Shown here in pieces: positions 1-64,000 of a DNA stretch of 64,000 nt. The notes beneath the pieces are model-generated. The model had not been told where the DNA came from and made no database searches. It was given only the letters and a program-made list of their open reading frames with translations. Every line of letters starts with the position of its first letter. The first letter of the stretch is position 1. A program made the position numbers and the translations under genes. This DNA comes from an uncultured Bacteroidales bacterium (GTDB lineage Bacteria > Bacteroidota > Bacteroidia > Bacteroidales > Paludibacteraceae): assembly GCA_902800525.1 (NCBI GenBank), contig CADCEV010000005.1:1-64000 (forward strand). The letters run 5' to 3'.

Positions 1-44
1 TCTTTTGAGTGCTTTAACTCGTCAGAGTTGTGGAGTTTGTGGAT

Positions 45-80
45 AAAAACTATCCGAAAGCTCGCTTGCGAGGAGTTTTT
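45..80. repeat. Nested hairpin at the window edge
   Basis: Arms AAAAACT (45-51) and AGTTTTT (74-80) enclose an inner stem CTCGC/GCGAG (61-65/68-72). It lies directly before a CACAAAG-type array. The inner stem resembles the hairpin at about 59936, so I read it as a member of the composite hairpin-array elements of this genome rather than as a gene terminator. The neighbouring gene to the left is outside the window. Confidence 0.45.
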
Positions 81-81
81 A

Positions 82-124
82 GCCACAAAGTACACGAAGC
101 GCAAAGCGCAAAAGCACACAAAAG
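82..124. repeat. CACAAAG/CGCAAAG imperfect array
   Basis: Loose units of 7-9 bp (cacaaag, cacgaag, cgcaaag, cgcaaaag, cacacaaaag) follow one another. No ORF is present. The rest of 1-235 is AT-rich and I see nothing else in it. Confidence 0.5.
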
Positions 125-235
125 TTATTTTTAATATTTTTTTATAATTATCGCATCAGTACTAAAAGACAATTTTTCTTTAAGTCTAAAATTATCAAAA
201 ATTAAGGAAAATTTATTTTATACAAAACAACATAT

Positions 236-269
236 ACAAAAAAGCAGCTCACAGGAATGTGAGCCGCTT
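236..269 (-). terminator. Rho-independent terminator of the secreted-protein gene
   Basis: Read on the minus strand, the stem AGC-GGCTCACA / TGTGAGC-TGCT with loop TTCC (one mismatched pair) is followed by a run of T. It lies about 55 bp after the stop codon at 322, as expected for a monocistronic minus-strand gene. Confidence 0.8.
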
Positions 270-321
270 TGAAGAGATCCGAAATTGGCAAATGCCAATA
301 ACGTGGTATCAGTGATAGAGA

Positions 322-2517
322 TTACTTAACGGTATTACCGAGAACGTTGTACTGAACACCGTTCTTCTCAATAATAACCTGTCCGTTAACAATGCGTTTG
401 AATGCTTTGACAGTAGCCTCAACATCCTCAATACCTTGTCCAGCAGGGATGTACATCGTTACGTTATACTGCTTGTTGTTGTAGCAAAGCAGCGTAGCGG
501 TAAGGAGGTAGTCATCACCGTTGCCCGGAGTGATCGTGATAGCAGCTTTATAGATATTAACCATATCCTCGCCGTCAATAATTCCAGAACCAAGGTATGC
601 GAAATCCAGATCTTGTTCGGTGTATTGACCCTCCAAGTCTAATGCAGCCCATACAGAGAGCATAACGAATACGTTGTTCTCGTCATACCCATATATGCCA
701 TAGAGGCCATAATCGGCGTAAGTGGTTTCCATTTGAGCATTCTGGATGTTGACCGTAACAGTCTCCGTCGGTTTCGGCTCAGAGAATACCAACTCAATGT
801 TATAAACATTGCCGTCCTCACCGATCAAAGCACCCTTGATAGTGATAGTACCTTGCTCAGCGTCTTTAGAGAGTGTAACAGCACCGTCCACGAAGTTAAC
901 CTCGGTAGAATCCGTACCGTTGATTACAACGATGAAGGCGTAGTTCGGATCCAGGTCCTCATAGGTATAGGTACCTTCTAATTGTGTGGTTTCTTTATTA
1001 GAAAGGTCGATGATGAACTTGTCGTTTTCACCATACATTTCCCACCAGCCTTCAGAAGCCACATTGTCCATGAAGGTCAGACCTTCGGTCATTTTCACCT
1101 CGATATCTTGAGCCGGAGCTTTCTTCACCTCAACAAAGACAGCGTTCTTAGCCTGCGGAGCTCCCTGATGCTCGTTGTAAACAGCCAATACGGTCAGCGT
1201 GTCACCTGCTGCTACGCCCAGCTCAGCGAATTTCTTAGCCTCGCCGGCAGCATTGAGCACGCCGTAGATATACAATTGTGCTGTAGCATCAGACAGATAG
1301 AGGTTGCCATAAGTGGTGTTCATGATGCTGTCAACCACACCGGTGAGGATACAGGTATCAAGCGTATTCTTCAGGCTGAGGAACTCAGCAATAGTCTTCT
1401 CGCCGAGGTTCTGCGGCAGAATCTGGGTCTTCTCGATGATCTCTACGGTGCAACCCTCAGCCAACTCAGGAGTGGTGTTGTACTTGGTCAGTTTACCGGT
1501 AGCCACTACCAGATCTCCAACGCTAACAGCGTCCTCCTGTTTCTCAATAGCGCACTTGTAAGCCTCGAATACCTTGCCACCATTCAGGGAGTCAGCCATC
1601 CAGAAGCTCATAGAGCCGTCTTTCCATGCATAAGCAATCTCGGTAACATAACCGCGAACCTTAACGTTATCCGTCATGCCATTGAGTGCTGCCTCTGCAG
1701 CCTGAGCGCAAGAGAGCGTATCCGGAAGCGGCTCTTTCTTGGTGAAGGTCTTGGTAGCAACAGCACTCCAGTCATTGCCGGTATAAGCGGCAGCCATGAT
1801 AGTAGTAGTCTCCTTGAGAACGATCTCATGCTTGTACTCGGGAGCAGCGGAACAATCACACTTGGGGTCAGTAGTACCATCAGTGGTGTAATAGATGTCC
1901 GTTTCCAGAGTAGAGCATGTAATCGTAACGATTACACTGTCGGTGAACTCAGCCTCACCGGAGATAACCGGAGTAGCTACAGCAGGAGGAGTTACGTCAC
2001 CTTGTTTCTTTAAGATTCTCAGACCCGCCTCAATAGAAGAACTCGAAGCATAGCAAGAGAAAATGGAGCTGCTCGGATTGTAACGCAGGTCATTTCTCGC
2101 GTTTGAACCTTGAGCAACAACCGAAGCAACGCCATTGGCATCCATAGTGATAGCAAATTTGCCATTGTCACCAACCGTAGCAGCATCGGCTGTCTTAAGG
2201 TGGTTGGACGAGTTACTTGCTGCGTACAGATACGCATCCTGGCCTACCAGAAGCATAAAGTTACCACCTTCATCTACAAGCGTGATGATTTGTACATCTG
2301 CACCCGGAACTACAACACCGTCCGTTGCTGAAACTGCAGCAACACCACGGTTGTTGGTGTTCTGAGTTCTACTGATGGCATAAGCGGTATCGATACTGGT
2401 AATGATGATTTGATCACCATCAGCCAGATCGCTCACACTCGAAACGACTGCAAAATTGTCTGCCATCATGCTGCCTGCGAAAAGCACGGCAGCGATCAAA
2501 GAGAATAATTTTCTCAT
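322..2517 (-). CDS. Secreted multidomain protein with CHB_HEX_C and OB-like modules
   Basis: 731 residues, exported: signal peptide at residues 1-19 (ending SMMA, then D). Residues about 20-175 form a beta-rich N-terminal domain I cannot name. Residues about 183-258 resemble a chitobiase/beta-hexosaminidase C-terminal (CHB_HEX_C) module, with the typical IYYTTDGTTDP segment. Two OB-like modules follow (about 265-370 and 375-470, each opening with a 'V.G.V..I' strand). Residues about 475-700 hold two diverged copies of one domain of about 110 residues (compare LEGTYTYEDLD and LEGQYTEQDLD). The last 25 residues form a tail ending YNVLGNTVK, similar to the tail of the protein at 26114-28120. No catalytic motif was seen. 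The domain content suggests a cell-surface or extracellular binding protein. The gene has its own promoter (2619-2650) and terminator. Confidence 0.75.
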   Translation of the reverse strand: MRKLFSLIAAVLFAGSMMADNFAVVSSVSDLADGDQIIITSIDTAYAISRTQNTNNRGVAAVSATDGVVVPGADVQIITLVDEGGNFMLLVGQDAYLYAASNSSNHLKTADAATVGDNGKFAITMDANGVASVVAQGSNARNDLRYNPSSSIFSCYASSSSIEAGLRILKKQGDVTPPAVATPVISGEAEFTDSVIVTITCSTLETDIYYTTDGTTDPKCDCSAAPEYKHEIVLKETTTIMAAAYTGNDWSAVATKTFTKKEPLPDTLSCAQAAEAALNGMTDNVKVRGYVTEIAYAWKDGSMSFWMADSLNGGKVFEAYKCAIEKQEDAVSVGDLVVATGKLTKYNTTPELAEGCTVEIIEKTQILPQNLGEKTIAEFLSLKNTLDTCILTGVVDSIMNTTYGNLYLSDATAQLYIYGVLNAAGEAKKFAELGVAAGDTLTVLAVYNEHQGAPQAKNAVFVEVKKAPAQDIEVKMTEGLTFMDNVASEGWWEMYGENDKFIIDLSNKETTQLEGTYTYEDLDPNYAFIVVINGTDSTEVNFVDGAVTLSKDAEQGTITIKGALIGEDGNVYNIELVFSEPKPTETVTVNIQNAQMETTYADYGLYGIYGYDENNVFVMLSVWAALDLEGQYTEQDLDFAYLGSGIIDGEDMVNIYKAAITITPGNGDDYLLTATLLCYNNKQYNVTMYIPAGQGIEDVEATVKAFKRIVNGQVIIEKNGVQYNVLGNTVK

Positions 2518-2618
2518 AATGTTTTGAATGATTTTAGTTAATAAAAAATGTTAATTGGTTGTTATAATTCCCGATATATCGAAAGATCGACATATCGACT
2601 TATATCACAAATTCGGTG

Positions 2619-2650
2619 CAAAGTTACAACAAATAATTGACATATGCAAA
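2619..2650 (-). promoter_or_regulatory. Bacteroidota-type promoter of the secreted-protein gene
   Basis: On the minus strand TTTG (2650-2647), a 20-bp spacer and TAACTTTG (2626-2619) match the Bacteroidota primary sigma consensus TTTG/TAnnTTTG. The start codon is about 100 nt downstream, after a leader with ATCGATAT-like octamer repeats (about 2570-2605). Confidence 0.75.
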
Positions 2651-2687
2651 TAAAAAATTATTTTTTATTGCATTTTAGGTATAATCG

Positions 2688-3716
2688 CTATTTTTTATGC
2701 GCCACAACAAGCAGTTGGACCGAATTGAAAATGTTTTGCCAAACGATATATGCCGCGGCGCCGAGCGATGCTAATGGATCGAGGTACGTGTTCGCCATCC
2801 ACACACCGAGGGAGGTGTTTTTCTGTCCGAAAGCCTGTCCGGCTGTGATGGAAGAGACGCCCGCCATCGTCTTGGGCGCTGCAGCGGGGTTGATAAGCAC
2901 GTCCTGATAGTCCGTTCCCTTGCTCGCCGCCGGCAGTTTATAGCCGATGAGTTTGCCCAAACCGAACTGGAGAAGGCACGCGAAGAAAGACAATACTAAT
3001 AAAATTAGTATATTGGATATTTGTACTTGGAAATTGGTGACAGTTGTTTCCGTCACCACCGCCGTAAGTACCACGATCGAAGCGACCCAGAGGTAGAAGG
3101 GCACGACCGCAAGGCTCTTCGGGAGTTCGAAGGTTTTTGGGGTCGAGATCTCGTGATCCCGTGATCTCGTGGATCCGACTTTCTTATAATAGGCGTTAAA
3201 GCCGAGGCGGAGCAACCAAGCGGAGAAGAAAGGTCCCAAGAGCAGCGGTGCTACACGGCTGAGAATGAGCCAGAAAGCGGGCCAGAAACTCATATCGGAA
3301 GCCGGGTTAATGAGCGGGAAAGTAGCCGGAACAATAATAGCCGTCGCGAAATTAGAGAGGAGGGTGAAGGTGGTGAGGTTTTGGATCGAGCCTCCCATCT
3401 TGCCGGCAATAATTGGCGCGGCGGTAGCAGTCGGCATAATAAAACACATCAGAACACCTTGTGCGAGGACGACGTTGCCCGTGAAATGCAGAAGCAGCGC
3501 GTATGAGCCGAAACTGAAGAGCATCTGGGCGGCTAACACCACACCATGCCATTTATGGAGGCGCAAGTCCAGCGGGTTTACCTTACAAAAGGTAAAAAAG
3601 AGCATAAAGAAGATCAGCCAGGGAAGCGAGGGCTTCAGGGGCAGGAAGATTTTATAGCCGAGTGCTCCGATAAGCATGGAGAGCCAAAGAGCGTTACTAT
3701 CAAAGAATTTTTTCAT
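2688..3716 (-). CDS. BASS (bile acid:sodium symporter)-type membrane transporter
   Basis: 342 residues with about nine to ten hydrophobic segments spread over the whole length. The 'FIMPTATAAPIIAGKMGG' region and the 'AGVSSITAGQAFGQKNTSLG' region resemble the two crossover motifs of BASS/Acr3-like carriers, so this is a probable Na+-coupled organic anion carrier. The substrate cannot be read from the sequence. It is the last gene of the run gldD-pcrB/tadA-7TM-HD-dusB. Residues about 181-192 (STRSRDHEIS, in a cytoplasmic-looking loop between membrane segments) are encoded by an octanucleotide array (3144-3176) and are not expected in the family. A TATCAAC array separates it from dusB. Confidence 0.7.
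   Translation of the reverse strand: MKKFFDSNALWLSMLIGALGYKIFLPLKPSLPWLIFFMLFFTFCKVNPLDLRLHKWHGVVLAAQMLFSFGSYALLLHFTGNVVLAQGVLMCFIMPTATAAPIIAGKMGGSIQNLTTFTLLSNFATAIIVPATFPLINPASDMSFWPAFWLILSRVAPLLLGPFFSAWLLRLGFNAYYKKVGSTRSRDHEISTPKTFELPKSLAVVPFYLWVASIVVLTAVVTETTVTNFQVQISNILILLVLSFFACLLQFGLGKLIGYKLPAASKGTDYQDVLINPAAAPKTMAGVSSITAGQAFGQKNTSLGVWMANTYLDPLASLGAAAYIVWQNIFNSVQLLVVAHKK
3144..3176. repeat. GATCTCGT octamer array inside the transporter gene
   Basis: Three to four near-palindromic units (gatctcgt, gatcccgt, gatctcgt, ggatcc) lie in frame in the BASS-type gene and encode RSRDHEI. The same peptide is encoded by another copy in dusB (4057-4092). Confidence 0.8.
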
Positions 3717-3742
3717 TTTCTCATTTATTCATTTTTTCATTT

Positions 3743-3826
3743 CAACTATCAACTATCAACTATCAACTATCAACTAGCCGACTTCTATCAACTCTCAACT
3801 ATCAACTATCAACTATCAACTATCAC
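3743..3826. repeat. TATCAAC heptad array between dusB and the transporter
   Basis: About ten copies of TATCAAC, interrupted once by a short unrelated stretch (about 3776-3785), fill the spacer between two genes of the same strand. No promoter was seen. Confidence 0.9.
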
Positions 3827-4883
3827 TCCCCCATTTGGCGACGATTTCATCCATGATGGCGAAGACTTCTGCGACCGTTTCTGCGCGGAGAAGGGCGATG
3901 CGGGTCTGTTTGAAGTCGGTGAGGCCTTTGAAAACCGGCGAGGCTGCAAAATGCCGGCGGGAATGGATGATACCTTTGCGTTCATCGTTGCCACACCACG
4001 CGATAGAGGCGAGGACGTGCTCTTTGAGGACAGCGACTTTGTCGCTCATAGAGCGAGGGATCGTGATCTCGTGATCACGTGATCTCGTGAATGAGGGATC
4101 AATATATTCTTTCATTTCGGCGAAGAGCCACGGGGCGCCGAAGGTAGCACGTCCGACCATGATGGCATCCACGCCGTAACGGTCGAAACACTCGCGGGCG
4201 CGTTCGGGCGTACACACGTCCCCGTTACCTATAATAGGTATATGCATACGCGGGTTATTCTTCACTTCTCCGATGAGGGTCCAATCCGCCTCACCGCGGT
4301 ACATCTGCGAACGCGTACGGCCATGGATTGCCAGTTCCTGAATACCACAGTCCTGCAGGGCTTCCGCGAGATCTACGATAAAGAAAGAAGCCTCTCCCCG
4401 ACCCTCCCCTGAAGGGAAGGGAGTGTTGATTCCCAAAGGATTGAAACGGGGATGAAGGTCATCGTCATTCCACCCTAGGCGGGTTTTGGCGGTAACGGGT
4501 GTATGAACGGCATTGACCACAGCGCGGGTGATTTCCAACATCTTGGGCACGTCGCGGAGCAATCCTGCGCCGGCGCCTTTGCCCGCCACTTTCTTTACCG
4601 GGCAGCCGAAATTGATGTCAATGAAGTCCGGTTTCGCCTGCTCGACGATGAGTGCAGCATCGCGCATAGCTTCGGGTTCACGGCCGTAGATCTGTATCGC
4701 AACCGGCCGCTCTGCATCCGAGATCGTCAGTTTGCGCGTGGTAGAGGCGATGTCGCGCACGAGCGCGTCGGCATTGACGAACTCGGTATAGACGCGATCC
4801 GCGCCGTAACGCTTGCATAACGCACGGAAGGCAGGATCGGTCACGTCCTCCATGGGAGCCAAATATAATTTTTTGTCGTTCAT
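3816..4883 (-). CDS. dusB: tRNA-dihydrouridine synthase B (DusB-type)
   Basis: FMN-dependent reductase that reduces uridine to dihydrouridine in tRNA D-loops. The 355-residue TIM barrel opens with LYLAPMEDVTDPAFR (6-20). The catalytic Cys is C94 in DINFGCPVKKV; IPIIGNGDV (215-223) and IMVGRATFGAPWLF (241-254) are FMN phosphate-site segments. I start at the ATG at 4883; a TTG at 4904 would add seven residues but lies inside a palindrome. It is longer than usual because of two inserted repeat peptides: a C/G-rich palindrome gives TPFPSGEGRGE (about 154-164), and an octamer array gives TRSRDHEITIPRS (about 266-278). Both sit where loops are expected, so the enzyme is probably active. It follows the 7TM-HD gene with a 33-bp gap. 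Confidence 0.92.
   Translation of the reverse strand: MNDKKLYLAPMEDVTDPAFRALCKRYGADRVYTEFVNADALVRDIASTTRKLTISDAERPVAIQIYGREPEAMRDAALIVEQAKPDFIDINFGCPVKKVAGKGAGAGLLRDVPKMLEITRAVVNAVHTPVTAKTRLGWNDDDLHPRFNPLGINTPFPSGEGRGEASFFIVDLAEALQDCGIQELAIHGRTRSQMYRGEADWTLIGEVKNNPRMHIPIIGNGDVCTPERARECFDRYGVDAIMVGRATFGAPWLFAEMKEYIDPSFTRSRDHEITIPRSMSDKVAVLKEHVLASIAWCGNDERKGIIHSRRHFAASPVFKGLTDFKQTRIALLRAETVAEVFAIMDEIVAKWGSDS
4057..4092. repeat. GATCTCGT/GATCACGT octamer array inside dusB
   Basis: Units gatcgt, gatctcgt, gatcacgt and gatctcgt run in tandem and in frame, giving SRDHEIT in the C-terminal helical part of DusB. Confidence 0.8.
4391..4425. repeat. C/G-rich palindrome inside dusB
   Basis: A stem made of ccctcccct and gaagggaaggg, flanked by ctctccccg. 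In frame it encodes PFPSGEGRGE on the minus strand. It belongs to a family of at least 13 copies in the window. Confidence 0.85.
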
Positions 4884-4895
4884 TGACGATTTGGG

Positions 4896-4915
4896 ATCGA
4901 CCAAGATTGGTCGAT
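4896..4915. repeat. Perfect 20-bp palindrome between the 7TM-HD gene and dusB
   Basis: ATCGACCAA, two bases, TTGGTCGAT. A copy with one mismatch lies inside the start of pcrB (8003-8022). It could act as a protein site, a processing hairpin or a palindromic insertion; there is no T-run on either side to support a terminator. Confidence 0.7.
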
Positions 4916-4916
4916 A

Positions 4917-6836
4917 CTATTTATTTAATGTGGGGTACGAAATACGGTGGTGATTGATGGCGGTGAGGCGCGCGGTGAAGACACGACGAATGTCCTCTAC
5001 GTCCTTGAAGGACAGCGGTGTTTCGGCGTACTGGCCATCGGCTATCTGGCTATCAATCATCTGATTCACTGCGTTTGCGATAGTAGCTTCCGAGAAGTCG
5101 GTCAAACTGCGCGAACGCGCCTCTATCGCGTCCGCCATCATGAGAATAGCGCCCTCTTTGGTAGAGGGTTTGGGTCCCTGGTAACGGAAGAGCGACTCAT
5201 CAATGGTTTCTCTCGGGTGCGCATTCGCGTACGTATTATAAAAATAGCGCACGAGCGACGTACCGTGGTGGGTAGTGATGAAGTTCACCACCACTTCCGG
5301 CAGATGGTTTCGGCGGGCTATTTTCTCTCCTTCTGTCACATGGGAGATGACTACTTGTGCGGCGTCGCGGGGATCCATTTTGAGGAGCGGGTTATCGAGA
5401 CCTGTCTGGTTTTCAACGAAATAGAGCGGATCGGAGATCTTACCTATATCGTGATAGAGCGCGCCGGTACGTACGAGCAGCGCGTTCGCGCCGATGGCTT
5501 TCGCTGCATCGGCAGCGAGGTTGGAGACCTGCATGGAGTGCTGGAAAGTACCGGGTGCACGGTCCGCCAAGGTGTGGAGGAGTTCGGAGTTGATATCCGT
5601 CAGTTCGATCAGGGTGATCGAGGAGATGAAACGGAACATCTTCTCAAACGTATAGATCAAGCCGTAACAGCCCACTGTGAGGAGGGCGCAGATAGCGAAA
5701 TAAAGGTACATCCACGGGTCAATGGAGGAGAAGACGCCTGTCTGTGCAAAGGTGATGGCCGTATAAGCGACCGTCTGCGTGAGCAGGATCCATGCCGCTG
5801 TTTCCAAGAGTTGTGCGCGGCGCGTCATGTCATTCAGGGACGAGACAGCCACCATGCCGACCACGATCTGGATGAAGAAGAACTCTACCGGCGCAGGAAC
5901 GATGATCGAAGTGATGAGGATCGTAGTGAAATGCAGGAAGAGCGCCGTTCGGGAATCGAAGAAGACGCGCGTCAGAATAGGCACCCACGCAAAGGGGATG
6001 AGATAGACCGAAAGCCCGAACCGCAGCGCGAGACAGGACAGGGAGATGACGATCAGCATCTGCAAGCAGAAGAAGAGGATCGTTGAGGTTGAGCGCAGGT
6101 ATGCGATACGGAAGACATACAGATAGATAACGAACAGACAGAGGAACAGCGACACCAATATTACCTCGCCGAGGATAGAGAGCGTGCGCTGTTTATGGCC
6201 CAGTGTCTCATCGTCGTACGCGCGGCGGAGGGATTGCAGGATCTGGTAGTTCTGCTCGGTGACGATCTCTCCGCGGTCGATGATCTTTTCGCCTTTCTGA
6301 ACCAAGCCTTGTGTGGGCGAAAGGGATGAGAGAAGTCGCGCGCGGTTTTGTTCGGTGAGAAGCGTGTCGCGCACCAAGTTCTGCCGGCACTCGTAACGGT
6401 ATTTCTCATATGCCGTTTTTTCGGTATATATCTCGGAGAGGGAATAGGTCTTGGAGACGTTGTTTTTCTTAATGGCGATACGTCCGAAGCCCTCCGAACG
6501 GAGCCATTCCATCTCCGCAAGCGAGATGACGTTCACTTCCCTTTGTGCCCCGCGGATGTAGTGATAGCAAGGCGTGAAGGTAGAGAGCAGCTGTTTCTGC
6601 TCGCGCTTCATCTGGTCCTCGGACTTATAAATTGGAAAGTCAAAATCCGCCGTAAGGGTGTTGTATCCCCAGGGTTTTCCCACTTCGTAGTGGTAACGGA
6701 AGGCATTGTTATAACGCGGAAAAATAAGCACTAATATGGCCGCCAAGAGCACAAAAATCGTCAGACGCAAGACCGTCTGGAGCGTTTTAGCATTTTCTTG
6801 ATGGCTTTTGAATTTGTCATTTAACCATTTTATCAT
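4917..6836 (-). CDS. 7TM receptor-HD phosphohydrolase (PgpH-type, putative c-di-AMP phosphodiesterase)
   Basis: 639 residues: one N-terminal membrane helix (about 22-40), an extracytoplasmic 7TMR-HDED-like domain, about seven membrane helices (about 220-400), then a cytoplasmic HD domain (about 410-600) with TFQHSMQV, the metal-binding HD pair in YHDIGK (H462, D463) and a later THHGT. This order is that of Listeria PgpH, which hydrolyses c-di-AMP; function here is by family. The start codon overlaps the stop of the pcrB-tadA ORF by ATGA, so translation is probably coupled. No repeat insertion was noticed in this gene. Confidence 0.88.
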   Translation of the reverse strand: MIKWLNDKFKSHQENAKTLQTVLRLTIFVLLAAILVLIFPRYNNAFRYHYEVGKPWGYNTLTADFDFPIYKSEDQMKREQKQLLSTFTPCYHYIRGAQREVNVISLAEMEWLRSEGFGRIAIKKNNVSKTYSLSEIYTEKTAYEKYRYECRQNLVRDTLLTEQNRARLLSSLSPTQGLVQKGEKIIDRGEIVTEQNYQILQSLRRAYDDETLGHKQRTLSILGEVILVSLFLCLFVIYLYVFRIAYLRSTSTILFFCLQMLIVISLSCLALRFGLSVYLIPFAWVPILTRVFFDSRTALFLHFTTILITSIIVPAPVEFFFIQIVVGMVAVSSLNDMTRRAQLLETAAWILLTQTVAYTAITFAQTGVFSSIDPWMYLYFAICALLTVGCYGLIYTFEKMFRFISSITLIELTDINSELLHTLADRAPGTFQHSMQVSNLAADAAKAIGANALLVRTGALYHDIGKISDPLYFVENQTGLDNPLLKMDPRDAAQVVISHVTEGEKIARRNHLPEVVVNFITTHHGTSLVRYFYNTYANAHPRETIDESLFRYQGPKPSTKEGAILMMADAIEARSRSLTDFSEATIANAVNQMIDSQIADGQYAETPLSFKDVEDIRRVFTARLTAINHHRISYPTLNK

Positions 6837-8050
6837 GATCGCTTCGATTTAAAAAATTCTTGCATAAGTGTTCTGCATTCGTCTTCGAGCACGCCGGCAG
6901 TGACGGTTGCTTTGGGGTGAAAGACGCGCGGTGCGTACGTCCGGTAGCCTCTTTTGGGATCCGGTGCGCCAAAGACGATGCGGCTAATTTGAGACCAGCC
7001 GATAGCTCCGGCGCACATAGGGCAAGGCTCGACCGTGACGTAGAGCGTTGCATCCGGCAGGTATTTGCCGCCGAGGGTCTGGGTAGCAGCGGTGATGGCT
7101 TGTATCTCGGCGTGCGCCGTGACGTCCGAAAGGGTTTCTGTGAGGTTGTGTCCGCGTCCGATGATTTGTCCTTGCGAGACGATGACACAGCCGATGGGTA
7201 TTTCGTCCGCCGCGAGGGCTTTCTCTGCTTCGCAGAGGGCGAGGCGCATGAAGCGCTCGTCCGTTTCGAGATTCTGGGATTTCGAGATTTCGAGATCACG
7301 AGATTTCGATATTTCAATATTTCGACAGAAGGACTTCAGGTCCTCGGGATGCAACTCGAAGTGGTTGCCTATGACGACGATGTCTGCTCCGGCGGAATAG
7401 GCGGCATTCATTGCTTCGGGCGTACGGATACCTCCTCCGACGATGAGGGTGAGAGAGGTGTTTTTGCGCACCTCGCGGATGATGTCCGGCGAGACAGGCG
7501 TCTTTGCGCCCGAACCGGCTTCAAGGTAAATGGCTTTTTTGCCCATCAGTTCGGCGGCGATACAGGTATCTATGATGGTTTGGACGCCTTCTGCGGTGGA
7601 CGGGTTAAGGGGCTTAGTGCCTGTTACACGCATTGTGGATGTCTCTACGCCGCCATCAATGAGGATATAGGCCGTCGGGATCACTTCGACCGAAGAGGCA
7701 TGAATGCGTCGTGCGGACTTAACCTGCTGACCTACAAGGTATTCGGGGTTGTCTCCGGAAAGGAGCGAGAGGTACAAGATAGCGTCCGCTTCGGGGGTGA
7801 ACTGCGCGGCAGAGCCGGGAAAGAGGATAATTGATAATTGACAATTGACAATTGACAATTTCTCTTTGAGAGCACGGACGAAAGGCGTTGTATCACCACC
7901 GGTAGAACCGCCGACAAAGATGTAGTCGGGATGACATTCTTCGGTGATGGGCAAAGCAGAGAGATCCGCCTTCTCGGGGTCGAGAAGAAGGGCAAGTTTT
8001 TTATCGCCCAAGTTTGGTCGATATAATATGTTGTGGTTTATTTCGTCCAT
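6833..8050 (-). CDS. PcrB-type prenylglyceryl phosphate synthase fused to TadA-type tRNA adenosine deaminase
   Basis: One uninterrupted 405-residue ORF. Residues 1 to about 243 are a complete PcrB/GGGPS TIM barrel, which joins a prenyl diphosphate to sn-glycerol 1-phosphate (LLLDPEK, FVGGST, LFPGS, EAGSGA, VGGGIRTPE, GADIVVIGNHFE). Residues 263-405 are a complete TadA, the A34-to-inosine editor of tRNA-Arg(ACG), with zinc ligands and proton donor in AHAE (H313, E315) and PCPMC (C343, C346). The join (about 244-262: EISKSRDLEISKSQN) is read through an octamer array, so only the TadA start Met is missing. An internal ATG at 7249 could still give a separate TadA five residues shorter. Residues 64-75 (KLSIVNCQLSII) come from a heptad array at the place of a barrel strand. 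The start overlaps the end of gldD by 13 bp. Confidence 0.85.
   Translation of the reverse strand: MDEINHNILYRPNLGDKKLALLLDPEKADLSALPITEECHPDYIFVGGSTGGDTTPFVRALKEKLSIVNCQLSIILFPGSAAQFTPEADAILYLSLLSGDNPEYLVGQQVKSARRIHASSVEVIPTAYILIDGGVETSTMRVTGTKPLNPSTAEGVQTIIDTCIAAELMGKKAIYLEAGSGAKTPVSPDIIREVRKNTSLTLIVGGGIRTPEAMNAAYSAGADIVVIGNHFELHPEDLKSFCRNIEISKSRDLEISKSQNLETDERFMRLALCEAEKALAADEIPIGCVIVSQGQIIGRGHNLTETLSDVTAHAEIQAITAATQTLGGKYLPDATLYVTVEPCPMCAGAIGWSQISRIVFGAPDPKRGYRTYAPRVFHPKATVTAGVLEDECRTLMQEFFKSKRS
7266..7326. repeat. GATTTCGA/GATCACGA octamer array at the pcrB-tadA junction
   Basis: About seven units of 8 bp (gattctgg, gatttcga, gatttcga, gatcacga, gatttcga, tatttcaa, tatttcga). They encode the linker EISKSRDLEISKSQNLE and leave no stop between the two enzymes. 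Confidence 0.88.
7826..7862. repeat. TTGATAA/TTGACAA heptad array inside pcrB
   Basis: Five units of 7 bp. Read on the minus strand they encode LSIVNCQLSII in place of the segment that normally precedes LFPGS in PcrB. Confidence 0.88.
8003..8022. repeat. Imperfect palindrome inside the 5' end of pcrB
   Basis: ATCGCCCAA, two bases, TTGGTCGAT: the palindrome of 4896-4915 with one mismatch. It encodes YRPNLGDKK near residue 10 of PcrB. Confidence 0.6.
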
Positions 8051-8673
8051 TGGAAGGTTTCTACCATTTTGATGACATCTGTGCGGAGATAGTTATATAC
8101 CGGTGCCAATGAATCGGCGTTCGGCGGACAGTTGCAATAGACCGACGCACGGAAGAAATGACGCGTGGAGTCGGTCACAAAGAACTGACAGGACGAGGCG
8201 GTGTTGCCTTCCAGGTCGAAGAGTACGCCATAGACATCCGCTTCGGGGTGATTGTATTCGCGTTCGGGTATTGCATTTGCAAACGAAGCATTGCGATAGA
8301 CGAACTCCAAAGCATCGTTGGTCAGCTCACGCAAGTTGTTCCGAACCGGTTTGTATGAACAATGGATCGTGGCATTCAAAGCCGGGTAGTAGAGGTTGAT
8401 CCAAAACGGTTCTCCGTCCTTCTTAACCGGCAGAACTACTGCGTTTTGGGAAAGAGCAAAAGAATAGGGATAAGCCTCCCTCAATCCCCCCTTAATGGGG
8501 GAAGAGAAATCCGTATAGGCGGTGTCAGGGACTGTGATTCGGTAATAACCATACGGACGCGGGGTATAGTTATTGGAGCATGAGACACATGCTAACAACA
8601 GGAGAATGGATAATTGACAATTGAGAATGGATAATTGACAATTGAATTTTCTATTTTTTTGCAAAAAGCCCAT
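8038..8673 (-). CDS. gldD: Gliding motility lipoprotein GldD
   Basis: GldD is an envelope lipoprotein needed for gliding in Flavobacterium and retained in type IX secretion-bearing Bacteroidota. The TPRPYGYYRI opening after the lipid Cys, and the INLYYPALNATIHCSYKP and TDSTRHFFRASVYC segments, identify the family. I start at ATG 8673: an upstream ATG at 8706 lies across the promoter -7 box (8693-8700). The lipobox is LLAC; the n/h-region of the signal peptide (KFNCQLSILNCQLSILLLLAC) is largely encoded by a heptad array. A C/G-rich palindrome adds SSPIKGGLREA after about residue 54. It is the first gene of the five-gene minus-strand operon. Confidence 0.88.
   Translation of the reverse strand: MGFLQKNRKFNCQLSILNCQLSILLLLACVSCSNNYTPRPYGYYRITVPDTAYTDFSSPIKGGLREAYPYSFALSQNAVVLPVKKDGEPFWINLYYPALNATIHCSYKPVRNNLRELTNDALEFVYRNASFANAIPEREYNHPEADVYGVLFDLEGNTASSCQFFVTDSTRHFFRASVYCNCPPNADSLAPVYNYLRTDVIKMVETFQWTK
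8475..8506. repeat. C/G-rich palindrome inside gldD
   Basis: cctccctcaatccccccttaatgggggaag-type hairpin, in frame, encoding SSPIKGGLREA. Confidence 0.8.
8601..8648. repeat. TTGACAA heptad array forming part of the GldD signal peptide
   Basis: Heptads (ggataat, tgacaat, tgagaat, ggataat, tgacaat, tg) read on the minus strand as NCQLSILNCQLSI, directly upstream of LLLLAC. Confidence 0.88.
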
Positions 8674-8692
8674 ATTATTCCAAAATACGATG

Positions 8693-8700
8693 CAAAGATA
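8693..8700 (-). promoter_or_regulatory. Promoter -7 box of the gldD operon
   Basis: TATCTTTG on the minus strand, 20 nt before the gldD ATG at 8673. The -33 position falls in an AATTAAA array (8711-8740) and is weak. It fixes the gldD start, because the upstream ATG would overlap this box. Confidence 0.65.
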
Positions 8701-8710
8701 CAACAAATAA

Positions 8711-8740
8711 TTAGAAATTAAAAATTAAAAATTAAAAATT
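8711..8740. repeat. AAATTAA heptad array in the gldD/manC divergent spacer
   Basis: Four units of 7 bp. The spacer 8674-8988 between the divergent gldD and manC genes holds this array, two promoters, a leader with the direct repeat CCGATGAG (about 8878 and 8890), and the GTTGAGA array at 8913. Confidence 0.85.
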
Positions 8741-8791
8741 GCAAAATAAATGGCAAAAATGCATTTTTTTTAATAAAAAGTACGTGCGCGC

Positions 8792-8822
8792 TTGCGTATA
8801 TGAAAAAAAAGTTGTAACTTTG
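8792..8822 (+). promoter_or_regulatory. Promoter of manC and the glycogen genes
   Basis: TTG (8792-8794), 20-bp spacer, TAACTTTG (8815-8822). The following bases TGCGCTTTT match those after the glgP promoter at 23382, so the two glycogen loci share core promoter and initial transcribed region. Confidence 0.75.
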
Positions 8823-8912
8823 TGCGCTTTTAGAAAAACTACCATGCCTATCCTCTCCCGCTAACGTCATACGCAGCATCCGATGAGCACCCGATGAGAG
8901 CAGGTGGAAGGG

Positions 8913-8954
8913 TGATAGTTGAGAGTTGAGAGTTGAGAGTTGATAGTTGAGAGA
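8913..8954. repeat. GTTGAGA/GTTGATA heptad array upstream of manC
   Basis: Six units of 7 bp in the leader of manC, ending 35 bp before its ATG. Confidence 0.88.
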
Positions 8955-8988
8955 TAACAACCATAAAAAACACAGATATACATTTATT

Positions 8989-10212
8989 ATGACAAAAAAG
9001 GAAAATAACTATTGCGTGATTATGGCCGGGGGCGTTGGAAGTCGTTTCTGGCCGTACAGCAGAGAAGAAAAGCCGAAACAGTTCTTGGACTTTTTCGGAA
9101 CAGGCAGAAGTTTGCTTCAAATGACGGTAGATCGCTTCAGACCGATCGTACCGATTGAGAATGTGTTTATTGTTACGAATGTAGCCTACAAACAGATCAT
9201 TTTGGAGCAGATACCGGATTTGACGGAGGGTCAGATCCTCTGCGAACCGGCAAGACGTAATACGGCGCCGTGTATCGCTTATGCGACCGCGCATATTCGT
9301 GCATTGTGTCTGCAAAAAGCATATGGATACACACCGGAAGAACAAGGTTATGCCAAAGACGGCAGCGTCAAAGGCGGTACGACAGGATCGAAATTGCCAA
9401 GTTACTTGGAGATCGATTGGAACAAGCCGGAGATGCAAGCGAACATCGTTGTGGCGGCAAGCGATCATCTGATCTTGGAGGAAGAGAAATTCCGTCAGGC
9501 GATTTTGAAAGCCTTTGATTTCGTGAGCCGGAACAAGGCGATTTGTACGTTAGGCATGCAACCCACACGGCCGGAAACGGGATATGGGTATATTCAATTT
9601 GTCGCGGACAAATCGGATGACAAATTAAAAATTAAAAATGAAAAATTTAAAATTGAGGATGGTATATATCCGGTGAAGACGTTTACGGAGAAGCCGAATT
9701 TGGAGATGGCGAAAGTGTTCTTGGAGAGCGGAGATTTTCTATGGAACAGCGGTATCTTCATATGGAACTTACAGACCATCAGCGAGGCATTCCGATATCT
9801 GTTGCCGGAAGTGGCAGACCGTTTCAGAGAAGGTGAGTTGCTGATGGGAACCGACAAAGAGGAAGATTTCATCGAACAGATCTTCCCAAAATGTCCGAAC
9901 ATCAGTATCGACTACGGAATCATGGAAAAAGCAAACAATGTGTTTGTGTTGCCGAGCAGCTTCGGCTGGAGCGATTTGGGCACCTGGGGCAGTTTGTATG
10001 AGCTGAGCGAGACAGACGAGAACGGGAACGTGAGTCTGCACAGCGAGGCACATTTCTATGAGGCAAAGGGCAATATAGTAGTGCTTGAATCCGGAAAGAA
10101 AGCCATCGTGCAAGGCGTGGATGACATGATCATCGCGGAAGAGAAAGGCGCGCTGTTGGTTTGCAAGAAAGCCGAAGAGCAGAGGATCAAGCAGTTTGTG
10201 AGCGAACTGTAG
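8989..10212 (+). CDS. manC: Mannose-1-phosphate guanylyltransferase
   Basis: Makes GDP-mannose from mannose 1-phosphate and GTP for cell-surface glycans. 407 residues from the ATG at 8989; an in-frame ATG at 8947 lies in the repeat leader. The nucleotide-binding segment is MAGGVGSRFWPYSREEKPKQ (12-31), followed by EPARRNTAPCIAYA (86-99), ASDHLI and FTEKP (232-236). Residues 210-224 (DKLKIKNEKFKIED) are translated from an AATTAAA array. Residues about 109-149 are a further extension of about 40 residues relative to usual ManC, with no repeat I recognise. There is no C-terminal phosphomannose isomerase domain. It is first in the plus-strand run with the glycogen enzymes. Confidence 0.9.
   Translation: MTKKENNYCVIMAGGVGSRFWPYSREEKPKQFLDFFGTGRSLLQMTVDRFRPIVPIENVFIVTNVAYKQIILEQIPDLTEGQILCEPARRNTAPCIAYATAHIRALCLQKAYGYTPEEQGYAKDGSVKGGTTGSKLPSYLEIDWNKPEMQANIVVAASDHLILEEEKFRQAILKAFDFVSRNKAICTLGMQPTRPETGYGYIQFVADKSDDKLKIKNEKFKIEDGIYPVKTFTEKPNLEMAKVFLESGDFLWNSGIFIWNLQTISEAFRYLLPEVADRFREGELLMGTDKEEDFIEQIFPKCPNISIDYGIMEKANNVFVLPSSFGWSDLGTWGSLYELSETDENGNVSLHSEAHFYEAKGNIVVLESGKKAIVQGVDDMIIAEEKGALLVCKKAEEQRIKQFVSEL
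9620..9656. repeat. AAATTAA heptad array inside manC
   Basis: Five AT-only units in frame, encoding KLKIKNEKFKI just before the FTEKP region. Confidence 0.88.
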
Positions 10213-10262
10213 GAATTCACAATTCACAATTCACAATTCACAATTTATAATTACGAATTACA
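10213..10262. repeat. ACAATTC heptad array after manC
   Basis: Five units, then TTATAATTA. The copy at 16861-16905 is almost identical over about 38 bp, including the tail, which points to duplication of the whole block. Confidence 0.92.
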
Positions 10263-10291
10263 AACAAATTACTTAATATTAAATCACGATC

Positions 10292-12268
10292 ATGAGTTAT
10301 CTGAATTTTGACAAGACAGTACTTGTTAATTTGGAGCGATCGCTCCAAAAAGAGATGATTCGGACGAACCGTGCAGGTGTGTACAACTCGACTACTTTGG
10401 TCGATTGCAACACACGTAAGTACCACGGTCAGTTGGTGATGCCGCTTCCTCAACTGGGCGAGGACAATTTTGTTCTGCTCAGTTCGCTGGACGAGACAGT
10501 TATCCAACATGGCGCAGAGTTCAACTTAGGTCTGCACGAGTACGGTGAGAATCATTTCAGTCCGAACGGACACAAGTACATTCGCGAGTTTGACTGCGAA
10601 TTGATCTCCAAGACCGTTTACCGTGTCGGTGCGATGGTATTGGAGAAAGAACGAATGTTGGTAAGCTTCGAGCCCCGCGTTCTGATTCGTTACACGCTGT
10701 TAGAGAGCGGAAGTCCGACGACGCTTCGTTTCCGCCCGTTCTTAGCGTTCCGAAGCGTGAACGAGTTGACACACGAAAATCCCTTGGCTAACGCCAACAT
10801 GGACGAATGCGAGAACGGTCGTTTCAACAGGATGTACCCGGGTTTCCCGAACCTGTACATGCAGTTCAGCAAGGCCGTTGAGTACCACCACGATCCGCAA
10901 TGGTACAAAGACATTGCTTATCGCAAGGAGTTAGAGCGCGGTTATGCATACAAGGAGGACTTGTTAGTACCGGGCTATTTCGAGTTGCCGATGAAGAAAG
11001 GTGAGAGTATCATCTTTGCCGCCGGCGTTACGGAATGCAAGACGGGAAGTCTGAAAGCGACCTGGAAGAAAGAGTTGGAGCGCCGTAACCGCCGTGAGGA
11101 CATGTTCTCGACGCTGAAGAACAGCGCGAGCCAGTTCTACAAACGCGAAGGCGACAAGTGCTATTTCCTGAGCGGTTTCCCGTGGTTCAAAGCCGATGCA
11201 CGTAACACGTTCTTCAGCGTACCGAGTTGTACGTTAGACATCGACCGTCCGGAATATTGGGACGCCATCATCAACAAGACCGCGATCGAAGAGATCTTGA
11301 ACTTCATGAGCGGCCGTGTGCATGACGTGAAGATGTCAGGCATGGACGAGCCGGACGCCTTGCTGTGGTTCGTTCGCGCGGCGCAGAAATATGCGCATAA
11401 GTACAGCGTCCGTGAAGCCGCAGAGCTGTACGGCGAGTTATGCAAAGATATAATCCAATACTACCGCAAGCAGAATCATCCGCGTGCCAAGTTGCATCAG
11501 AACGGATTGCTGTGGGTAGAAGGCACGCAACGTCCTGCGACCTGGATGAACGCGACCGAGAACGGCTGGCCGATCACGCCGCGTACAGGATACGTAGTGG
11601 AGATCAATGCGCTCTGGTACAACGCTATGCGTTTCACGGCAGAGATGCTGCGTGAGATGGGCAAAGAGACCAGCGCGGATTTGATGGAATATCAAGCCGA
11701 AATCACGAAAGATGCGTTCGTCAAGACGTTCTGGAACGGCGTTTATCTGAACGACTACGTGTTAGACGGCTACGAGAACCGCGAGGTACGCCCGAACCAG
11801 ATCTGGGCGGCCGGTCTGCCGTACAGCCCGCTGGACAAGAAACAGCAGAAGGCGGTAGTAGATATATGCACGAAAGAGTTGCTGACGCCGAAAGGTCTGC
11901 GTACGCTGAGTCCGAAGAGCGGCGACTACCGTCCGATCTATCGCGGCGGCCAGCAAGAACGCGACCGCAACTTCCACAACGGACCGGTATGGCCGTTCAC
12001 CATCGCCGCTTACGCACGTGCGTACATGAACGTATATAAATACAGCGGAATCAGTTTCATGGAGCGTCTGTTAGTCGGCTTCGAGGCTGAGATGGACGAG
12101 TTGACGATCGGTACGCTGAACGAGATGTATGACGGCAACCCGCCGTACAAAGGACACGGCGGCATGAGTTATGCTCCGAGTGTAGCGGCTGTGATCAGCG
12201 TGATGGACACCTTGAAAAAATATAAGCAAGCAGAAGCTGAACAAGAAGGAAAGGAGGAAAACAAATGA
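10292..12268 (+). CDS. Glycogen debranching enzyme (amylo-alpha-1,6-glucosidase, GH133-type)
   Basis: 658 residues: an N-terminal GDE beta domain (about 15-240, beginning SLQKEMIRTNRAGVYNSTTLVDCNTRKYHGQLV), then a GDE C-terminal (alpha/alpha)6 barrel (about 290-645) with DALLWFVRAAQKY, NGLLWVEGTQRPATWMNA, RPNQIWAAGLPYSPL and HNGPVWPFTIAAYARAY. It removes alpha-1,6 branch stubs in glycogen in the cytoplasm. Its stop overlaps the next start by ATGA. The following glycosyltransferase and GH57 give the usual Bacteroidales glycogen cluster. No inserted repeat was seen. Confidence 0.9.
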   Translation: MSYLNFDKTVLVNLERSLQKEMIRTNRAGVYNSTTLVDCNTRKYHGQLVMPLPQLGEDNFVLLSSLDETVIQHGAEFNLGLHEYGENHFSPNGHKYIREFDCELISKTVYRVGAMVLEKERMLVSFEPRVLIRYTLLESGSPTTLRFRPFLAFRSVNELTHENPLANANMDECENGRFNRMYPGFPNLYMQFSKAVEYHHDPQWYKDIAYRKELERGYAYKEDLLVPGYFELPMKKGESIIFAAGVTECKTGSLKATWKKELERRNRREDMFSTLKNSASQFYKREGDKCYFLSGFPWFKADARNTFFSVPSCTLDIDRPEYWDAIINKTAIEEILNFMSGRVHDVKMSGMDEPDALLWFVRAAQKYAHKYSVREAAELYGELCKDIIQYYRKQNHPRAKLHQNGLLWVEGTQRPATWMNATENGWPITPRTGYVVEINALWYNAMRFTAEMLREMGKETSADLMEYQAEITKDAFVKTFWNGVYLNDYVLDGYENREVRPNQIWAAGLPYSPLDKKQQKAVVDICTKELLTPKGLRTLSPKSGDYRPIYRGGQQERDRNFHNGPVWPFTIAAYARAYMNVYKYSGISFMERLLVGFEAEMDELTIGTLNEMYDGNPPYKGHGGMSYAPSVAAVISVMDTLKKYKQAEAEQEGKEENK

Positions 12269-13527
12269 AAGCGTTAATGTTTGGTTGGGAGTTTCCTCCT
12301 CATATCTTAGGAGGTTTGGGAACCGCCAGTTACGGTCTGACGCGCGGTATGGCGCAGCAACCGGATATGGAGATCACGTTCGTCATTCCGAAGCCGTGGG
12401 GCGATGAGGATCAGAGTTTCCTCAAGATCATCGGCGCGAACAGCGTGCCGGTAGTGTGGAAAGACGTGAACTACGACTACGTAAAACAGCGCATGGAGGG
12501 CAAGATGAGCCCGGAAGAGTACTATCATCTGCGCGACGGCATCAAGTACGACTACCGCCGCATCGGAACAGATGACTTAGGTTGCGTCGGTTTCTCGGGA
12601 AGATACCCGGATAACTTGATCGAAGAGATCGGAAACTACGAAGCGGTAGCAAGCGTGCTGGCTCACAGTCTGGATTTCGATATTATCCACAGCCATGACT
12701 GGTTGACTTATCCGGCAGGTGTGTTCGCGAAACAGATCAGCGGCAAGCCGTTGGTTATCCACGTCCATGCGACGGATTTCGACCGCAGTCGCGGTAATGT
12801 GAACCCGACCGTTTATGCAATCGAGAAACGAGGCATGGATGCAGCGGATCATATTATGTGCGTTAGTAACCTGACCCGCCGGACGGTGATCGAGAAATAC
12901 GGCATCGACCCGCGCAAGGTCAGCACGGTACACAACGCCGTAGAGCCGTTAGCTCATCCTGAGGAGTTCACCAAGCCGGAGAGGAAGGACAAATTAGTTA
13001 CTTTCCTCGGCCGTATCACGATGCAGAAAGGTCCGGAGTACTTTGTAGAAGCCGCAGCGCGCGTGCTGAGCAAGACGGACGGTGTACGTTTCGTAATGGC
13101 CGGAAGCGGCGATAAGATGGCGGAGATGATTGATCTTGTGGCTAAACGCGGAATTGCGGACAAGTTCCACTTCCCGGGCTTCATGCGCGGCAAGCAGGTA
13201 CAAGAGATGCTGGCTATGAGCGATGTGTATATCATGCCGAGTGTGAGTGAGCCGTTCGGTATCTCTCCGTTGGAGGCTATGCAAGTGGGTTGTCCGTCGA
13301 TCATCAGTCATCAGTCGGGCTGTGCAGAGATCCTGCAACATGCCATCAAGACCGATTACTGGGACATTGACGCGATGGCGGACGCTATTTACGCGATCGT
13401 CAAATATCCGGCGATGTACAAGAGTCTGCACGAACTCGGTATGGCTGAGGTCAACAATATCAAGTGGTCTGACGCCGGTCTCAAAGTACGCGCAATTTAC
13501 GACGGTGTGATCAACCATACTTTGTAA
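12265..13527 (+). CDS. Glycogen/starch synthase-like glycosyltransferase (GT4/GT5 fold)
   Basis: 420 residues, GT-B fold. The N-terminal MKALMFGWEFPPHILGGLGT is the ADP/UDP-glucose synthase-like opening with GGLG loop. FDIIHSHDWLTYPAG (about 138-152) and the C-terminal PSVSEPFGISPLEAMQVGCPSI, with the EPFG..PLE pattern that binds the nucleotide sugar, are clear. It probably elongates alpha-1,4-glucan, given its translational coupling to the debranching enzyme (4-bp overlap) and the GH57 gene after it. Whether it uses ADP- or UDP-glucose cannot be read. Confidence 0.85.
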   Translation: MKALMFGWEFPPHILGGLGTASYGLTRGMAQQPDMEITFVIPKPWGDEDQSFLKIIGANSVPVVWKDVNYDYVKQRMEGKMSPEEYYHLRDGIKYDYRRIGTDDLGCVGFSGRYPDNLIEEIGNYEAVASVLAHSLDFDIIHSHDWLTYPAGVFAKQISGKPLVIHVHATDFDRSRGNVNPTVYAIEKRGMDAADHIMCVSNLTRRTVIEKYGIDPRKVSTVHNAVEPLAHPEEFTKPERKDKLVTFLGRITMQKGPEYFVEAAARVLSKTDGVRFVMAGSGDKMAEMIDLVAKRGIADKFHFPGFMRGKQVQEMLAMSDVYIMPSVSEPFGISPLEAMQVGCPSIISHQSGCAEILQHAIKTDYWDIDAMADAIYAIVKYPAMYKSLHELGMAEVNNIKWSDAGLKVRAIYDGVINHTL

Positions 13528-13590
13528 GTTGATAGTTGAGAGTTGAAAGAAGTTTTTAAGTTAAAAGTTTAAAGTTTAAAGTAATTTAAG
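13526..13590. repeat. GTTGATA/AGTTTAA heptad array between GT and GH57 genes
   Basis: GTTGATA-GTTGAGA-GTTGAAA, then AGAAGT, then AGTTTAAAG-type units. The layout resembles the longer composites at 14857 and 19829. Confidence 0.85.
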
Positions 13591-13594
13591 TATT

Positions 13595-14860
13595 ATGAAA
13601 AATATATGTTTTTGCTTCCAGATGCACAGTCCTTACCGTCTGAAGCGCTATCGTTTCTTTGAGATCGGCCATGATCACTACTACTACGATGACATGGCAA
13701 CAGAGGAACATGTAAACTGGCTCGTAAACACGTCTTACCTGCCGCTATGTAACACCTTGAAGGACATGATCAGTCTGAGCAAGGGTAAATTCCACTGCGC
13801 TTTGAGCGTGAGCGGTACGATGATCGAGATGTTCGAGCAGTTTAACCCGGAGATGATCGATGTATTGAAGGAGCTGGCAGCGACCAAGTGCGTTGAGTTC
13901 TTAGCTACTCCGTACAGCTATTCTCTGGCTTCCGAGTACAACGAGAGCGAGATGAAAGAGCAGTTCAAGAAACAAGCATCGCTGCTGGAGACCATTCTCG
14001 GCGTGAAGGCACAGACCGTTTGGAACACCGAGTTGCTCTATACCGACGAGTTGGCGTATAAGCTCAACAAGATGGGTTACAAAGCCATCATGACCGAGGG
14101 TGCCAAACATGTGATCAGTTGGAAGACCCCGAACAAAGTATATCAGTCTGCGGGTGCGCCGAAGATGAAAGTGCTGTTGCGCAACACCGGTCTGAGCGAT
14201 GAGTTGAGTTTCCATTTCTCCGATCCGTCATGGGGTAATTTCCCGATTGATGCAGAGAAATATGCAAACCAACTGCAAGCGCTGCCGGAAGGCGAGGACA
14301 TCATCAATATCTGGGTCGGCGCAGAGACGTTTGGTGTTCGCCAGAACGCCGGAACAGGAATCTTCGATTTCCTGAAAGCACTGCCGTACTATGTTCTGGA
14401 GCGCGAGATGGGCTTCATGACCCCTGCCGAGGCAGCGAAGAAGTTGAGCGCAGAGGATGTACTGACGAGTCCGTATCCATTGACATGGAGCGGCGAAGCA
14501 AAAGATCTGAGCGTTTATGTTGGCAACGATCTGCAACAAGAGGCTATCAACAAGCTCTATGCAGTTTCGGAGCGCGTACACCTCTGCCAGGACAAGGCAT
14601 TGAAGACCAACTGGCTTCGTCTGCAAGATGTAAACTATCTGCACTACATGAACCACATCGACCAGGGCGAGACCCAATACGAGTCCGCTTACGATGCGTT
14701 CATCAACTATATGAACGTGCTGTCTGACTTCCTGCAGAGCGTGGAAGAGCAATACCCGACGACCATTGAGAACGAAGAGTTGAACGAGTTGCTCAAGACG
14801 ATCCGTAACCAGGAAGAGGAGATCCAGGCACTTCAGGCTAAGTTGAAGAAGAAAAGTTGA
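13595..14860 (+). CDS. GH57 family alpha-amylase-like glucanase
   Basis: 421 residues. The N-terminal NICFCFQMHSPYRLKRYRFF and the segments QTVWNTELLYTDELAYKL (GH57 region with the catalytic Glu) and IWVGAETFGVRQNAGTGI identify a (beta/alpha)7 GH57 enzyme. It is followed by a helical C-terminal part with a short coiled coil (about 395-420, NEEELNEL-type heptads). Cytoplasmic, no signal peptide. In Bacteroides the GH57 gene sits with the synthase and debranching genes as here; it probably trims or transfers alpha-1,4-glucan. The exact linkage specificity is unknown. Confidence 0.87.
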   Translation: MKNICFCFQMHSPYRLKRYRFFEIGHDHYYYDDMATEEHVNWLVNTSYLPLCNTLKDMISLSKGKFHCALSVSGTMIEMFEQFNPEMIDVLKELAATKCVEFLATPYSYSLASEYNESEMKEQFKKQASLLETILGVKAQTVWNTELLYTDELAYKLNKMGYKAIMTEGAKHVISWKTPNKVYQSAGAPKMKVLLRNTGLSDELSFHFSDPSWGNFPIDAEKYANQLQALPEGEDIINIWVGAETFGVRQNAGTGIFDFLKALPYYVLEREMGFMTPAEAAKKLSAEDVLTSPYPLTWSGEAKDLSVYVGNDLQQEAINKLYAVSERVHLCQDKALKTNWLRLQDVNYLHYMNHIDQGETQYESAYDAFINYMNVLSDFLQSVEEQYPTTIENEELNELLKTIRNQEEEIQALQAKLKKKS

Positions 14861-14930
14861 GAGTTGAGAGTTTAGAGAAGTCTTCTAGTTGAAAGAAGAT
14901 TAGTAGAAAGTAATTTAGTTGAAAGTTAAA
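14857..14930. repeat. GTTGAGA composite array overlapping the porin start
   Basis: GTTGAGA units, then GAAGTCTTCTAGTTGA and TTAGTAGAAAGT motifs shared with the 150-bp composites at 19829 and 31683, then a GTTGAAA unit that contains the TTG start codon of the next gene. Confidence 0.85.
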
Positions 14931-16862
14931 AGACTTTTCATAGTATTAGTGCTGTTAGCAGCGACCCTTGTGGCCGCTGCTAAACAGCCCCGTGTACGAA
15001 CGGAAGTGAAGACCTGGCAGTTACCGGGTCTGAGCGTCGTGGCGGACACGATTCCTTTCACTGACACCGTGATGCTCAATTATCACGATGTGGATGTACA
15101 ACATCTCTACTCGCTTAGCAGTACGACGAACGCGAATGCTTTGGTTTCTCCCATTGAGAGCCGCATCATCAATGACCGCAAACAGACGATAGACGATCCT
15201 TTTGCGTGGTCTCTCGCGCCCTATGTCGTGACCCCGCAGCAACAACGCTATTTCAATACGCGGACGCCGTTCTCGACGGTAGCGTACAAGAGAGGTTTTG
15301 TAAGTGCGCACGAGGAACACGACATAGATTTTCTATTCACCGGTAACCTAAGTCGCAAGTTGAATCTGGGTTTAGAGATGGATTATCTGAGTTCCGTGGG
15401 AAGATATGCGAACACGGCAGGAAAGCTCTTCCGGGGTTCGTTATGGGGCAGTTACACCGGTGACCATTACAGTATGCACGGCGCTTTCAGCTGGAGCCGG
15501 CTCAGTTCGTTCAATAACGGTGGATTGAGTGATATATCGGATTTGAATTCCTCCTTGCGGGCAGAGGATCTGCCGGTACGACTTAACTCCATGACCGGTT
15601 ACCGCTATCTGAGCGGATATTTACATAACCAATACGCGCTCACACATGAGCGCGAATACCACGATTCGATAGAGGTAGTGGAAGACGGCAGAAGGGTCAA
15701 AAGGGACACTGTCAAAGTGCAGTATATCCCGCTGATGACTTTTGCCCATGTTTTTGAAGTCAACAACTCGAACCGGCGTTACATAGAGAAAAGCGCCGAG
15801 CAGGGTTTCTACGATACGACGTATTACAACAACTCGAAGACGAACGACACGACGGATGTGCTGACAATCCGCAATACGCTTGCCGTGACGTTCTGCGAGG
15901 CCTATAACACGGCGTTGAAGTTCGGCGCGACGGTTTTTGCGATGAACGAATGCCAGCGTATCATGAACGACTCGGTGCCTTATGACAGTATTTACGACTA
16001 CCGATGGATGAACAACACGTTTGTCGGCGGATCGATTCACAAGAGCACAGGAGCCAATGTGCGGTATAATGTAGAGGGTTCGGTGTGCGTGTTGGGATAC
16101 AAGATCGGCGAGTTCGACGTGAACGGTCGTTTGGAGACGCAATTCAAGGCGGGTCCGTCTCCTTTTATAATAGGCGCGCGCGCGTATGTCAAGTCCGTCA
16201 CACCGCATCCGTATTTGCAGAATTTCCGGTCCAATCACCTTATTTGGAACAATCAGTTCAAATATACCTTCCGTGTTTTAGGCGGAGCGACGATTGCTTA
16301 TCCGACAAAATGGTTCAAGCCGCGGATTGATTTTACGTTTGAGAACATCACCCGTCCGATTTATTTCTCCGCTGCCGATTGGAAACCGCGCCAGTACCAA
16401 GGTAACGTACAGGTGATCACGGGTGATGTGGGATTGGATCTCACGACCCCTTGGATCAATTTGGAGAACCACGCGGTTATTCAACATTCGACGAACGATT
16501 CTGTGATGCCGGTACCGACAGTTATCTTGCAGCATCGGTTGTATTACCACGGCACATGGTTTCGGGCGCTGGAGGCGCAGATAGGTGTTGATTTGCGGTA
16601 TTTCACCCGGTACCACGCACCGGTGCTGTGTCCGGCGACGGGTATGTTTGCGACCCAGCAGAGTACGGAAGTGGGCAATTATCCATGGATGAATGTGTAT
16701 GCCAACTTCTTTGTCAAGTCTATTCACCTGCGCTTTTTTGTGCAGTACCAACATATAAACCGCTTGTTTATGGCAAGCAACAAGAATTACCTAACTATGC
16801 CCGGTTATCCGTCGAACCCCGATCAGTTCCGAGCGGGCTTGGCATGGCATTTTTATAATTAA
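14919..16862 (+). CDS. Putative outer-membrane porin (Porin_10 type)
   Basis: 647 residues. Start is TTG at 14919: the codon just before it is TAG in the same frame and no ATG precedes the signal peptide (KVKRLFIVLVLLAATLVAAA), so TTG is the only sensible start. It lies inside a heptad array unit. The mature protein has alternating beta-strand patterns with aromatic girdles and many Tyr/Trp, and ends in ...AWHFYN. The opening DPFAWSL..YVVTPQQQRYFNTRTPF and the C-terminal NQFRAGLAW-like strand fit the Bacteroidota putative porin family PF14121. Role: beta-barrel in the outer membrane; cargo unknown. Confidence 0.75.
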   Translation: MKVKRLFIVLVLLAATLVAAAKQPRVRTEVKTWQLPGLSVVADTIPFTDTVMLNYHDVDVQHLYSLSSTTNANALVSPIESRIINDRKQTIDDPFAWSLAPYVVTPQQQRYFNTRTPFSTVAYKRGFVSAHEEHDIDFLFTGNLSRKLNLGLEMDYLSSVGRYANTAGKLFRGSLWGSYTGDHYSMHGAFSWSRLSSFNNGGLSDISDLNSSLRAEDLPVRLNSMTGYRYLSGYLHNQYALTHEREYHDSIEVVEDGRRVKRDTVKVQYIPLMTFAHVFEVNNSNRRYIEKSAEQGFYDTTYYNNSKTNDTTDVLTIRNTLAVTFCEAYNTALKFGATVFAMNECQRIMNDSVPYDSIYDYRWMNNTFVGGSIHKSTGANVRYNVEGSVCVLGYKIGEFDVNGRLETQFKAGPSPFIIGARAYVKSVTPHPYLQNFRSNHLIWNNQFKYTFRVLGGATIAYPTKWFKPRIDFTFENITRPIYFSAADWKPRQYQGNVQVITGDVGLDLTTPWINLENHAVIQHSTNDSVMPVPTVILQHRLYYHGTWFRALEAQIGVDLRYFTRYHAPVLCPATGMFATQQSTEVGNYPWMNVYANFFVKSIHLRFFVQYQHINRLFMASNKNYLTMPGYPSNPDQFRAGLAWHFYN

Positions 16863-16905
16863 CAATTCACAATTCACAATTCACAATTCACAATTTATAA
16901 TTAAG
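16861..16905. repeat. ACAATTC heptad array after the porin gene
   Basis: Four to five units followed by TTATAATTA; near-identical to 10213-10262. Confidence 0.92.
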
Positions 16906-16935
16906 AGATATTAGGAGAACGTTTATAAGAAGAAT

Positions 16936-19224
16936 ATGTTAGTTACCCAGAATACAAATAAGATTATCCTCTATTCAGAGGAAGAGGCAAGGCGTTTATG
17001 GAGTGCGGCGATTGAGCCGGCGCATTTGTTGTTGGCTATATTCCGCATCGGAGAGGGATCGGCATATGATCTGTTGATGAAGACGGAGATTGTGCTACGC
17101 GATGCGAAAGAGCACTTGGACGAGAGCGTTCGCGGCGAGCAGATGTTACCAAAGATTCCTATCAGCGAGACAACAGAGCGTATCTTCCGTATTGCGGAGA
17201 CGATCAGTCACGAGTACCACAGCGAACCTGTGGCATCCATACATATGCTTTTGGCGATATTGCGCGAGGGCTTAAACCCCGTGGCGGAATATTTGGAGAC
17301 GAAATGGAACATCACGTATCCGCAGATGGTGGAGTTATACGGCGAGCCGCATAACGAGTCCGAAGCACCGATTAACGCCATGAGTCAGAACGACGACGTG
17401 AACGCAGATAACTGGCATGCGAACACGGGTCAAGGCAAGGAGAAGAAGAAATCCGATTCGTCCACCAAGGCGTTGGACAAGTACGGTCGTGATTTGACCC
17501 AATTGGCGAAAGACGGGGTATTAGACCCTGTTGTGGGTCGTGAGACGGAGATTGAACGCGTTATTCAGATCTTGAGTCGGCGCAAGAAGAACAACCCGAT
17601 CCTGATCGGCGAACCCGGTGTGGGCAAATCGGCGATTGTGGAAGGTATCGCGCTGCGCATTGTGGCCGATACAGACGGAGCGCTGCAAGGCAAAAGGATT
17701 GTATCGCTCGATCTGGCTTCGATGGTTGCCGGAACGACGTATCGGGGTCAGTTCGAGGAGCGGATGAAGCAGGTTATCTCAGAATTGCGAGCGCACCCCG
17801 AGATTATCCTGTTTATTGACGAGATTCATACGCTGATCGGAGCAGGAAACGCATCGGGTTCGTTGGATGCGGCGAATATCCTCAAGCCGGCGCTCTCTCG
17901 CGGGGAGGTACAATGTATCGGAGCGACCACGACGGCGGAGTATGCCAAGTCGATAGAGAAAGACGGGGCATTGGAACGCCGTTTCCAGAAAGTGCAAGTA
18001 CGTCCGACAACAAGTGAAGAGACATTGGATATTTTGCACCGGTTAAGTGACCACTACGGCAGTTACCACCATGTGGTATATACGAAAGAGGTATTGCAAG
18101 CCTGTGTCAAGTTGTCCGAACGGTATTTGACGGATCGTTCATTCCCGGACAAAGCAATAGACGTGATGGACGAAGCGGGTGCCCGGAGTCACGCCCGTCA
18201 GGCGGCGTTGCATGAGGACAAGGAGCCTTACGTACTGAGTGTAGAAGATATAGCCGCAGTGGTCAGTATGATGTCTGGTGTGCCGGTACACCGCGTGGCA
18301 ACGGAAGAGACCGAGCGTCTTCGCACGATGGGCGAGACGCTGAGACGCAAGATCATCGGTCAGGACAAAGCGGTAGATACCGTAGTGCGTGCTATCCAGC
18401 GTAGCCGTTTAGGATTGCGCGACCCCAAACGTCCGATCGGTACGTTCTTCTTCTTAGGTCAGACCGGTGTGGGCAAAACCTATCTGGCGCAATGCCTCGC
18501 AGAGGAGTTATTCGGATCGAAAGACGCCATGATCCGTTTCGATATGTCCGAGTACATGGAGAAACATACGGTTAGTTTGTTAGTAGGAGCGCCTCCGGGC
18601 TATGTAGCGCATGAGGAAGGGGGCAAGTTGACAGAAGCCGTGCGGCGCAAACCGTATTCGATCATTCTGTTTGACGAGATCGAGAAAGCTCACCCGGATA
18701 TATTCAATGTGTTGCTTCAAGTGTTAGATGAAGGACGATTAACTGACCGACAGGGACATATCGTTGATTTCCGAAACACGATTATTGTGCTGACGAGCAA
18801 TGTAGGCACAAGGCAAGTGATTGAGTTCGGCGGTGGCGTCGGATTCAGTGCGTCCGAGCCGGATCAGAAGACGGTAGATAAGACGCTGATCAAGGCATTG
18901 CAGAAGCAGTTCCCGCCGGAGTTTGTGAACCGTATTGACAATGTGGTGACTTTTGAGCCGCTGAGCAAAGATACGATCAACCGTATTGTTCAGATCGAGA
19001 TCGGTATGTTACAGCAACGGCTGAAGACTCAAGGCCACCAGTTGAATGTGACGCCGGAGGTAGTGGGGCAATTAGTAGATAAGAGTTTCGACCGCAAGAA
19101 CGGTGCACGTCCGGTTAAGAGAGCGGTTCAGACCTATTTGGAGGATCCGTTGACAGATATTTTGTTGCGGAGACCGAACCAAAAACGAATAACAATAAAA
19201 AATATAAAACAACAAAACGTATGA
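16936..19224 (+). CDS. clpC: ClpC/ClpA-type AAA+ unfoldase lacking the middle domain
   Basis: 762 residues: double Clp N-domain (about 1-145), linker, AAA+ module D1 with Walker A GEPGVGKS (about 225) and Walker B LFIDEIH, D2 with Walker A GQTGVGKT (about 508) and ILFDEIE, and a C-terminal D2-small domain. The loop GVGFSA in D2 fits the [LIV]-G-[FL] tripeptide that docks onto ClpP. The coiled-coil/UVR M-domain normally present in ClpC between DEAGAR and SVEDI is absent: only about 20 residues separate them, which makes the architecture ClpA-like. ClpP is not in the window. It overlaps trxA by 4 bp. Confidence 0.85.
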
Positions 19225-19535
19225 CAGTAGAAATTACAGACGCTAACATCAAGGATGTAATTGCGTCAGGGAAACCGTTAGTAGTAGATTTTTGGGCTGC
19301 TTGGTGCGGTCCGTGCAAGATGATGCTTCCTATTTTGGAGGAGTTATCCAATGAGTACGACGGCAAAATAGTAGTCGGCAAACTGAATGTGGATGATAAT
19401 CCGGACACCTGCGAGGAGTACGGCATTATGAATATCCCGACGATGCTCTTCTTCCACAACGGCGAATTGGTAAATCGTCATGTCGGAGCATGCAGAAAGC
19501 AGGATTTGGCACAACTTTTTGACAGTTTGCTCTAA
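19221..19535 (+). CDS. trxA: Thioredoxin
   Basis: 104 residues, the standard thioredoxin length, with the redox-active WCGPCK (about 28-33) after VVDFWAAW, and the cis-Pro in NIPTM. Cytoplasmic disulfide reductase. The start ATG overlaps the clpC stop (ATGA), so the two are translated together; both belong to protein quality control. No terminator follows before the next promoter at 19571. Confidence 0.95.
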   Translation: MTVEITDANIKDVIASGKPLVVDFWAAWCGPCKMMLPILEELSNEYDGKIVVGKLNVDDNPDTCEEYGIMNIPTMLFFHNGELVNRHVGACRKQDLAQLFDSLL

Positions 19536-19570
19536 AAATGAGGGTAAAAATGCAAAAAAGTACAAAATTA

Positions 19571-19602
19571 TTTGCACAATTCAAAAAAAAGTAGTACCTT
19601 TG
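19571..19602 (+). promoter_or_regulatory. Promoter of tRNA-Arg (and possibly rpoD)
   Basis: TTTG (19571-19574), 20-bp spacer, TACCTTTG (19595-19602). A strong match to the Bacteroidota consensus. The next gene is the tRNA, 137 bp downstream. Confidence 0.8.
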
Positions 19603-19605
19603 CAG

Positions 19606-19738
19606 CCAAATTGCCTTTTTAGGCACGTTTTTTGTGTGCTAAAAAAGCAGCAAACACGAAGAACAAGAACAAAGGAGGGAGTATAAGACCCTTCTAGGCG
19701 GAGGCCGCTCCTCCCGTTTCATCGGGAGGACGCTCCGG
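19606..19738 (+). other. Structured untranslated leader upstream of tRNA-Arg
   Basis: Between promoter and tRNA there is no plausible ORF. It holds a purine-rich stretch with AGGAGGG (about 19673-19680), a small stem GCGG/CCGC (19698-19708), and a perfect 8-bp hairpin TCCTCCCG/CGGGAGGA (19709-19730, 6-nt loop), without a T-run. The SD-like AGGAGGG could pair with CCTCCC in the hairpin. It might be a processed leader or a small RNA; I cannot assign a known family. Confidence 0.4.
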
Positions 19739-19812
19739 GGTCCGGTAGCTCAGCTGGATAGAGCAACAGCCTTCTAAGCTGTGGGTCTCGGGTTCGAATC
19801 CCGACCGGATCA
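19739..19812 (+). tRNA. tRNA-Arg (anticodon TCT)
   Basis: 74 nt. Acceptor GGTCCGG pairs with CCGGATC (one G-T), discriminator A, no encoded CCA. D-arm from GCTC, anticodon stem ACAGC/GCTGT with loop CTTCTAA, T-arm TCGGG-TTCGAAT-CCCGA. Decodes AGA/AGG. A hairpin TTCGCC-GCCA-GGCGAA follows immediately (19814-19829). Confidence 0.95.
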
Positions 19813-19813
19813 C

Positions 19814-19829
19814 TTCGCCGCCAGGCGAA
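19814..19829 (+). terminator. Hairpin directly after tRNA-Arg
   Basis: TTCGCC GCCA GGCGAA followed by AAA and then a heptad array. It could end or help process the tRNA transcript; the lack of a T-run on the plus strand makes a true terminator uncertain. It may equally be the hairpin part of the array composite that follows. Confidence 0.4.
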
Positions 19830-19978
19830 AATAGTTGAAAGTTGATAGTTGAGAGTTGACAGAAGTTGGAAAGTTCATAAGTAGAAAGTTTAATAGACCG
19901 TACTTGTAAACATATAAACGCTCAACTAAAAGACTTCATTAAACTATCAACTATAAACTTTAAACTATAAACTCATTT
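19829..19978. repeat. 150-bp composite heptad element, copy 1
   Basis: Left half: GTTGAAA, GTTGATA, GTTGAGA, GTTGACA, AGAAGTTGG, AGTAGAAAGT. Right half: CTAAAAGACTTCATTAAAC, TATCAAC, TATAAAC, TTTAAAC, TATAAAC. The right half is close to the inverted left half. A second copy with the same order is at 31683-31835. It forms the spacer before rpoD. Confidence 0.8.
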
Positions 19979-19987
19979 AGTTTATAC

Positions 19988-20848
19988 ATGCGTCAATTAA
20001 AAATTACAAAATCAATCACCAATCGTGAGTCCGCGAGTCTCGACAAGTATCTGCAAGAGATCGGTCGGGAGGATTTGATTTCGGTGGAAGAAGAGGTAGA
20101 GTTGGCCGGTCGTATCCGTAATGGAGACCGTGCGGCTTTGGAGAAGTTGACGAGAAGCAACCTGCGTTTCGTGGTTTCTGTAGCCAAGCAGTATCAAAAT
20201 CAGGGTTTAAGTCTGCCGGACTTGATTAACGAGGGCAACTTAGGTTTGATCAAAGCAGCTGAGAAATTCGATGAGACCCGTGGTTTCAAGTTTATCTCCT
20301 ATGCCGTTTGGTGGATCCGTCAATCAATTCTTCAAGCCTTAGCAGAGCAGAGCCGTATCGTACGTCTGCCGTTGAACCAGGTAGGATCGATGAACAAGAT
20401 CAACAAAGCCTACCAGCGTTTTGAGCAGGAGTACGAGCGCAAGCCGAGCGCCGAGGAGTTAGCCGAGATGTTGGATATTCCGATGGACAAGATTGCGGAA
20501 ACATTAAAGATGTCGGGTCGCCACGTGAGTGTAGATGCGCCGTTTGTAGAAGGAGAGGACAACAGTTTGATCGATGTGATGGTCAATGAAGATTCGCCGA
20601 ATGCGGATCGTGGTCTTATTCATGAGTCCCTCTCTACAGAAATCGGTCGTGCCTTAGCAACTCTGACTCCTCGTGAAGCCGACATCTTACGCAAGTTCTT
20701 CGGTATCGGCGTACCGGAAAAGACGCTTGAAGAGATCGGGGATGAGTTACATCTGACCCGCGAGCGTGTACGTCAGATCAAGGAGAAAGCGATCCGCAAA
20801 CTGAACACCGGCCAACGGAGTCATATCTTACAGACTTACTTAGGGTAA
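19988..20848 (+). CDS. rpoD: Primary RNA polymerase sigma factor (RpoD/SigA of Bacteroidota)
   Basis: 286 residues, the normal length in Bacteroidota, where the primary factor lacks the long region 1.1 and non-conserved region. Region 1.2 ([10 protein letters not shown]), region 2 ([57 protein letters not shown]), region 3 and region 4 ([13 protein letters not shown]...[27 protein letters not shown]) are all present. It recognises the TTTG/TAnnTTTG promoters mapped here. A strong terminator follows. No repeat insertion is present. Confidence 0.95.
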
Positions 20849-20853
20849 AAGCA

Positions 20854-20882
20854 ACGCCTCTCACAAGGAGGCGTTTTTTTTA
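20854..20882 (+). terminator. Rho-independent terminator of rpoD
   Basis: Stem ACGCCTC/GAGGCGT (20854-20860, 20868-20874), loop of 7 nt, followed by a run of eight T. Confidence 0.92.
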
Positions 20883-20896
20883 TTAAAAATTATAGA

Positions 20897-21073
20897 TTAG
20901 TCAAATAAGGTAGGCTGATCGCGGTCGAGTTGTTTGAGAATAGCTTTCATGAGTGTTTCTCGGATGAGTTTACTGCGGTTCTTGACGCCGTACTTATCGC
21001 AGAAACGATCCAGCGCACGTTTTTCGCTGTCGTTGAGCATGAGAGAAACCTTATTTTCCCGTTTGACTTTCAT
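20897..21073 (-). CDS. Small ribbon-helix-helix-like protein (58 residues)
   Basis: ATG at 21073, TAA at 20897. The 58-residue product begins MKVKRENKVSLMLND, with a short basic beta strand, then SEKRALDRFCDKYGV and NRSKLIRETLMKAILKQLD, two predicted helices, and ends DQPTLFD. This is the beta-helix-helix layout of Arc/MetJ/CopG-type DNA-binding proteins, so a regulator is likely; the target is unknown. It lies convergent to rpoD, separated by the rpoD terminator, and directly downstream of the OMP gene on the same strand with a 28-bp gap, so it may be cotranscribed with it. Confidence 0.7.
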   Translation of the reverse strand: MKVKRENKVSLMLNDSEKRALDRFCDKYGVKNRSKLIRETLMKAILKQLDRDQPTLFD

Positions 21074-21101
21074 GGTTGATTTTGTTGAGAGGCTATTCGG
21101 A

Positions 21102-21851
21102 TTAGAAATAAAAAGCTAATTTGACTCCGGTGTTGACTATGTTCCGTCCCGTATTATTGGTAAAGGAGGTATCTTCAATGGTTTCTGTGACTTTGACGGT
21201 AGCTTGTTGGAATTGCGCAAAGAAGGCGAGAGCGAGTGCCGTTTTGGGGTTGAGTTGACACCTGTAACCGAGATCGAGTCCGGCATAGATGCCACCGGCA
21301 TAGTCCTTGCTGAGTGCAATACCATAACCGGCGGAGATACCGAAGAAAGGAGCGTGTTTGTGTTCGGTGAAAGGCATACGGAGAGCCGCCTGAAGGGGGA
21401 TAAAGTTATATTTTCCCCCTTGCATGAAGATACCATGGTAGCCTACTCCACCACCGATGAAGAGATGCCTGTCGCCTATATGATGCGAACCGACCAACAG
21501 ATCAACGGAAGCTGCCCCCCCGACAGGTTGCGCGGGCAGGAAGGAAAGTCCTCCGGCTAATTCCAAGAGGATAGAGGCTTTCTTGGAGACTTTTATTTCG
21601 TTTTTTTGCTCTTGTTCGAGTTGTTGTTCCGGCTTCTCATAGTTTGTTTGCTCCACCGTGATTGCCTCGACGTCCGCACGTGGATATTGGAATCGCGCCC
21701 CGGAAGTTTCTTCGCGGATGATGACCACCTCATCGTTTTGGAAGACGATGGTACCTTTTACGCGTGCGCCTGTGCGTAATAATATAGTTTCCGCGTGCGC
21801 GCATGCGAAGAGAGCGCAAAAAACAAGTGCTATGTAGAGGCGTTTTTTCAT
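21102..21851 (-). CDS. Small outer-membrane beta-barrel protein
   Basis: 249 residues from the ATG at 21851; a longer in-frame ATG at 21890 would overlap the promoter. Signal peptide 1-20 (KKRLYIALVFCALFACAHA). Residues about 21-70 form a small domain (ILLRTGARVKGTIVFQNDEVVIIREETSGARFQYPRADVEAI) resembling the bacterial 'mediates resistance to stress via RNA-like Sm fold' SHi-like segments seen before many Bacteroidota barrels. From about 85 onward eight amphipathic strands follow, ending in LAFYF with a C-terminal Phe, typical of OMPs. Function unknown. Confidence 0.65.
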   Translation of the reverse strand: MKKRLYIALVFCALFACAHAETILLRTGARVKGTIVFQNDEVVIIREETSGARFQYPRADVEAITVEQTNYEKPEQQLEQEQKNEIKVSKKASILLELAGGLSFLPAQPVGGAASVDLLVGSHHIGDRHLFIGGGVGYHGIFMQGGKYNFIPLQAALRMPFTEHKHAPFFGISAGYGIALSKDYAGGIYAGLDLGYRCQLNPKTALALAFFAQFQQATVKVTETIEDTSFTNNTGRNIVNTGVKLAFYF

Positions 21852-21859
21852 ATCGGGTA

Positions 21860-21891
21860 CAAAGGTAGTAAAAAAATCGGATGTATGCAAA
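21860..21891 (-). promoter_or_regulatory. Promoter of the small OMP gene
   Basis: On the minus strand TTTG (21891-21888), 20-bp spacer, TACCTTTG (21867-21860). The ATG begins only 9 nt after the box, so the transcript is nearly leaderless. Confidence 0.8.
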
Positions 21892-21909
21892 TTTTTTATT
21901 GTATATTTT

Positions 21910-23313
21910 TCATTTTCCTTCTTTTTCGACTAAATCGAAGTCAATTTGGCTTTTATTGACATCGGCCCGAATGACTTGCACGGTGACGGGATCGCCGAGG
22001 GTGTAAGAGCGACGGGAAGTATCGCAGAAAAGGCGGTAGTTCTGCTCATCATACTGCCAGTACTCTCCCGGTTCGCCTATCTGAGTGATCCGAACGAGTC
22101 CTTCACAACGGCTTTCGTCGAGTTGTACAAAGAGTCCGAAATCGGTGACGCCGCAGATATGTCCCGGTAGTATTTCTCCAATATGATTCGTCATCCACAT
22201 AGCCTGGAAGAGTTTGACGGAGTCGCGTTCGGCTTGTGCGGCATCCTGTTCGCAAGCGGAGCAATGTTCGCATTTTTCCTCCAGTTCCTCGCGCGTCATG
22301 GTCTCTTTCTTTCCGGTAAGGATGTATTTCTCCACAAGTCGGTGGACCATGAGATCGGGGTAACGCCGGATAGGTGAAGTGAAATGGGTATAATGTGAGA
22401 AGGCGAGTCCGTAGTGCCCGATGTTATAGGTTGAATAGACAGCTTTTGCTTGCGCTCGGATTGTAAGGAGGTCAATTGCTTGCGGAGATACCCGAGAGCC
22501 CATTTTGCGGGCGAATGCTTTGACGGCATCCAGTTTCTCTCCATCGGGGAGGTCATGTACGCGATAGACAAAGGGTCTGCCGGAACCGACGGCTCTTGCG
22601 ACGGTCCGGTTAGCGAGGAGCATAAATTCCTCAATGAGTTGATGTGCTTCGTTATGCGATTCGAAATAGATCTCTACGGGATTGCCATGTTCGTCAAGTC
22701 GGAAGCGCATTTCGTCCTGTTCGATAGCGAGCGCTCCGGCGGCCAAGCGTTCCGCACGGAGTTTCTGCGCAAGCGCGTGGAGAGCCATGACAGCTCCGGT
22801 TAATGGTTCGGGAAAGGCAGGGGTCGTTTTCGTCTCGTTTTTGATAATAGCCATAGCTTGGTCATAGTTCAGTCGAAAATCAGAGCGGATCACTGTGCGG
22901 CAAATCTTATATTTGAGCACGTGCGCGTCGGCATCCATGGTGAAGATGACGGACATACAGAGTTTATCTTCGTTAGGCCGGAGTGAACATTTATCGTTGC
23001 ATAGTTCTTCGGGCAACATAGGGAGGACGCGATCGACGAGATAGACGGAGGTGCCCCGTTTATAGGCATCGTCGTCCACTTTGGTATTCGGCCGGACATA
23101 GAAAGAGACGTCGGCTATGTGAACACCGATGCGATAGAGGGTTTGAGGGTTTGAAGTTGTTTGAAGGTTCGAGACTTCGTCGGCATTCAAGATCTCGAAA
23201 GAAAGGGCGTCATCGAAGTCTTTTGCATCGGCAGGATCGACGGTAAAAGTGAACGCATCGCGCATGTCGCGTCTGCGAAGAATCTCATATTTTATTTCCC
23301 AAGAAGAAGACAT
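21910..23313 (-). CDS. rnr: RNase R/RNase II-family 3'-5' exoribonuclease without N-terminal domains
   Basis: 467 residues against about 700 for Bacteroidota RNase R. The protein begins at the catalytic RNB domain: FTFTVDPADAKDFDDALS (about 22-39) holds the Asp residues that bind Mg2+, followed by VHIADVSFYV, YLVDRVLPMLPEELCN and GLAFSHYTHFTSPIRRYPDLMVHR. A C-terminal S1 domain is present (about 385-465, GHICGVTDFGLFVQLDESRCEGLV). The winged-helix and two cold-shock domains are missing, and the upstream DNA is promoter, not coding, so this is not a wrong start. I use ATG 23313, which fits the promoter at 23342-23372. Residues about 43-54 (VSNLQTTSNPQT) come from a TCAAACCC octamer array. Confidence 0.85.
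   Translation of the reverse strand: MSSSWEIKYEILRRRDMRDAFTFTVDPADAKDFDDALSFEILNADEVSNLQTTSNPQTLYRIGVHIADVSFYVRPNTKVDDDAYKRGTSVYLVDRVLPMLPEELCNDKCSLRPNEDKLCMSVIFTMDADAHVLKYKICRTVIRSDFRLNYDQAMAIIKNETKTTPAFPEPLTGAVMALHALAQKLRAERLAAGALAIEQDEMRFRLDEHGNPVEIYFESHNEAHQLIEEFMLLANRTVARAVGSGRPFVYRVHDLPDGEKLDAVKAFARKMGSRVSPQAIDLLTIRAQAKAVYSTYNIGHYGLAFSHYTHFTSPIRRYPDLMVHRLVEKYILTGKKETMTREELEEKCEHCSACEQDAAQAERDSVKLFQAMWMTNHIGEILPGHICGVTDFGLFVQLDESRCEGLVRITQIGEPGEYWQYDEQNYRLFCDTSRRSYTLGDPVTVQVIRADVNKSQIDFDLVEKEGK
23140..23177. repeat. GTTTGAGG octamer array inside the RNase gene
   Basis: Units ggtttgag, ggtttgaa, gttgtttgaa, ggttcgag. On the coding strand they give SNLQTTSNPQT. The same peptide appears in the flippase (31420-31470) and the DUF4861 protein (63363-63412). 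Confidence 0.8.
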
Positions 23314-23341
23314 AGTTGCTAAATTTTTCACAAATCGGGTA

Positions 23342-23372
23342 CAAAGGTACAAAAAAATTTGCATATTTCAAA
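23342..23372 (-). promoter_or_regulatory. Promoter of the RNase gene
   Basis: On the minus strand TTTG (23372-23369), 19-bp spacer, TACCTTTG (23349-23342). The start codon at 23313 is 29 nt downstream. It overlaps the -33 region of the divergent glgP promoter. Confidence 0.78.
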
Positions 23373-23389
23373 AAAAAGTAGTAACTTTG
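23358..23389 (+). promoter_or_regulatory. Promoter of glgP
   Basis: TTTG (23358-23361), 20-bp spacer, TAACTTTG (23382-23389), then TGCGCTTTT as in the manC promoter. It overlaps the divergent RNase promoter, so the two could compete. Confidence 0.8.
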
Positions 23390-23405
23390 TGCGCTTTTTC
23401 TCTCT

Positions 23406-23503
23406 GACGTCATAGTTTTAGCTATGAAGTCGGAGTTAAATTGCGCTTAAAAGAATTCACAATGCACAATGCACAATGCACAATTAAGAATTAAGAATTC
23501 AAA
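23406..23503. repeat. Hairpin plus GCACAAT heptad array in the glgP leader
   Basis: A hairpin GAC-G-TCATAG / CTATGA-A-GTC (23406-23431) lies in the leader, followed by AATTCAC, three to four GCACAAT units and AAGAATT units (23453-23503). It is one of several hairpin-plus-array composites. Confidence 0.75.
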
Positions 23504-23542
23504 ATCAAATAAGAATAAAAACTAAATAAAATTATATTACCA

Positions 23543-26098
23543 ATGAATGTAAAAGTAAGTAATGTGAATCAACCCACTTGGAAGGAATGCAATATTCATG
23601 CAACTCTTCCGAAAGAGTTGAGCAAACTGCAAGAGATTGCGTACAACGTATGGTGGAGCTGGAATGCCGGAGCGAAGGATTTGTTCCGTTATATCGATGA
23701 CGAGGCATGGCATCGTGCGGAGTCGAATCCCGTTGTATTGCTGAACATCATCAGTTATGAGCGTATGGTGGAGCTGACGAAGGACACGAAGTTCATGAAG
23801 CAGCTGAACAAGGTTTATGCGGATTTCCGTGAGTACATGGAAGCTCCGAAAGACAAGAAGAAACCGACGATTGCTTATTTCTCGATGGAGTACGGTCTGA
23901 CGCATGTATTGAAGATCTACTCCGGCGGTTTAGGAATTCTCGCCGGCGACTATATCAAAGAGGCTTCTGATTGCAACGTAGATATGACGGCAATCGGTTT
24001 CCTGTATCGTTACGGCTATTTCACCCAGACTCTGAGTCCGGAAGGTCAGCAGATAGCCAATTACGAGGCGCAGAACTTCTCGAACCTGCCTATTACTCAA
24101 GTAAAAGAGCAGGACGGCAGCAACATGATCGTAGAGGTACCTTATCCGGATCGTACGGTAAAGGCATATCTGTGGAAAGTAGCTGTAGGTCGTATGGATC
24201 TGTATCTGCTGGATACGGATAACGAGTTGAACAGCGAATGGGACCGTCAGATCACTCACCAGCTTTACGGCGGCGACTGGGAGAACCGTATCAAACAGGA
24301 GATCTTGTTAGGTATCGGCGGTATGCTGGCATTGAAGAAACTCGGCATCAAGAAGGATGTATATCATTGCAACGAGGGTCATGCGGCTTTGATGGGCTTG
24401 CAGCGTTTAGTTGATTTGGTAGAAGAAGGACTGAGTTTCAACGAGGCGAAAGAGGTAGTACGTGCATCGGGACTTTACACCTGTCACACTCCTGTACCGG
24501 CAGGTCACGACTATTTCGAGGAGGGCTTGTTCTACAAGTACATGGCGCCATATGCCGCCAAATTAGGTATCGAGTGGCATGACCTGATCGGCATGGGTCG
24601 TACGAATCCGGATGACGGATCGGAGAAATTCTCGATGAGCGTGTTCGCATTGAACACCTGCCAGGAGGCAAACGGTGTGAGCTGGTTGCACGGCGAGGTA
24701 TCGAAGAAGATGTTCAGCCCCGTATGGCCGGGTTATTTCCCGGAGGAGTTGCACGTAGATTACGTAACGAACGGCGTACACATGCCGACCTGGGCAGCTC
24801 ACGAATGGAAAGAGATCTACGAGAAATACCTGCCCCAAGAGTGGATGGGCGATCAGTCGAACTTAGAGATGTGGAAAGCGTATGCGGATATACCTGATTC
24901 CGTTATCTGGGATACCCGTATGAGTTTGAAGCGCAAGTTGATTGACTATATCAAGGTTAAGTTCCGCGAGGATTGGATGAAGAGCCAGGGTGATCCTGCC
25001 CGCATCGTAAGAGCGTTGAACGAGATGAATCCGAACACGCTGATTATCGGTTTCGGTCGCCGTTTCGCGACGTACAAACGTGCTCACCTGTTGTTCACGG
25101 ATCTGGAGCGTCTGGACAAGTTGGTTAACAATCCGAATTATCCTGTACAGTTCCTCTTCACCGGAAAGGCTCACCCGGCAGACGGCGGCGGTCAAGGATT
25201 GATCAAACGTATCATCGAGATCAGCCGTATGCCTCAGTTCTTGGGTAAGATCATCTTCCTGGAGAACTACGATATGCGATTGGCAAAACGTCTGGTATCG
25301 GGTGTAGATATCTGGCTGAACACCCCGACCCGTCCGTTGGAGGCATCGGGAACATCGGGCGAGAAAGCGCAGATGAACGGTGTACTGAACTTCTCGGTAA
25401 AAGACGGATGGTGGTACGAAGGTTACGTAGAGGGTGCCGGTTGGGCTCTGACGGAGAAACGTACGTATGAGAACCAGGCTCACCAAGACCAGCTTGATGC
25501 AGCAACGATCTACCAGATGTTGGAGAACGAGATCATTCCGTTGTATTACGCAAAGAACAGCAAGGGTTACAGTCCTGAGTGGGTTCAATACATCAAGAAC
25601 TCGGTAACGAAGATCACTCCGCGTTTCACGATGAAGCGTATGATGGATGACTATTTCGATAAGTTCTATTACAAATTGGCAAAACGTCACTCTCTATTGA
25701 TGGCTGACAATTACAAAGTAGCCAAAGAGATTGCGGCATGGAAAGAGAACATGGTAGCTCACTGGGACGAGATCGAGGTAGTTCACAAACAGGAAGTGGA
25801 TTTGACGAACCTCAACGTAGGCGATAAGTTCAAGGTAGCAGTAGAGCTAGACACGAAGGGTCTGAACGACAAGGGTCTTGGTGTAGAGCTGGTAGCGATC
25901 CGCACGTCCACGCACAACAACGACAAGCTATACGAGGTAGAGCCGTTGAAGTTGGTAAAGAGCGAGGGCAGTCACCTGTTCTTTGAGAACATCTATCAGT
26001 TAGACTATGCCGGCGGCATGAAGTTCTGCTTACGTATGTATCCGCAAAACGAGCTCCTGCCCCACCGCATGGACTTCTGCTACGTTCGTTGGATCTAA
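23543..26098 (+). CDS. glgP: Alpha-glucan (glycogen) phosphorylase, GT35
   Basis: 851 residues. Releases glucose 1-phosphate from glycogen ends with PLP and phosphate. The N-terminal [20 protein letters not shown] is the DUF3417 segment of the long bacterial alpha-glucan phosphorylase subfamily. [48 protein letters not shown]-like '[12 protein letters not shown]' and the PLP site [25 protein letters not shown] (the PLP Lys is that of GEKA) are all visible. It complements the debranching enzyme, synthase and GH57 at 10292-14860 and shares their promoter type. No inserted repeats. Confidence 0.92.
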
Positions 26099-26113
26099 TA
26101 ATCCCTATACTAA

Positions 26114-28120
26114 ATGAAAAAAAGTATAATGTGTAGTACCGGTGTAGATTGCGCCGGTACTATATTTTTGCCTTTTGAGGACGAGACTCCGTCTCAACTG
26201 TATGCAGAGGAGACCGAGATACAGAGACCCTCTTTGCGTCGCGCTCCGATTACAGTATGCGAAGAGGGCTGGGTTGCTACGCCAGACAATGGAAAGACAC
26301 TCTTGTCTAAAAGTTCTTACGATGTCCCTATCGGTTCGCCAAATGTCCTTTTGATTTTTGCTTTCTTTTACATGTGCTACAAATCCTATCTGCGCCATAA
26401 ACGCGCTGCTATTCTTATCCTTCTTCTCTGCCTTTCGCCCCTGAATAGTCTTCATGCAAACATCACCGCTCTTCGGCTGAATGCGGAGGCGTTCACAGCC
26501 GGCAGCAATATCCGTATCGAGCCAACTATCGCATCCGTTCCAGAAGGAGAGGTGTATATCTGCTGGTCGCTCTATTCAGACGCAGCCTGCACTCACGAAG
26601 TAGAAGGCTTCCGGTTTCATATTGATGCAGGCTTTGGCCACAATGCGGTTCAATGTACGGCTCCGACGATAGCGGGCACTTATTACCTCCATACGGCTAT
26701 TCACACGGAAGGCGGATGTATGGGGAGTATCGATTCGTACATAGTCTCACCGCTGATTGTATATCCTGAGGACGCAGATATTGTGTTCCGTCGTGATGCA
26801 CAGTCACCCGCCACGGTTCATCTTTTTCATGAGTCTGAATCGATGCGGGCTTATGCGGCAGTGCGGATTAGCCGTGCGACACTCGACAATCCGGAGTTGA
26901 GCGAATACGAGCGGTACAACTATTGGATTTCCTTTCCTTTTGATATACAGTTATCGGACATACATGGTTTCGGTACTATCGGAGAAGATTGGCGAATCTG
27001 TTATTACGACGGTCTTGGTCGTGCCCAAGAGGGATATTTTGCGGAACGGACGACCAACTGGGTTGCATTCGCGGACACCGATTCGGTCTTACATGCGGGT
27101 CAGGGATACCTATTGCAGTTCAATCCAGTCCAGATAGCATCACACGGCGATGGTCTATGGACGAACGGCGATGTAGGAACACTCTATTTCCCCGCCCAAT
27201 CCCGCATCTCGGAGATCATGAGTTGCGATGTAACTATTGCGGGTCTTCCGGAGAGTTACCGTTGCACGATCGACCTGTCCGATCAGTTAGGACCGGAAGG
27301 CGACCGTCGCAACAAAGACAGTTACTGGCGTTGCATCGGGATCCCCGGTTGGGGAGTTCCCAGTTCTCTTGACGGTGTATCGTACTTATACGAATGGGAT
27401 TCGTCAGACAACAGTCTTGAAGTTGTTCCGGCGGAGGGTTATGCCTTTGCTCCGGGTCACGCCTACCTGATTCAGAACGGCGATGCGTTCACCTGGCGAG
27501 GGCTGATTGTTCCGCGTTCAGCGTCTGAAGAACCATGGCGAGAGGGTGCTACATACAGCCAATACCGGATCGAAGTGTCAGAGAAGGAGTCGGTTCACGA
27601 CCGGACGTATATCCGTCTGAGCAATGAGGCATGGGTGACAGCCGGATTCGACTTAGGGCACGATTTGAGCAAAGAATGGAATAGCGGTCGCGCGAACATA
27701 TACACCCTGATTGAAGAAGAGTACGCAGCAGCCAATTGTATTCCCGACGATGATCAAAAGATCATTATTCCCCTCGGGTTGACCATACCGGTAGCAGGCA
27801 TTTACCGCATAGCGATAGGAGAAGCGAGTCAAGAGGATGAGTTAACCTCGTACGAGTCAGGGAAGCGCGGCACGGTGTTGGTGGATCGAGAGAGTAACCG
27901 ACGGACCACATTGAGCGGAGGGGAAGGATATACGGTATTCTTAGAGAAAGGCAGACATGATGACAGGTTCTATATAGAGATACCGCCGGCAAGTGTATTG
28001 CCGACGGAAACAAGAGTGACCGTGGCAGAAGAGAGAGGGAGGAAGGTCTGGATGAACGGCGGGCTTTATATCCTTCGCGGAGCGGATGTTTACACACTTC
28101 AGGGAATTAAAATTAAATGA
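26114..28120 (+). CDS. Secreted protein of unknown function with an N-terminal PIGSP-membrane segment
   Basis: As one ORF, 668 residues. Residues 1-73 are soluble with RRAPITVCEEGWVATPDNGKTLLS; 71-110 is hydrophobic (VPIGSPNVLLIFAFFYMCYKS, basic RHKR, then AAILILLLCLSPLNSLHA). A start at Met87 (26372) would give a standard signal peptide and a 582-residue secreted protein, so the first 86 residues may be a separate small membrane protein fused or overlapping in frame. The exported part is beta-rich with Trp/Tyr-rich segments and no motif I can assign, and ends GLYILRGADVYTLQGIKIK, a tail similar to that of the 322-2517 protein. It follows glgP by 15 bp and is probably on its transcript. Confidence 0.6.
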   Translation: MKKSIMCSTGVDCAGTIFLPFEDETPSQLYAEETEIQRPSLRRAPITVCEEGWVATPDNGKTLLSKSSYDVPIGSPNVLLIFAFFYMCYKSYLRHKRAAILILLLCLSPLNSLHANITALRLNAEAFTAGSNIRIEPTIASVPEGEVYICWSLYSDAACTHEVEGFRFHIDAGFGHNAVQCTAPTIAGTYYLHTAIHTEGGCMGSIDSYIVSPLIVYPEDADIVFRRDAQSPATVHLFHESESMRAYAAVRISRATLDNPELSEYERYNYWISFPFDIQLSDIHGFGTIGEDWRICYYDGLGRAQEGYFAERTTNWVAFADTDSVLHAGQGYLLQFNPVQIASHGDGLWTNGDVGTLYFPAQSRISEIMSCDVTIAGLPESYRCTIDLSDQLGPEGDRRNKDSYWRCIGIPGWGVPSSLDGVSYLYEWDSSDNSLEVVPAEGYAFAPGHAYLIQNGDAFTWRGLIVPRSASEEPWREGATYSQYRIEVSEKESVHDRTYIRLSNEAWVTAGFDLGHDLSKEWNSGRANIYTLIEEEYAAANCIPDDDQKIIIPLGLTIPVAGIYRIAIGEASQEDELTSYESGKRGTVLVDRESNRRTTLSGGEGYTVFLEKGRHDDRFYIEIPPASVLPTETRVTVAEERGRKVWMNGGLYILRGADVYTLQGIKIK

Positions 28121-28122
28121 CA

Positions 28123-28163
28123 GTCCCCCACCCCCCTCAGAAAAAGGGGGGATGGGGGTAGTC
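28123..28163. terminator. C/G-rich palindrome between convergent genes, possible bidirectional terminator
   Basis: Stem CCCCCC/GGGGGG with loop TCAGAAAAA, flanked by partial repeats (tccccca, tgggggta). It belongs to the palindrome family found inside genes, but here lies exactly between two convergent stop codons (28120 and 28186) and could end both transcripts, although no T-run is present. Confidence 0.5.
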
Positions 28164-28185
28164 TAAAAGCGCGGCAGAAAGGAGA

Positions 28186-29259
28186 TTACTTGTGTTGGGC
28201 AAGGCGGATGACTTCCTGCGCGATGCGTCGCGCTGAATCGGGTTGTGCGAGGGTGAGGATAGCCCGGTGCAGTTGGTCAAGGCGTTGGTCATCGGCGATG
28301 AGGGCGAGGGCGGTAGGTACGAGTTGAAGGGAAGCTTGTGCATCGGTGACGAGGACAGCTGCATCCTTTCGTACGAGCGCCATGGCGTTATGGGTCTGAT
28401 GGTCCTCGGCTACGTTAGGCGAGGGGACGAGTATGGCGGGTTTGCCGAGGAGGCACAGTTCGCTGATGGAGGAAGCGCCGGCACGTGAGATGACGAGGTC
28501 GGCTTGTGCATAACGGTCGGGCATGTCGGCGAGGAAAGGCAGAATCTCGAGTTGCTGGGAGAGGAGGTTAGCCTGCTGCACGCGAGCGAGGATCGAGTCG
28601 AAATAGGTTTTACCGGTTTGCCAGACGACATGGATATCGGCTTTGAGGAGGTCGTTGAGGTTCGCGAAGATCGCTTCGTTGATCGTGCGTGCTCCGAGGC
28701 TGCCCCCGATGATGAGTAGCGTTTTGCGGGGAGAGGGGTTACGGTGCCCGAGGGTGAGGTTTTGCCGGACGGGGTTGCCGGTAAGGATGAGTTTATCGGC
28801 GGGGAAGAAGCGCTCCATGCCCTCGTAAGCGACGCAGATCTTGGACGCTTTGTTACGGAGGATCTTATTGGTGACGCCGGCGAATCCGTTTTGTTCCTGG
28901 AGGAGGATAGGAATGCCCATTTGCGCAGCCGCCCACATAGCAGCACCGGAGGCATAGCCCCCTACCCCGACGGCGACGTCGGGTCGGAAGGTGCGGATGA
29001 CCGCTCGTACTTGGTGAATAGACTTGACGAGATCCGCCATGACGGAGATGTTCTTCCATGGTTGAGCACGGTTAAAGCCTCTGACGGGTAGTCCGACGAT
29101 CTGATAGCCGGCTTGCGGAACCCGCTCCATCTCCATGCGCCCGAGGGCGCCAACAAAAAGGATTTCCGCTTCGGGATCAAGCTCCTTCAGCGCATTAGCA
29201 ATACTGATGGCGGGGAAGATGTGTCCACCGGTTCCTCCGCCGGAAATGAGAAAACGCAT
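28186..29259 (-). CDS. murG: UDP-N-acetylglucosamine:lipid I N-acetylglucosaminyltransferase MurG
   Basis: 357 residues, GT28, GT-B fold. The N-terminal glycine-rich loop SGGGTGGHIFPAISIANAL, VGVGGYASGAAMWAA, HEQN-like LLQEQNGFAG, GGSLGARTINEA and SRAGASSISELCLLGKPAILVPSP are the family motifs. It converts lipid I to lipid II at the inner face of the cytoplasmic membrane. In most Bacteroidota murG follows ftsW inside the division cluster; here it is about 30 kb away on the other strand, next to truA. The start ATG at 29259 abuts a composite array. Confidence 0.95.
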   Translation of the reverse strand: MRFLISGGGTGGHIFPAISIANALKELDPEAEILFVGALGRMEMERVPQAGYQIVGLPVRGFNRAQPWKNISVMADLVKSIHQVRAVIRTFRPDVAVGVGGYASGAAMWAAAQMGIPILLQEQNGFAGVTNKILRNKASKICVAYEGMERFFPADKLILTGNPVRQNLTLGHRNPSPRKTLLIIGGSLGARTINEAIFANLNDLLKADIHVVWQTGKTYFDSILARVQQANLLSQQLEILPFLADMPDRYAQADLVISRAGASSISELCLLGKPAILVPSPNVAEDHQTHNAMALVRKDAAVLVTDAQASLQLVPTALALIADDQRLDQLHRAILTLAQPDSARRIAQEVIRLAQHK

Positions 29260-29262
29260 TAT

Positions 29263-29360
29263 TACAATTCACAATTTACAATTCACAATTCACAATTTAC
29301 AATTCTTAGCCCTAAAGGGCACGATTATTTGGCAAAGCCAAATTTTTACAATTATTTTTT
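29263..29360. repeat. Composite array with two hairpins between truA and murG
   Basis: ACAATTC/ACAATTT heptads (29263-29305), hairpin GCCCTAAAGGGC (29309-29320), CGATTA, hairpin TTTGGCAAAGCCAAA (29328-29342), then TTTACAATTATTT. A structurally parallel element with different stem sequences is at 59832-59980. The truA stop codon lies in the first hairpin. Confidence 0.85.
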
Positions 29361-30091
29361 TCGAGGGGGTATTTAATGGCAACCAAGGAGAGGCCTTCGG
29401 GCGGGGCGGAATGGCCGGCAAGGGTGCGGTCATGGGCGGCAAGGATAGCGGCGAGGCGTGAAGGGGGAATCTTGGAACGGCCGACATCAAAGAGCGTACC
29501 GACGACAGCCCGCACCATATTGCGCAGGAAGCGGTCGGCAGAGATAACGAAAAAAGCTTCGGTATCGGAGGTCTGTATCCACCGCGCTTCGCGGACATCG
29601 CAGATCGTGGTCTTGACATCCGTATGCGTACGGCAGAAGGAAGCAAAATCCTGTTTGCCGAGGAGGAGTTGTGCGGCGGTGTTCATGGCATCGAAGTCGA
29701 GTCCGGGTGCCACGCGTGTATGGGTCGGGTACAGGAAAGGGTCTTTGCGCGTGATGATACGATAGTGATAGGTCCGTTCGAGGGCATCAAAGCGGGCGTG
29801 CGCATCATCGGGGACGGGATAGAGGTCCCGAACGGCTATAGCAGGGGGGAGGAGGTTATTGAGTCTCGGGGCGAGATTAGGCGGCAGGGGGTTCGGGAAA
29901 TCGAAATGCGCGACCATCATATCGGCATGGACACCTGCGTCGGTTCTGCCGGCGAAGGTAAGAGGCACGGGCTGACGGAGGATCGTAGCGAAAGCCGATT
30001 CAAGAACCGATTGGACGGTGACGCCGTTGGGCTGCGATTGGGAGCCGTGGAAGGGGGTGCCGAGATATGAGAAAACGATAAAAAAACGCAT
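29312..30091 (-). CDS. truA: tRNA pseudouridine(38-40) synthase TruA
   Basis: 259 residues. The catalytic Asp is in FAGRTDAGVHA (about 47-57); the YHYRI segment, the FCRTHTDVKTT region and FLRNMVRAVVGTLFDVGR are TruA motifs. The domain should end at IKYP; the last 13 residues (LEKNNCKNLALPNNRAL) are read out of the composite repeat element and stop inside its hairpin. Function is unlikely to suffer. It lies downstream of the flippase gene across an array. Confidence 0.93.
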   Translation of the reverse strand: MRFFIVFSYLGTPFHGSQSQPNGVTVQSVLESAFATILRQPVPLTFAGRTDAGVHADMMVAHFDFPNPLPPNLAPRLNNLLPPAIAVRDLYPVPDDAHARFDALERTYHYRIITRKDPFLYPTHTRVAPGLDFDAMNTAAQLLLGKQDFASFCRTHTDVKTTICDVREARWIQTSDTEAFFVISADRFLRNMVRAVVGTLFDVGRSKIPPSRLAAILAAHDRTLAGHSAPPEGLSLVAIKYPLEKNNCKNLALPNNRAL

Positions 30092-30167
30092 TTACAATTC
30101 ACAATTTACAATGCACAATGCACAATTTACGATTTATCGACGATTGAAATTTAATTGACGATTTAAT
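30092..30167. repeat. ACAATTC / GACGATTT array between flippase and truA
   Basis: TTACAATTC-type heptads pass into GCACAAT units and then into ACGATTT/GACGATT units. The last part encodes the C-terminus LNRQLNFNRR of the flippase. Confidence 0.85.
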
Positions 30168-31678
30168 GTATTTGCTATTTGAGTATTGATTTCGGGGGAG
30201 AGGGCGGATTTATAAGCTATGAAGAGACCGGGACCAAGGATGAGGAGAGAGCGGAGGATACTGTCGAGCCAGATGTTGAGCGACGGGACGTAGAGGGTCC
30301 AGAGGTGATTGAGGGCAAAGAGGGAAACGAGGAGAAGGAGGATAAGACACCAGTTTTTATCCACGACATGGATACGGCAGAGGGGGACAATGAGGGCGAC
30401 GGTGAGGGCGATATAAAGGGTATAGGAAAGGAGATTGCTGAGTGCAGCACCGTTCATGCCATAGCGGGGAACGAGATAATTATTGAGGAAGAGCGCGCTG
30501 ATGGTAAGAGCGAGCGAGACGAAGAGGCTGAAGGCATAGAAGCGGCTATAGTTGAGGGCGGTATAACAGATAGAGAAGGTACCCAAGACGAGTTGGCTAA
30601 GCCCGAGGATGAGGACTACGTATTTCGCTTGGGCGAAGGTGGCGCCATTGGGCAAGATATGGAAGATAAGGTCAATGTTGACCCACATCGCCAGTAAGAT
30701 AAAGCCGCCGATGAGGAGCATATTGCGTGTGACCTGATTGATGAGGTGTGAGCATTCGGAATAGTTCCGGTCCTTAATAGCCCGTGCCAGTTGTGGTGAA
30801 GCGATAGCGGCGAGGGAGCGGTTCGGAACGGAGACCATGACCGCCATATAGGTAGCGATAGCGAAGATGCCGGTGTTATCGAGTCCCATCTTAGCGGTAA
30901 CGAAGAAAGAGGAGATGGTAGGCGCCAAGACGGTAGTAAGAGCCGAGAGGAGGAGGAAGCCGGTATAGGTGAAATATCGGCGGATAAGGGGTTTATTCTC
31001 CCGGATGAAGTTCCAGTCAGGCCTGAGTCTGATCGGTTTGAGGGAGAAGAAATAGATCATATTGATTGTAGCGGCGAGGGCGTAATTGAGGCAAAGGGCG
31101 ATGACCATACCGTCCATAGAAAGGAGCCGGAAGGCATAGAGGAGATAGATCGCCAGAAGTCCGATGCGCACGACCAATTCCCGTACAGCACGCGGCACGA
31201 CGATATTCATGAGGACATTGCAGGTAGATTCGCAGATGGTTTGATAGAGCATGAAGAAAGCGAGAGGGAGTACGAAATAATAGTACTCGACGAAGAGGGG
31301 AGATTTATCTCCGAACCATGCTCCCAAGGGGACGCGGCATGCCCAATAGACGAGGGCGAAGATGAGGAATCCGACAAAAGGAACAGCGAGTGCCCAGAAG
31401 AAGAAGCCGTGGTCGGGGTCGGAGGATGAAGTTGTTTGAGGGTTTGAAATTGTTTGAGGGTTAGAGAAATAGGGGTAGAAGCGGATGATGGAGGTGTTGG
31501 TACCCAATTGTGCAAGGCCGATGAAAAGGGTAGCGGCATCGATAAGCACCCGCGTCAACCCGATTTCCTCGGGGGTGAGGAAACGGGTTAACACGAAGAA
31601 AGTGGTGACAACGCCGACGGCGATGCCCAGATAGGTAACTATCGTACCACGGATCGATTGCTTAGCGATGACGCCCAT
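30134..31678 (-). CDS. Oligosaccharide flippase family protein (MOP/Wzx-like)
   Basis: 514 residues from ATG 31678 (MGVIAKQSIRGTIVTYLGIAVG); the longer ORF start at 31750 runs through the composite array and is rejected. About 12-14 membrane helices, MOP superfamily polysaccharide-export fold, with FLTPEEIGLTRVLIDAA near the start as in Wzx-like proteins. It probably flips a lipid-linked glycan; the substrate is unknown. A TCAAACCC array encodes SNPQTISNPQTTSSS in a loop (about 74-88). The C-terminus (LNRQLNFNRR) comes from a GACGATT array. Confidence 0.82.
   Translation of the reverse strand: MGVIAKQSIRGTIVTYLGIAVGVVTTFFVLTRFLTPEEIGLTRVLIDAATLFIGLAQLGTNTSIIRFYPYFSNPQTISNPQTTSSSDPDHGFFFWALAVPFVGFLIFALVYWACRVPLGAWFGDKSPLFVEYYYFVLPLAFFMLYQTICESTCNVLMNIVVPRAVRELVVRIGLLAIYLLYAFRLLSMDGMVIALCLNYALAATINMIYFFSLKPIRLRPDWNFIRENKPLIRRYFTYTGFLLLSALTTVLAPTISSFFVTAKMGLDNTGIFAIATYMAVMVSVPNRSLAAIASPQLARAIKDRNYSECSHLINQVTRNMLLIGGFILLAMWVNIDLIFHILPNGATFAQAKYVVLILGLSQLVLGTFSICYTALNYSRFYAFSLFVSLALTISALFLNNYLVPRYGMNGAALSNLLSYTLYIALTVALIVPLCRIHVVDKNWCLILLLLVSLFALNHLWTLYVPSLNIWLDSILRSLLILGPGLFIAYKSALSPEINTQIANTLNRQLNFNRR
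31420..31470. repeat. GTTTGAGG octamer array inside the flippase gene
   Basis: gaagttgtttgagg, gtttgaaattgtttgagg, gttagag. In frame, encoding SNPQTISNPQTTSS. Confidence 0.8.
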
Positions 31679-31682
31679 GATA

Positions 31683-31835
31683 AAGTTGATAGTTGATAGT
31701 TGAAAGTGGAGAGAAGTTGGATAGTTATTAGTAGAAAGTTTTATAAACAACAGTGGTAAAACTATAAACTATAAACTATAAACTATAAACTAAAGGACTT
31801 CTTTAAACTTTAAACTTTCAACTTTAAACTGTAAA
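31683..31835. repeat. 150-bp composite heptad element, copy 2
   Basis: GTTGATA, GTTGATA, GTTGAAA, then AGAAGTTGGATAGTTATTAGTAGAAAGT, a centre of about 25 bp, four to five TATAAAC units, CTAAAGGACTTCTTTAAAC and TTTAAAC/TTTCAAC units. Same order as 19829-19978. It lies between the flippase and the first FKBP gene. Confidence 0.8.
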
Positions 31836-31836
31836 A

Positions 31837-33087
31837 TTACTTAATTTCCAGGAGTTCGACGGTGAAGATGAGGGTTGCATAGGGCGGGATTGATTGTCCG
31901 GCACCGCGTTCTCCATAACCGAGCTCGTAAGGGATATAGAGTTTGTATTTCGAGCCAACAGGCATGAGTTGGAGTCCTTCGGTCCAACCTTTGATAACGC
32001 CATTGAGAGGGAACTCGATGGGTTCACCGCGTTTATAGGAGCTATCGAAGACGGTACCATCGATGAGTGTACCTTCATAGTGCACTTTGACGGTTTGGTC
32101 AGCGGTCGGTTTTTTGCCTTTGCCCTGCACGAGCACTTCGTACTGGAGTCCGGAATCGGTTACCTTAACGCCATCACGGAGTTTATTCTCCTCCAAGAAC
32201 TGAGCGCCTTCCTCTTTGGTAGCGCCATAGCGGAGACGCGAGATGACAGACTCCACATAGGCGCTGGCGGTCTGGAGATCCATTTGGTCGGTGTAGTTAT
32301 AGAGTCCGTTGATGAAGCCCTGTTTGATCAGGTCATAGTTGGTCTCGAGTCCCGAGATACCGAGCAGACCGACGGGTTCTTGTTCGCGGATCGTTTTGCC
32401 GACGTTCTTACCCATAGCTGCCACCTGCGGGTTGTGGGTTTTCTGTTTGAGCGCGTCATTGAGGGCATCGATGAACTCATCGACCGCCTCTCCGGTGGTG
32501 TCATTAGCGAGGAGATAGGTTTTGATTTGTCCGCCGTTCATGAGACCGAAGGCATAGTTGATGGAATCGATGTTGGATTTGAGTTCGATTGTTTTGGCTT
32601 TCTTGGGGCACTTGGCAGTGATGGGTTTTCCGGCTTTTTCTCCGTCAGCAGCACCTTGATAGTTCTGCATGAGGAAAGATTCTGCGTCTGCAGGGAGCAT
32701 GACGGTAGTGTCCTGATAGATACCGTTAACGAGTCCCTGGAGGAAGATTTTCTCATTGAGCGTCCACGCGGAGTTGTCAGCGAGACCGTTTTTCTCAAAG
32801 CCCTTGATCGAGTTACCGAACTGACGTCCAGCTTGTGCGAACTCGCTGAGGGATTCTTCGGATTGGTTGAGATAGCCTGCTTCGAGCGCATCAATGAACT
32901 CCGCAACGGCTTCGTCTGAGCTATCGTTAGCGAGGTAATACATTTTGATTTGCATACCGTTGATCAAACCGAGTGCGTAGTTGACGGAGTCGGTTTCGTC
33001 AGTCAGGTTCACTTCGCGTGCCTGATAACTGTTGCCGCAGGAAACCATTGCCAGTGCGGCCAAGAGAAAAATACTAAATTTTTTCAT
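31837..33087 (-). CDS. FKBP-type peptidyl-prolyl isomerase lipoprotein with duplicated N-domain
   Basis: 416 residues from ATG 33087. Lipoprotein signal [17 protein letters not shown]. Two related FKBP_N-like helical repeats follow (about 33-130 and 170-280; compare [23 protein letters not shown] with [23 protein letters not shown]), then a catalytic FKBP domain (about 315-415) with [41 protein letters not shown] and [15 protein letters not shown]. It catalyses prolyl isomerisation in the periplasm. The catalytic domain is nearly identical to that of the next gene, even at the DNA level. Confidence 0.9.
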
Positions 33088-33125
33088 AAATTTAAATGCG
33101 TTTAAATTTCTGGAGCTTCGGCAGC

Positions 33126-33156
33126 GTCGAGTGGTGTAAGCGAGCTTACACTCGAC
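33126..33156. terminator. Hairpin between the two FKBP genes
   Basis: Arms GTCGA-(gtg)-GTGTAAG and CTTACAC-TCGAC, loop CGAG. No T-run. It may be a weak terminator, an mRNA processing signal or a repeat hairpin. Confidence 0.45.
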
Positions 33157-33180
33157 TTGCACGAACCTTCATTTTTGTTA

Positions 33181-33765
33181 TTATTCGATACCTAAGAGTT
33201 CGACGGTGAAGATGAGTGCGGCATAGGGCGGGATTGATTGTCCGGCACCGCGCTCCCCGTAGGCGAGTTGGTAAGGGATGAAGAATTTGTACTTCGAGCC
33301 GATCGACATGAGCTGGAGTCCTTCGGTCCAACCTTTGATAACGCCATTGAGGGGGAAGGAGATAGATTCGCCTCGTTTGTAGGAGCTATCGAAGACGGTA
33401 CCGTCGATGAGTGTACCTTCATAGTGAACCCGCACGGTGTCGGTAGCTTTGGGTTTTTGTCCGAGCGATGGTTCGAGTATCTCGTACTGGAGTCCGGAGG
33501 GTGTCACTTTGACTCCTTCGCGTTTGGCATTCTCGGCGAGGAACTTTTCCCCGTCGGCTTTAGCGGCTCCGGCGATCTTCTGCTCCAGTTCCTGGAAGAA
33601 GGTGTTGAGTACTTGTTGCGCCTCCTGATAGGTGATTTTGGGTTGTGTGTGGGTGAGCACATCTTCGATACCTGCGGCGAGATCCTGATAGTTTAGGCTC
33701 TCTACGCCGCTACCCATTAAGTTTTGTCCCATGGAGAGACCTAATGCATAACTAATTTTGTCCAT
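33181..33765 (-). CDS. FKBP-type peptidyl-prolyl isomerase (FklB-like)
   Basis: 194 residues, no signal peptide: a short FKBP_N-like dimerisation segment (MDKISYALGLSMGQNLMGSG, about 1-85) and one FKBP domain (about 95-194) with [22 protein letters not shown] and [13 protein letters not shown]. Probably cytoplasmic folding helper. The FKBP domain shares long identical DNA stretches with the neighbouring lipoprotein gene (31837-33087), including synonymous positions, so the pair arose by recent duplication or is kept similar by gene conversion. Confidence 0.92.
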   Translation of the reverse strand: MDKISYALGLSMGQNLMGSGVESLNYQDLAAGIEDVLTHTQPKITYQEAQQVLNTFFQELEQKIAGAAKADGEKFLAENAKREGVKVTPSGLQYEILEPSLGQKPKATDTVRVHYEGTLIDGTVFDSSYKRGESISFPLNGVIKGWTEGLQLMSIGSKYKFFIPYQLAYGERGAGQSIPPYAALIFTVELLGIE

Positions 33766-33773
33766 GATAGTAT

Positions 33774-33845
33774 AAATTAAAAATTAAAAATTACGAATTA
33801 AAAATTAAAAATTATGAATTAAAAATTCAAAATTATTGACGATTG
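33774..33845. repeat. AATTAAA heptad array between ribE and FKBP
   Basis: Seven or more units, partly AATTACG/AATTATG variants, ending in TTGACGATTG, which supplies the last codons and stop of ribE (ILNRQ). Confidence 0.88.
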
Positions 33846-34456
33846 AGAATTGCTGCATAGCGCGCCATGTATTTGCCGAGGATGTCGAACTCGAGGTTGA
33901 CGACGGTGCCGACTTGGATGTATTTGAAGTTGGTATTCTCCTCGGTGTAGGGGATGATGCAGACGGAGACGTAGCCTTTGCTGCCTTGTATATCCGGTTC
34001 GCAGGCGGTGAGGCTGACGCCGTTGATGGTGACAGAGCCTTTGTCCACGCAGAAATATCCGCGGGTGATCATCTCTTTGGTGGAGTCGTATTCAAAGCGG
34101 TAGTACCAGCTTCCATCGGTTTCGTGGGCGTCAATACAAACGGCTTTCTGATCGACGTGTCCCTGGACGATATGTCCGTCGAGACGTCCTCCCATGAGCA
34201 TGGAACGCTCCACGTTGACATAATCGCCGACTTGGAGGAGATCGAGATTGGTGAGACGCAGGGTTTCCTGCATCGCGGTGACGGTATAGAGGTCACCTTC
34301 GATCTTAACGACCGTGAGGCAGACGCCGTTATGGGCAATAGATTGATCGATAGTCAGCGGTTCGCCAAAGGGGTTGCGAAGCGTAAAATGTTTATTCGTT
34401 TGCTCGGTCTCAATCTTCACGACCTGAGCCATAGTTTCTACAATTCCTGAAAACAT
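33833..34456 (-). CDS. ribE: Riboflavin synthase (alpha chain)
   Basis: 207 residues: two lumazine-binding repeats (1-97 and 98-195), each with the conserved pattern, MFSGIVETMAQV at the start, SIAHNGVCLTV, GRLDGHIVQGHVD and SVTINGVSLT. Dismutates 6,7-dimethyl-8-ribityllumazine to riboflavin. It is alone among flippase and FKBP genes; other rib genes are not in the window and I see no FMN riboswitch. The last residues lie in the flanking array. Confidence 0.94.
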   Translation of the reverse strand: MFSGIVETMAQVVKIETEQTNKHFTLRNPFGEPLTIDQSIAHNGVCLTVVKIEGDLYTVTAMQETLRLTNLDLLQVGDYVNVERSMLMGGRLDGHIVQGHVDQKAVCIDAHETDGSWYYRFEYDSTKEMITRGYFCVDKGSVTINGVSLTACEPDIQGSKGYVSVCIIPYTEENTNFKYIQVGTVVNLEFDILGKYMARYAAILNRQ

Positions 34457-34457
34457 A

Positions 34458-34526
34458 ATATTAATTGACGATTTGACGATTTACGATTTAACGATTTATT
34501 GACGATTTAAATTTATTTACGATTTA
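34458..34526. repeat. GACGATTT/ACGATTT array after the second flippase gene
   Basis: Contains one exact copy (34475-34502) of a 28-bp string found four times in 2.3 kb. It is built of ACGATTT units of 7-8 bp. Confidence 0.88.
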
Positions 34527-35965
34527 AAGTACTTGCCCACCACCGGCAGTCCCGAAAGGGGGAAATCGCGGCGGGTCATTTTAATGATATATACGGCAAT
34601 GAAGCATGTGCCGATTGCCATGAGGAGCCACCTATTCAGATCGAAATAATAGCGGATAAAGTAATATACCGCTAATAATCCGAAGGTCAGGAGGGTATAG
34701 GTACCGATAGATTTCATGTCATAGGGTATCGGGGCTTTTTTCTGTCCGATGAAATAAGAGAGGAGCATGATTACGAAATAGCAGACGAGACTGCTTCCGC
34801 AAGACGCCCAATAGCCGATTAAGGGAACTCCGACGATCTGGAGAACGAGGGTAATCGCCAGACCGATAAGCGAGAAATAGGCACCCCATTTGGTTTCGTC
34901 CGTCAGTTTATACCAGAAGGAGAGGTTGAAATAGATACCTTGGAAGACATAGGTCCAAAGGACAACCGGTACGATCTTCAATCCGTCCCAATAAGCGCTG
35001 GAGACGATGTAACGGAAGATATCGAGATAGAAGATGACTCCGAGGAGGATAAGATAGGAGAAGATAATATAGTACTTCATCGCATCGGCATATGCTTCGA
35101 CGGAGTGACGGTCTTTGTGTTTGGCAAAGACAAAGGGTTCGTATGCGTAACGGAAGGCCTGTGTGAACATCATCATGACCATAGCGACCTTGAAGCATGC
35201 TCCGTAGATACCGAGTTGCGCCTGCGCGTCCGCGCCCGTGTATAAATAAGGAAAGAGTATGCGGTCGAGTGTTTGGTTCATGATCCCGGCGACGCCGAGC
35301 ACCAGAAGCGGCAGGGAGTAACGCAGCATGTCGCGAAGGACGGCAGCGTCATAGCTTCCCCCTTTTGGCAGGGTCATGGGCAACAAACATGCCGTTTGGA
35401 TAAAGGTAGCGAGGATATTACTGAGGAAGATATAATACACATCATTTTTGCCCAAGATGACCAAGAAGAGGATGTTAAAGCCGATATTGAGCAAGACGAA
35501 GAGCAGTTTGAGGGAAGCAAAAGCGATCGGTCGCTTCTGATAACGCAGATAAGCAAAGGGAATGCACGCAAAGGCATCGACGGCAACGGTAGCAAACATC
35601 ATCTCGACAAACTCCGAATGATCGGGATAACCCAGAACGTTCGCCAAGGGCTGATGGAAGATGATAACCAGCATAGAGAACAATGCGCTGGTGCATAACA
35701 AAGTGATGAAGGCGGTCTTATAGACGGTCTTGGGGTCGTAGTCCTCGCGGTTTGCAAAGCGGAAGAATCCCGTTTCCATGCCGTAAGTAAGGAGAACGAG
35801 CAGGAGAGCGGTCCAGGCATAGAGGTTCGTGACGATACCATAATCGTCGGTCCGCGCCAGCACATAGGTATATAGCGGCACTAAGAGGTAGTTCAGGAAC
35901 TTACCTATTATCGAACTCAAACCATAGATGGCGGTGTCCTTCGCCAGGGATTTCATCTCACTCAT
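34517..35965 (-). CDS. Polysaccharide biosynthesis flippase (MOP superfamily)
   Basis: 482 residues, about 14 membrane helices. The N-terminal LAKDTAIYGLSSIIGKFLNYLLVPLYTYVL is the typical start of lipopolysaccharide O-unit flippase-like proteins, and the IRYYFDLNRWLL end is membrane-associated. An alternative start is Met4 (35956). It exports an unknown lipid-linked saccharide or lipid. It is unrelated in detail to the flippase at 30134. No repeat insertion inside the gene, but arrays flank it on both sides. Confidence 0.82.
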   Translation of the reverse strand: MSEMKSLAKDTAIYGLSSIIGKFLNYLLVPLYTYVLARTDDYGIVTNLYAWTALLLVLLTYGMETGFFRFANREDYDPKTVYKTAFITLLCTSALFSMLVIIFHQPLANVLGYPDHSEFVEMMFATVAVDAFACIPFAYLRYQKRPIAFASLKLLFVLLNIGFNILFLVILGKNDVYYIFLSNILATFIQTACLLPMTLPKGGSYDAAVLRDMLRYSLPLLVLGVAGIMNQTLDRILFPYLYTGADAQAQLGIYGACFKVAMVMMMFTQAFRYAYEPFVFAKHKDRHSVEAYADAMKYYIIFSYLILLGVIFYLDIFRYIVSSAYWDGLKIVPVVLWTYVFQGIYFNLSFWYKLTDETKWGAYFSLIGLAITLVLQIVGVPLIGYWASCGSSLVCYFVIMLLSYFIGQKKAPIPYDMKSIGTYTLLTFGLLAVYYFIRYYFDLNRWLLMAIGTCFIAVYIIKMTRRDFPLSGLPVVGKYFKS

Positions 35966-35969
35966 TATT

Positions 35970-36070
35970 TATTGACGATTTGACGATTTACGATTTAACG
36001 ATTTATTGACGATTGAAATTTATTTACGATTTGACGATTTACGATTTAACGATTTATTGACGATTGAATG
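35970..36070. repeat. Double GACGATTT array between rsmI and the flippase
   Basis: Two exact copies of the 28-bp string (35982-36009 and 36033-36060) with a spacer GAAATTTATTTACGATTT between them. Confidence 0.9.
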
Positions 36071-36084
36071 AAATTGTACAATTG

Positions 36085-36747
36085 TCAATTACCTGCTACG
36101 CAGATGACTATTTCGCCTTTTGGGGGTGTTTGTTGGAAATGGGCGATCAGTTGTGCGAGGGTGCCGCGGACGGTCTCTTCATGCAGTTTGCTGATCTCGC
36201 GGGTGACAGATGCTTTGCGTTCTTCGGAGCAGGCGGCAGCCAATTGTTCAAGGGTCTTGACGAGCCGGAAAGGCGACTCATAGACGATGAAGGTCTGGTC
36301 AAGCGATGCGAGATACTGCAAGCGCGTTTGACGACCTTTCTTTTGCGGCAGGAAGCCCTCGAAATAGAAATGATTGTTAGGCAGTCCGCTATCGACGAGT
36401 GCCGGTACGAACGCAGTAGCTCCGGGCAGGGTCTGGATCTCTATTCCGGCTTCCGCAGCAGCGCGCGTAAGGAAGAATCCGGGGTCAGAGATGGCAGGGG
36501 TGCCCGCATCGGAGATCAGGGCGATGTTCGCTCCGGCTTTAAGCCGCTCGACGATGTCCGCAGAGGTGTCATGCTCATTGAACTTATGGTGCGACTTCAA
36601 GGGCGTATGGATATCGAAATGCTGCAATAAGATCCCGCTGGTACGCGTATCTTCCGCCAAAATCAGATCGACTGATTTCAGCACCTCAATTGCCCGGAAC
36701 GTCATGTCCTGCAAATTACCCACGGGTGTCGGAACGATAAACAACAT
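36085..36747 (-). CDS. rsmI: 16S rRNA 2'-O-ribose C1402 methyltransferase RsmI
   Basis: 220 residues, SAM-dependent tetrapyrrole-methylase fold. The start LFIVPTPVGNLQDMTFRAIEVLK, LAEDTRTSGILL, LISDAGTPAISDPG (SAM site), LPGATAFVPALVDSGLP and FEGFLPQKKGRQ are the family motifs. It modifies C1402 together with RsmH, which is also in the window (52543). It is slightly shorter than usual, ending VICVAGN: the stop codon TGA lies at the edge of a heptad repeat (AATTGACAATTG). Confidence 0.93.
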   Translation of the reverse strand: MLFIVPTPVGNLQDMTFRAIEVLKSVDLILAEDTRTSGILLQHFDIHTPLKSHHKFNEHDTSADIVERLKAGANIALISDAGTPAISDPGFFLTRAAAEAGIEIQTLPGATAFVPALVDSGLPNNHFYFEGFLPQKKGRQTRLQYLASLDQTFIVYESPFRLVKTLEQLAAACSEERKASVTREISKLHEETVRGTLAQLIAHFQQTPPKGEIVICVAGN

Positions 36748-36749
36748 TT

Positions 36750-36790
36750 TATTGACGATTGGACGATTTACGATTTAACGATTTATTGAA
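36750..36790. repeat. GACGATTT array upstream of rsmI
   Basis: Fourth exact copy of the 28-bp string (36762-36789). Confidence 0.88.
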
Positions 36791-36795
36791 GGGCA

Positions 36796-37524
36796 TTAAC
36801 CGAAGCGGCGGTGGAGGGTGACGAGGAACTGCTGATAGGTTTTGCTCTCGGTGTCCCAATTGAAGCGGGCGATATAGTCCATCGCTTCGTCAAAGGAAGA
36901 GAGTTCGTTCAGTTCGGTCAGTGTGCGTTGCATGCGTTCGGCATTCTGGCCAAAGAGTTCGCGTTGGTACAAGAAACGATCGCCCAAGGAGATAGCCAGA
37001 CGGATATCGTCCACCGCCTTGCCGTAAATTGCGGCTTTGGGGGAGGGCTTTTCTTGGGCTACGGGGGTAGCCGTAGGTTCCGCAGTTTTCGTTGTTTCCG
37101 TAGTTTCCGTAATTTGCGTAAGTTCCGTAGATTCCGTAATTTCGAGGGCGGATTCATCGGCGATGGGTTCTTCTTCAACGACAGGTTCCGCTTCGGCGAT
37201 GGGTTCCTCTTCAACGACAGGTTCCGCTTCGGCGAGGGGTTCTTCGGCAACGACAGGTTCCGCTTCGGGGAGGGGTTCTTCGACAGCTATCGGTTCCTTT
37301 AGCTCAGCGAACTGCGCTACTAATTTCTCCGCTACCTTATTGGCTAATTTCTCTGCCACCTGCGGATCCAAGAGAGGAGAATGAAGTATCTCCTCGATTT
37401 GGTTCTGCAGAGCAGAAATCGTTTTTTCCTGCGCCAAGAGACGCTCTTCGGCAGCCGCTACCCTTTGCTCAGCAGCTGCCAAACGCGTTTCTAAGGATTC
37501 AAAATATTTAATCAGTTCTTCCAT
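36796..37524 (-). CDS. Unknown protein with coiled coil, acidic 12-residue repeats and conserved C-terminus
   Basis: 242 residues from ATG 37524 (MEELIKYFESLE); an upstream ATG at 37560 would overlap the POT gene end. Residues about 8-50 form a coiled coil (ESLETRLAAAEQRVAAAEERL). Residues about 75-130 hold three to four copies of an EEPxAEAEPVVE unit coded by a 36-bp DNA repeat (about 37155-37290), then a Thr/Glu-rich stretch from 9-bp repeats. The last 80 residues (IYGKAVDDIRLAISLGDRFLYQRELFGQNAERM) look like a domain conserved in Bacteroidales proteins of unknown function. No signal peptide; function unknown. Length of the acidic linker should vary between strains. Confidence 0.75.
   Translation of the reverse strand: MEELIKYFESLETRLAAAEQRVAAAEERLLAQEKTISALQNQIEEILHSPLLDPQVAEKLANKVAEKLVAQFAELKEPIAVEEPLPEAEPVVAEEPLAEAEPVVEEEPIAEAEPVVEEEPIADESALEITESTELTQITETTETTKTAEPTATPVAQEKPSPKAAIYGKAVDDIRLAISLGDRFLYQRELFGQNAERMQRTLTELNELSSFDEAMDYIARFNWDTESKTYQQFLVTLHRRFG
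37155..37290. repeat. 36-bp coding tandem repeat
   Basis: Three to four imperfect copies of a unit containing TCAACGACAGGTTCCGCTTC, each giving 12 residues. A second minisatellite of 9-bp units (about 37083-37140) follows. Confidence 0.85.
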
Positions 37525-37535
37525 AAGCGTGTCAT

Positions 37536-39110
37536 TTAGCAAGCTACTTTTTCTAACCATTTAACCATACCCAGCATAATGCCCATCGACACCATACATA
37601 TCGCGAAGAAGACGGTCCAGCAATACTGGATCGGCCATGCGTTGTACATCAGCGGTCCTACCCAGATGAAGAGGTTACCTATAGCCGTAGCTCCAAGCCA
37701 CAGACCTTGGCACAAACCGACCATATGCCGCGGAGCTACCTTGCTGACGAAGGACAGTCCAAGGGGTGAAATAAACAGTTCAGCCACCGTGAGGAAGAAA
37801 TACGTTACCAGCAATACCCATGGACCTTCTTTCGCCAGACCGGCCGCAGACAACTGCTCGGCATTCATGGCACGGAATACATCGCCTGAAGGATAATGGT
37901 TATAGGCAGAAACAATCATGAGGAACAAGTACGCCATGCCGGCAATCGCCATACCCAGTGCAATCTTACGTGGAGTGGAGATCGATTTACCTTTCTTAGC
38001 CAAACGGCTGAAGAACCACATGATAATCGGCGTGAGTACAATCACGAAGAACGGATTCAGCGCCTGCCAGATTTCCGGCGCGATACTGTCCGTGCGAATG
38101 AAATCGCGGGCGAAGACGCTGAGCGATTGTCCGTTTTGGTGGAAGGAGAGCCAAAAGAAGATAGCGATACCGAGCACAGCGAACAGAGCAGCCATACGTT
38201 GTTTAATCTCCTTAGCCATTGCCAGTTTCTCCTCCGGGGTGTATTCCACTACGCCGGTTGTTTCTTTTTTAGCCGGCTGCGGGAAGATACGTTTCGTAGC
38301 CAGGAAAATCAGGAGCGAGATCAGCATCGCCGCGACAGATGCGATGAACGAATAATGGATACCTTGGTTGAAGACGGTGATATAGTCCTGACAGAAGGTC
38401 AAGTTGTCAACAAACTGATAGCCAGTCTGCATCGAAGCCTGCATGGTCTCTTGGAACTTTTGGGTCAGTTGACCGTCCGCTATATATCTATGCGCCAAGG
38501 AAGCCATGTCCGAGTTATAAACCAACTGATGCTTATGCAACCACCATTGACGCAACAAGGGTGCGACAAAAGGAGCTACCAAGCCGCCGATATTGATGAA
38601 TACATAGAAAATCTGGAAGCCGGCGTCGCGTTTCTCCTGCGCAATCTTGAGTGCCTCCGGTCCTTCTTTGGCAGCTTCGGCTTCAAACTCATCGTACATC
38701 TTTCCGACGATAGCCTGCAGGTTTCCTTTGAACAGGCCGTTACCGAAAGCAATCATCAGCAAGGCTGCGCATGTGAACACCAAAATAGTCCACCATTCGC
38801 TACCTCCGTTGGGGTTCTCGGAGAACAACGGCAAGGCAAGAAAGACATAACCTAAGGACATAATCATCAAGCCCCACTGAATGGTCTTGTTGTAATTCTG
38901 CGTCCGGTCGGCTATGATACCTCCCACCAGACTCAGCACGTAAATGCCGAAATAGAAAACTGAGTAAATAATACCTGCGGTAGCATCGGACAAACCGAAT
39001 TTGCTGACCAAAAACAGCAGCAATACCGCGTTCATGATGTAATAACCGAATCGCTCACCCATATTAGCGAGCGCAGCAGGAATCAATCCTTTGGGGTGTT
39101 TGGAAAACAT
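37536..39110 (-). CDS. POT family (proton-dependent oligopeptide) transporter
   Basis: 524 residues from ATG 39110 (MFSKHPKGLIPAALANMGERFGYY); the ORF could extend to 39146 but the family begins here. About 12-14 helices. The ExxERFxYY-like motif appears as MGERFGYYIMNAVL, and GGIIADRTQNYNKTI is the loop after helix 2. Imports di- or tripeptides with H+. The C-terminal half has the DTR-like region TYFFLTVAELFISPLGLSFVSKVAP typical of PTR2. A longer periplasmic or inter-helix segment at about 200-250 is noted. Confidence 0.88.
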   Translation of the reverse strand: MFSKHPKGLIPAALANMGERFGYYIMNAVLLLFLVSKFGLSDATAGIIYSVFYFGIYVLSLVGGIIADRTQNYNKTIQWGLMIMSLGYVFLALPLFSENPNGGSEWWTILVFTCAALLMIAFGNGLFKGNLQAIVGKMYDEFEAEAAKEGPEALKIAQEKRDAGFQIFYVFINIGGLVAPFVAPLLRQWWLHKHQLVYNSDMASLAHRYIADGQLTQKFQETMQASMQTGYQFVDNLTFCQDYITVFNQGIHYSFIASVAAMLISLLIFLATKRIFPQPAKKETTGVVEYTPEEKLAMAKEIKQRMAALFAVLGIAIFFWLSFHQNGQSLSVFARDFIRTDSIAPEIWQALNPFFVIVLTPIIMWFFSRLAKKGKSISTPRKIALGMAIAGMAYLFLMIVSAYNHYPSGDVFRAMNAEQLSAAGLAKEGPWVLLVTYFFLTVAELFISPLGLSFVSKVAPRHMVGLCQGLWLGATAIGNLFIWVGPLMYNAWPIQYCWTVFFAICMVSMGIMLGMVKWLEKVAC

Positions 39111-39150
39111 AAAGCAAGTTATTTTATTATTTTTTTTTGAGATCACGGGA

Positions 39151-40161
39151 TTAGGGGATGAGGTCGCACCAGTGATGTTTGTCTTCGGCTCTGCCGAACT
39201 GTATGTCGCGTAGGGCGTGATAGAGTCGTGTCAAGACCGGTCCCGGTTCGTCGCTAAGCTGATAGATCTTATTGTTATCAGGGTCGAACACTTTATCTAT
39301 CGGGCTGATGACGCAAGCTGTTCCGCAGGCAGCGGCTTCGGACATGTCCGCCAATTCCTCTAATCGTATATGCCTCCGCGTGACTTTCATTCCCTGGTCC
39401 TTCGCCAAGGTCATCAGACTGTCGTTCGTGATGCTGGGCAGGATAGCAGAGGAACGTGGAGTGAGGTATTCGTTGCCTTTAATGCCTATAAAATTGGCTG
39501 CAGTACACTCGTCAATATATCGATGGTACTTTGCATCGAGGAATAGGCAGTCCATACCTTGGGCGTGTGCGGGTTCGGAAGCGCGGAAGGAGGCGGCGTA
39601 GTTACCGCCGACCTTAAAGGTACCGGTGCCATGAGGTGCAGCGCGATCCACGTGGCGGTTCACGACAAAGGTCGTGCAATGGAATTTCCCGGGATAGTAC
39701 GGCCCAATAGGCGACGGGATGACGATGAACTCAAAGTCTCTGCCGGGTCCGACCGCCAGACGCGGCGTAGTACCGATGAGCAGAGGCCGGAAATAGAGGG
39801 TTGCCCCGGTGCCATAAGGCGGGATGTAATCCATGTTTTTCTCCAGCGCGAGGCGTATTGCCTTCCCGAACAGTTCCTCGGGCACAGGCTGCATATACAA
39901 TCCCTCGGCGCTTCTCGCCATGCGTTTTGCATTCTCGCGCCAGCGGAAAATACGTATTTTTCCGTCTATTCCGCGAAAGGCTTTCAGTCCCTCAAATGCC
40001 TCCTGACCATATTGCAGGCAAGTAGCCGACACATGCAAGTGGAGGTACTTATCGTTAGTAGCGTATGGTTCTTCCCACACGCCATTGTGATACGCTGAGC
40101 GCACGATATAGTCCGGCTCAGTGTAATGAAATCCCAATTTACTCCAATCAATCTCTTTCAT
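39151..40161 (-). CDS. ilvE: Branched-chain amino acid aminotransferase
   Basis: 336 residues from ATG 40161 (a second ATG one codon earlier). Fold type IV PLP enzyme: GQEAFEGLKAFRGIDGKIRIFRW, the PLP Lys in GTGTFKVGGNYAAS, and TPRSSAILPSITNDSLMTLA, which is the class IIa pattern (eukaryote-like BCAT2 type, longer than E. coli IlvE). Transaminates Leu, Ile and Val with 2-oxoglutarate. The start overlaps the end of the WbqC gene. A short GATCACGG relic of the octamer family lies just after its stop. Confidence 0.93.
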   Translation of the reverse strand: MKEIDWSKLGFHYTEPDYIVRSAYHNGVWEEPYATNDKYLHLHVSATCLQYGQEAFEGLKAFRGIDGKIRIFRWRENAKRMARSAEGLYMQPVPEELFGKAIRLALEKNMDYIPPYGTGATLYFRPLLIGTTPRLAVGPGRDFEFIVIPSPIGPYYPGKFHCTTFVVNRHVDRAAPHGTGTFKVGGNYAASFRASEPAHAQGMDCLFLDAKYHRYIDECTAANFIGIKGNEYLTPRSSAILPSITNDSLMTLAKDQGMKVTRRHIRLEELADMSEAAACGTACVISPIDKVFDPDNNKIYQLSDEPGPVLTRLYHALRDIQFGRAEDKHHWCDLIP

Positions 40162-40657
40162 CAAACAACGTATCTAATATACTTATTTCCGTTTGCCACG
40201 GATGTTTATCTGTCCAAATCTGTCCGCTCCAATCGGCGGTGCGTACCGTGTTTATTATTCCTTTCGGCCGCTCTTTTCGCATCAGCGCCATGAGCGTTGC
40301 ATTCATCTCGTCATTCAGATCCAAGAGCCATTTGTACTCCTTCTCGTAGAAGGGTTTGAGGTAGTCCGCGAAATACCGGAAGTACGGTGTGTGTTGGTAG
40401 GTACTGACGAGTGTGATCCAGTGTTGGTGCTGCCATCGGGTTTGGTAACTGATCTGTATATCCCGTGTGAGCTGCTTGTGTTCCACTTTTTCCACAGGGA
40501 CTGTCAGACGCACCCATTCGCCTTTGGGATCGCGGATGAGGCACCGATTTCGAAACGTCTGTTTTTCAAACGTCTCCATCTGCTCTATCGAAGCCGGTTC
40601 GCTCATGAGCGCCTGCATGTACGATTTCGGCGGCAAATATGCGGTAGGAAGGATCAT
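40148..40657 (-). CDS. WbqC-family protein
   Basis: 169 residues beginning ILPTAYLPPKSYMQAL, with FEKQTFRNRCLIRDPKGEWVRLTVPVE and YFADYLKPFYEKEYKWLLDLNDEMN. This is the WbqC-like family, found in Bacteroidales directly after lepB; a role in O-antigen or envelope glycan synthesis is only suggested by the name-giving gene. It overlaps lepB (ATGA) and ilvE (14 bp), so all are likely cotranscribed from the dapB promoter. Confidence 0.8.
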   Translation of the reverse strand: MILPTAYLPPKSYMQALMSEPASIEQMETFEKQTFRNRCLIRDPKGEWVRLTVPVEKVEHKQLTRDIQISYQTRWQHQHWITLVSTYQHTPYFRYFADYLKPFYEKEYKWLLDLNDEMNATLMALMRKERPKGIINTVRTADWSGQIWTDKHPWQTEISILDTLFDERD

Positions 40658-42087
40658 CGTTTCGCGCCCCTACCGATTCGGTTCCAGCGGATCGAGTGTG
40701 TATCTTTGTCAATGGAGAGCCAGATGAACACCGGTCTTCCGACAATGTGATCTTCGGGCACAAATCCCCAATAGCGGCTATCGGCGCTATTATGGCGGTT
40801 ATCGCCCTGCATCCAATAATAATCCATTGAGAATTCGTACTCCTCGCCTATCGTCATCGGTTTGAACTCATAGGCGTCGGCAATGCGTTTATAGAGCCAA
40901 TAGTTCTCCTCTGTGATCAGCAGTTTGTCCCCTTTTCGAGGGATATAGATCGGTCCGTAGTTATCTCGCGTCCAAGACCCCTCCGGCTCCCCTGAAGGGG
41001 AGAGACGGGTATAGGCGTGACCTAAAGGATAGACGGCACCGCCGCGTTCCTCGGGTTCTACAATGACAGATAGCACATGCGGATTTTTCTCCAGTTCTTC
41101 CTTCATTGCTTTCGTCAGCGGGAAATGCCAGATCGTTGCATTCACTTGCACACGATCGGCTACGCTGATGCCGATTTTCTCCAAGTATTTGGCGCCGAAC
41201 ATATGTCCATCCGTTTGCACATAGTAATTGAGTTGCAAGCCCTCTCTATCCGGCTCCTGAAGCCAAGAAGAAGACCCCTCCTGCTCCCCTGAAGGGGAGA
41301 GACGGGAGGATTTTGTATAGATTACATTATCTACTATTTTCAGGCTGTCACCCGGTGTACCGACACAACGTTTTACGTAGTTCTCACGTCGATCAACAGG
41401 CCGCGTGATGATCTCACCAAACACATCCTTGCGGGTTTTGATCAAGGTCTCACCGTGGTAATGTTTGAGCGAATAATAGTCCGGGTTCTGCATTTTAAGG
41501 CACACCGTGTCTCCGGCGGGGAAGTTAAAGACGACGATGTCTCCTTTTTGTGGTTTGGTCCAGCCCTTCAAGCGCTTGTAGCCCCAGTGGGGGTTATCGA
41601 AATAGCTCTTTCCTCCGCCGAGCCATTCAGGCATAGTATGTTGAACGAGCGGCATAGAGAGCGGTGTTTGCGGCACACGGGCGCCGTACGCCATTTTGCT
41701 GACATAAAGGAAATCCCCTACCCGCAGGCTTTTCTCCAGAGAAGACGAAGGTATCTGGTAATTCTGGAAGATATAGAGATTGATGAAGTACACCGCCACG
41801 AGTGCAAATACAATCGCGTCTATCCAGGAGAAGAGGGTATAAAGGGCAGGTTTGGTATCTTTATATTTCTTCCACCAAGTGTAGTTAATATACTTCGTTG
41901 TGAAGGCATCCACGATAAGCGGGAGCAGTGCTAACCACGCCAGACTCTTCCAATCGCCCCATGCGACCCAGATCACGAACGCCACATAGAGGATGCTCCA
42001 AATCCCTGCGCGAATCCATGCTCCACGCGGGGTTTCGATTATTCTTTGTCTCAGAGAGAGACTATTATTTTCCTGAAAATTTTTCAT
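40654..42087 (-). CDS. lepB: Signal peptidase I
   Basis: 477 residues. Removes signal peptides at the outer face of the cytoplasmic membrane. Membrane helices at about 25-60 and 85-108; catalytic Ser116 in IPSSSLEKSLRVGDF, catalytic Lys239 in RRENYVKRCVGTPGDSL, and the box MQGDNRHNSADSRYWGFVP near the C-terminus. Two copies of the C/G-rich palindrome lie in frame, giving RLSPSGEQEGSSSWLQE (about 262-278) and RLSPSGEPEGSWTRD (about 356-370). Both are in the beta-rich domain II region where Bacteroidota LepB varies. It overlaps dapB by ATGA and WbqC by ATGA. Confidence 0.93.
   Translation of the reverse strand: MKNFQENNSLSLRQRIIETPRGAWIRAGIWSILYVAFVIWVAWGDWKSLAWLALLPLIVDAFTTKYINYTWWKKYKDTKPALYTLFSWIDAIVFALVAVYFINLYIFQNYQIPSSSLEKSLRVGDFLYVSKMAYGARVPQTPLSMPLVQHTMPEWLGGGKSYFDNPHWGYKRLKGWTKPQKGDIVVFNFPAGDTVCLKMQNPDYYSLKHYHGETLIKTRKDVFGEIITRPVDRRENYVKRCVGTPGDSLKIVDNVIYTKSSRLSPSGEQEGSSSWLQEPDREGLQLNYYVQTDGHMFGAKYLEKIGISVADRVQVNATIWHFPLTKAMKEELEKNPHVLSVIVEPEERGGAVYPLGHAYTRLSPSGEPEGSWTRDNYGPIYIPRKGDKLLITEENYWLYKRIADAYEFKPMTIGEEYEFSMDYYWMQGDNRHNSADSRYWGFVPEDHIVGRPVFIWLSIDKDTHSIRWNRIGRGAKR
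40976..41009. repeat. C/G-rich palindrome inside lepB, copy 1
   Basis: Core GCTCCCCTGAAGGGGAGAGA. It differs from copy 2 by one base in about 33 bp. Confidence 0.9.
41272..41309. repeat. C/G-rich palindrome inside lepB, copy 2
   Basis: Same core, preceded by GACCCCTCCT and followed by CGGG. About 265 bp from copy 1 in the same gene. Confidence 0.9.
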
Positions 42088-42758
42088 ACTAATTTCTCTG
42101 CTGCCAACACAGCGCCAAGTGCGAACCCTCTGCGGCCTTTAGCGATGTGTGTAATAATGATTGTATCTTCTTCGCTATCCCATTTCACCTCGTGCGTGCC
42201 CGGCACTTCGCCTTCGCGGATAGATTCTATGGGAAGATCTTCGATATTTCGATATTTCGATATTTCGATATCATGAATTTGTTCCGCAAGCGTTTTAGCG
42301 GTACCGGAAGGTTTGTCGAGTTTGTGAATATGGTGGGTCTCCGTGATCGAAGGTGCGTATTGGGGTTGTTCGCTCATCATCCGGGCTAAGAACTTATTCA
42401 GTTCAAAGAATATGTTCACGCCGACGGAATAGTTACTGCTCCAGACGAGCATTGTTTTTCCCAGCTCATCCGTAATAAGCGTCTTGTTGTCCTCAAATCT
42501 CAACTCGTAATTTTCACTTTTTAATTCCTCCGGATTCCAACCGGTCGAGCCGGAAATAACGGGGACGCCTTGTTGCCATGCCTTACGGATATTCTCCGCG
42601 GCGGTCAGGGGAGTAGTAAACTCTATAGCGACGTCCGCTCCTTTGAGGTCGAACTCATTTCCGGCATCGATAGTAGCCACGATCTCATGACCGCGACTGA
42701 GAGCCACTTCTTCGATCATGTGACCCATCTTTCCGTATCCGATAATTGCTATTTTCAT
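42084..42758 (-). CDS. dapB: 4-hydroxy-tetrahydrodipicolinate reductase
   Basis: 224 residues. Lysine/mDAP pathway: reduces tetrahydrodipicolinate precursors with NAD(P)H. Nucleotide loop IAIIGYGKMGHMIE at the N-terminus, ETHHIHKLDKPSGTAKTLAEQI with the catalytic His and Lys, and HIAKGRRGFALGAVLAAE at the end. Residues about 168-178 (HDIEISKYRNIEDL) come from a GATATTTC array. It supplies mDAP for MurE (55808). First gene of the dapB-lepB-WbqC-ilvE run, with its own promoter. Confidence 0.93.
   Translation of the reverse strand: MKIAIIGYGKMGHMIEEVALSRGHEIVATIDAGNEFDLKGADVAIEFTTPLTAAENIRKAWQQGVPVISGSTGWNPEELKSENYELRFEDNKTLITDELGKTMLVWSSNYSVGVNIFFELNKFLARMMSEQPQYAPSITETHHIHKLDKPSGTAKTLAEQIHDIEISKYRNIEDLPIESIREGEVPGTHEVKWDSEEDTIIITHIAKGRRGFALGAVLAAEKLV
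42240..42273. repeat. GATATTTC octamer array inside dapB
   Basis: Four perfect 8-bp units, in frame, encoding DIEISKYRNIE on the minus strand; the peptide is close to that of the pcrB-tadA linker. Confidence 0.88.
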
Positions 42759-42815
42759 CTTCTCTTTAATCTATTACGCATACGCGCTTGTAAGGCGTGC
42801 GCGCAAAATCGGCTA

Positions 42816-42846
42816 CAAAATTACAAAAAAATTCTTACATATACAA
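42816..42846 (-). promoter_or_regulatory. Promoter of dapB-lepB-WbqC
   Basis: On the minus strand TTG (42846-42844), 20-bp spacer, TAATTTTG (42823-42816). The dapB ATG is about 58 nt downstream. Confidence 0.7.
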
Positions 42847-42856
42847 GTATATGTAC

Positions 42857-42884
42857 AAAAAAAGAGCACCAAATGCTCTTTTTA
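42857..42884 (-). terminator. Rho-independent terminator of coaE
   Basis: Stem AAAAGAGCA/TGCTCTTTTT with loop TTTGG on the minus strand followed by seven T, about 20 bp after the coaE stop and just before the dapB promoter. Confidence 0.9.
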
Positions 42885-42904
42885 TACGATTTCCGTCGAT
42901 TTTT

Positions 42905-43525
42905 CTACACCCATTGTGTTAATTTTTCCACTATTTCGGGGATTGGAGTGCTTCCGTCGTTTAGCACGACGATTGTTTTGCGATCCGGATGCAGTTGTTG
43001 AAAGTGCCCTTGCGCATGTATGCGGGCGCGTACCTTATTTATATTGTCGGGAGAGGCGAGTCCGTTATAGTCGCGTGCAATAGTTCGCGCGATGCGGATG
43101 TCTTCGGGCGCATCGACGAGTATGATCTTATCGCACAGGCTATCCAAGCCGGATTCGTATAAGATAGCGGATTCGACGAAGAGAGAGCCCCCTCCCGACC
43201 TCCCCATAGAGGAGAGGAGAGATAAGATGTCGGCCTTGACGGCAGGATGAATGATGGCGTTTAGTTGCTCCAAAAGAGCCTCTCCCGACCTCCCCTGAAA
43301 GGAAGGAGAGAACACGCATTTGCTGATATATTGTGTGTTGTAAATGCCGTTGATGAAGGCTTCTTCGCCGAAGAGGGATATAATTTTTTGCTGCACCTCT
43401 TTGTTTTCAGCGATGATGCGTTTGGCTTCGCGGTCACAGTCATAGACAGTGAAGCCGCGGGCTTCCAAAGCGCGTGCGATAGTGGATTTACCACTTCCTA
43501 TGCCTCCTGTGATACCGATGAGCAT
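42905..43525 (-). CDS. coaE: Dephospho-CoA kinase
   Basis: 206 residues. Last step of coenzyme A synthesis (3'-phosphorylation of dephospho-CoA). P-loop GITGGIGSGKSTIA (4-17), YDCDREAK, LFVESAILYESGL (lid and CoA-binding area) and NDGS.. at the end. Two C/G-rich palindromes in frame give FSPSFQGRSGEALLE (about 71-85) and SSMGRSGGGSLF (about 104-115), the latter immediately before the conserved VESAILYE segment. The gene ends the MBOAT-coaE run with a clear terminator. Confidence 0.92.
   Translation of the reverse strand: MLIGITGGIGSGKSTIARALEARGFTVYDCDREAKRIIAENKEVQQKIISLFGEEAFINGIYNTQYISKCVFSPSFQGRSGEALLEQLNAIIHPAVKADILSLLSSMGRSGGGSLFVESAILYESGLDSLCDKIILVDAPEDIRIARTIARDYNGLASPDNINKVRARIHAQGHFQQLHPDRKTIVVLNDGSTPIPEIVEKLTQWV
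43186..43222. repeat. C/G-rich palindrome inside coaE, copy 1
   Basis: gcccctcccgacctcccc-ata-gaggagaggag-type hairpin, in frame. Confidence 0.85.
43276..43311. repeat. C/G-rich palindrome inside coaE, copy 2
   Basis: cctctcccgacctcccctgaaaggaaggagag-type hairpin, in frame, 54 bp from copy 1 and in the same orientation. Confidence 0.85.
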
Positions 43526-43529
43526 GTGA

Positions 43530-43565
43530 ATGACGTTAAATTGTTAAGCTGTTAAACTGTTAAAT
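43530..43565. repeat. GTTAAACT array between coaE and the MBOAT gene
   Basis: Four units of 7-9 bp (gttaaatt, gttaagct, gttaaact, gttaaatt). Confidence 0.8.
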
Positions 43566-43567
43566 TG

Positions 43568-45505
43568 TTAGAATTGGAAGTATATAAAGGGTTGCATTTC
43601 GGCGGTGACGAATTGGTAGATGACGACGATGGCAAGGCAAACGACGATGACCATGAGCCATAGAGGCATGGCGCTGAAGGCAAGGCGGTAACGTCTCTTC
43701 CAGTTGGTAGGAAGCCAGTGAATGAGCATGCCGGCAACGAACATCGCCACGACGTATTTGTATGCCCAGAGGAACTCGGGAATAATAGCGTTATTCCATG
43801 CGCCTCCGATCTGGTTCACCATGTTTCGGGCGGTTTCCCACGCTACCTCATTGGCTGTTGCCGGGTCGAGATTAGAGGACGAACGGAAGAACAGACGTGT
43901 GAAGGTGATGAACGTGAAGGTTTGCAGTATAGCCCACGCTTTGGATAATTTAGAATTGATAATTGACAATTGACAATTAATAGTCATGTCCTGCGTGATG
44001 AGCCAATAGACATAACGAATAGCGGTGCCGATCCATATGATTGCCGACCAAACCAAGAAAAGCCTCCAAACCGGCAGGGCGTAGAAATAGTCCAACGCCA
44101 TGAGTCCGAAGGTGAGTACGGTGATGGAAAGGAAGCGCAGATGCCAGTTCATCTTCCGCCATATTTTCTCCACGATCATTCCTATTCCGTTGATGCCGCC
44201 CCAGATGATGAAATTCCAGCTCGCTCCGTGCCATAGACCGCCCAGCACTTGGGTGATGAAGGAGTTGAGATTGGAGTAGAGCAGTTTATAAAAGCCTGTT
44301 CCCCACCTCTCCCTGAAGGGAGCGGAGTTGATGACAGCCACGACGAGCATAAAGAGTGCAAAGGGTACGAGTATCTGCCACCACCAGTTGGTGAGTGCGG
44401 CGGAGACGAAGGCAATGAGCGAGAGCCAGAAATAGGTACCGAAACCGATCTTCCTGTTACCTCCCAAGGGAATATAGAGGTAGCCTTTTAGCCATCGTCC
44501 AAGCGACATGTGCCAGCGGCGCCAGAACTCCTGCGGGCTTTGGGATTTATACGGGCTATTGAAGTTCATAGGCAGATAGAAGCCCATGAGCATCGCTAAT
44601 CCGATGGCGATGTCGGAATAGCCAGAGAAGTCCGCATAGACCTGCAGCGAATAGGCAAAGAGCGCAAAGAGGTTTTCAAAGCCGGAGAAGAGCAGCGGGT
44701 TATTGAAGACGCGGTCGATGAGGTTCACTGCCAGAAAATCCGACATAATGATTTTCTTCGCCAGACCGTTGAGAATCCAGAAAACAGCGATGCCGAACAC
44801 TCTGCGGCTGAGGTGAAACGGTTTGTACAACTGCGGGATGAACTCTTCCGCACGCACAATAGGTCCGGCAACGAGTTGCGGGAAGAAGGAGACATAGAAA
44901 CCAAAATCGAGGATGTTTTTTACCGGCTGTATGCGTCCGCGATAGACATCGACGGTATAAGAGATAACCTGGAATATATAGAACGAGATCCCCACCGGCA
45001 GGACGATCGTATCCACGCTGAAACGTCCCGCTTCGGCAAATCCGTTGCCGATGTACGCAAAGATATCAAAGACCCGGAAGCCTGTTCCGAAGAGGTCATT
45101 GACCATGTTTGTGAAGAAATAGGCGTACTTAAAATAGGCTAATAGGCCTAAATCGATGATGACGGAAAGGCATAGTAAGCCTTTGGCTATTTGTGGTTTG
45201 TGATGGCTGATGGCTGATTTTATCCGTCCGGCGATGATCCAATCGCTCAGGGTGACAAAGGCGAGAATGAGCAGGAAGAGGCCGGATGTTTTGTAATAAA
45301 AGAACCAGCTGACGAACATCAGATAGATGTTGCGGAGATGGAGTTTTTTATAGGGTGAGCCTAACCCCGACCCTTTCCCGAAAGGAAGGGAGAGCAGCAA
45401 GGCGAAGAGGGCATAGACCAAGGCGAAGAATGCCCAGAAATAGAACTGCGTGAAGAGCAGAGGGCTCTCCGAGTTAAAGGCTAATATGTACTGTAAAAAA
45501 TCCAA
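43568..45505 (-). CDS. MBOAT O-acyltransferase (AlgI/DltB-like)
   Basis: 645 residues, about 12 membrane helices. SFYIFQVISYTVDVYRG, FFPQLVAGPIVRAEEFIPQL, QVYADFSGYSDIAIGLAMLMGF, NSPYKSQSPQEFWRRWHMSLGRWLKGYLYIPLGGNRK and the catalytic His in GGLWHGASWNFIIWGGINGIG identify an AlgI-type acyltransferase that moves acetyl groups across the membrane to a surface polysaccharide. It is inflated by three repeats: SLPFGKGSGLGSPYK (about 40-54), NSAPFRERWGTGFYK (about 395-409) and TINCQLSIINSKLSK (about 512-526). The partner SGNH protein is the next gene upstream. Confidence 0.88.
   Translation of the reverse strand: MDFLQYILAFNSESPLLFTQFYFWAFFALVYALFALLLSLPFGKGSGLGSPYKKLHLRNIYLMFVSWFFYYKTSGLFLLILAFVTLSDWIIAGRIKSAISHHKPQIAKGLLCLSVIIDLGLLAYFKYAYFFTNMVNDLFGTGFRVFDIFAYIGNGFAEAGRFSVDTIVLPVGISFYIFQVISYTVDVYRGRIQPVKNILDFGFYVSFFPQLVAGPIVRAEEFIPQLYKPFHLSRRVFGIAVFWILNGLAKKIIMSDFLAVNLIDRVFNNPLLFSGFENLFALFAYSLQVYADFSGYSDIAIGLAMLMGFYLPMNFNSPYKSQSPQEFWRRWHMSLGRWLKGYLYIPLGGNRKIGFGTYFWLSLIAFVSAALTNWWWQILVPFALFMLVVAVINSAPFRERWGTGFYKLLYSNLNSFITQVLGGLWHGASWNFIIWGGINGIGMIVEKIWRKMNWHLRFLSITVLTFGLMALDYFYALPVWRLFLVWSAIIWIGTAIRYVYWLITQDMTINCQLSIINSKLSKAWAILQTFTFITFTRLFFRSSSNLDPATANEVAWETARNMVNQIGGAWNNAIIPEFLWAYKYVVAMFVAGMLIHWLPTNWKRRYRLAFSAMPLWLMVIVVCLAIVVIYQFVTAEMQPFIYFQF
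43944..43982. repeat. TTGATAA/TTGACAA heptad array inside the MBOAT gene
   Basis: Five units, in frame, encoding INCQLSIINSKLSK on the minus strand in a cytoplasmic or loop segment. Confidence 0.88.
44295..44327. repeat. C/G-rich palindrome inside the MBOAT gene, copy 1
   Basis: ttccccacctctccctgaagggagcggag-type hairpin giving APFRERWGTG. Confidence 0.75.
45359..45394. repeat. C/G-rich palindrome inside the MBOAT gene, copy 2
   Basis: cctaaccccgaccctttcccgaaaggaaggg-type hairpin giving LPFGKGSGLGSP close to the N-terminus. Confidence 0.85.
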
Positions 45506-45526
45506 TCCTCAATTGTCAATTATTCA

Positions 45527-46879
45527 TTATTCACTCTCTATTCCTTCCAAAATCCATTTGGCGACGGCGTTGCCGGCTTTTCGAGCTCCGGAGCGCATGA
45601 AGTGAATACCGTCTTCGCCGGCCAAGCCCGCTTCCTGCCATTTCGCCATGGAGCCACTTCCGCCCATCCACCTATAAAGGCTGAAATAGGCGATCTGCTC
45701 GTCCTGCGCCATTTGTTGCAACAGGCGATCCATATAAGGCACCATGGGGTACGTCTGCCAAACACCGTCTATCTGCGTGAGCATGTCGCTGGGTCCGATA
45801 AAGAGGAAAGATGCCTCGGGGGCTAACATGCGTAAGTACTGCACTTGTTTGCGGAGTCCTCGTACGATGCCTTGAATCGTAGAGGGGGTTTCGTTGAAGG
45901 GGATAGCGTTTCCTCCGAACTGCAGGATGATCAGACGGACGTTCTGCTCGCGGTAGAAATCCGCTAACTGCGCGCTGTCCATTTTAGTGAACACCAAGCC
46001 CAAACATCCGCGCATCGGTATGTTATCGACGATCATGCCGGTGTCACTCTCCTGCGAAAGACCATATACATTGCCTTTTCCGGAAAGGAAGACCGTGTCT
46101 CGCGAGAAGGAATATTGAATTGCGGAGTCTGCCAAGACCTGCCATTTTGAGTATCTGTTTTTGGGATCTTGAGGCGTGCAAACCGCCATCAGTTTTTCGC
46201 TGCCGGGTACCAGGCTATCGTTCATTACGGCAACTTGTCCCATCACACCATATAGGCCATCGTCTCTGCGGTCACGTTTGGGTCCATAGACGATGAAACG
46301 CCTCGGTCCTTGCGCCGGTTGTATCTGCCGTCCGTTCATATGGAGTTGCTGCTTGACCGTACGGGAAGGAATCGTCTGCGCCAGTGGCATCAGCCCCACA
46401 CCCGAACCGCCATAACGGTCTTGCAAGGCTTCGCGTATCTGCTGCGTCATCCGGTCCTCTTCGATCTGGCTGTCTCCGTAATGAAGCACACGGACGACTT
46501 GTTTGCCGCTTTGCGAAAGGGAGGCGTAGAAACTGCTTAAATAGATCCGGCTGTCCGATTCGGATAATTGATAATTAACAGTTGATAATTGACAATTATC
46601 CTCTTTTTGAGGAGCTATGCTATCGGCTTTAACGATTGCAGGAGAAAGGGTTTGTTCCTGTTGAACGACGGTGTCCGGGGTAAGGAGGGTGTCTAATTGG
46701 GCTATGGTGTCCATCGGAATGATGGTGTCGGGCGTTTTCTGAATGCCTAATACTTCCGTCAGAGCAGGCCATTTCAGTTCTGTTGCGCCTAACGCGATGC
46801 GTCCGGGCAGCACTACGCATAGTGTTGCCAGACCCGCCATCACGCAGGCGATAAATATTAGCACTTGATACGGTTTCAT
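45527..46879 (-). CDS. SGNH/GDSL-family protein, probable polysaccharide O-acetylation partner
   Basis: 450 residues from ATG 46879, which overlaps the trkH stop (ATGA); the ORF could extend to 46963 but that would run into trkH. Membrane anchor at about 5-28. The catalytic domain has LHYGDSQIEEDRMTQ (block I, GDS with nucleophile Ser), ILQFGGNAIPFNE (block III with Gly-x-Asn), LFIGPSDM, and DGIHFMRSGARKAG (block V, Asp and His). Such proteins pair with MBOAT transferases, as here. Residues about 100-113 (DNCQLSTVNYQLSE) come from a heptad array in the linker between anchor and domain. Confidence 0.82.
   Translation of the reverse strand: MKPYQVLIFIACVMAGLATLCVVLPGRIALGATELKWPALTEVLGIQKTPDTIIPMDTIAQLDTLLTPDTVVQQEQTLSPAIVKADSIAPQKEDNCQLSTVNYQLSESDSRIYLSSFYASLSQSGKQVVRVLHYGDSQIEEDRMTQQIREALQDRYGGSGVGLMPLAQTIPSRTVKQQLHMNGRQIQPAQGPRRFIVYGPKRDRRDDGLYGVMGQVAVMNDSLVPGSEKLMAVCTPQDPKNRYSKWQVLADSAIQYSFSRDTVFLSGKGNVYGLSQESDTGMIVDNIPMRGCLGLVFTKMDSAQLADFYREQNVRLIILQFGGNAIPFNETPSTIQGIVRGLRKQVQYLRMLAPEASFLFIGPSDMLTQIDGVWQTYPMVPYMDRLLQQMAQDEQIAYFSLYRWMGGSGSMAKWQEAGLAGEDGIHFMRSGARKAGNAVAKWILEGIESE
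46561..46600. repeat. TTGATAA heptad array inside the SGNH gene
   Basis: Five units (ttgataa, ttaacag, ttgataa, ttgacaa, tt) giving DNCQLSTVNYQLSE. Confidence 0.88.
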
Positions 46880-48324
46880 TTCTTCCACAACGCCCGGCTG
46901 AACAATAACAGTACGGTGAAGATTTCGAGACGACCGATAAGCATCACAAATGTTGCTACCCATTTGGCGGCATCAGGCATAGCGGCATAACATCCGCTGG
47001 AACCCCATTGACCGATAGAGACACCCACGTTTCCGATCATCGAAACAGCGATACCGAATGACTCATCGAAACCTATACCGCATCCGCAAAACCACAGCGT
47101 GGCGGCAACGATGATAGCCAGGTAGAAGAACATGAATGCCATGATGTTACTGGTGGTCTGTTCTCGCAGGGTACTACCGTTGAAACGCACCGGAATGACG
47201 GCATTAGGGTGAATACGGCGTTTAATCTCCGCTAAAGCGGATTTGGCAAAGATCGCCAGACGTACCCATTTCATACCTCCGGAAGTAGAACCTGAAGCAC
47301 CGCCGGTGAACATCAGGAAGAACACGATAACCCACAACACAGGCGGCCAGATCATATAGTCTGCGGCTACGAAACCGGTTGAAGTGATCGTGGCCACCGA
47401 GGTAAAGAGTCCGATCCGGATACTGGAGAGCATATGCGTATGATAAAGCAGTCCGGTGGCTAAGATGACACCCGCTATGATGCAAGCGCCGGTGTACCAG
47501 CGCGTCTCTTCGTCCTTGAAGATACGATGCGGTTTGCCGCGGAAGAGGTAGATCAGTTGGGTGAAGTTAATACCCGAGAGGAACATAAAGATCAGAATGA
47601 TCCATTGAATAGTAGGGCTATAAGCAATCACACTATCGTTGTGGGTAGAGAAACCTCCGGTGGAGATTGTAGCCAAAGAGTGACAGACAGCATCGAACTT
47701 GGTCATGCCGCAGAGCCACAAGATCAGTCCTTCGGAAACGGTCAGTCCGATATAGGTGAGCCACATATGTTTGGCGGTATCGGCGATGCGGGGACTGAGT
47801 TTCTCGTAGCTCACACCGGTTACTTCGGCGCTATAGAGCTGCATGCCTCCGAGACCGAACATCGGCAGAATAGCCACACTGAGGACGATAATACCCATAC
47901 CACCGATCCATTGCATCATCGCTCGCCAAAGGAGGATCGATTTGGTTTGAGCCTCCACATCGGTGAATACCGTAGAGCCGGTGGTGGTGAAGCCCGCCAT
48001 GGTCTCATACCACGCATCTGTAACGGTAGGCAACGCACCGCTGAACCAAAATGGCAGCATACCGAAGAGCGAATAGACGCACCAGACCGTTGCCACAATG
48101 ACGTATCCTTCCCGTTCGCCGACACGTTTCTCTGCATTGCGTCCGGCAAACATCATCCACCAGCAGCTAAGCCATGTGATCGCCGAGGCGACGAGCCATG
48201 CGCCCAAGTCCGGCTCATGGTACCACCATGCAGCAAAAGTGGGGACGAGCATGAATTGCGCCTCCAAAAAGGTCAAGACCCCCATCGTCTTGAATACTAT
48301 CCGCCAGTTAAAGGTCCGTGTCAT
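46876..48324 (-). CDS. trkH: Trk potassium uptake system membrane subunit TrkH
   Basis: 482 residues with four pore-loop units of the SKT family, recognisable by their filter segments: AGFTTTGSTVF, ATISTGGFSTHN, ATITSTGFVAADY and SMIGNVGVSIGQWG. The GGASGSTSGGMKWVR stretch after the third unit is the TrkH gating-loop region. Forms the K+ channel dimer in the cytoplasmic membrane, gated by TrkA. It overlaps trkA by ATGA. No repeat insertion is present. Confidence 0.94.
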   Translation of the reverse strand: MTRTFNWRIVFKTMGVLTFLEAQFMLVPTFAAWWYHEPDLGAWLVASAITWLSCWWMMFAGRNAEKRVGEREGYVIVATVWCVYSLFGMLPFWFSGALPTVTDAWYETMAGFTTTGSTVFTDVEAQTKSILLWRAMMQWIGGMGIIVLSVAILPMFGLGGMQLYSAEVTGVSYEKLSPRIADTAKHMWLTYIGLTVSEGLILWLCGMTKFDAVCHSLATISTGGFSTHNDSVIAYSPTIQWIILIFMFLSGINFTQLIYLFRGKPHRIFKDEETRWYTGACIIAGVILATGLLYHTHMLSSIRIGLFTSVATITSTGFVAADYMIWPPVLWVIVFFLMFTGGASGSTSGGMKWVRLAIFAKSALAEIKRRIHPNAVIPVRFNGSTLREQTTSNIMAFMFFYLAIIVAATLWFCGCGIGFDESFGIAVSMIGNVGVSIGQWGSSGCYAAMPDAAKWVATFVMLIGRLEIFTVLLLFSRALWKK

Positions 48325-49655
48325 TTGAAGAATCGCTCTAAGTGTCTGATTACATGGCTTTTGCAGAATACTACCACTAAATCGTTTGCAATTATCTGCG
48401 TGTCACCGTTTACCAATATGCCTTCTCCTGCGCGGACGATACCGGCTATGTTGGCTTCGGAAGGCAGGTTCAAGTCTTTCACGATGCGACGAGTGATGGG
48501 GCTGTCTTCTTTGGCAACGAACTCCACGATCTCTGCATCTGCGCTGGTGAGGTTATGCACGCCGCGCACCGAGGCATCCAGCAGCATCTGGTAGATATAG
48601 GAGGCGGCGATGGTCTTTTTGTTCAGGACGGTGCCTATATCGAGACCTTCTGCCATGGGGATATAATCGAGGTTTTCCACGTCGGCGATGGTCTTGCGGA
48701 CGCCAAAGCGTTTGGCAGCCAAGCAGGCGAAGATGTTTGCTTCGCTGCTATTCGTTACGGCGACAAACGCATCTGCGTCCTGAATGCCTTCCTCTTTAAG
48801 AATCTCCATGTCCGAGCCGTCGGCGTTGATGATGAGTGCGTTAGGTACTTTTTCGCTGAGGAGATTGCATAAGTCCCGGTCCTTCTCGATGATTTTGATA
48901 TTCATCTCATTGGTCAGTTCGGTAGCCGCTTTGCGTGTGATGCGGTCTCCTCCGAAGAAAATGACGTTGTTGATCTCGCGTTTGGACTTGCCTAACTCCT
49001 CACGCATATACTCCATGTTCTCTTTGTTCAGGACGCAGTACACCAAGTCGTTTTCCTCCACCGTGTCGGCTCCTCTCGGGATGATGGTGTTTTGGTCACG
49101 TTTGATAGCCACGATGCGGTATTTGCCGTGGTTATATGTACCGGACGCAAAACTCTGGCCGATGATTTTGGCAGATTTGCGCACTTTGACGACGCATAGT
49201 TCGAGTGCTCCTTGTCCTAACTGGAGATGGTAACGCATCCAGTTGGTACGCAAGCTGGCTTCAATCTCGTTGGCCGCCAAGACCTCCGGATAGATGAGGT
49301 GGTTCAGACCCATGTTCTCAAAGAACTTCTTGTTCTCCGGCAGCAGGTACTCGTAGTTATCGATGCGTGCCAAAGTTCGTTTGGCGCCTAAAGAGTTGGC
49401 AATGAGACAGGCCGTCATGTTTTCCGTCTCGTACGGCGTAACGGAAATGAAGAGGTCGCAGTCCTTGACGCCTATGTCCTGCAAGTCATGAATAGAGGTG
49501 GGGTTTCCCACTTTGGTCAACAAGTCATAGTTGGCGGAGAGGTCTCCCAAACGCTCGGGAGCCTCGTCCAGGAGACTGATTTCCATATCTTCGCGGCTCA
49601 GCAGTTTCGCCAAGTGTGTTCCTACTTCGCCTGCGCCTGCAATAACGATTCGCAT
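48321..49655 (-). CDS. trkA: Trk system regulatory subunit TrkA
   Basis: 444 residues, two tandem RCK modules: RCK_N 1 with IVIAGAGEVGTHLAKLLSRE, TrkA_C 1 (about 140-215), RCK_N 2 with NVIFFGGDRITRKAATELTNE (GxGxxG degenerated to GGDRIT), and TrkA_C 2 (about 365-444). Binds NAD(H)/ATP and gates TrkH at the membrane face. Its first 34 bp overlap the 3' end of dxs, so the three genes dxs-trkA-trkH are one transcript. Confidence 0.94.
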   Translation of the reverse strand: MRIVIAGAGEVGTHLAKLLSREDMEISLLDEAPERLGDLSANYDLLTKVGNPTSIHDLQDIGVKDCDLFISVTPYETENMTACLIANSLGAKRTLARIDNYEYLLPENKKFFENMGLNHLIYPEVLAANEIEASLRTNWMRYHLQLGQGALELCVVKVRKSAKIIGQSFASGTYNHGKYRIVAIKRDQNTIIPRGADTVEENDLVYCVLNKENMEYMREELGKSKREINNVIFFGGDRITRKAATELTNEMNIKIIEKDRDLCNLLSEKVPNALIINADGSDMEILKEEGIQDADAFVAVTNSSEANIFACLAAKRFGVRKTIADVENLDYIPMAEGLDIGTVLNKKTIAASYIYQMLLDASVRGVHNLTSADAEIVEFVAKEDSPITRRIVKDLNLPSEANIAGIVRAGEGILVNGDTQIIANDLVVVFCKSHVIRHLERFFK

Positions 49656-51529
49656 AAGCCCTCCTTATCTAATTTCAGTAAATGATATAATTCTTTGGTC
49701 GATCCGTGTTCGACGAATTGGTCTTTGACGCCGAGCCGGATGATGCGCGGCGAATAGCCATGATCGCTCATCCATTCGAGCACGGCGCTTCCTAAGCCGC
49801 CTGCCAGGATGCCATCTTCGGCGGTGATGACGGTTTGGTAGTTCCTTCCCACTTCGTGGAGGATCTCTTCGTCCAAGGGTTTGAGCCAGCGCATATCGTA
49901 GTGGGCATAGGAAACCCCTCCCGACCTCCCCTCCAAAGAGGAGATCGCTTCGCTCATGGTGTTACCGATAGAGCCGATGGTCAGAACGGCTATGTCTTTG
50001 CCGTCACGGAGTTTGACACCTTTTCCATATTCGACTTTGGGAGTTGGAAGATTGTCCATTTGGGGATTTGTGCGTCCTCTTGGGTAACGGATTGCCACGG
50101 GACCGTTGAGTGTCTCTGCAAGTTTCAGCATCTGACGCAAGTCTTCCGCGGTCATAGGCGCGCAGATTTGCATGTTGGGGATAGGACGCAGGTATGCCAA
50201 GTCCAAGAGGCCATGATGCGTTGCCCCATCATTCCCCACGATACCGGCGCGGTCGATACAGAAGACCACGTGCAAGTTTTGGAGCGCCACGTCGTGGACG
50301 ATGTTGTCATAGGCGCGCTGGAGGAAAGTGGAATAGACATTGCAGTAAGGCAGCAAGCCTGCTTTCGCCATGCCGGCGCTGAAAGTGACGGCATGTCCTT
50401 CGGCGATGCCGACATCGAATACACGGTCGGGCAGTTCTTTTTGCATGATGTTCATCGAACAGCCGGAAGGCATAGCCGGCGTGACACCGACGATTTTTTC
50501 GTTTTGTTTCGCCAAGTCCAGGAGCGTATGGCCAAACACTTCCTGCCATAAAGGCGGGTTATTAGTACCATTTGCCGTCAGTCGTTCGCCGTTCGCCACA
50601 TTAAATTCTCCCGGTGCATGCCAGATGGTCTGGTCGTTCTCCGCAGGGGCATAGCCTTTGCCTTTCTTGGTAATGATATGCAACACTTTGGGTCCGCGGT
50701 GATGCTTGATCTCGCTGAGGATACGTACCAAACCGATGACGTCGTGTCCGTCTGTAGGACCGAAATACCGGATGTTGAGACCTGTGAAGATATTGCTCGG
50801 CTGCTTGCTGAGCATGGCTTTGAGATTATTGTTGCGGCGGAGGATAGCTTGTTTCTTATCCTCGTCCATGAGGTGCATTTTCACCGCCAGACGGTAGAGC
50901 CTCCAGCGCCATTTGTTGTAACGTGCGCTGGTAGTAAGATCGACCAGATATTGGGTAAAACCGCCTTTGAGCGGATCAATCGCCATGTTGTTATCGTTTA
51001 ATACGATAAGGAGGTTGTTTTTGTCCATTGAAGTGTTGTTGAGTCCCTCAAACGCCAAGCCTCCCGTCATGGCTCCATCGCCGATGATCGCCACGGTATT
51101 TGCCTTTGACGCCTCCGAATCGCGGTTTTTGGCATTCCCTATGTCAATTCCCAAAGCAGCGGAAATAGAGTTGCTGGCATGTCCGGCGATGAAGGCATCG
51201 TATTCGCTTTCAGCCGGATTTGTGAAGGGCGAGAGACCTTTGAACTGGCGGTTCGTATGAAAACGGTCGCGTCTGCCGGTTAAGATCTTGTGTGCGTACG
51301 CCTGATGTCCCACATCCCAAACGAGTTTGTCGTTCGGGGTGTCAAAGACATAATGCAAGGCAACGGTCAGTTCGATCGTACCTAAAGACGAGCCTAAATG
51401 TCCCGGGTTCGTACTGAGCGCCTCAATGATGAATTGACGCAGTTCCGCACACACGGCGGGTAATTTCTCCAAGGGGATTTTCTTCAAATCCGCCGGTGAA
51501 TCAATCTTATTGATATAGATATATTCCAT
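49622..51529 (-). CDS. dxs: 1-deoxy-D-xylulose-5-phosphate synthase
   Basis: 635 residues from ATG 51529; the ORF could begin at 51574 but that codon overlaps the promoter box. Condenses pyruvate and glyceraldehyde 3-phosphate with thiamine diphosphate, the first MEP pathway step. GHLGSSLGTIELTVALHYVFD, GDGAMTGGLAFEGLNN..IVLNDNNMAI (ThDP motif GDG...N), and the transketolase-type DRAGIVGNDGATHHG and RYPRGRT are visible. Two repeat insertions: NVANGERLTANGTNN (about 310-324) from GGCGAAC heptads between the ThDP and pyrimidine domains, and SLEGRSGGVSYA (about 540-551) from a C/G-rich palindrome. First gene of dxs-trkA-trkH. Confidence 0.94.
   Translation of the reverse strand: MEYIYINKIDSPADLKKIPLEKLPAVCAELRQFIIEALSTNPGHLGSSLGTIELTVALHYVFDTPNDKLVWDVGHQAYAHKILTGRRDRFHTNRQFKGLSPFTNPAESEYDAFIAGHASNSISAALGIDIGNAKNRDSEASKANTVAIIGDGAMTGGLAFEGLNNTSMDKNNLLIVLNDNNMAIDPLKGGFTQYLVDLTTSARYNKWRWRLYRLAVKMHLMDEDKKQAILRRNNNLKAMLSKQPSNIFTGLNIRYFGPTDGHDVIGLVRILSEIKHHRGPKVLHIITKKGKGYAPAENDQTIWHAPGEFNVANGERLTANGTNNPPLWQEVFGHTLLDLAKQNEKIVGVTPAMPSGCSMNIMQKELPDRVFDVGIAEGHAVTFSAGMAKAGLLPYCNVYSTFLQRAYDNIVHDVALQNLHVVFCIDRAGIVGNDGATHHGLLDLAYLRPIPNMQICAPMTAEDLRQMLKLAETLNGPVAIRYPRGRTNPQMDNLPTPKVEYGKGVKLRDGKDIAVLTIGSIGNTMSEAISSLEGRSGGVSYAHYDMRWLKPLDEEILHEVGRNYQTVITAEDGILAGGLGSAVLEWMSDHGYSPRIIRLGVKDQFVEHGSTKELYHLLKLDKEGLCESLLQAQAK
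49914..49943. repeat. C/G-rich palindrome inside dxs
   Basis: acccctcccgacctcccc-tccaaa-gaggag-type hairpin, in frame, giving SSLEGRSGGV. Confidence 0.82.
50571..50601. repeat. GGCGAAC heptad array inside dxs
   Basis: On the coding strand GGCGAAC, GGCGAAC, GACTGAC, GGCAAAT: four 7-bp units giving NVANGERLTANG in the inter-domain linker. Confidence 0.8.
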
Positions 51530-51571
51530 GTGTTTTCGTTCGCGCACCCGCATACGCAGGCAAATCGGCTG

Positions 51572-51603
51572 CAAAGTTACAAAAAAAAATTGGAATATGC
51601 AAA
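51572..51603 (-). promoter_or_regulatory. Promoter of dxs-trkA-trkH
   Basis: On the minus strand TTTG (51603-51600), 20-bp spacer, TAACTTTG (51579-51572). The ATG at 51529 is 42 nt downstream. Confidence 0.8.
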
Positions 51604-51750
51604 TTTCTTTCGCATAAAAATATATACACCACTTTCCACCACGTTTTCGTGAAAATGTTAATAACTTCTATAATATGCTGATTTTCAGGGTGTTTACATA
51701 GGTCTAAAACTGTAGATAACATGTAGATGAAATAATTTATAAATTTTTTT

Positions 51751-51770
51751 TGTGGGGAAATGTGGTGAAT
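51751..51770 (+). promoter_or_regulatory. Candidate MraZ operator
   Basis: Two imperfect direct repeats TGTGGGGAAA and TGTGGTGAAT with a 10-bp period. MraZ in E. coli binds TGGG-type repeats with that spacing upstream of its own gene. The repeats cover the -33 region of the mraZ promoter, which otherwise lacks a TTTG. No third copy was found. Confidence 0.5.
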
Positions 51771-51785
51771 ATCATTTTTTTTTTG

Positions 51786-51793
51786 TATCTTTG
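51786..51793 (+). promoter_or_regulatory. Promoter -7 box of the division/cell-wall cluster
   Basis: TATCTTTG, 48 bp before the mraZ ATG. A small hairpin GGGTC-AAAA-GACCC (51814-51827) lies in the leader. Confidence 0.72.
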
Positions 51794-51841
51794 CACCGTT
51801 TTTCTAATTAAATGGGTCAAAAGACCCGAAATGGAACGCAT

Positions 51842-52303
51842 ATGCAGACATTTGTAGGAAATATAGAAGGTCGATTAGACGAGAAGGGGCGAATATTTGT
51901 TCCTGCCGTTTATCGTAAGATCTTGTCAGAGGCGGATTCGAAGCGGATCGTTATGCGCCGTGATACGGATAATGAGTGTTTGATGTTTTATCCGGAGCAG
52001 GTATGGAATGAGAAAGTGGCGCAGTTACGTCAGGCCTTGGACGAATGGGATCCGGAGGATCAGCTTATACTGATGCAGTTTATGGCGGACGCCGAATACA
52101 TGGAGACGGACGGACAAGGGCGCATTTTGTTGCAAAAGAAGAATTTAGAGACAATAGGTGCACAGCAGGATGTATTGTTTGTCGGCATGTTAGACCGGTT
52201 TGCCTTGTGGGCACCGGAGAAGTTCGCAGAGAAGCGGCTCAGCCAGAGCGAATTGGCGGCACGGCTTCGTGCGAAGATGAAACGGAGCGAGGGGAACCGA
52301 TAG
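51842..52303 (+). CDS. mraZ: Transcriptional regulator MraZ
   Basis: 153 residues from ATG 51842 (MQTFVGNIEGRLDEKGRIFVPA), which fits the family start; the ATG at 51812 would translate through the leader hairpin. Two SpoVT/AbrB-like halves: about 5-55 with LDEKGRIFVPAVYRK, and about 80-125 with METDGQGRILLQKKNLE. It forms a ring that binds phased repeats at its own promoter (candidate at 51751-51770) and regulates the division cluster. First gene of mraZ-rsmH-ftsL-ftsI-murE-mraY-murD-ftsW. Confidence 0.93.
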   Translation: MQTFVGNIEGRLDEKGRIFVPAVYRKILSEADSKRIVMRRDTDNECLMFYPEQVWNEKVAQLRQALDEWDPEDQLILMQFMADAEYMETDGQGRILLQKKNLETIGAQQDVLFVGMLDRFALWAPEKFAEKRLSQSELAARLRAKMKRSEGNR

Positions 52304-52332
52304 GGGGCGATAGGTGTCAGAGTGGCGGTATT

Positions 52333-52384
52333 ACCTACTAATCACCTACTAATCACCTACTAATTACCTACTAATTGCCTACTA
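52333..52384. repeat. 11-bp phased repeat array between mraZ and rsmH
   Basis: ACCTACTAATC, ACCTACTAATC, ACCTACTAATT, ACCTACTAATT, GCCTACTA: four full units and a partial at an 11-bp period, close to one helix turn, unlike the 7- and 8-bp arrays elsewhere. The 239-bp mraZ-rsmH spacer also holds a short C/G-rich palindrome (52409-52434) and AAAAGTAGAAAAGTATAAACAG-like repeats. Confidence 0.85.
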
Positions 52385-52408
52385 TGATACCGATGAGAGA
52401 CAAAGACC

Positions 52409-52434
52409 GTCCCTATCCCCATGAAGGGGAAGAA
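52409..52434. repeat. Short C/G-rich palindrome between mraZ and rsmH
   Basis: ccctatcccc-atg-aaggggaag: a smaller intergenic member of the palindrome family. Confidence 0.6.
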
Positions 52435-52542
52435 TACAAAGAAAAGTAGATTTTTAAACTTCAAGTGGACAGTAGTGATAAAAAGTTGAAAAGTAGAAAA
52501 GTATAAACAGTTGAAAAGTATAAACAGTATAAAATCAGAAAG

Positions 52543-53610
52543 ATGGAAGAAATATATCACATACCGGCGATGCTGAAAGAGACAATCGAGGGTTTGGCGA
52601 TCAAGCCGGACGGCGTGTATGTGGATGTCACGTTCGGAGGAGGAGGGCACAGCCGCGCTATAATGAAGGACTTACACGATGGCGGCAAACTCTTCTCGTT
52701 CGATCAGGACATAGAAGCTTATCAGAACGCAGTTGAACGCGGGTTTATGCAAGAGACACCCCCCGCCCCCCTCTCAAAGGGGGAGAAAGGATATGGGAAA
52801 GGAGAGGATGAAAAGAATGCGGAGACAAAAGGAGATGATGAAAAGAATGAGGATACAAAGGGAGAAAAAGAAGAGAAATGGGTGTTTGTGCATGCGAATT
52901 TCAGGTATCTGAAGAATTGGATGAATTTTTACGGAGTAGAAGAGATAGACGGATTATTGGCGGATTTGGGAGTGAGTTTTCATCATTTTGATTGTCCGGA
53001 GAGAGGGTTTAGTTTTCGGTTTAGCGCGCCGTTGGACATGCGAATGAACCAAACAGGCAAGCGTACAGCGGCGGATGTAGTGAACGGGTATAGCGAGGAA
53101 GAGTTAGCGAAGTTGTTCTGGCTATACGGAGAGATGAAGAACGGTCGTGCGATCGCACGGAATATAGTAAAAGCGCGTGTGCAGAAGCCTATTGAGCGGA
53201 CGGAAGAGTTGGTGGCGCTATTGGCGAAAGGCATACAAGTGATGCCGAACGGCGAGATAGAAGTGCCGACACCATACAAGAAAGATTTAGCACGGATGTT
53301 CCAAGCGCTGCGGATAGAGGTGAATGACGAAATGGGTGCGTTGCGAGAGATGTTGGTGGCAGCGAGAGATCTGTTGAAGCCCGGAGGCCGGATAGCGATA
53401 CTGACTTATCATTCGTTAGAGGACCGATTGGTGAAGAACTTCTTGAGAAGCGGCAATTTGGAGGGAAAGATAGAAAAAGATTTTTACGGAAACGCGCTTA
53501 CGCCGTTTGAGGTGATCGAGAAAGGTCGTGTGGCGGATGAAGAGGAAGTAGCACGCAACCCAAGAAGCCGGAGCGCGAAGTTGCGTGTGGCAGAAAAGAA
53601 AGAACAATGA
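52543..53610 (+). CDS. rsmH: 16S rRNA N4-cytosine-1402 methyltransferase RsmH
   Basis: 355 residues, about 40 more than usual. HIPAMLKETIEGL, YVDVTFGGGGHSRAIM (SAM loop), DLGVSFHHFDCPERGFSF, PLDMRMNQTG, YSEEELAKLFWLYGE and LKPGGRIAILTYHSLEDRLVKNF are family motifs. Residues about 72-110 form an inserted charged segment: PPAPLSKGEKGYGKGE from a C/G-rich palindrome (52756-52800), followed by two copies of a DDEKNxxTKG unit coded by a 27-30-bp repeat. It separates the SAM loop strand from FVHANFRYL. It modifies C1402 together with RsmI (36085). Confidence 0.93.
   Translation: MEEIYHIPAMLKETIEGLAIKPDGVYVDVTFGGGGHSRAIMKDLHDGGKLFSFDQDIEAYQNAVERGFMQETPPAPLSKGEKGYGKGEDEKNAETKGDDEKNEDTKGEKEEKWVFVHANFRYLKNWMNFYGVEEIDGLLADLGVSFHHFDCPERGFSFRFSAPLDMRMNQTGKRTAADVVNGYSEEELAKLFWLYGEMKNGRAIARNIVKARVQKPIERTEELVALLAKGIQVMPNGEIEVPTPYKKDLARMFQALRIEVNDEMGALREMLVAARDLLKPGGRIAILTYHSLEDRLVKNFLRSGNLEGKIEKDFYGNALTPFEVIEKGRVADEEEVARNPRSRSAKLRVAEKKEQ
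52756..52872. repeat. C/G-rich palindrome plus coding tandem repeat inside rsmH
   Basis: A palindrome cccccgcccccctctcaaagggggaga-type (52756-52792), then ggaGATGAAAAGAATGcggagacaaaa and ggaGATGATGAAAAGAATGaggatacaaa, two near-copies, and a purine-only run. All in frame. Confidence 0.82.
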
Positions 53611-53629
53611 TTGCGCATGACGCAGGAAT

Positions 53630-53950
53630 ATGGCAGATACACATGACATACAAAGTTGGCTGAACGGCGACAAGTTGAGAAGCCAAAAAGTCAGAGAGCA
53701 GTACCCGCTGATCGGTTTGATCGTGGGTCTGGTGTTTCTGTATATTCTGACGGGTTATCAGTCGGCGAAACAGCAACACCGGCTGACGGATACGAAGTTA
53801 GAGATGTTAGATGCGAAATTCCGATACATGACCATCAGTGCGCAGCTGACGAATACGACGAGGCAGTCGCAGGTGGTAGAGGCACTTCGCGCAAACGGAA
53901 GCGAGTTGAGGGAGAACACCGTGCCGCCGGTGAAGATAATTGATAATTGA
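53630..53950 (+). CDS. ftsL: FtsL-like cell division protein
   Basis: 106 residues: short cytoplasmic N-terminus, one membrane helix (about 26-43, LIGLIVGLVFLYILTGY), then a periplasmic coiled coil (about 46-85, KLEMLDAKFRYMTISAQL). Size, topology and position between rsmH and the division transpeptidase identify FtsL, which joins FtsB/FtsQ-type partners in the divisome. Sequence identity alone would not. The final residues KIIDN and the stop are in the TTGATAA array that follows. Confidence 0.82.
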   Translation: MADTHDIQSWLNGDKLRSQKVREQYPLIGLIVGLVFLYILTGYQSAKQQHRLTDTKLEMLDAKFRYMTISAQLTNTTRQSQVVEALRANGSELRENTVPPVKIIDN

Positions 53951-53977
53951 TAATTGACAATTGATAATTGATAATTA
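53936..53977. repeat. TTGATAA heptad array between ftsL and ftsI
   Basis: Six units, TTGATAA and TTGACAA, ending at the ATG of ftsI. It provides the ftsL stop codon and the whole spacer. Confidence 0.9.
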
Positions 53978-55801
53978 ATGTCTGACGAGCAGAGAAATAC
54001 TATTTGGCGGTTTGCGCTGATATTTATCATCATTACCACCGGCTTTATTGCCGTGATTGGTAAGATTGTTTATATCCAAGCCGTTGAACGGGACGAATGG
54101 CTCAAAGTGGCAGAACGGCAAGTACCGACAAACCGGCCTATCAAGGCAACGAGGGGAAACATATTAGATGCGAACGGCAGTTTGTTAGCGTCCAGTATGC
54201 CACAATATTATATATATATGGACACGCGCGTAGAGGCGTTGCGCGCGAACGAAGGAAGTCTGTTTTATGAGCATGTAGATAGTTTGGCACATGATCTGGC
54301 AAACATAGTGCGCGATAAATCGCAAGCCGAATACAAGTCGCGTCTGATCCAAGCGTACAAGAACAAAGCGAAGCGTCTCAGAGTGTGCGACCGGCGCATC
54401 AATTATCTACAAAGGCAGGAGTTGCTGCAAAACCCGCTTATAAAGAAGGGAAAAATCAAGAGCGGAATTTTCTTTGAGGACCAGCACCGAAGGATCAAGC
54501 CTTATGGTATCTTAGCGAGCCGCACAATAGGTGGTATATACGGCGAAGGCGGTTACGGCAAGTCTGGATTGGAGAAACGATTTGACAAAGAGTTGCGCGG
54601 CGAAGACGGCATGAGCAGCATTCAGAAAATAGGCGGACGGTATGAGTCCGTGACGATAGAGGAGGCGCAGGACGGATTAGACGTTGTGACCACCATTGAC
54701 GCGAACCTGCAAGACATCGTGGAGAACACGCTCAAAAACAAACTCGTTGAGAAACAAGCCAAATGGGGATGCTGCATATTGATGGAGACCCAGACGGGCT
54801 ATATACGCGCGATCGCGAACCTGGACCGTGCGCAGGACGAAGAGGGTAAAGATTATTATGACGAAGCGCAAAACCATGCCGTACAGCGTGTAGAGCCGGG
54901 TTCGACATTCAAGACGATTGCTCTGGTAGCCGCATTGGACGACGGCAAAATAGATATCGACGACACGGTATCCATCTCTTCCAAACCGTGGGTGTATATG
55001 CGCAAATCCAAACACACGGACGCTCACCCGATGGACACCGTTTTGACCGTTCGTTCGGCGCTTGCTGTATCGAGTAACATCGCTCTGGCGAAACTGATCA
55101 CCCGCAGTTATGAGGGTTCGGCGCGGAAGTTCGTACGCAAGATACAGAAAATGGGGTTGATGGACAGTATCTATTGCGAGATACCGGGAGCGGATCTTAT
55201 CCGAATCGAGGTGCCGAAAGACACCGTGACGCTCAGCAAGATGTCGTACGGCTATTCGGTGGAGTTGACGCCAATGCAGATTCTGATGTTCTACAACGCG
55301 ATAGCGAATGAGGGGCGGATGATGCGGCCGATGTTGGTGCATTCGATTCAGCAAAACGGAGAGACCGTTCGTTCCTTCCGTCCGGAAGTGGTCAAATCGT
55401 CGATATGCAGTTCAAAGACGCTGCGGGACATCAAAGGTGCGCTGCATGATGTGGTCTGGGACGACCATTTGGGAACCGCCGGCGTGTTGCGATGGAACGG
55501 AAAAGTGGTTCGCCGCAAAGCACAAAGCGACATTGTGCATGTAGCCGGCAAGACAGGCACGGCGCAGCTTTTCATTCCCGGTCACGGCTATTCGGGCAGA
55601 CACCACCGCATGACGTTTGTGGGTTATTTCCCGGAAGAGAACCCGAAATACACCTGTATCTGCATGATCGAGGATCCGCATTACCCGTATGACGCCGGAA
55701 CGGATTGCGGCACCGCCGTGCGTATTATTGCGGAGAAGACCATGGCATACACGGGTTGCTATGTCTATCAAAACGGAGAAAAACAATTGGAAAAAAGATA
55801 A
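53978..55801 (+). CDS. ftsI: Division-specific peptidoglycan D,D-transpeptidase (FtsI/PBP3)
   Basis: 607 residues: one N-terminal membrane helix (about 10-32), a PBP dimer domain (about 50-230, with NRPIKATRGNILDANGSLLASS), and the transpeptidase domain with SxxK in PGSTFKTIAL (about 308-317), SxN in AVSSNIALAKL and KTG in VAGKTGTAQLF. Crosslinks septal peptidoglycan. It ends shortly after the KTG domain; the C-terminal PASTA domain found in many Bacteroidota FtsI homologues is missing. It is followed by murE 6 bp later. Confidence 0.92.
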   Translation: MSDEQRNTIWRFALIFIIITTGFIAVIGKIVYIQAVERDEWLKVAERQVPTNRPIKATRGNILDANGSLLASSMPQYYIYMDTRVEALRANEGSLFYEHVDSLAHDLANIVRDKSQAEYKSRLIQAYKNKAKRLRVCDRRINYLQRQELLQNPLIKKGKIKSGIFFEDQHRRIKPYGILASRTIGGIYGEGGYGKSGLEKRFDKELRGEDGMSSIQKIGGRYESVTIEEAQDGLDVVTTIDANLQDIVENTLKNKLVEKQAKWGCCILMETQTGYIRAIANLDRAQDEEGKDYYDEAQNHAVQRVEPGSTFKTIALVAALDDGKIDIDDTVSISSKPWVYMRKSKHTDAHPMDTVLTVRSALAVSSNIALAKLITRSYEGSARKFVRKIQKMGLMDSIYCEIPGADLIRIEVPKDTVTLSKMSYGYSVELTPMQILMFYNAIANEGRMMRPMLVHSIQQNGETVRSFRPEVVKSSICSSKTLRDIKGALHDVVWDDHLGTAGVLRWNGKVVRRKAQSDIVHVAGKTGTAQLFIPGHGYSGRHHRMTFVGYFPEENPKYTCICMIEDPHYPYDAGTDCGTAVRIIAEKTMAYTGCYVYQNGEKQLEKR

Positions 55802-55807
55802 CCATAT

Positions 55808-57259
55808 ATGAAACTCAAAGACTTATTATCGAGCATCAAGCCGATTGAAGTAGTCGGTTCGGTAGAGAAAGAGATCCGCGGCATTCATTTTGACAGCCGC
55901 AAGATAGGAGAAGGCGACCTGTTCGTTGCTCAGGTCGGCACGGCAGTAGATGGACATACGTTCATTGATGGTTGTGTTGCCAAAGGCGCCTCGGCAGTCG
56001 TGCTGAGCGACCGCGCATACATGCAGAATCCGAAAGAGGGAGTGACTTATATCCTGGTAGAGAATACGGATAAGGCCTTAGGTCTGTTGGCGAGCAAGTG
56101 GTTCGGCGAGCCGAGCAAGCAGCTGACGTTGGTCGGCGTGACGGGCACGAACGGCAAAACGACGATTGCTACGCTGCTGTATAAGTTAGTGCGCGCGCTG
56201 GGACATAAGGCAGGTCTGCTTTCCACCGTGGTCAATTATATTGAGGATGAGGCTGTGCCGGCAACTCACACCACGCCGGACGCGATTGAGTTGAACGGGT
56301 TACTGCGGAAGATGGTGGATGCCGGGTGCGAGTACGCTTTTATGGAGGTGAGCAGTCATGCTATCGCGCAGGAACGTATTGCGGGATTGGATTTTGACGG
56401 AGCGCTTTTCACGAACCTCACGCGTGACCATATTGATTATCATAAGACCTTCGACAACTACCGCGATACGAAGAAAAGGCTGTTTGACGGCTTGAAGAAA
56501 GACGCTTTTGCGGTGACCAACAAAGATGACAAGAACGGCTTGGTGATGACGCAGAACTGCAAGGCGGCGGTGCATACCTATTCTACCCGCTCGCTTGCCG
56601 ATTACAAGGCGCAGATTCTGGAAGAGGGTTTTGAGGGCATGATGCTGCAGATGAACGGCAAAGAGGTGTTTGTGCCTTTGGTAGGACGGTTTAATGTCAG
56701 CAATCTGCTCTGTATCTACGGCGCTGCATTGTGTCTGGGATTTGAGGAGTTGGAGGTGTTGCGGGTACTGAGTACGTTGAAGCCGGTGAACGGACGTTTT
56801 GAGACGATCCGCAGCCCCAAAGGTTGGACTGCGATTGTTGATTATGCCCATACGCCCGACGCCGTGGACAATGTGATTCAAACGATACGCGAGATCAAGA
56901 AAGAAGGCGCGAAACTCATCACGGTAGTGGGTTGCGGCGGAAACAGGGACAAGGGGAAACGGCCGATGATGGCGAAGATTGCGAAAGCCGGCAGCGAGCA
57001 GTTGATCCTGACATCTGATAACCCGCGTGACGAAGAGCCGGCGGATATTTTGAACGATATGAAAGCCGGTCTGACCGAGGAGGAGTTACGGAGCACTCTG
57101 GTGATTGAAGATCGCGCGGCGGCGATTCAGACCGCGTGTACGCTGGCGCAGAGCGGCGATGTGATCCTCGTTGCCGGCAAAGGGCATGAGGACTATCAGA
57201 TCATCAAGGGCGTCAAACATCATTTCGACGACCATGAGGTGGTTAAACGATATTTGTAA
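55808..57259 (+). CDS. murE: UDP-MurNAc-L-Ala-D-Glu:meso-diaminopimelate ligase
   Basis: 483 residues, three Mur ligase domains. VTGTNGKTTIATLLYKL (P-loop, about 115-131), TTPDAIELNGLL, MEVSSHAIAQERI, FTNLTRDHIDYH, and in the C-terminal domain TSDNPRDEEP, whose DNPR motif is typical of enzymes adding mDAP, not Lys. Consistent with dapB at 42084. Carbamoylated Lys expected in the region after SSHA. No repeat insertion. Confidence 0.95.
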   Translation: MKLKDLLSSIKPIEVVGSVEKEIRGIHFDSRKIGEGDLFVAQVGTAVDGHTFIDGCVAKGASAVVLSDRAYMQNPKEGVTYILVENTDKALGLLASKWFGEPSKQLTLVGVTGTNGKTTIATLLYKLVRALGHKAGLLSTVVNYIEDEAVPATHTTPDAIELNGLLRKMVDAGCEYAFMEVSSHAIAQERIAGLDFDGALFTNLTRDHIDYHKTFDNYRDTKKRLFDGLKKDAFAVTNKDDKNGLVMTQNCKAAVHTYSTRSLADYKAQILEEGFEGMMLQMNGKEVFVPLVGRFNVSNLLCIYGAALCLGFEELEVLRVLSTLKPVNGRFETIRSPKGWTAIVDYAHTPDAVDNVIQTIREIKKEGAKLITVVGCGGNRDKGKRPMMAKIAKAGSEQLILTSDNPRDEEPADILNDMKAGLTEEELRSTLVIEDRAAAIQTACTLAQSGDVILVAGKGHEDYQIIKGVKHHFDDHEVVKRYL

Positions 57260-57277
57260 TTGGTAATTTGAGATTGT

Positions 57278-58549
57278 ATGTTCTATTCATTATTTACATA
57301 TTTCAGCGATGTATTAGGTGCGCGACTGTTCACCTATATATCCTTCCGCGCGATCCTGGCGGGCGTGATCGGATTGTTAGTCAGTATCATTTTCGGTAAT
57401 TGGTTCATCAATTACATGAAGCGGCATAATATCTCCGAGACGCAGCGGGACGAGAAAACCGACCCCTTCAATGTGGGTAAGAAAGGTGTGCCGACGATGG
57501 GCGGTCTGATTGTCATTGCGGCTATCCTGATCCCCTGTCTGCTTCTGGGCAAACTGAGCAACGTGTATATGATCCTGATGCTTGTGACCACGCTGCTAAT
57601 GGGTGCGCTTGGTTTTGCGGACGACTATATCAAGACCTTCAAAAAGAACAAAGAGGGCATGAACGGATGGATCAAGATTGCGGGTCAAGTGGCGTTAGGT
57701 TTGATTGTCGGACTGACGCTCCGTTTCAGTCCGTCGGTAACGATGAACGAGGTAGTGACCCACAAGATCGAAAACAACATCGAGGTGTTTGAAAAGACGC
57801 CGCAGATCAAATCCACACAGACCACGATCCCCTTTGTGAAGCATCATAACTTCAATTACGCGGACCTTTTCTCCTGGACCGGCGAGAATAACAAGTACAG
57901 GTGCGGTTGGATTTTCTTCGTGTTGCTGACCATTTTTGTGGTAGCAGCGGTATCGAACGGAGCGAACCTCAATGACGGCATGGACGGTATGTGTGCCGGC
58001 AACTCGGCGATTATCGGTGTGGCGTTGTTAGCTTTGGCTTATGCCAGCGGTAGTGTTGTTTGGGCAGAGTATTTCGACGTGATGTATATCCCCGGCAGCG
58101 AAGAGTTAGTGGTCTTTCTGGCCGCTTTTGTAGGTGCTTTGGTGGGTTATCTGTGGTTTAACGGTTTCCCGGCACAGGTGTTCCTTGGCGATACGGGCAG
58201 TTTGACCGTCGGCGGCATCATCGGTGTCTGCGCCATGGTGATCCATAAGGAACTGATGATTCCTGTTCTTTGCGGTATCTTCCTCATGGAGAGCGTGAGT
58301 GTGATCCTGCAAACACAGGTATATAAATATTATAAGAAACGCGGGCGCCACGTGCGCGTGTGGAAGAGAGCCCCGCTGCATGACCATTTCCGCACGTCGG
58401 TGGATCAGGTGCTGAAGAACGATCCGACTTGTTCGATTCTGCTCAAAGGCAGCAAGAACCTGCATCACGAGACCAAGATCGTCCTCCGTTTCTGTATCGT
58501 GACGCTGATTTTGGCAGCAATCACAATTTTGACTCTTAAAATCCGTTAA
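57278..58549 (+). CDS. mraY: Phospho-N-acetylmuramoyl-pentapeptide transferase
   Basis: 423 residues, about ten to eleven membrane helices. Makes lipid I on undecaprenyl phosphate. KKGVPTMGGL, FADDYIKTFKKNKEGMNGWIK (catalytic Asp pair), NGANLNDGMDGMCAGNSAI and the His-rich HHVRVWKRAPLHDHF-type RAPLHDHFR motif are present. Like other Bacteroidota MraY it has an extra periplasmic-side segment at about 150-205 (MNEVVTHKIENNIEVFEKTPQIKST). Gap of 18 bp from murE and 2 bp to murD. Confidence 0.95.
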   Translation: MFYSLFTYFSDVLGARLFTYISFRAILAGVIGLLVSIIFGNWFINYMKRHNISETQRDEKTDPFNVGKKGVPTMGGLIVIAAILIPCLLLGKLSNVYMILMLVTTLLMGALGFADDYIKTFKKNKEGMNGWIKIAGQVALGLIVGLTLRFSPSVTMNEVVTHKIENNIEVFEKTPQIKSTQTTIPFVKHHNFNYADLFSWTGENNKYRCGWIFFVLLTIFVVAAVSNGANLNDGMDGMCAGNSAIIGVALLALAYASGSVVWAEYFDVMYIPGSEELVVFLAAFVGALVGYLWFNGFPAQVFLGDTGSLTVGGIIGVCAMVIHKELMIPVLCGIFLMESVSVILQTQVYKYYKKRGRHVRVWKRAPLHDHFRTSVDQVLKNDPTCSILLKGSKNLHHETKIVLRFCIVTLILAAITILTLKIR

Positions 58550-58551
58550 TT

Positions 58552-59832
58552 ATGAAAAGAATCGTTGTATTAGGAGCCGGGGAGAGCGGCACAGGGGCTG
58601 CAATCCTCGCGAAGGAGAAAGGCTTTGAGGTTTTTGTGTCCGATTATGGTACGATCACGGCGCCTTACCGTGCGTTGTTAGACCAGAACGGTGTGCAATG
58701 GGAAGACGGCAAACACAGCGAGGAACTTATTCTCAATGCCGATGAAGTGATTAAATCGCCCGGTATTCCGTTGACGGCTCCGATCATACAGAAGTTGACG
58801 GCGCAAGGAACGCCCATCATCTCCGAGATCGAGTTCGCAGCGCGGTACACGAATGCGAAAATGATCTGTATTACCGGTTCGAACGGCAAGACCACGACCA
58901 CTTCGCTCATCTTCTATATCCTGAAACAGGCAGGGCTCAATGTGGGTCTCGCGGGAAACATAGGCAATTCGCTGGCGTTGCAGGTGGCACATGAGGATCA
59001 CGACTATTATGTTATCGAGTTGAGTTCTTTCCAGTTGGACAACATGTACGATTTCAAGGCGGATGTGGCTATTTTGCTGAATATCACGCCGGATCACCTG
59101 GACCGCTACGACTATAATTTCCAGAACTACGTGGACGCCAAGTTCCGCATCGTGCGCAATCAGACCGCCGATGATGCATTCATCTATTGGGCGGAAGATC
59201 CGGTCATTGACCGTGAGATGAAGAAACTGCAACTCGGTGCAACCCTTTATCCGTATGGTTTCACACAGCCTAATCCGCTGCCGCTGGGCGAGGACGAATT
59301 GGCGCTCAAGGGGCGGCATAATGTGCTGAATTCCATGGCGGCAACGATTGCGGCAAATGTGCTGCATATCCGTAAAGAGGTTATCCGCGAGAGTCTGCGG
59401 ACGTTCCAAGGCGTAGATCACCGGCTTCAGTATGTAGCTACCGTCCGGGGCGTGCGATATATCAATGACAGCAAGGCGACGAACGTCAATTCGTGCTGGT
59501 ATGCCTTGGAGGCGATGACGACACCGACGGTGCTCATTCTCGGCGGCAAGGACAAAGGCAACGACTATTCGGAGATCGACGATCTGGTTCGCGAGAAATG
59601 CCATACGCTCATTTTCATGGGGCTTCATAACGAGAAACTGCATGCGCATTTCGATTCGTTCGGGCTCAATATCATTGATACCGACAATCTCCACGATGCG
59701 GTACAAGGGGCATATAAGGCAGCCCGCGAAGGCGATACCGTTCTGCTGAGTCCGTGCTGTGCGTCCTTTGACCTCTTCAAATCCTATGAGGATCGCGGAG
59801 AGCAGTTCATGGCCGCCGTACGAGCGTTATAA
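58552..59832 (+). CDS. murD: UDP-N-acetylmuramoylalanine-D-glutamate ligase
   Basis: 426 residues. Rossmann-like first domain with VVLGAGESGTGAAILAKEKGF, then ITGSNGKTTTTSLIFYIL (P-loop, about 104-121), ELSSFQLDNM, NITPDHLDRYDY, and C-terminal YINDSKATNVNS and LSPCCASFDLFKSYEDRGEQF, all MurD hallmarks. Adds D-Glu to UDP-MurNAc-L-Ala. Stop codon directly followed by the large composite array. Confidence 0.95.
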   Translation: MKRIVVLGAGESGTGAAILAKEKGFEVFVSDYGTITAPYRALLDQNGVQWEDGKHSEELILNADEVIKSPGIPLTAPIIQKLTAQGTPIISEIEFAARYTNAKMICITGSNGKTTTTSLIFYILKQAGLNVGLAGNIGNSLALQVAHEDHDYYVIELSSFQLDNMYDFKADVAILLNITPDHLDRYDYNFQNYVDAKFRIVRNQTADDAFIYWAEDPVIDREMKKLQLGATLYPYGFTQPNPLPLGEDELALKGRHNVLNSMAATIAANVLHIRKEVIRESLRTFQGVDHRLQYVATVRGVRYINDSKATNVNSCWYALEAMTTPTVLILGGKDKGNDYSEIDDLVREKCHTLIFMGLHNEKLHAHFDSFGLNIIDTDNLHDAVQGAYKAAREGDTVLLSPCCASFDLFKSYEDRGEQFMAAVRAL

Positions 59833-59980
59833 TTGATAATTGATAATTGATAATTGATAATTGACAATTGATAATTGATAATTGACAATTGATAATTGAT
59901 AATTGACAATTGATAATTCTTATCTCGCTTCGCTCGAACGATTATTTTCGACAAGCGAAAATCTTGATAATTGATAATTT
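59832..59980. repeat. TTGATAA array with two hairpins between murD and ftsW
   Basis: About twelve TTGATAA/TTGACAA heptads (59832-59918), hairpin around CTCGCTTCGCTCGA (59930-59937 region), CGATTA, hairpin TTTTCG-ACAA-GCGAAAA (about 59944-59961), then two more heptads. Same plan as 29263-29360: array, hairpin, CGATTATTT, hairpin, array. Confidence 0.88.
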
Positions 59981-59983
59981 TAA

Positions 59984-61219
59984 GTGCCTAAAATCAATCT
60001 TAAAAATATTGACCGCACCTTCTGGGGTTTGTTTATCGCCCTGATCGTGGTAGCCATCATCGCCCTCTTCTCGGCGTCCTCTACGCTAGTCTATTCCCGT
60101 CACTCGGCACTTGGTCCCATCGGTCAACAGATGTTCTTCATCGTGGTGGGCATCATTGCTGCATTCGGAATACAGTATATCCCGTCATACTGGGTACGCC
60201 TTGGCGGGTACCTGTTGCTGGCACTCAGTACCCTACTCGTCTATTCCACGATGATTCCGGGTAACCCCTTGGTGGTGACAGCCAATGGCGCCTCCAGATG
60301 GCTCCGTATCGCCGGCATCACTTTTCAGCCCTCGGAGTTAGCGAAACTCAGTCTCATCATCGTCATAGCGGACCAGTTATCGCGTATCCGGACGGAAGAG
60401 GACAAACGGAAGTATTTCTTCCGCACACTGATCATCGCCGGTGTCGTGATGTTACCTATCATGGCGTCTAACCTCTCCACCGCCGTCCTTATCGGGCTGA
60501 TTATCTTCTGCCTCTGGATCTTGGCGCGCATTCCTTGGAAATACACCCTCTCCATCGTGGGAATTGCTATCATCGCATTAGTGATCGGCTATGCGGTGGT
60601 TGAGTTCGCCTTTGTGCGGCCGGGAGTAAAGATGGGCGGACCGTTCAAACGTGCTACTACGTGGGTCAGTCGTATAGACCATCATTTTGCCGATGACAAT
60701 AGCGATAAATATACCCTCACCGATGAAAATATCCAGGAGGTATATGCCGCGGTAGCTATTGCGAGAGGAGGTACATCACCTCTCGGTGTGTTGCCAGGGA
60801 ACAGCAAAGAGCGCGATTATCTGCCTTTGGCTTTTGCTGATTATATCTTTGCCATCTTCGTGGAAGAGTCCGGGGTTATCGGGGCTATTTTCCTGATTTT
60901 CCTCTATCTCGCCGTCCTCTTCCGCGCATGCTATGTCTCATCGCGCTATTCCGACATGCCGGCGATGCTGATGACGATGGGCTTAGCGCTGATGATCACT
61001 TGTCAGGCCCTCATCTCCATGCTCGTAGCTGTCGGACTCGGACCGGTCACCGGTCAACCCCTGCCGCTCATCAGCAAAGGAGGTACGTCGGTGATCATCA
61101 CATCGGTCTATTTTGGAATTATGATGGGTGTCAGCCGGGAACAACTGCTCCTCCGGGACCGTTTCAACGAATCCATCACACAAAGTCAGGAAGATGCACC
61201 TATTGTTACATTAGAATAA
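59984..61219 (+). CDS. ftsW: Septal peptidoglycan polymerase FtsW (SEDS family)
   Basis: 411 residues, start GTG at 59984 (no ATG precedes the first helix). Ten membrane helices. SEDS signatures: GASRWLRIAGITFQPSELAKLSLII, the large extracytoplasmic loop with catalytic Asp region (HFADDNSDKYTLTDENIQEVYAAVAIARGGTSPLG), and GPVTGQPLPLISKGGTS near the end. Polymerises lipid II with the FtsI encoded upstream. Last cell-wall gene of the cluster in this window: murG, murC, ftsQ, ftsA and ftsZ do not follow. Confidence 0.93.
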   Translation: MPKINLKNIDRTFWGLFIALIVVAIIALFSASSTLVYSRHSALGPIGQQMFFIVVGIIAAFGIQYIPSYWVRLGGYLLLALSTLLVYSTMIPGNPLVVTANGASRWLRIAGITFQPSELAKLSLIIVIADQLSRIRTEEDKRKYFFRTLIIAGVVMLPIMASNLSTAVLIGLIIFCLWILARIPWKYTLSIVGIAIIALVIGYAVVEFAFVRPGVKMGGPFKRATTWVSRIDHHFADDNSDKYTLTDENIQEVYAAVAIARGGTSPLGVLPGNSKERDYLPLAFADYIFAIFVEESGVIGAIFLIFLYLAVLFRACYVSSRYSDMPAMLMTMGLALMITCQALISMLVAVGLGPVTGQPLPLISKGGTSVIITSVYFGIMMGVSREQLLLRDRFNESITQSQEDAPIVTLE

Positions 61220-61251
61220 TATTTAATTTATCATTTTTAATTTAATATATC

Positions 61252-62790
61252 ATGAGAAAGCTTCTACCCTTGCTGCTCATCGCAGCCGTTCTGGGCGCTT
61301 GTTCGCCTGAGTATCAAACGACATCGCAACGCGAGATCGACCGTCTGACCAAAGGCGCTTCTTTCGCCATGCCGAAAGTCCAACTACCCTCTTTCCCTGG
61401 TCGCACGTACAACGTGCTGAACTACGGAGCTGACAACACCGGCGTAGAACTCGCTACGACTGCAATCCAGCAAGCCATTGACGAGTGTACGGCTGCCGGA
61501 GGAGGTACCGTCATCATCCCTGAAGGTATCTACACCACCGGACCGATCACCCTCAAATCAAACGTCCGTCTCTACACCGAGAAGAACTCTTTTATCGTCT
61601 TCTCGCACGACCTCGATCTCTATGAGATCTACGATGAGTGGTTCGAAGGCATCCCTACCAAACGTTGCACAAGCCCGCTCAACGCCCTTGACGCAGAGAA
61701 CATAGCCATCACCGGTTACGGCACGTTCAACGGTAACGGCGATTGGTGGCGTCCCCTCAAGAAAGGCAAAATGGCGCCGTCTCAATGGAAGAAACACCTC
61801 AAAGAGAAAGGTGGCATCGTAGTCAACGATATCTGGTACCCGGATTCTGCATCGTTGCTCGCACAGAGTTATTGCGTGGATCAGAACGTGCCCGTCATCA
61901 CCGATGACAGCCTCTGGCAGGTCGTTAAATCTTTCCTCCGTCCGGTTCTCCTGCATTTTGTAGGATGTAAGAACATCCTCCTCGAGGGCGTGACTTTCGA
62001 GAACTCGCCGGCATGGAACCTTCACCCCATGTGCTGCGAGAACCTCATCCTATGCGACCTGAACGTCCGCAACCCCTGGTATAGCCAGAACGGCGACGGT
62101 GTCGATGTCGAGTCATGCAAGAACGTAGTGATCAGCCGTTGCTCCTTCGATGTCGGTGACGACGCTATCTGCATGAAGTCCGGCAAGGACAAACCCGGAC
62201 GTGACCGCGGTATCCCGACGGAGAACGTGGTAGTGGATGATTGCGTGGTTTATCATGGTCACGGAGGTTTCGTTTGCGGCTCAGAGATGTCCGGCGGTAT
62301 CAAGAATGTCGAAGTGCGCAATAACCTCTATATCGGTACCGATGTCGGTCTGCGCTTCAAATCAACCCGCGGACGCGGCGGTGTTGTGGAGAACATCTAC
62401 ATCAACGGTGTCAACATGGTCAATATCCCGAACGAAGGTCTGCTCTTTGACCTCTTCTACGGCGGTAAAGGCGCAGGCGAGGAGACCGAAGAAGAACTCG
62501 CTGCACGCATGAATGCCGAAGCTCCGCAGGTTAGCGAAGAGACACCGGCATTCAAGAATATCGTTATCGAGAACGTCAAAGGTGCGAACATCAAACGCGC
62601 TATCTATTTCAATGGTCTGCCGGAGATGAAGATCCAGAATGTGACCCTCCGCAATGTGACCATGAGCGCTACCGAAGGCGCGCTCTTCCGTCAGACGAAC
62701 GGTCTCGTCATTGATAACGTCAATATCAAAGCCCAAAAAGGCGAAGCTTTCTCGCTTGCTCCGACGGTAGAAAATGTTAAGATCAATTGA
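61252..62790 (+). CDS. GH28 family pectinase-like lipoprotein
   Basis: 512 residues. Lipoprotein signal: KLLPLLLIAAVLGAC, lipobox LGAC, Cys about 17. Right-handed beta helix with all GH28 catalytic regions: the N-x-D box as NGDGVDVES, the adjacent VGDDAICMKSG (catalytic Asp pair), YHGHGGFVCGSEMSGG and LRFKSTRGRGG (the R-I-K equivalent). Hydrolyses alpha-1,4-galacturonan or rhamnogalacturonan at the cell surface or in the periplasm. It has 32 bp to ftsW and continues in the same direction into the DUF4861 gene, an arrangement seen in pectin utilisation loci. No SusC/SusD genes are in the window. Confidence 0.9.
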   Translation: MRKLLPLLLIAAVLGACSPEYQTTSQREIDRLTKGASFAMPKVQLPSFPGRTYNVLNYGADNTGVELATTAIQQAIDECTAAGGGTVIIPEGIYTTGPITLKSNVRLYTEKNSFIVFSHDLDLYEIYDEWFEGIPTKRCTSPLNALDAENIAITGYGTFNGNGDWWRPLKKGKMAPSQWKKHLKEKGGIVVNDIWYPDSASLLAQSYCVDQNVPVITDDSLWQVVKSFLRPVLLHFVGCKNILLEGVTFENSPAWNLHPMCCENLILCDLNVRNPWYSQNGDGVDVESCKNVVISRCSFDVGDDAICMKSGKDKPGRDRGIPTENVVVDDCVVYHGHGGFVCGSEMSGGIKNVEVRNNLYIGTDVGLRFKSTRGRGGVVENIYINGVNMVNIPNEGLLFDLFYGGKGAGEETEEELAARMNAEAPQVSEETPAFKNIVIENVKGANIKRAIYFNGLPEMKIQNVTLRNVTMSATEGALFRQTNGLVIDNVNIKAQKGEAFSLAPTVENVKIN

Positions 62791-62856
62791 TAATTGATAA
62801 TTGATAATTGATAATTGTATCGAAATGTCTATCTATCGAAATATCGGAATATCAGT
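62788..62856. repeat. TTGATAA and ATCGAAAT arrays at the DUF4861 gene start
   Basis: Four to five TTGATAA units, then octamer-like units (tatcgaaa, tgtctatc, tatcgaaa, tatcggaa, tatcagtt). The second part encodes the signal-peptide n-region MSIYRNIGIS of the next gene. Confidence 0.8.
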
Positions 62857-63874
62857 TATGGGTTTGTTACTCGCGGGTTGTAGCCCGCGGGTAGCCACCT
62901 CTTTCTGGCGAATCGGCACTCCTGCAGATTCGACCAGAGAGGGCTATGCCGTCCTCTATGAGGGCAAGAAAATGCGTCATTGCTACCCTATCACGGAATG
63001 GAAAACAACCGATGAGAAAGAGGACGTCTATCATTCGCTCCACCACCATGGTGTAGCCGTTGAGTCCGAACTCATGGCGTATCGCATCTATTTCGACAAG
63101 AAACAGACCATCGATCCTTATTGCAAACGCAAGCCTCAGCTCGAACTTGCCAAATCATATTGGTACCCCAACGACAGTCTGTTAGCCGAAGGATACGGCG
63201 ATGATATTCTCCGCGTCTCCGGCACTGTTGGTGTCGGTACGGTCAAGTACTGGAACGGCAAAAAGATGGTTCATTTCGAGAATGTCGGCGAGCGCAGCGA
63301 GCGTATCGTTCGCCAGACAAAGAATAGTGCCACGATAGAGGTCGCTATCAAAGATTGGAAGCCATCAAACCTTCAAACTAACGGACAAAGTCCGTCAAAC
63401 TCTCAAACAAGCGAAGCTAAACATGGTCTGGACCTCTCCGTCCAATATACCATGCAAGCCGGTCACCGCGATATGCGCTGCGATGTCTTCTGCTCTTCTC
63501 CCGTTGAAGGCCTTTGTACCGGCGTGCAGACGATCCCTGCTAAGGGAGGAAAAGACACCATTACTATTATTCTCCCCAACGGTGTTTTGTTAGCATCTTG
63601 GGGAACAGATTGGCCGGTGAACGACTCGACTAAGTACGCCAAAGAGACCGTCGGTCTCGGTGTCTTCATCCCTCATCCCTATGCCGGCAGTCCCGTCCAC
63701 GACAAGCAGAACAACCTCTGTCTACTAAATCCCCTTCCCTTTAGGGAGGGGTCAGGGGTAGGCCTTCATTTCTACCTCACCTGTTGCGGTGCCACCAAAG
63801 AAAACCACTCCGTAACAACAACTGCCGAGGAGTGGTTCGCCTATCTCCGCCGTTGGGCAAAGAAACTCAAATAA
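62825..63874 (+). CDS. DUF4861 family lipoprotein, probable pectin-locus protein
   Basis: 349 residues from ATG 62825; an in-frame TTG at 62801 lies in the array and is not chosen. Signal MSIYRNIGISVMGLLLAGC, with lipobox LAGC. The rest fits DUF4861: TDEKEDVYHSLHHHGVAVESELMAYRIYFDKKQTIDPY, FENVGERSERI, DMRCDVFCSS, LPNGVLLASWGTDWPVN and GLGVFIP. The family is found next to pectin- and uronate-active enzymes in Bacteroidota; its activity is not certain to me. Two repeats are inside: KPSNLQTNGQSPSNSQTSEA (about 181-200) and LLNPLPFREGSGVGLHF (about 299-315). Confidence 0.8.
   Translation: MSIYRNIGISVMGLLLAGCSPRVATSFWRIGTPADSTREGYAVLYEGKKMRHCYPITEWKTTDEKEDVYHSLHHHGVAVESELMAYRIYFDKKQTIDPYCKRKPQLELAKSYWYPNDSLLAEGYGDDILRVSGTVGVGTVKYWNGKKMVHFENVGERSERIVRQTKNSATIEVAIKDWKPSNLQTNGQSPSNSQTSEAKHGLDLSVQYTMQAGHRDMRCDVFCSSPVEGLCTGVQTIPAKGGKDTITIILPNGVLLASWGTDWPVNDSTKYAKETVGLGVFIPHPYAGSPVHDKQNNLCLLNPLPFREGSGVGLHFYLTCCGATKENHSVTTTAEEWFAYLRRWAKKLK
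63363..63412. repeat. TCAAACCT array with central palindrome inside the DUF4861 gene
   Basis: TCAAACCT-TCAAACTA, palindrome ACGGACAAAGTCCGT (63385-63399 region), TCAAACTC-TCAAACAA. A small array-hairpin-array composite, in frame and stop-free. Confidence 0.85.
63728..63765. repeat. C/G-rich palindrome inside the DUF4861 gene
   Basis: ccccttccctttagggagggg-type stem, then tcaggggtagg; in frame, giving NPLPFREGSGVG. Confidence 0.88.
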
Positions 63875-63878
63875 GAGA

Positions 63879-63989
63879 CTATTTCTTGATAACTAATTGG
63901 ATCTCTAATCCAAGCACGTCAGTTACTTTAGTAAGCGTCTCAAGCGATGGTGATTTTGAGCCGCGTTCTATTGACACTATCGTGTTAAA
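63879..63989 (-). pseudogene. Broken XRE/HigA-type helix-turn-helix gene, C-terminal part
   Basis: Minus strand: the last 37 codons read FNTIVSIERGSKSPSLETLTKVTDVLGLEIQLVIKK and stop at 63879. NTIVSIERGSKSPSLETLTKVTDVLGLE is the second half of an XRE HTH domain (recognition helix and scaffold), as in antitoxin-like regulators. All three frames have stops just upstream (within 63984-63997), so the first half of the domain is not in frame. Either a frameshift broke the gene or sequence quality is poor at the edge. It is not cotranscribed with the DUF4861 gene (convergent). Confidence 0.5.
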
Positions 63990-64000
63990 TCACACTATTT

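Follow-up and report, generated by a model that had tools for sequence, protein, structure and literature searches.

Within the 64,000-nucleotide stretch of DNA from a Paludibacteraceae gut bacterium analyzed here (the window), short GC-rich palindromes recur inside conserved protein genes, which raises the question of what these palindromes are, how they come to be read in frame, and what might move them.

Form and number of the palindromes

All 13 places in the window are built as a hairpin, a C-rich arm followed by a G-rich arm (Table 1). Ten of them, located in dusB, lepB (two), coaE (two), MBOAT (two), dxs, rsmH and the DUF4861 gene, match a profile, R1, at E ≤ 2.2e-5, while the gldD copy is not detected by R1 but has, on inspection, the look of a family member. 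Both spacer copies, 28120 and 52404, are degenerate or doubtful family members, the second being likewise undetected by R1. The preliminary description had counted thirteen copies of one family, a count that stands apart from these two spacer copies, and its host identities are borne out by Pfam (Dus, GldD, Peptidase_S26, CoaE, MBOAT, DXP synthase, MraW/RsmH and DUF4861).

Table 1 Palindromes of the window, their host genes and their translated peptides
Feature	Position	Strand	Match and peptide
Palindrome in dusB (gene 3816-4904, -)	4389..4425	-	R1 28 bits; in frame; NTPFPSGEGRGEA
Palindrome-like copy in gldD (gene 8038-8706, -)	8470..8505	-	by eye; in frame; SSPIKGGLREAY
Degenerate palindrome, spacer upstream of murG-like gene 28186-29259	28120..28152	-	R1 12 bits, E 0.53 genome-wide
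Second lepB palindrome (gene 40654-42087, -)	40975..41009	-	R1 22.4 bits; TRLSPSGEPEGS
First lepB palindrome	41271..41305	-	R1 22.6 bits; SRLSPSGEQEGSS
Second coaE palindrome (gene 42905-43525, -)	43186..43221	-	R1 25.2 bits; SLLSSMGRSGGGS
First coaE palindrome	43277..43310	-	R1 26 bits; FSPSFQGRSGEA
Second MBOAT palindrome (gene 43568-45505, -)	44293..44328	-	R1 24.3 bits; NSAPFRERWGTGF
First MBOAT palindrome	45358..45393	-	R1 20.7 bits; LSLPFGKGSGLGS
Palindrome in dxs (gene 49622-51574, -)	49912..49945	-	R1 24.5 bits; ISSLEGRSGGVS
Weak palindrome, spacer upstream of rsmH	52404..52439	-	by eye only
Palindrome in rsmH (gene 52543-53610, +)	52754..52789	-	R1 27 bits; in frame; ETPPAPLSKGEKG
Palindrome in DUF4861 gene (62801-63874, +)	63730..63764	+	R1 25.4 bits; in frame; NPLPFREGSGVGL

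Because R1 was built from these same ten window copies, independent support comes from the remaining matches in the genome. A search of the 2.39 Mb source genome with R1 returned at least 103 matches at E ≤ 10 and at least 76 at E ≤ 0.01 (the ten window copies included), where the E-values are approximate and the counts are lower bounds because 150 of 557 candidates were scored. With dozens more copies found genome-wide by the profile scan, the window palindromes are confirmed as a real family of homologous copies, as the preliminary description had supposed. The set that we classified comprises 88 of the 89 copies scoring at least 14 bits (C11:36575 was left out); 14 of the 103 matches, lower-scoring or overlapping, lie outside it.

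The palindromes measure about 36 bp, occur in many copies and consist of a hairpin with a one-sided, G-rich tail, as in the layout CTCCCTTCCCTTCAGGGGAGGG-TC-GGGGAGAGGCTT. Alignment of 91 copies with a sequence-only model reveals compensatory changes in 5 of the 6 predicted pairs. Tandem and tRNA scans were also run, and an Rfam scan yielded tRNA as its only match, so the palindromes correspond to no known RNA family. The check for target-site duplications that had been proposed for these copies found none among 88 (k = 2-9, with shifted borders); the highest score, in which 4 of 88 copies agreed where 0.56 were expected, came after 1560 combinations and was not accepted as genuine.

Placement in genes and occupancy in relatives

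All 11 in-gene copies of the window lie in stop-free frames, as had been described. Between-gene copies are also rarer by count, but this is not the unusual feature that it had been taken for, since 73 of the 88 copies fall inside long ORFs compared with 80.4% of random 36-nt segments (4495 of 5589; p = 0.69). A second species gives 23 of 30 copies in long ORFs versus 78.8% at random. Placement of the palindromes is indifferent to genes, with no preference for them. In-gene copies run in the same sense as the gene in 51 cases and opposite to it in 22, with all three phases used in both orientations; the rsmH copy is of the opposite kind, and the Pfam MraW match of that protein is split into two stretches. 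Because both orientations and all phases occur and pairs change in a compensatory manner, the conserved level is the DNA and not the peptide.

Comparison with orthologous genes indicates that the in-gene copies are in-frame insertions, and the sites vary between presence and absence. At the dusB site the insert is missing at 8 of 19 congeneric loci and the remainder carry other palindromes or filler, with different palindrome subfamilies occupying this loop in the congeners G021, G022 and G006. The second lepB palindrome faces a 12-aa gap in all 5 relatives covering the site, and the first coaE palindrome a 7-aa gap in all 16 relatives shown. Relatives vary at the first lepB palindrome, where the palindrome of locus L101 runs in the opposite direction, and the second coaE palindrome lies in a loop that is variable in relatives and that holds another palindrome in L104. 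The relatives' loop varies in length at the second MBOAT palindrome, whereas at the first, the same position carries a palindrome in L148 and L101 and shorter filler in others. The dxs palindrome is common to L094, its loop being filled by heptamer-type repeats in L148 and L101 and shorter in L096 and L098. Clean absence in orthologues is thus seen for lepB, coaE-1 and dusB, with other filler or repeats in relatives of MBOAT and dxs, and the copies are not fixed features of their host families, the second point on which the preliminary description had asked to be refuted. Across 37 congeners, R1 copy number ranges from 0 to 76.

DUF559 nuclease genes and inverted palindromes

Of 6 stand-alone DUF559 loci in congeners, 4 (L224, L225, L228 and L236) have inverted R1 copies within about 100 bp on each side, and the remaining two, L226 and L237, are palindromic on both sides by eye. 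In every DUF559 unit read, the palindrome tails point outward. One copy from the source genome itself (C4:151590) and the end of the L228 unit share 29 identical bases. Beside DUF559 genes elsewhere in Bacteroidota, and on plasmids from three other phyla, there are likewise inverted palindromes of this build.

From 60 DUF559 loci, 9 were set aside post hoc after ORF reading: L241-L243, where DUF559 is the C-terminal domain of a helicase-like protein; L245, L246 and L251, which are of another, Vsr-like type; and L240, L244 and L250, with other or partial DUF559. Of the 51 kept, 8 are cut by contig ends and 43 were testable. Unit-specific inverted flanks above the cross-pair 95% level were found at 21 of these 43 loci (p = 4e-17), and 22 did not pass that level; the 7 testable loci among the 9 set aside had no inverted flanks (p = 0.61). 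Plasmid DUF559 loci from Alphaproteobacteria, Deinococcota and Cyanobacteria had inverted flanks in 8 of 12 cases, with 4 of 12 below the cross-pair level. The literal tail motif GGGGWSAS is present on both sides at 3 of 43 loci, which makes each unit's own sequence the better description of its tail.

Among genomes, the exact palindrome is present in 38 of 101 with DUF559 versus 11 of 146 without strong DUF559 (p = 6.6e-9), and at least five copies in 12 of 101 versus 4 of 146 (p = 0.005), both values being uncorrected for shared ancestry; one of the 11 holds 32 exact copies. Within the genus, the association of copy number with DUF559 is weak, at p = 0.061 when any palindrome-type DUF559 is counted and p = 0.023 when stand-alone genes are taken. 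The source genome (92.7% complete) has no DUF559 match at E ≤ 0.001, and G034, a complete relative with 65 copies, has no palindrome-type DUF559. We infer that the source genome once had a DUF559 gene or still has an undetected one.

DUF559 also resides within host proteins, being inside host domains in 23 of 29 long-frame proteins scanned with Pfam; the frames of all 29 are continuous and no intein domain is among their Pfam matches. Hosts of whole in-frame DUF559 units include LeuRS, MetH, RecG and others, with empty sites in congeners. For LeuRS, filled and empty sites occur within one genus, one filled gene also has a solitary palindrome, and the insertions, judged by eye, replaced 15-21 nt of target with no clean split. 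LeuRS site A is filled at 6 Pfam-scanned loci and at a further 3 in genus g42; L283-L285 have site B filled and L295-L297 have RecG filled, and these shared sites may reflect common descent. Since host and nuclease would be translated as one chain, splicing would not be needed by the in-frame unit.

The DUF559 profile matches PDB 3hrl and 3r3p, the latter entitled 'Mobile intron protein', which we take to be I-Bth0305I. Eleven columns are invariant across 42 DUF559 domains, dN/dS is 0.05-0.15 in LeuRS-embedded copies, and the nuclease looks as if it has been kept active. A DUF559 gene is assigned to the EDxHD family in PMC9403480. The open-licence literature yielded nothing on LeuRS with an in-frame insertion and nothing joining DUF559 with repetitive extragenic palindromic sequences, nor, among the titles listed for DUF559, any on mobile palindromes.

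Candidate movers and relation to known elements

Our preferred reading, to which we give a probability of about two in three, is that the palindromes are REP/RPE-like mobile elements and non-autonomous members of a DUF559 unit, their autonomous partner. Palindromes of about 36 bp would land in any DNA, genes included, and those in genes would be translated as 12-13-residue loops and tolerated, because they contain few stop codons and those that survive lengthen the gene by a multiple of three bases. The complete unit would consist of one DUF559 nuclease gene, Vsr-like and related to EDxHD homing endonucleases, between two inverted palindromes with outward tails, and would also enter host proteins in frame and be co-translated, with neither intein nor intron. 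As mover of the palindromes by cutting and copying, the nuclease would recognise the hairpin-plus-tail ends and cut or nick the target, repair of the break would copy the hairpin or the whole unit into it, and selection would retain in-frame, stop-free insertions in tolerant loops.

An unlikely alternative regards the DUF559 genes as passengers, an unrelated process spreading GC-rich hairpins between two of which small nuclease genes survive best. Genomes with palindromes but without strong DUF559 do exist, the source genome included, and heptamer-type repeats for which no enzyme is known occupy these protein loops as well; however, the flanks on either side of one DUF559 unit resemble each other more than those of other units, the tails point outward in every unit read, and the link is seen repeatedly, in four phyla. 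Slightly less probable again is that these are ordinary REPs moved by a Y1, RAYT-type tyrosine transposase, with nearness to DUF559 a side effect. RAYTs with REPs on either side form an established system (PMC3733652), the source genome encodes a single Y1-type protein of 333 aa whose match is marginal (20.6 bits, below the family cut-off), and strong inverted palindromes occur at 2 of 10 Y1 loci tested (L206, L213). Those palindromes, however, are of another sequence type, no palindrome lies near the source genome's Y1-type gene, and Y1 matches at E ≤ 0.001 are lacking in G021, G034 and G036, congeners that are rich in copies; R1 has 0 matches at 21 Y1 loci, a weak control because only 4 of the 21 are congeneric. 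Convergence of fast-evolving, low-complexity loops on GC-rich codons, with no insertion at all, would suit the MBOAT, dxs and coaE-2 sites, which are variable-length loops in relatives, but is very improbable given that the hairpin DNA is conserved in both orientations and all phases with compensatory changes, that in-gene copies are of the same type as copies elsewhere and as DUF559 ends, and that lepB, coaE-1 and dusB orthologues cleanly lack the insert.

Among described elements, Rickettsia palindromic elements (RPE) are palindromic DNA of 105-146 bp that keeps the reading frame of the conserved protein genes it lies in and is translated with them (PMC2229807). The palindromes here share with RPE and Wolbachia palindromic repeats their in-frame position in conserved protein genes, and the likeness to RPE drawn in the preliminary description holds for their way of life, which is in frame, poor in stops and open to several reading frames, but they are about 36 bp, GC-rich, found in Bacteroidota, linked with a nuclease gene and apparently of another sequence. 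REPs, according to PMC3733652, are high-copy hairpins of 20-40 bp, one end of which carries an unpaired tag, GTAG REPs forming inverted pairs around a mobility gene and CGTC REPs having no dedicated transposase; REPs inside genes are on record there as well. Like GTAG and CGTC REPs, the palindromes are short, many-copied hairpins with a tail at one end; unlike them, they have a G-rich tail and no conserved GTAG or CGTC end in the 91-copy alignment, and unlike REPs, which lie mostly between genes, they do not avoid genes. Their proposed gene partner, in contrast to RAYT REPtrons, is a DUF559 nuclease and not a tyrosine transposase.

With EDxHD homing endonucleases such as I-Bth0305I, the DUF559 unit shares a nuclease of a homing family with its conserved residues intact, but its gene lies outside any detected intein or intron, is bounded by palindromes and is often in frame in a host protein. 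MITEs, too, are short non-autonomous elements akin to an autonomous element's ends, although the solitary palindrome is one end (hairpin plus one tail) and not a left end joined to a right end, and no target duplication was found at the 88 copies. The preliminary description, whose interpretation of mobile in-frame palindromes is supported, knew of no described element with this sequence; the hairpins are no isolated novelty of the source genome, because same-build palindromes flank DUF559 nuclease genes across phyla.

More tentatively, at somewhat below even odds, these units may constitute an unrecognised class of mobile element in at least four phyla: an EDxHD-type DUF559 gene bounded by inverted hairpin-plus-tail palindromes that enters protein genes in frame, host and nuclease being joined by the palindromes into a single chain, whose single ends are scattered as translated 36-bp palindromes, and which is a possible missing mobility enzyme for palindromic repeats without a tyrosine transposase. 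If true, orphan bacterial palindromes would gain an autonomous partner, and the finding would bear on what moves REP-like repeats without a RAYT, a question stated for CGTC REPs in PMC3733652. A selfish nuclease would then live, with no device for splicing, within LeuRS and other such proteins. The finding would also account for recurrent odd peptides in bacterial proteins and would offer a route to new surface loops and whole domains.

Palindromes in genes and at variable sites

The preliminary description had placed thirteen C-rich/G-rich palindromes in the window, and the hairpin is present at all 13 places; all eleven in-gene copies (dusB, gldD, two each in lepB, coaE and MBOAT, dxs, rsmH and DUF4861) lie in stop-free frames, and Pfam confirms the host gene names. 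That the thirteen form one family holds for most of them: R1, a sequence-only profile of the ~36-bp hairpin and its one-sided G-rich tail, was trained on ten in-gene window copies and recovers the same ten there, while it passes over the gldD copy and one of the two spacer copies and gives the second spacer copy a weak match. The genome scan suggested at that stage gave 103 R1 matches at E≤10 and 76 at E≤0.01 in the whole 2.39 Mb genome, and RNAalifold over 91 copies yields six base pairs, five with compensatory changes. By sequence, the dxs neighbours belong to Paludibacteraceae/Bacteroidales MAGs recovered from the guts of ruminants and other animals, and the genome is therefore probably a member of that family.

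Of 88 copies, 73 fall in ORFs of 200 codons or longer that extend at least 15 codons beyond the copy in both directions, against 80.4% of random 36-nt segments (p=0.69); in a second species the figures are 23 of 30 against 78.8%. The host gene runs in the same sense as the element in 51 cases and in the opposite sense in 22, with all three phases used (20/16/15 and 16/5/1, respectively); since both senses and all phases are in use, DNA rather than one peptide is what spreads. A random insert whose length is a multiple of three keeps the reading frame uninterrupted in 2273 of 3086 trials. Target-site duplications, which the preliminary description had proposed seeking, were searched for at palindrome copies and none was found.

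Alignment of host proteins with relatives, also proposed there, shows clean absence at some sites and variable loops elsewhere. The second lepB copy corresponds to a 12-residue gap in all five relatives covering the site, the first coaE copy to a 7-residue gap in all 16 relatives shown, and the dusB site lacks an insert at 8 of 19 congeneric loci; at this site G022 carries the same palindrome subfamily, G021 another and G006 a third reading, with other repeat-like filler in G003, G015 and G026. At the MBOAT, dxs, first lepB and second coaE sites relatives have loops of variable length holding a palindrome, heptamer-type repeats or short filler, and because these fillers vary such sites alone are insufficient as proof of insertion. 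R1 copy number ranges from 0 to 76 across 37 congeners; outside the genus, matches occur in 2 of 24 order-level genomes (G038, 11; G055, 1), both with DUF559 inside LeuRS.

Many 7-nt tandem arrays (TCAACTA, AATTCAC, ATAATTG and relatives) also occur in the window, mostly in spacers. In-frame heptamer-type or other short repeats occupy relatives' loops where the window has a palindrome (dxs and lepB in L148, L101 and L095; dusB in L353), as if unrelated repeat families used the same tolerant sites.

Repeats and individual loci observed beside the palindrome family (7-nt arrays are among others in the window)
Location	Feature	Context
Window 3742-3825	7-nt array	
Window 8602-8652	7-nt array	gldD frame
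Window 10212-10261	7-nt array	
Window 29264-29305	7-nt array	
Window 43937-43987	7-nt array	MBOAT frame
Window 59829-59918	7-nt array	
Window 62785-62817	7-nt array	
Window 31836-32114 and 33180-33458	279-nt segment in two copies	83% identical
Window 37071-37297	9- and 18-nt repeats	in frame, minus-strand gene
Window 52798-52865	30-nt tandem repeat	directly after palindrome in rsmH, whose frame is enlarged there
Own genome C13:8549, C17:5596, C17:23200	three nearly identical palindrome contexts	near 3' end of long ORFs; probably a single insertion multiplied by gene duplication
L224 ~1442-1500, reverse strand	DUF559 unit between mraY-like and murD genes	by eye; unit stop overlaps new in-frame murD start (ATGA), palindrome tail is the murD N-terminus
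L093 781-1782 (own genome C16)	lone Y1/HUH-type protein, 333 aa	CLMPDHIHVIL motif

DUF559 genes bounded by palindromes

DUF559, a Vsr-like nuclease family, is present in congeners and was not found in the own genome at E≤0.001 (assembly 92.7% complete). Inverted R1 copies lie close on both sides of four of six stand-alone congeneric DUF559 genes (L224, L225, L228, L236), and the other two (L226, L237) have palindromes on both sides as judged by eye. Tails face outward, as in AACCCCTC at one end and GAGGGGTT at the opposite end, and the right end of L228 shares 29 identical bases with own-genome copy C4:151590. When the left flank of each unit is compared with the reverse complement of its right flank, independently of any profile, own pairs exceed cross pairs over 43 DUF559 loci (p=4e-17), 21 of them lying above the cross-pair 95% level. 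Plasmid loci from Azospirillum, Sphingomonadaceae, Deinococcus and Cyanobacteria pass in 8 of 12 cases (p=1.9e-5; 12 loci fetched among 40 matches listed). The test is negative for seven set-aside DUF559-like loci (p=0.61).

Among 247 Bacteroidota genomes, and with kinship ignored, the exact palindrome CCCTCTCCN{2,6}GGAGAGGG was seen in 38 of the 101 that have a strong DUF559 (E<1e-15) and in 11 of the 146 others, the reversed control pattern occurring in 0 of 247. Leaving out the over-sampled family f42 gives 37/97 against 11/96 (p=1.3e-5), and at least five copies are found in 12/101 against 4/146 (p=0.005), kinship again being ignored; some low counts may be the DUF559 unit ends themselves. 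Within the genus the relation between copy number and DUF559 is weak: genomes with stand-alone DUF559 hold 1, 5, 28, 42, 45 and 66 copies (p=0.023; p=0.061 when embedded DUF559 is counted too).

In 29 deliberately chosen long-frame matches, DUF559 is joined to an unrelated host family in every protein, lying inside host domains in 23 (LeuRS 8, at two sites; MetH 3; DegT aminotransferase 3; UvrD, RecG and Type ISP 2 each; methylmalonyl-CoA mutase, Eco57I/TaqI-type and HsdR 1 each) and C-terminal or unresolved in six. The joins contain translated palindromes. LeuRS is matched in 39 of 40 genomes of one genus: in G140 site B is longer by about 150 residues, G309, G322 and G337 instead carry a DUF559 unit at site A, and among the listed rows of the other congeners none has a comparably large insert at site B. 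In DNA the unit at site B has the ends GCCCCACC...GGTGGGGC and the one at site A the ends GCCTCACCCC...GGGGTGAGGC, and by eye 15-21 nt of variable loop are replaced, not split. The G140 gene holds an additional solitary in-frame palindrome, which L304 lacks. Embedded domains are under purifying selection, with dN/dS of 0.05 (site B pair) and 0.09-0.15 (site A trio) beside 0.03 for the host N-terminal half, values that are rough as synonymous sites are near saturation. Across 42 DUF559 domains, a set that takes in the embedded ones, eleven columns are invariant; in PDB the profile hits 3hrl (6.7e-34) and the 'Mobile intron protein' 3r3p (5.6e-7), and a PADLOC homing-endonuclease model matches 20 of the 42, two other nuclease-containing models matching 32 and 31.

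Known systems and a proposed mechanism

EDxHD homing endonucleases are a known group; unlike these, the DUF559 gene here has no intein or intron around it. The palindrome operates like a RAYT REP, yet we do not file it as one because the GTAG/CGTC tag is missing, genes are not avoided and no copy was found at Y1 transposase genes. The flank test is negative for ten Y1 loci as a group (p=0.10), and no palindromes surround the own genome's Y1/HUH-type gene. Two Y1 loci are individually positive: L206 and L213, from other Bacteroidales families, place Y1 genes between inverted palindromes belonging to another sequence type, and ordinary RAYT-like units thus coexist in the order. In-frame palindromes are already described in Rickettsia (PMC2229807), as are REPs inside genes and RAYT REPtrons (PMC3733652).

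For the own genome three options are left for a DUF559 partner: it disappeared, it is encoded in the unassembled fraction, or none was ever required. The palindromes are homologous, variably present, inserted compatibly with translation and identical in kind to the ends of DUF559 units, which themselves occur in frame at sites that are filled in some genomes and empty in others. We propose that the DUF559 nuclease opens the target, that hairpin-plus-tail ends are recognised, and that repair would copy in either a single end or an entire unit; the rest may come down to a sequence poor in stops and to selection in tolerant loops.
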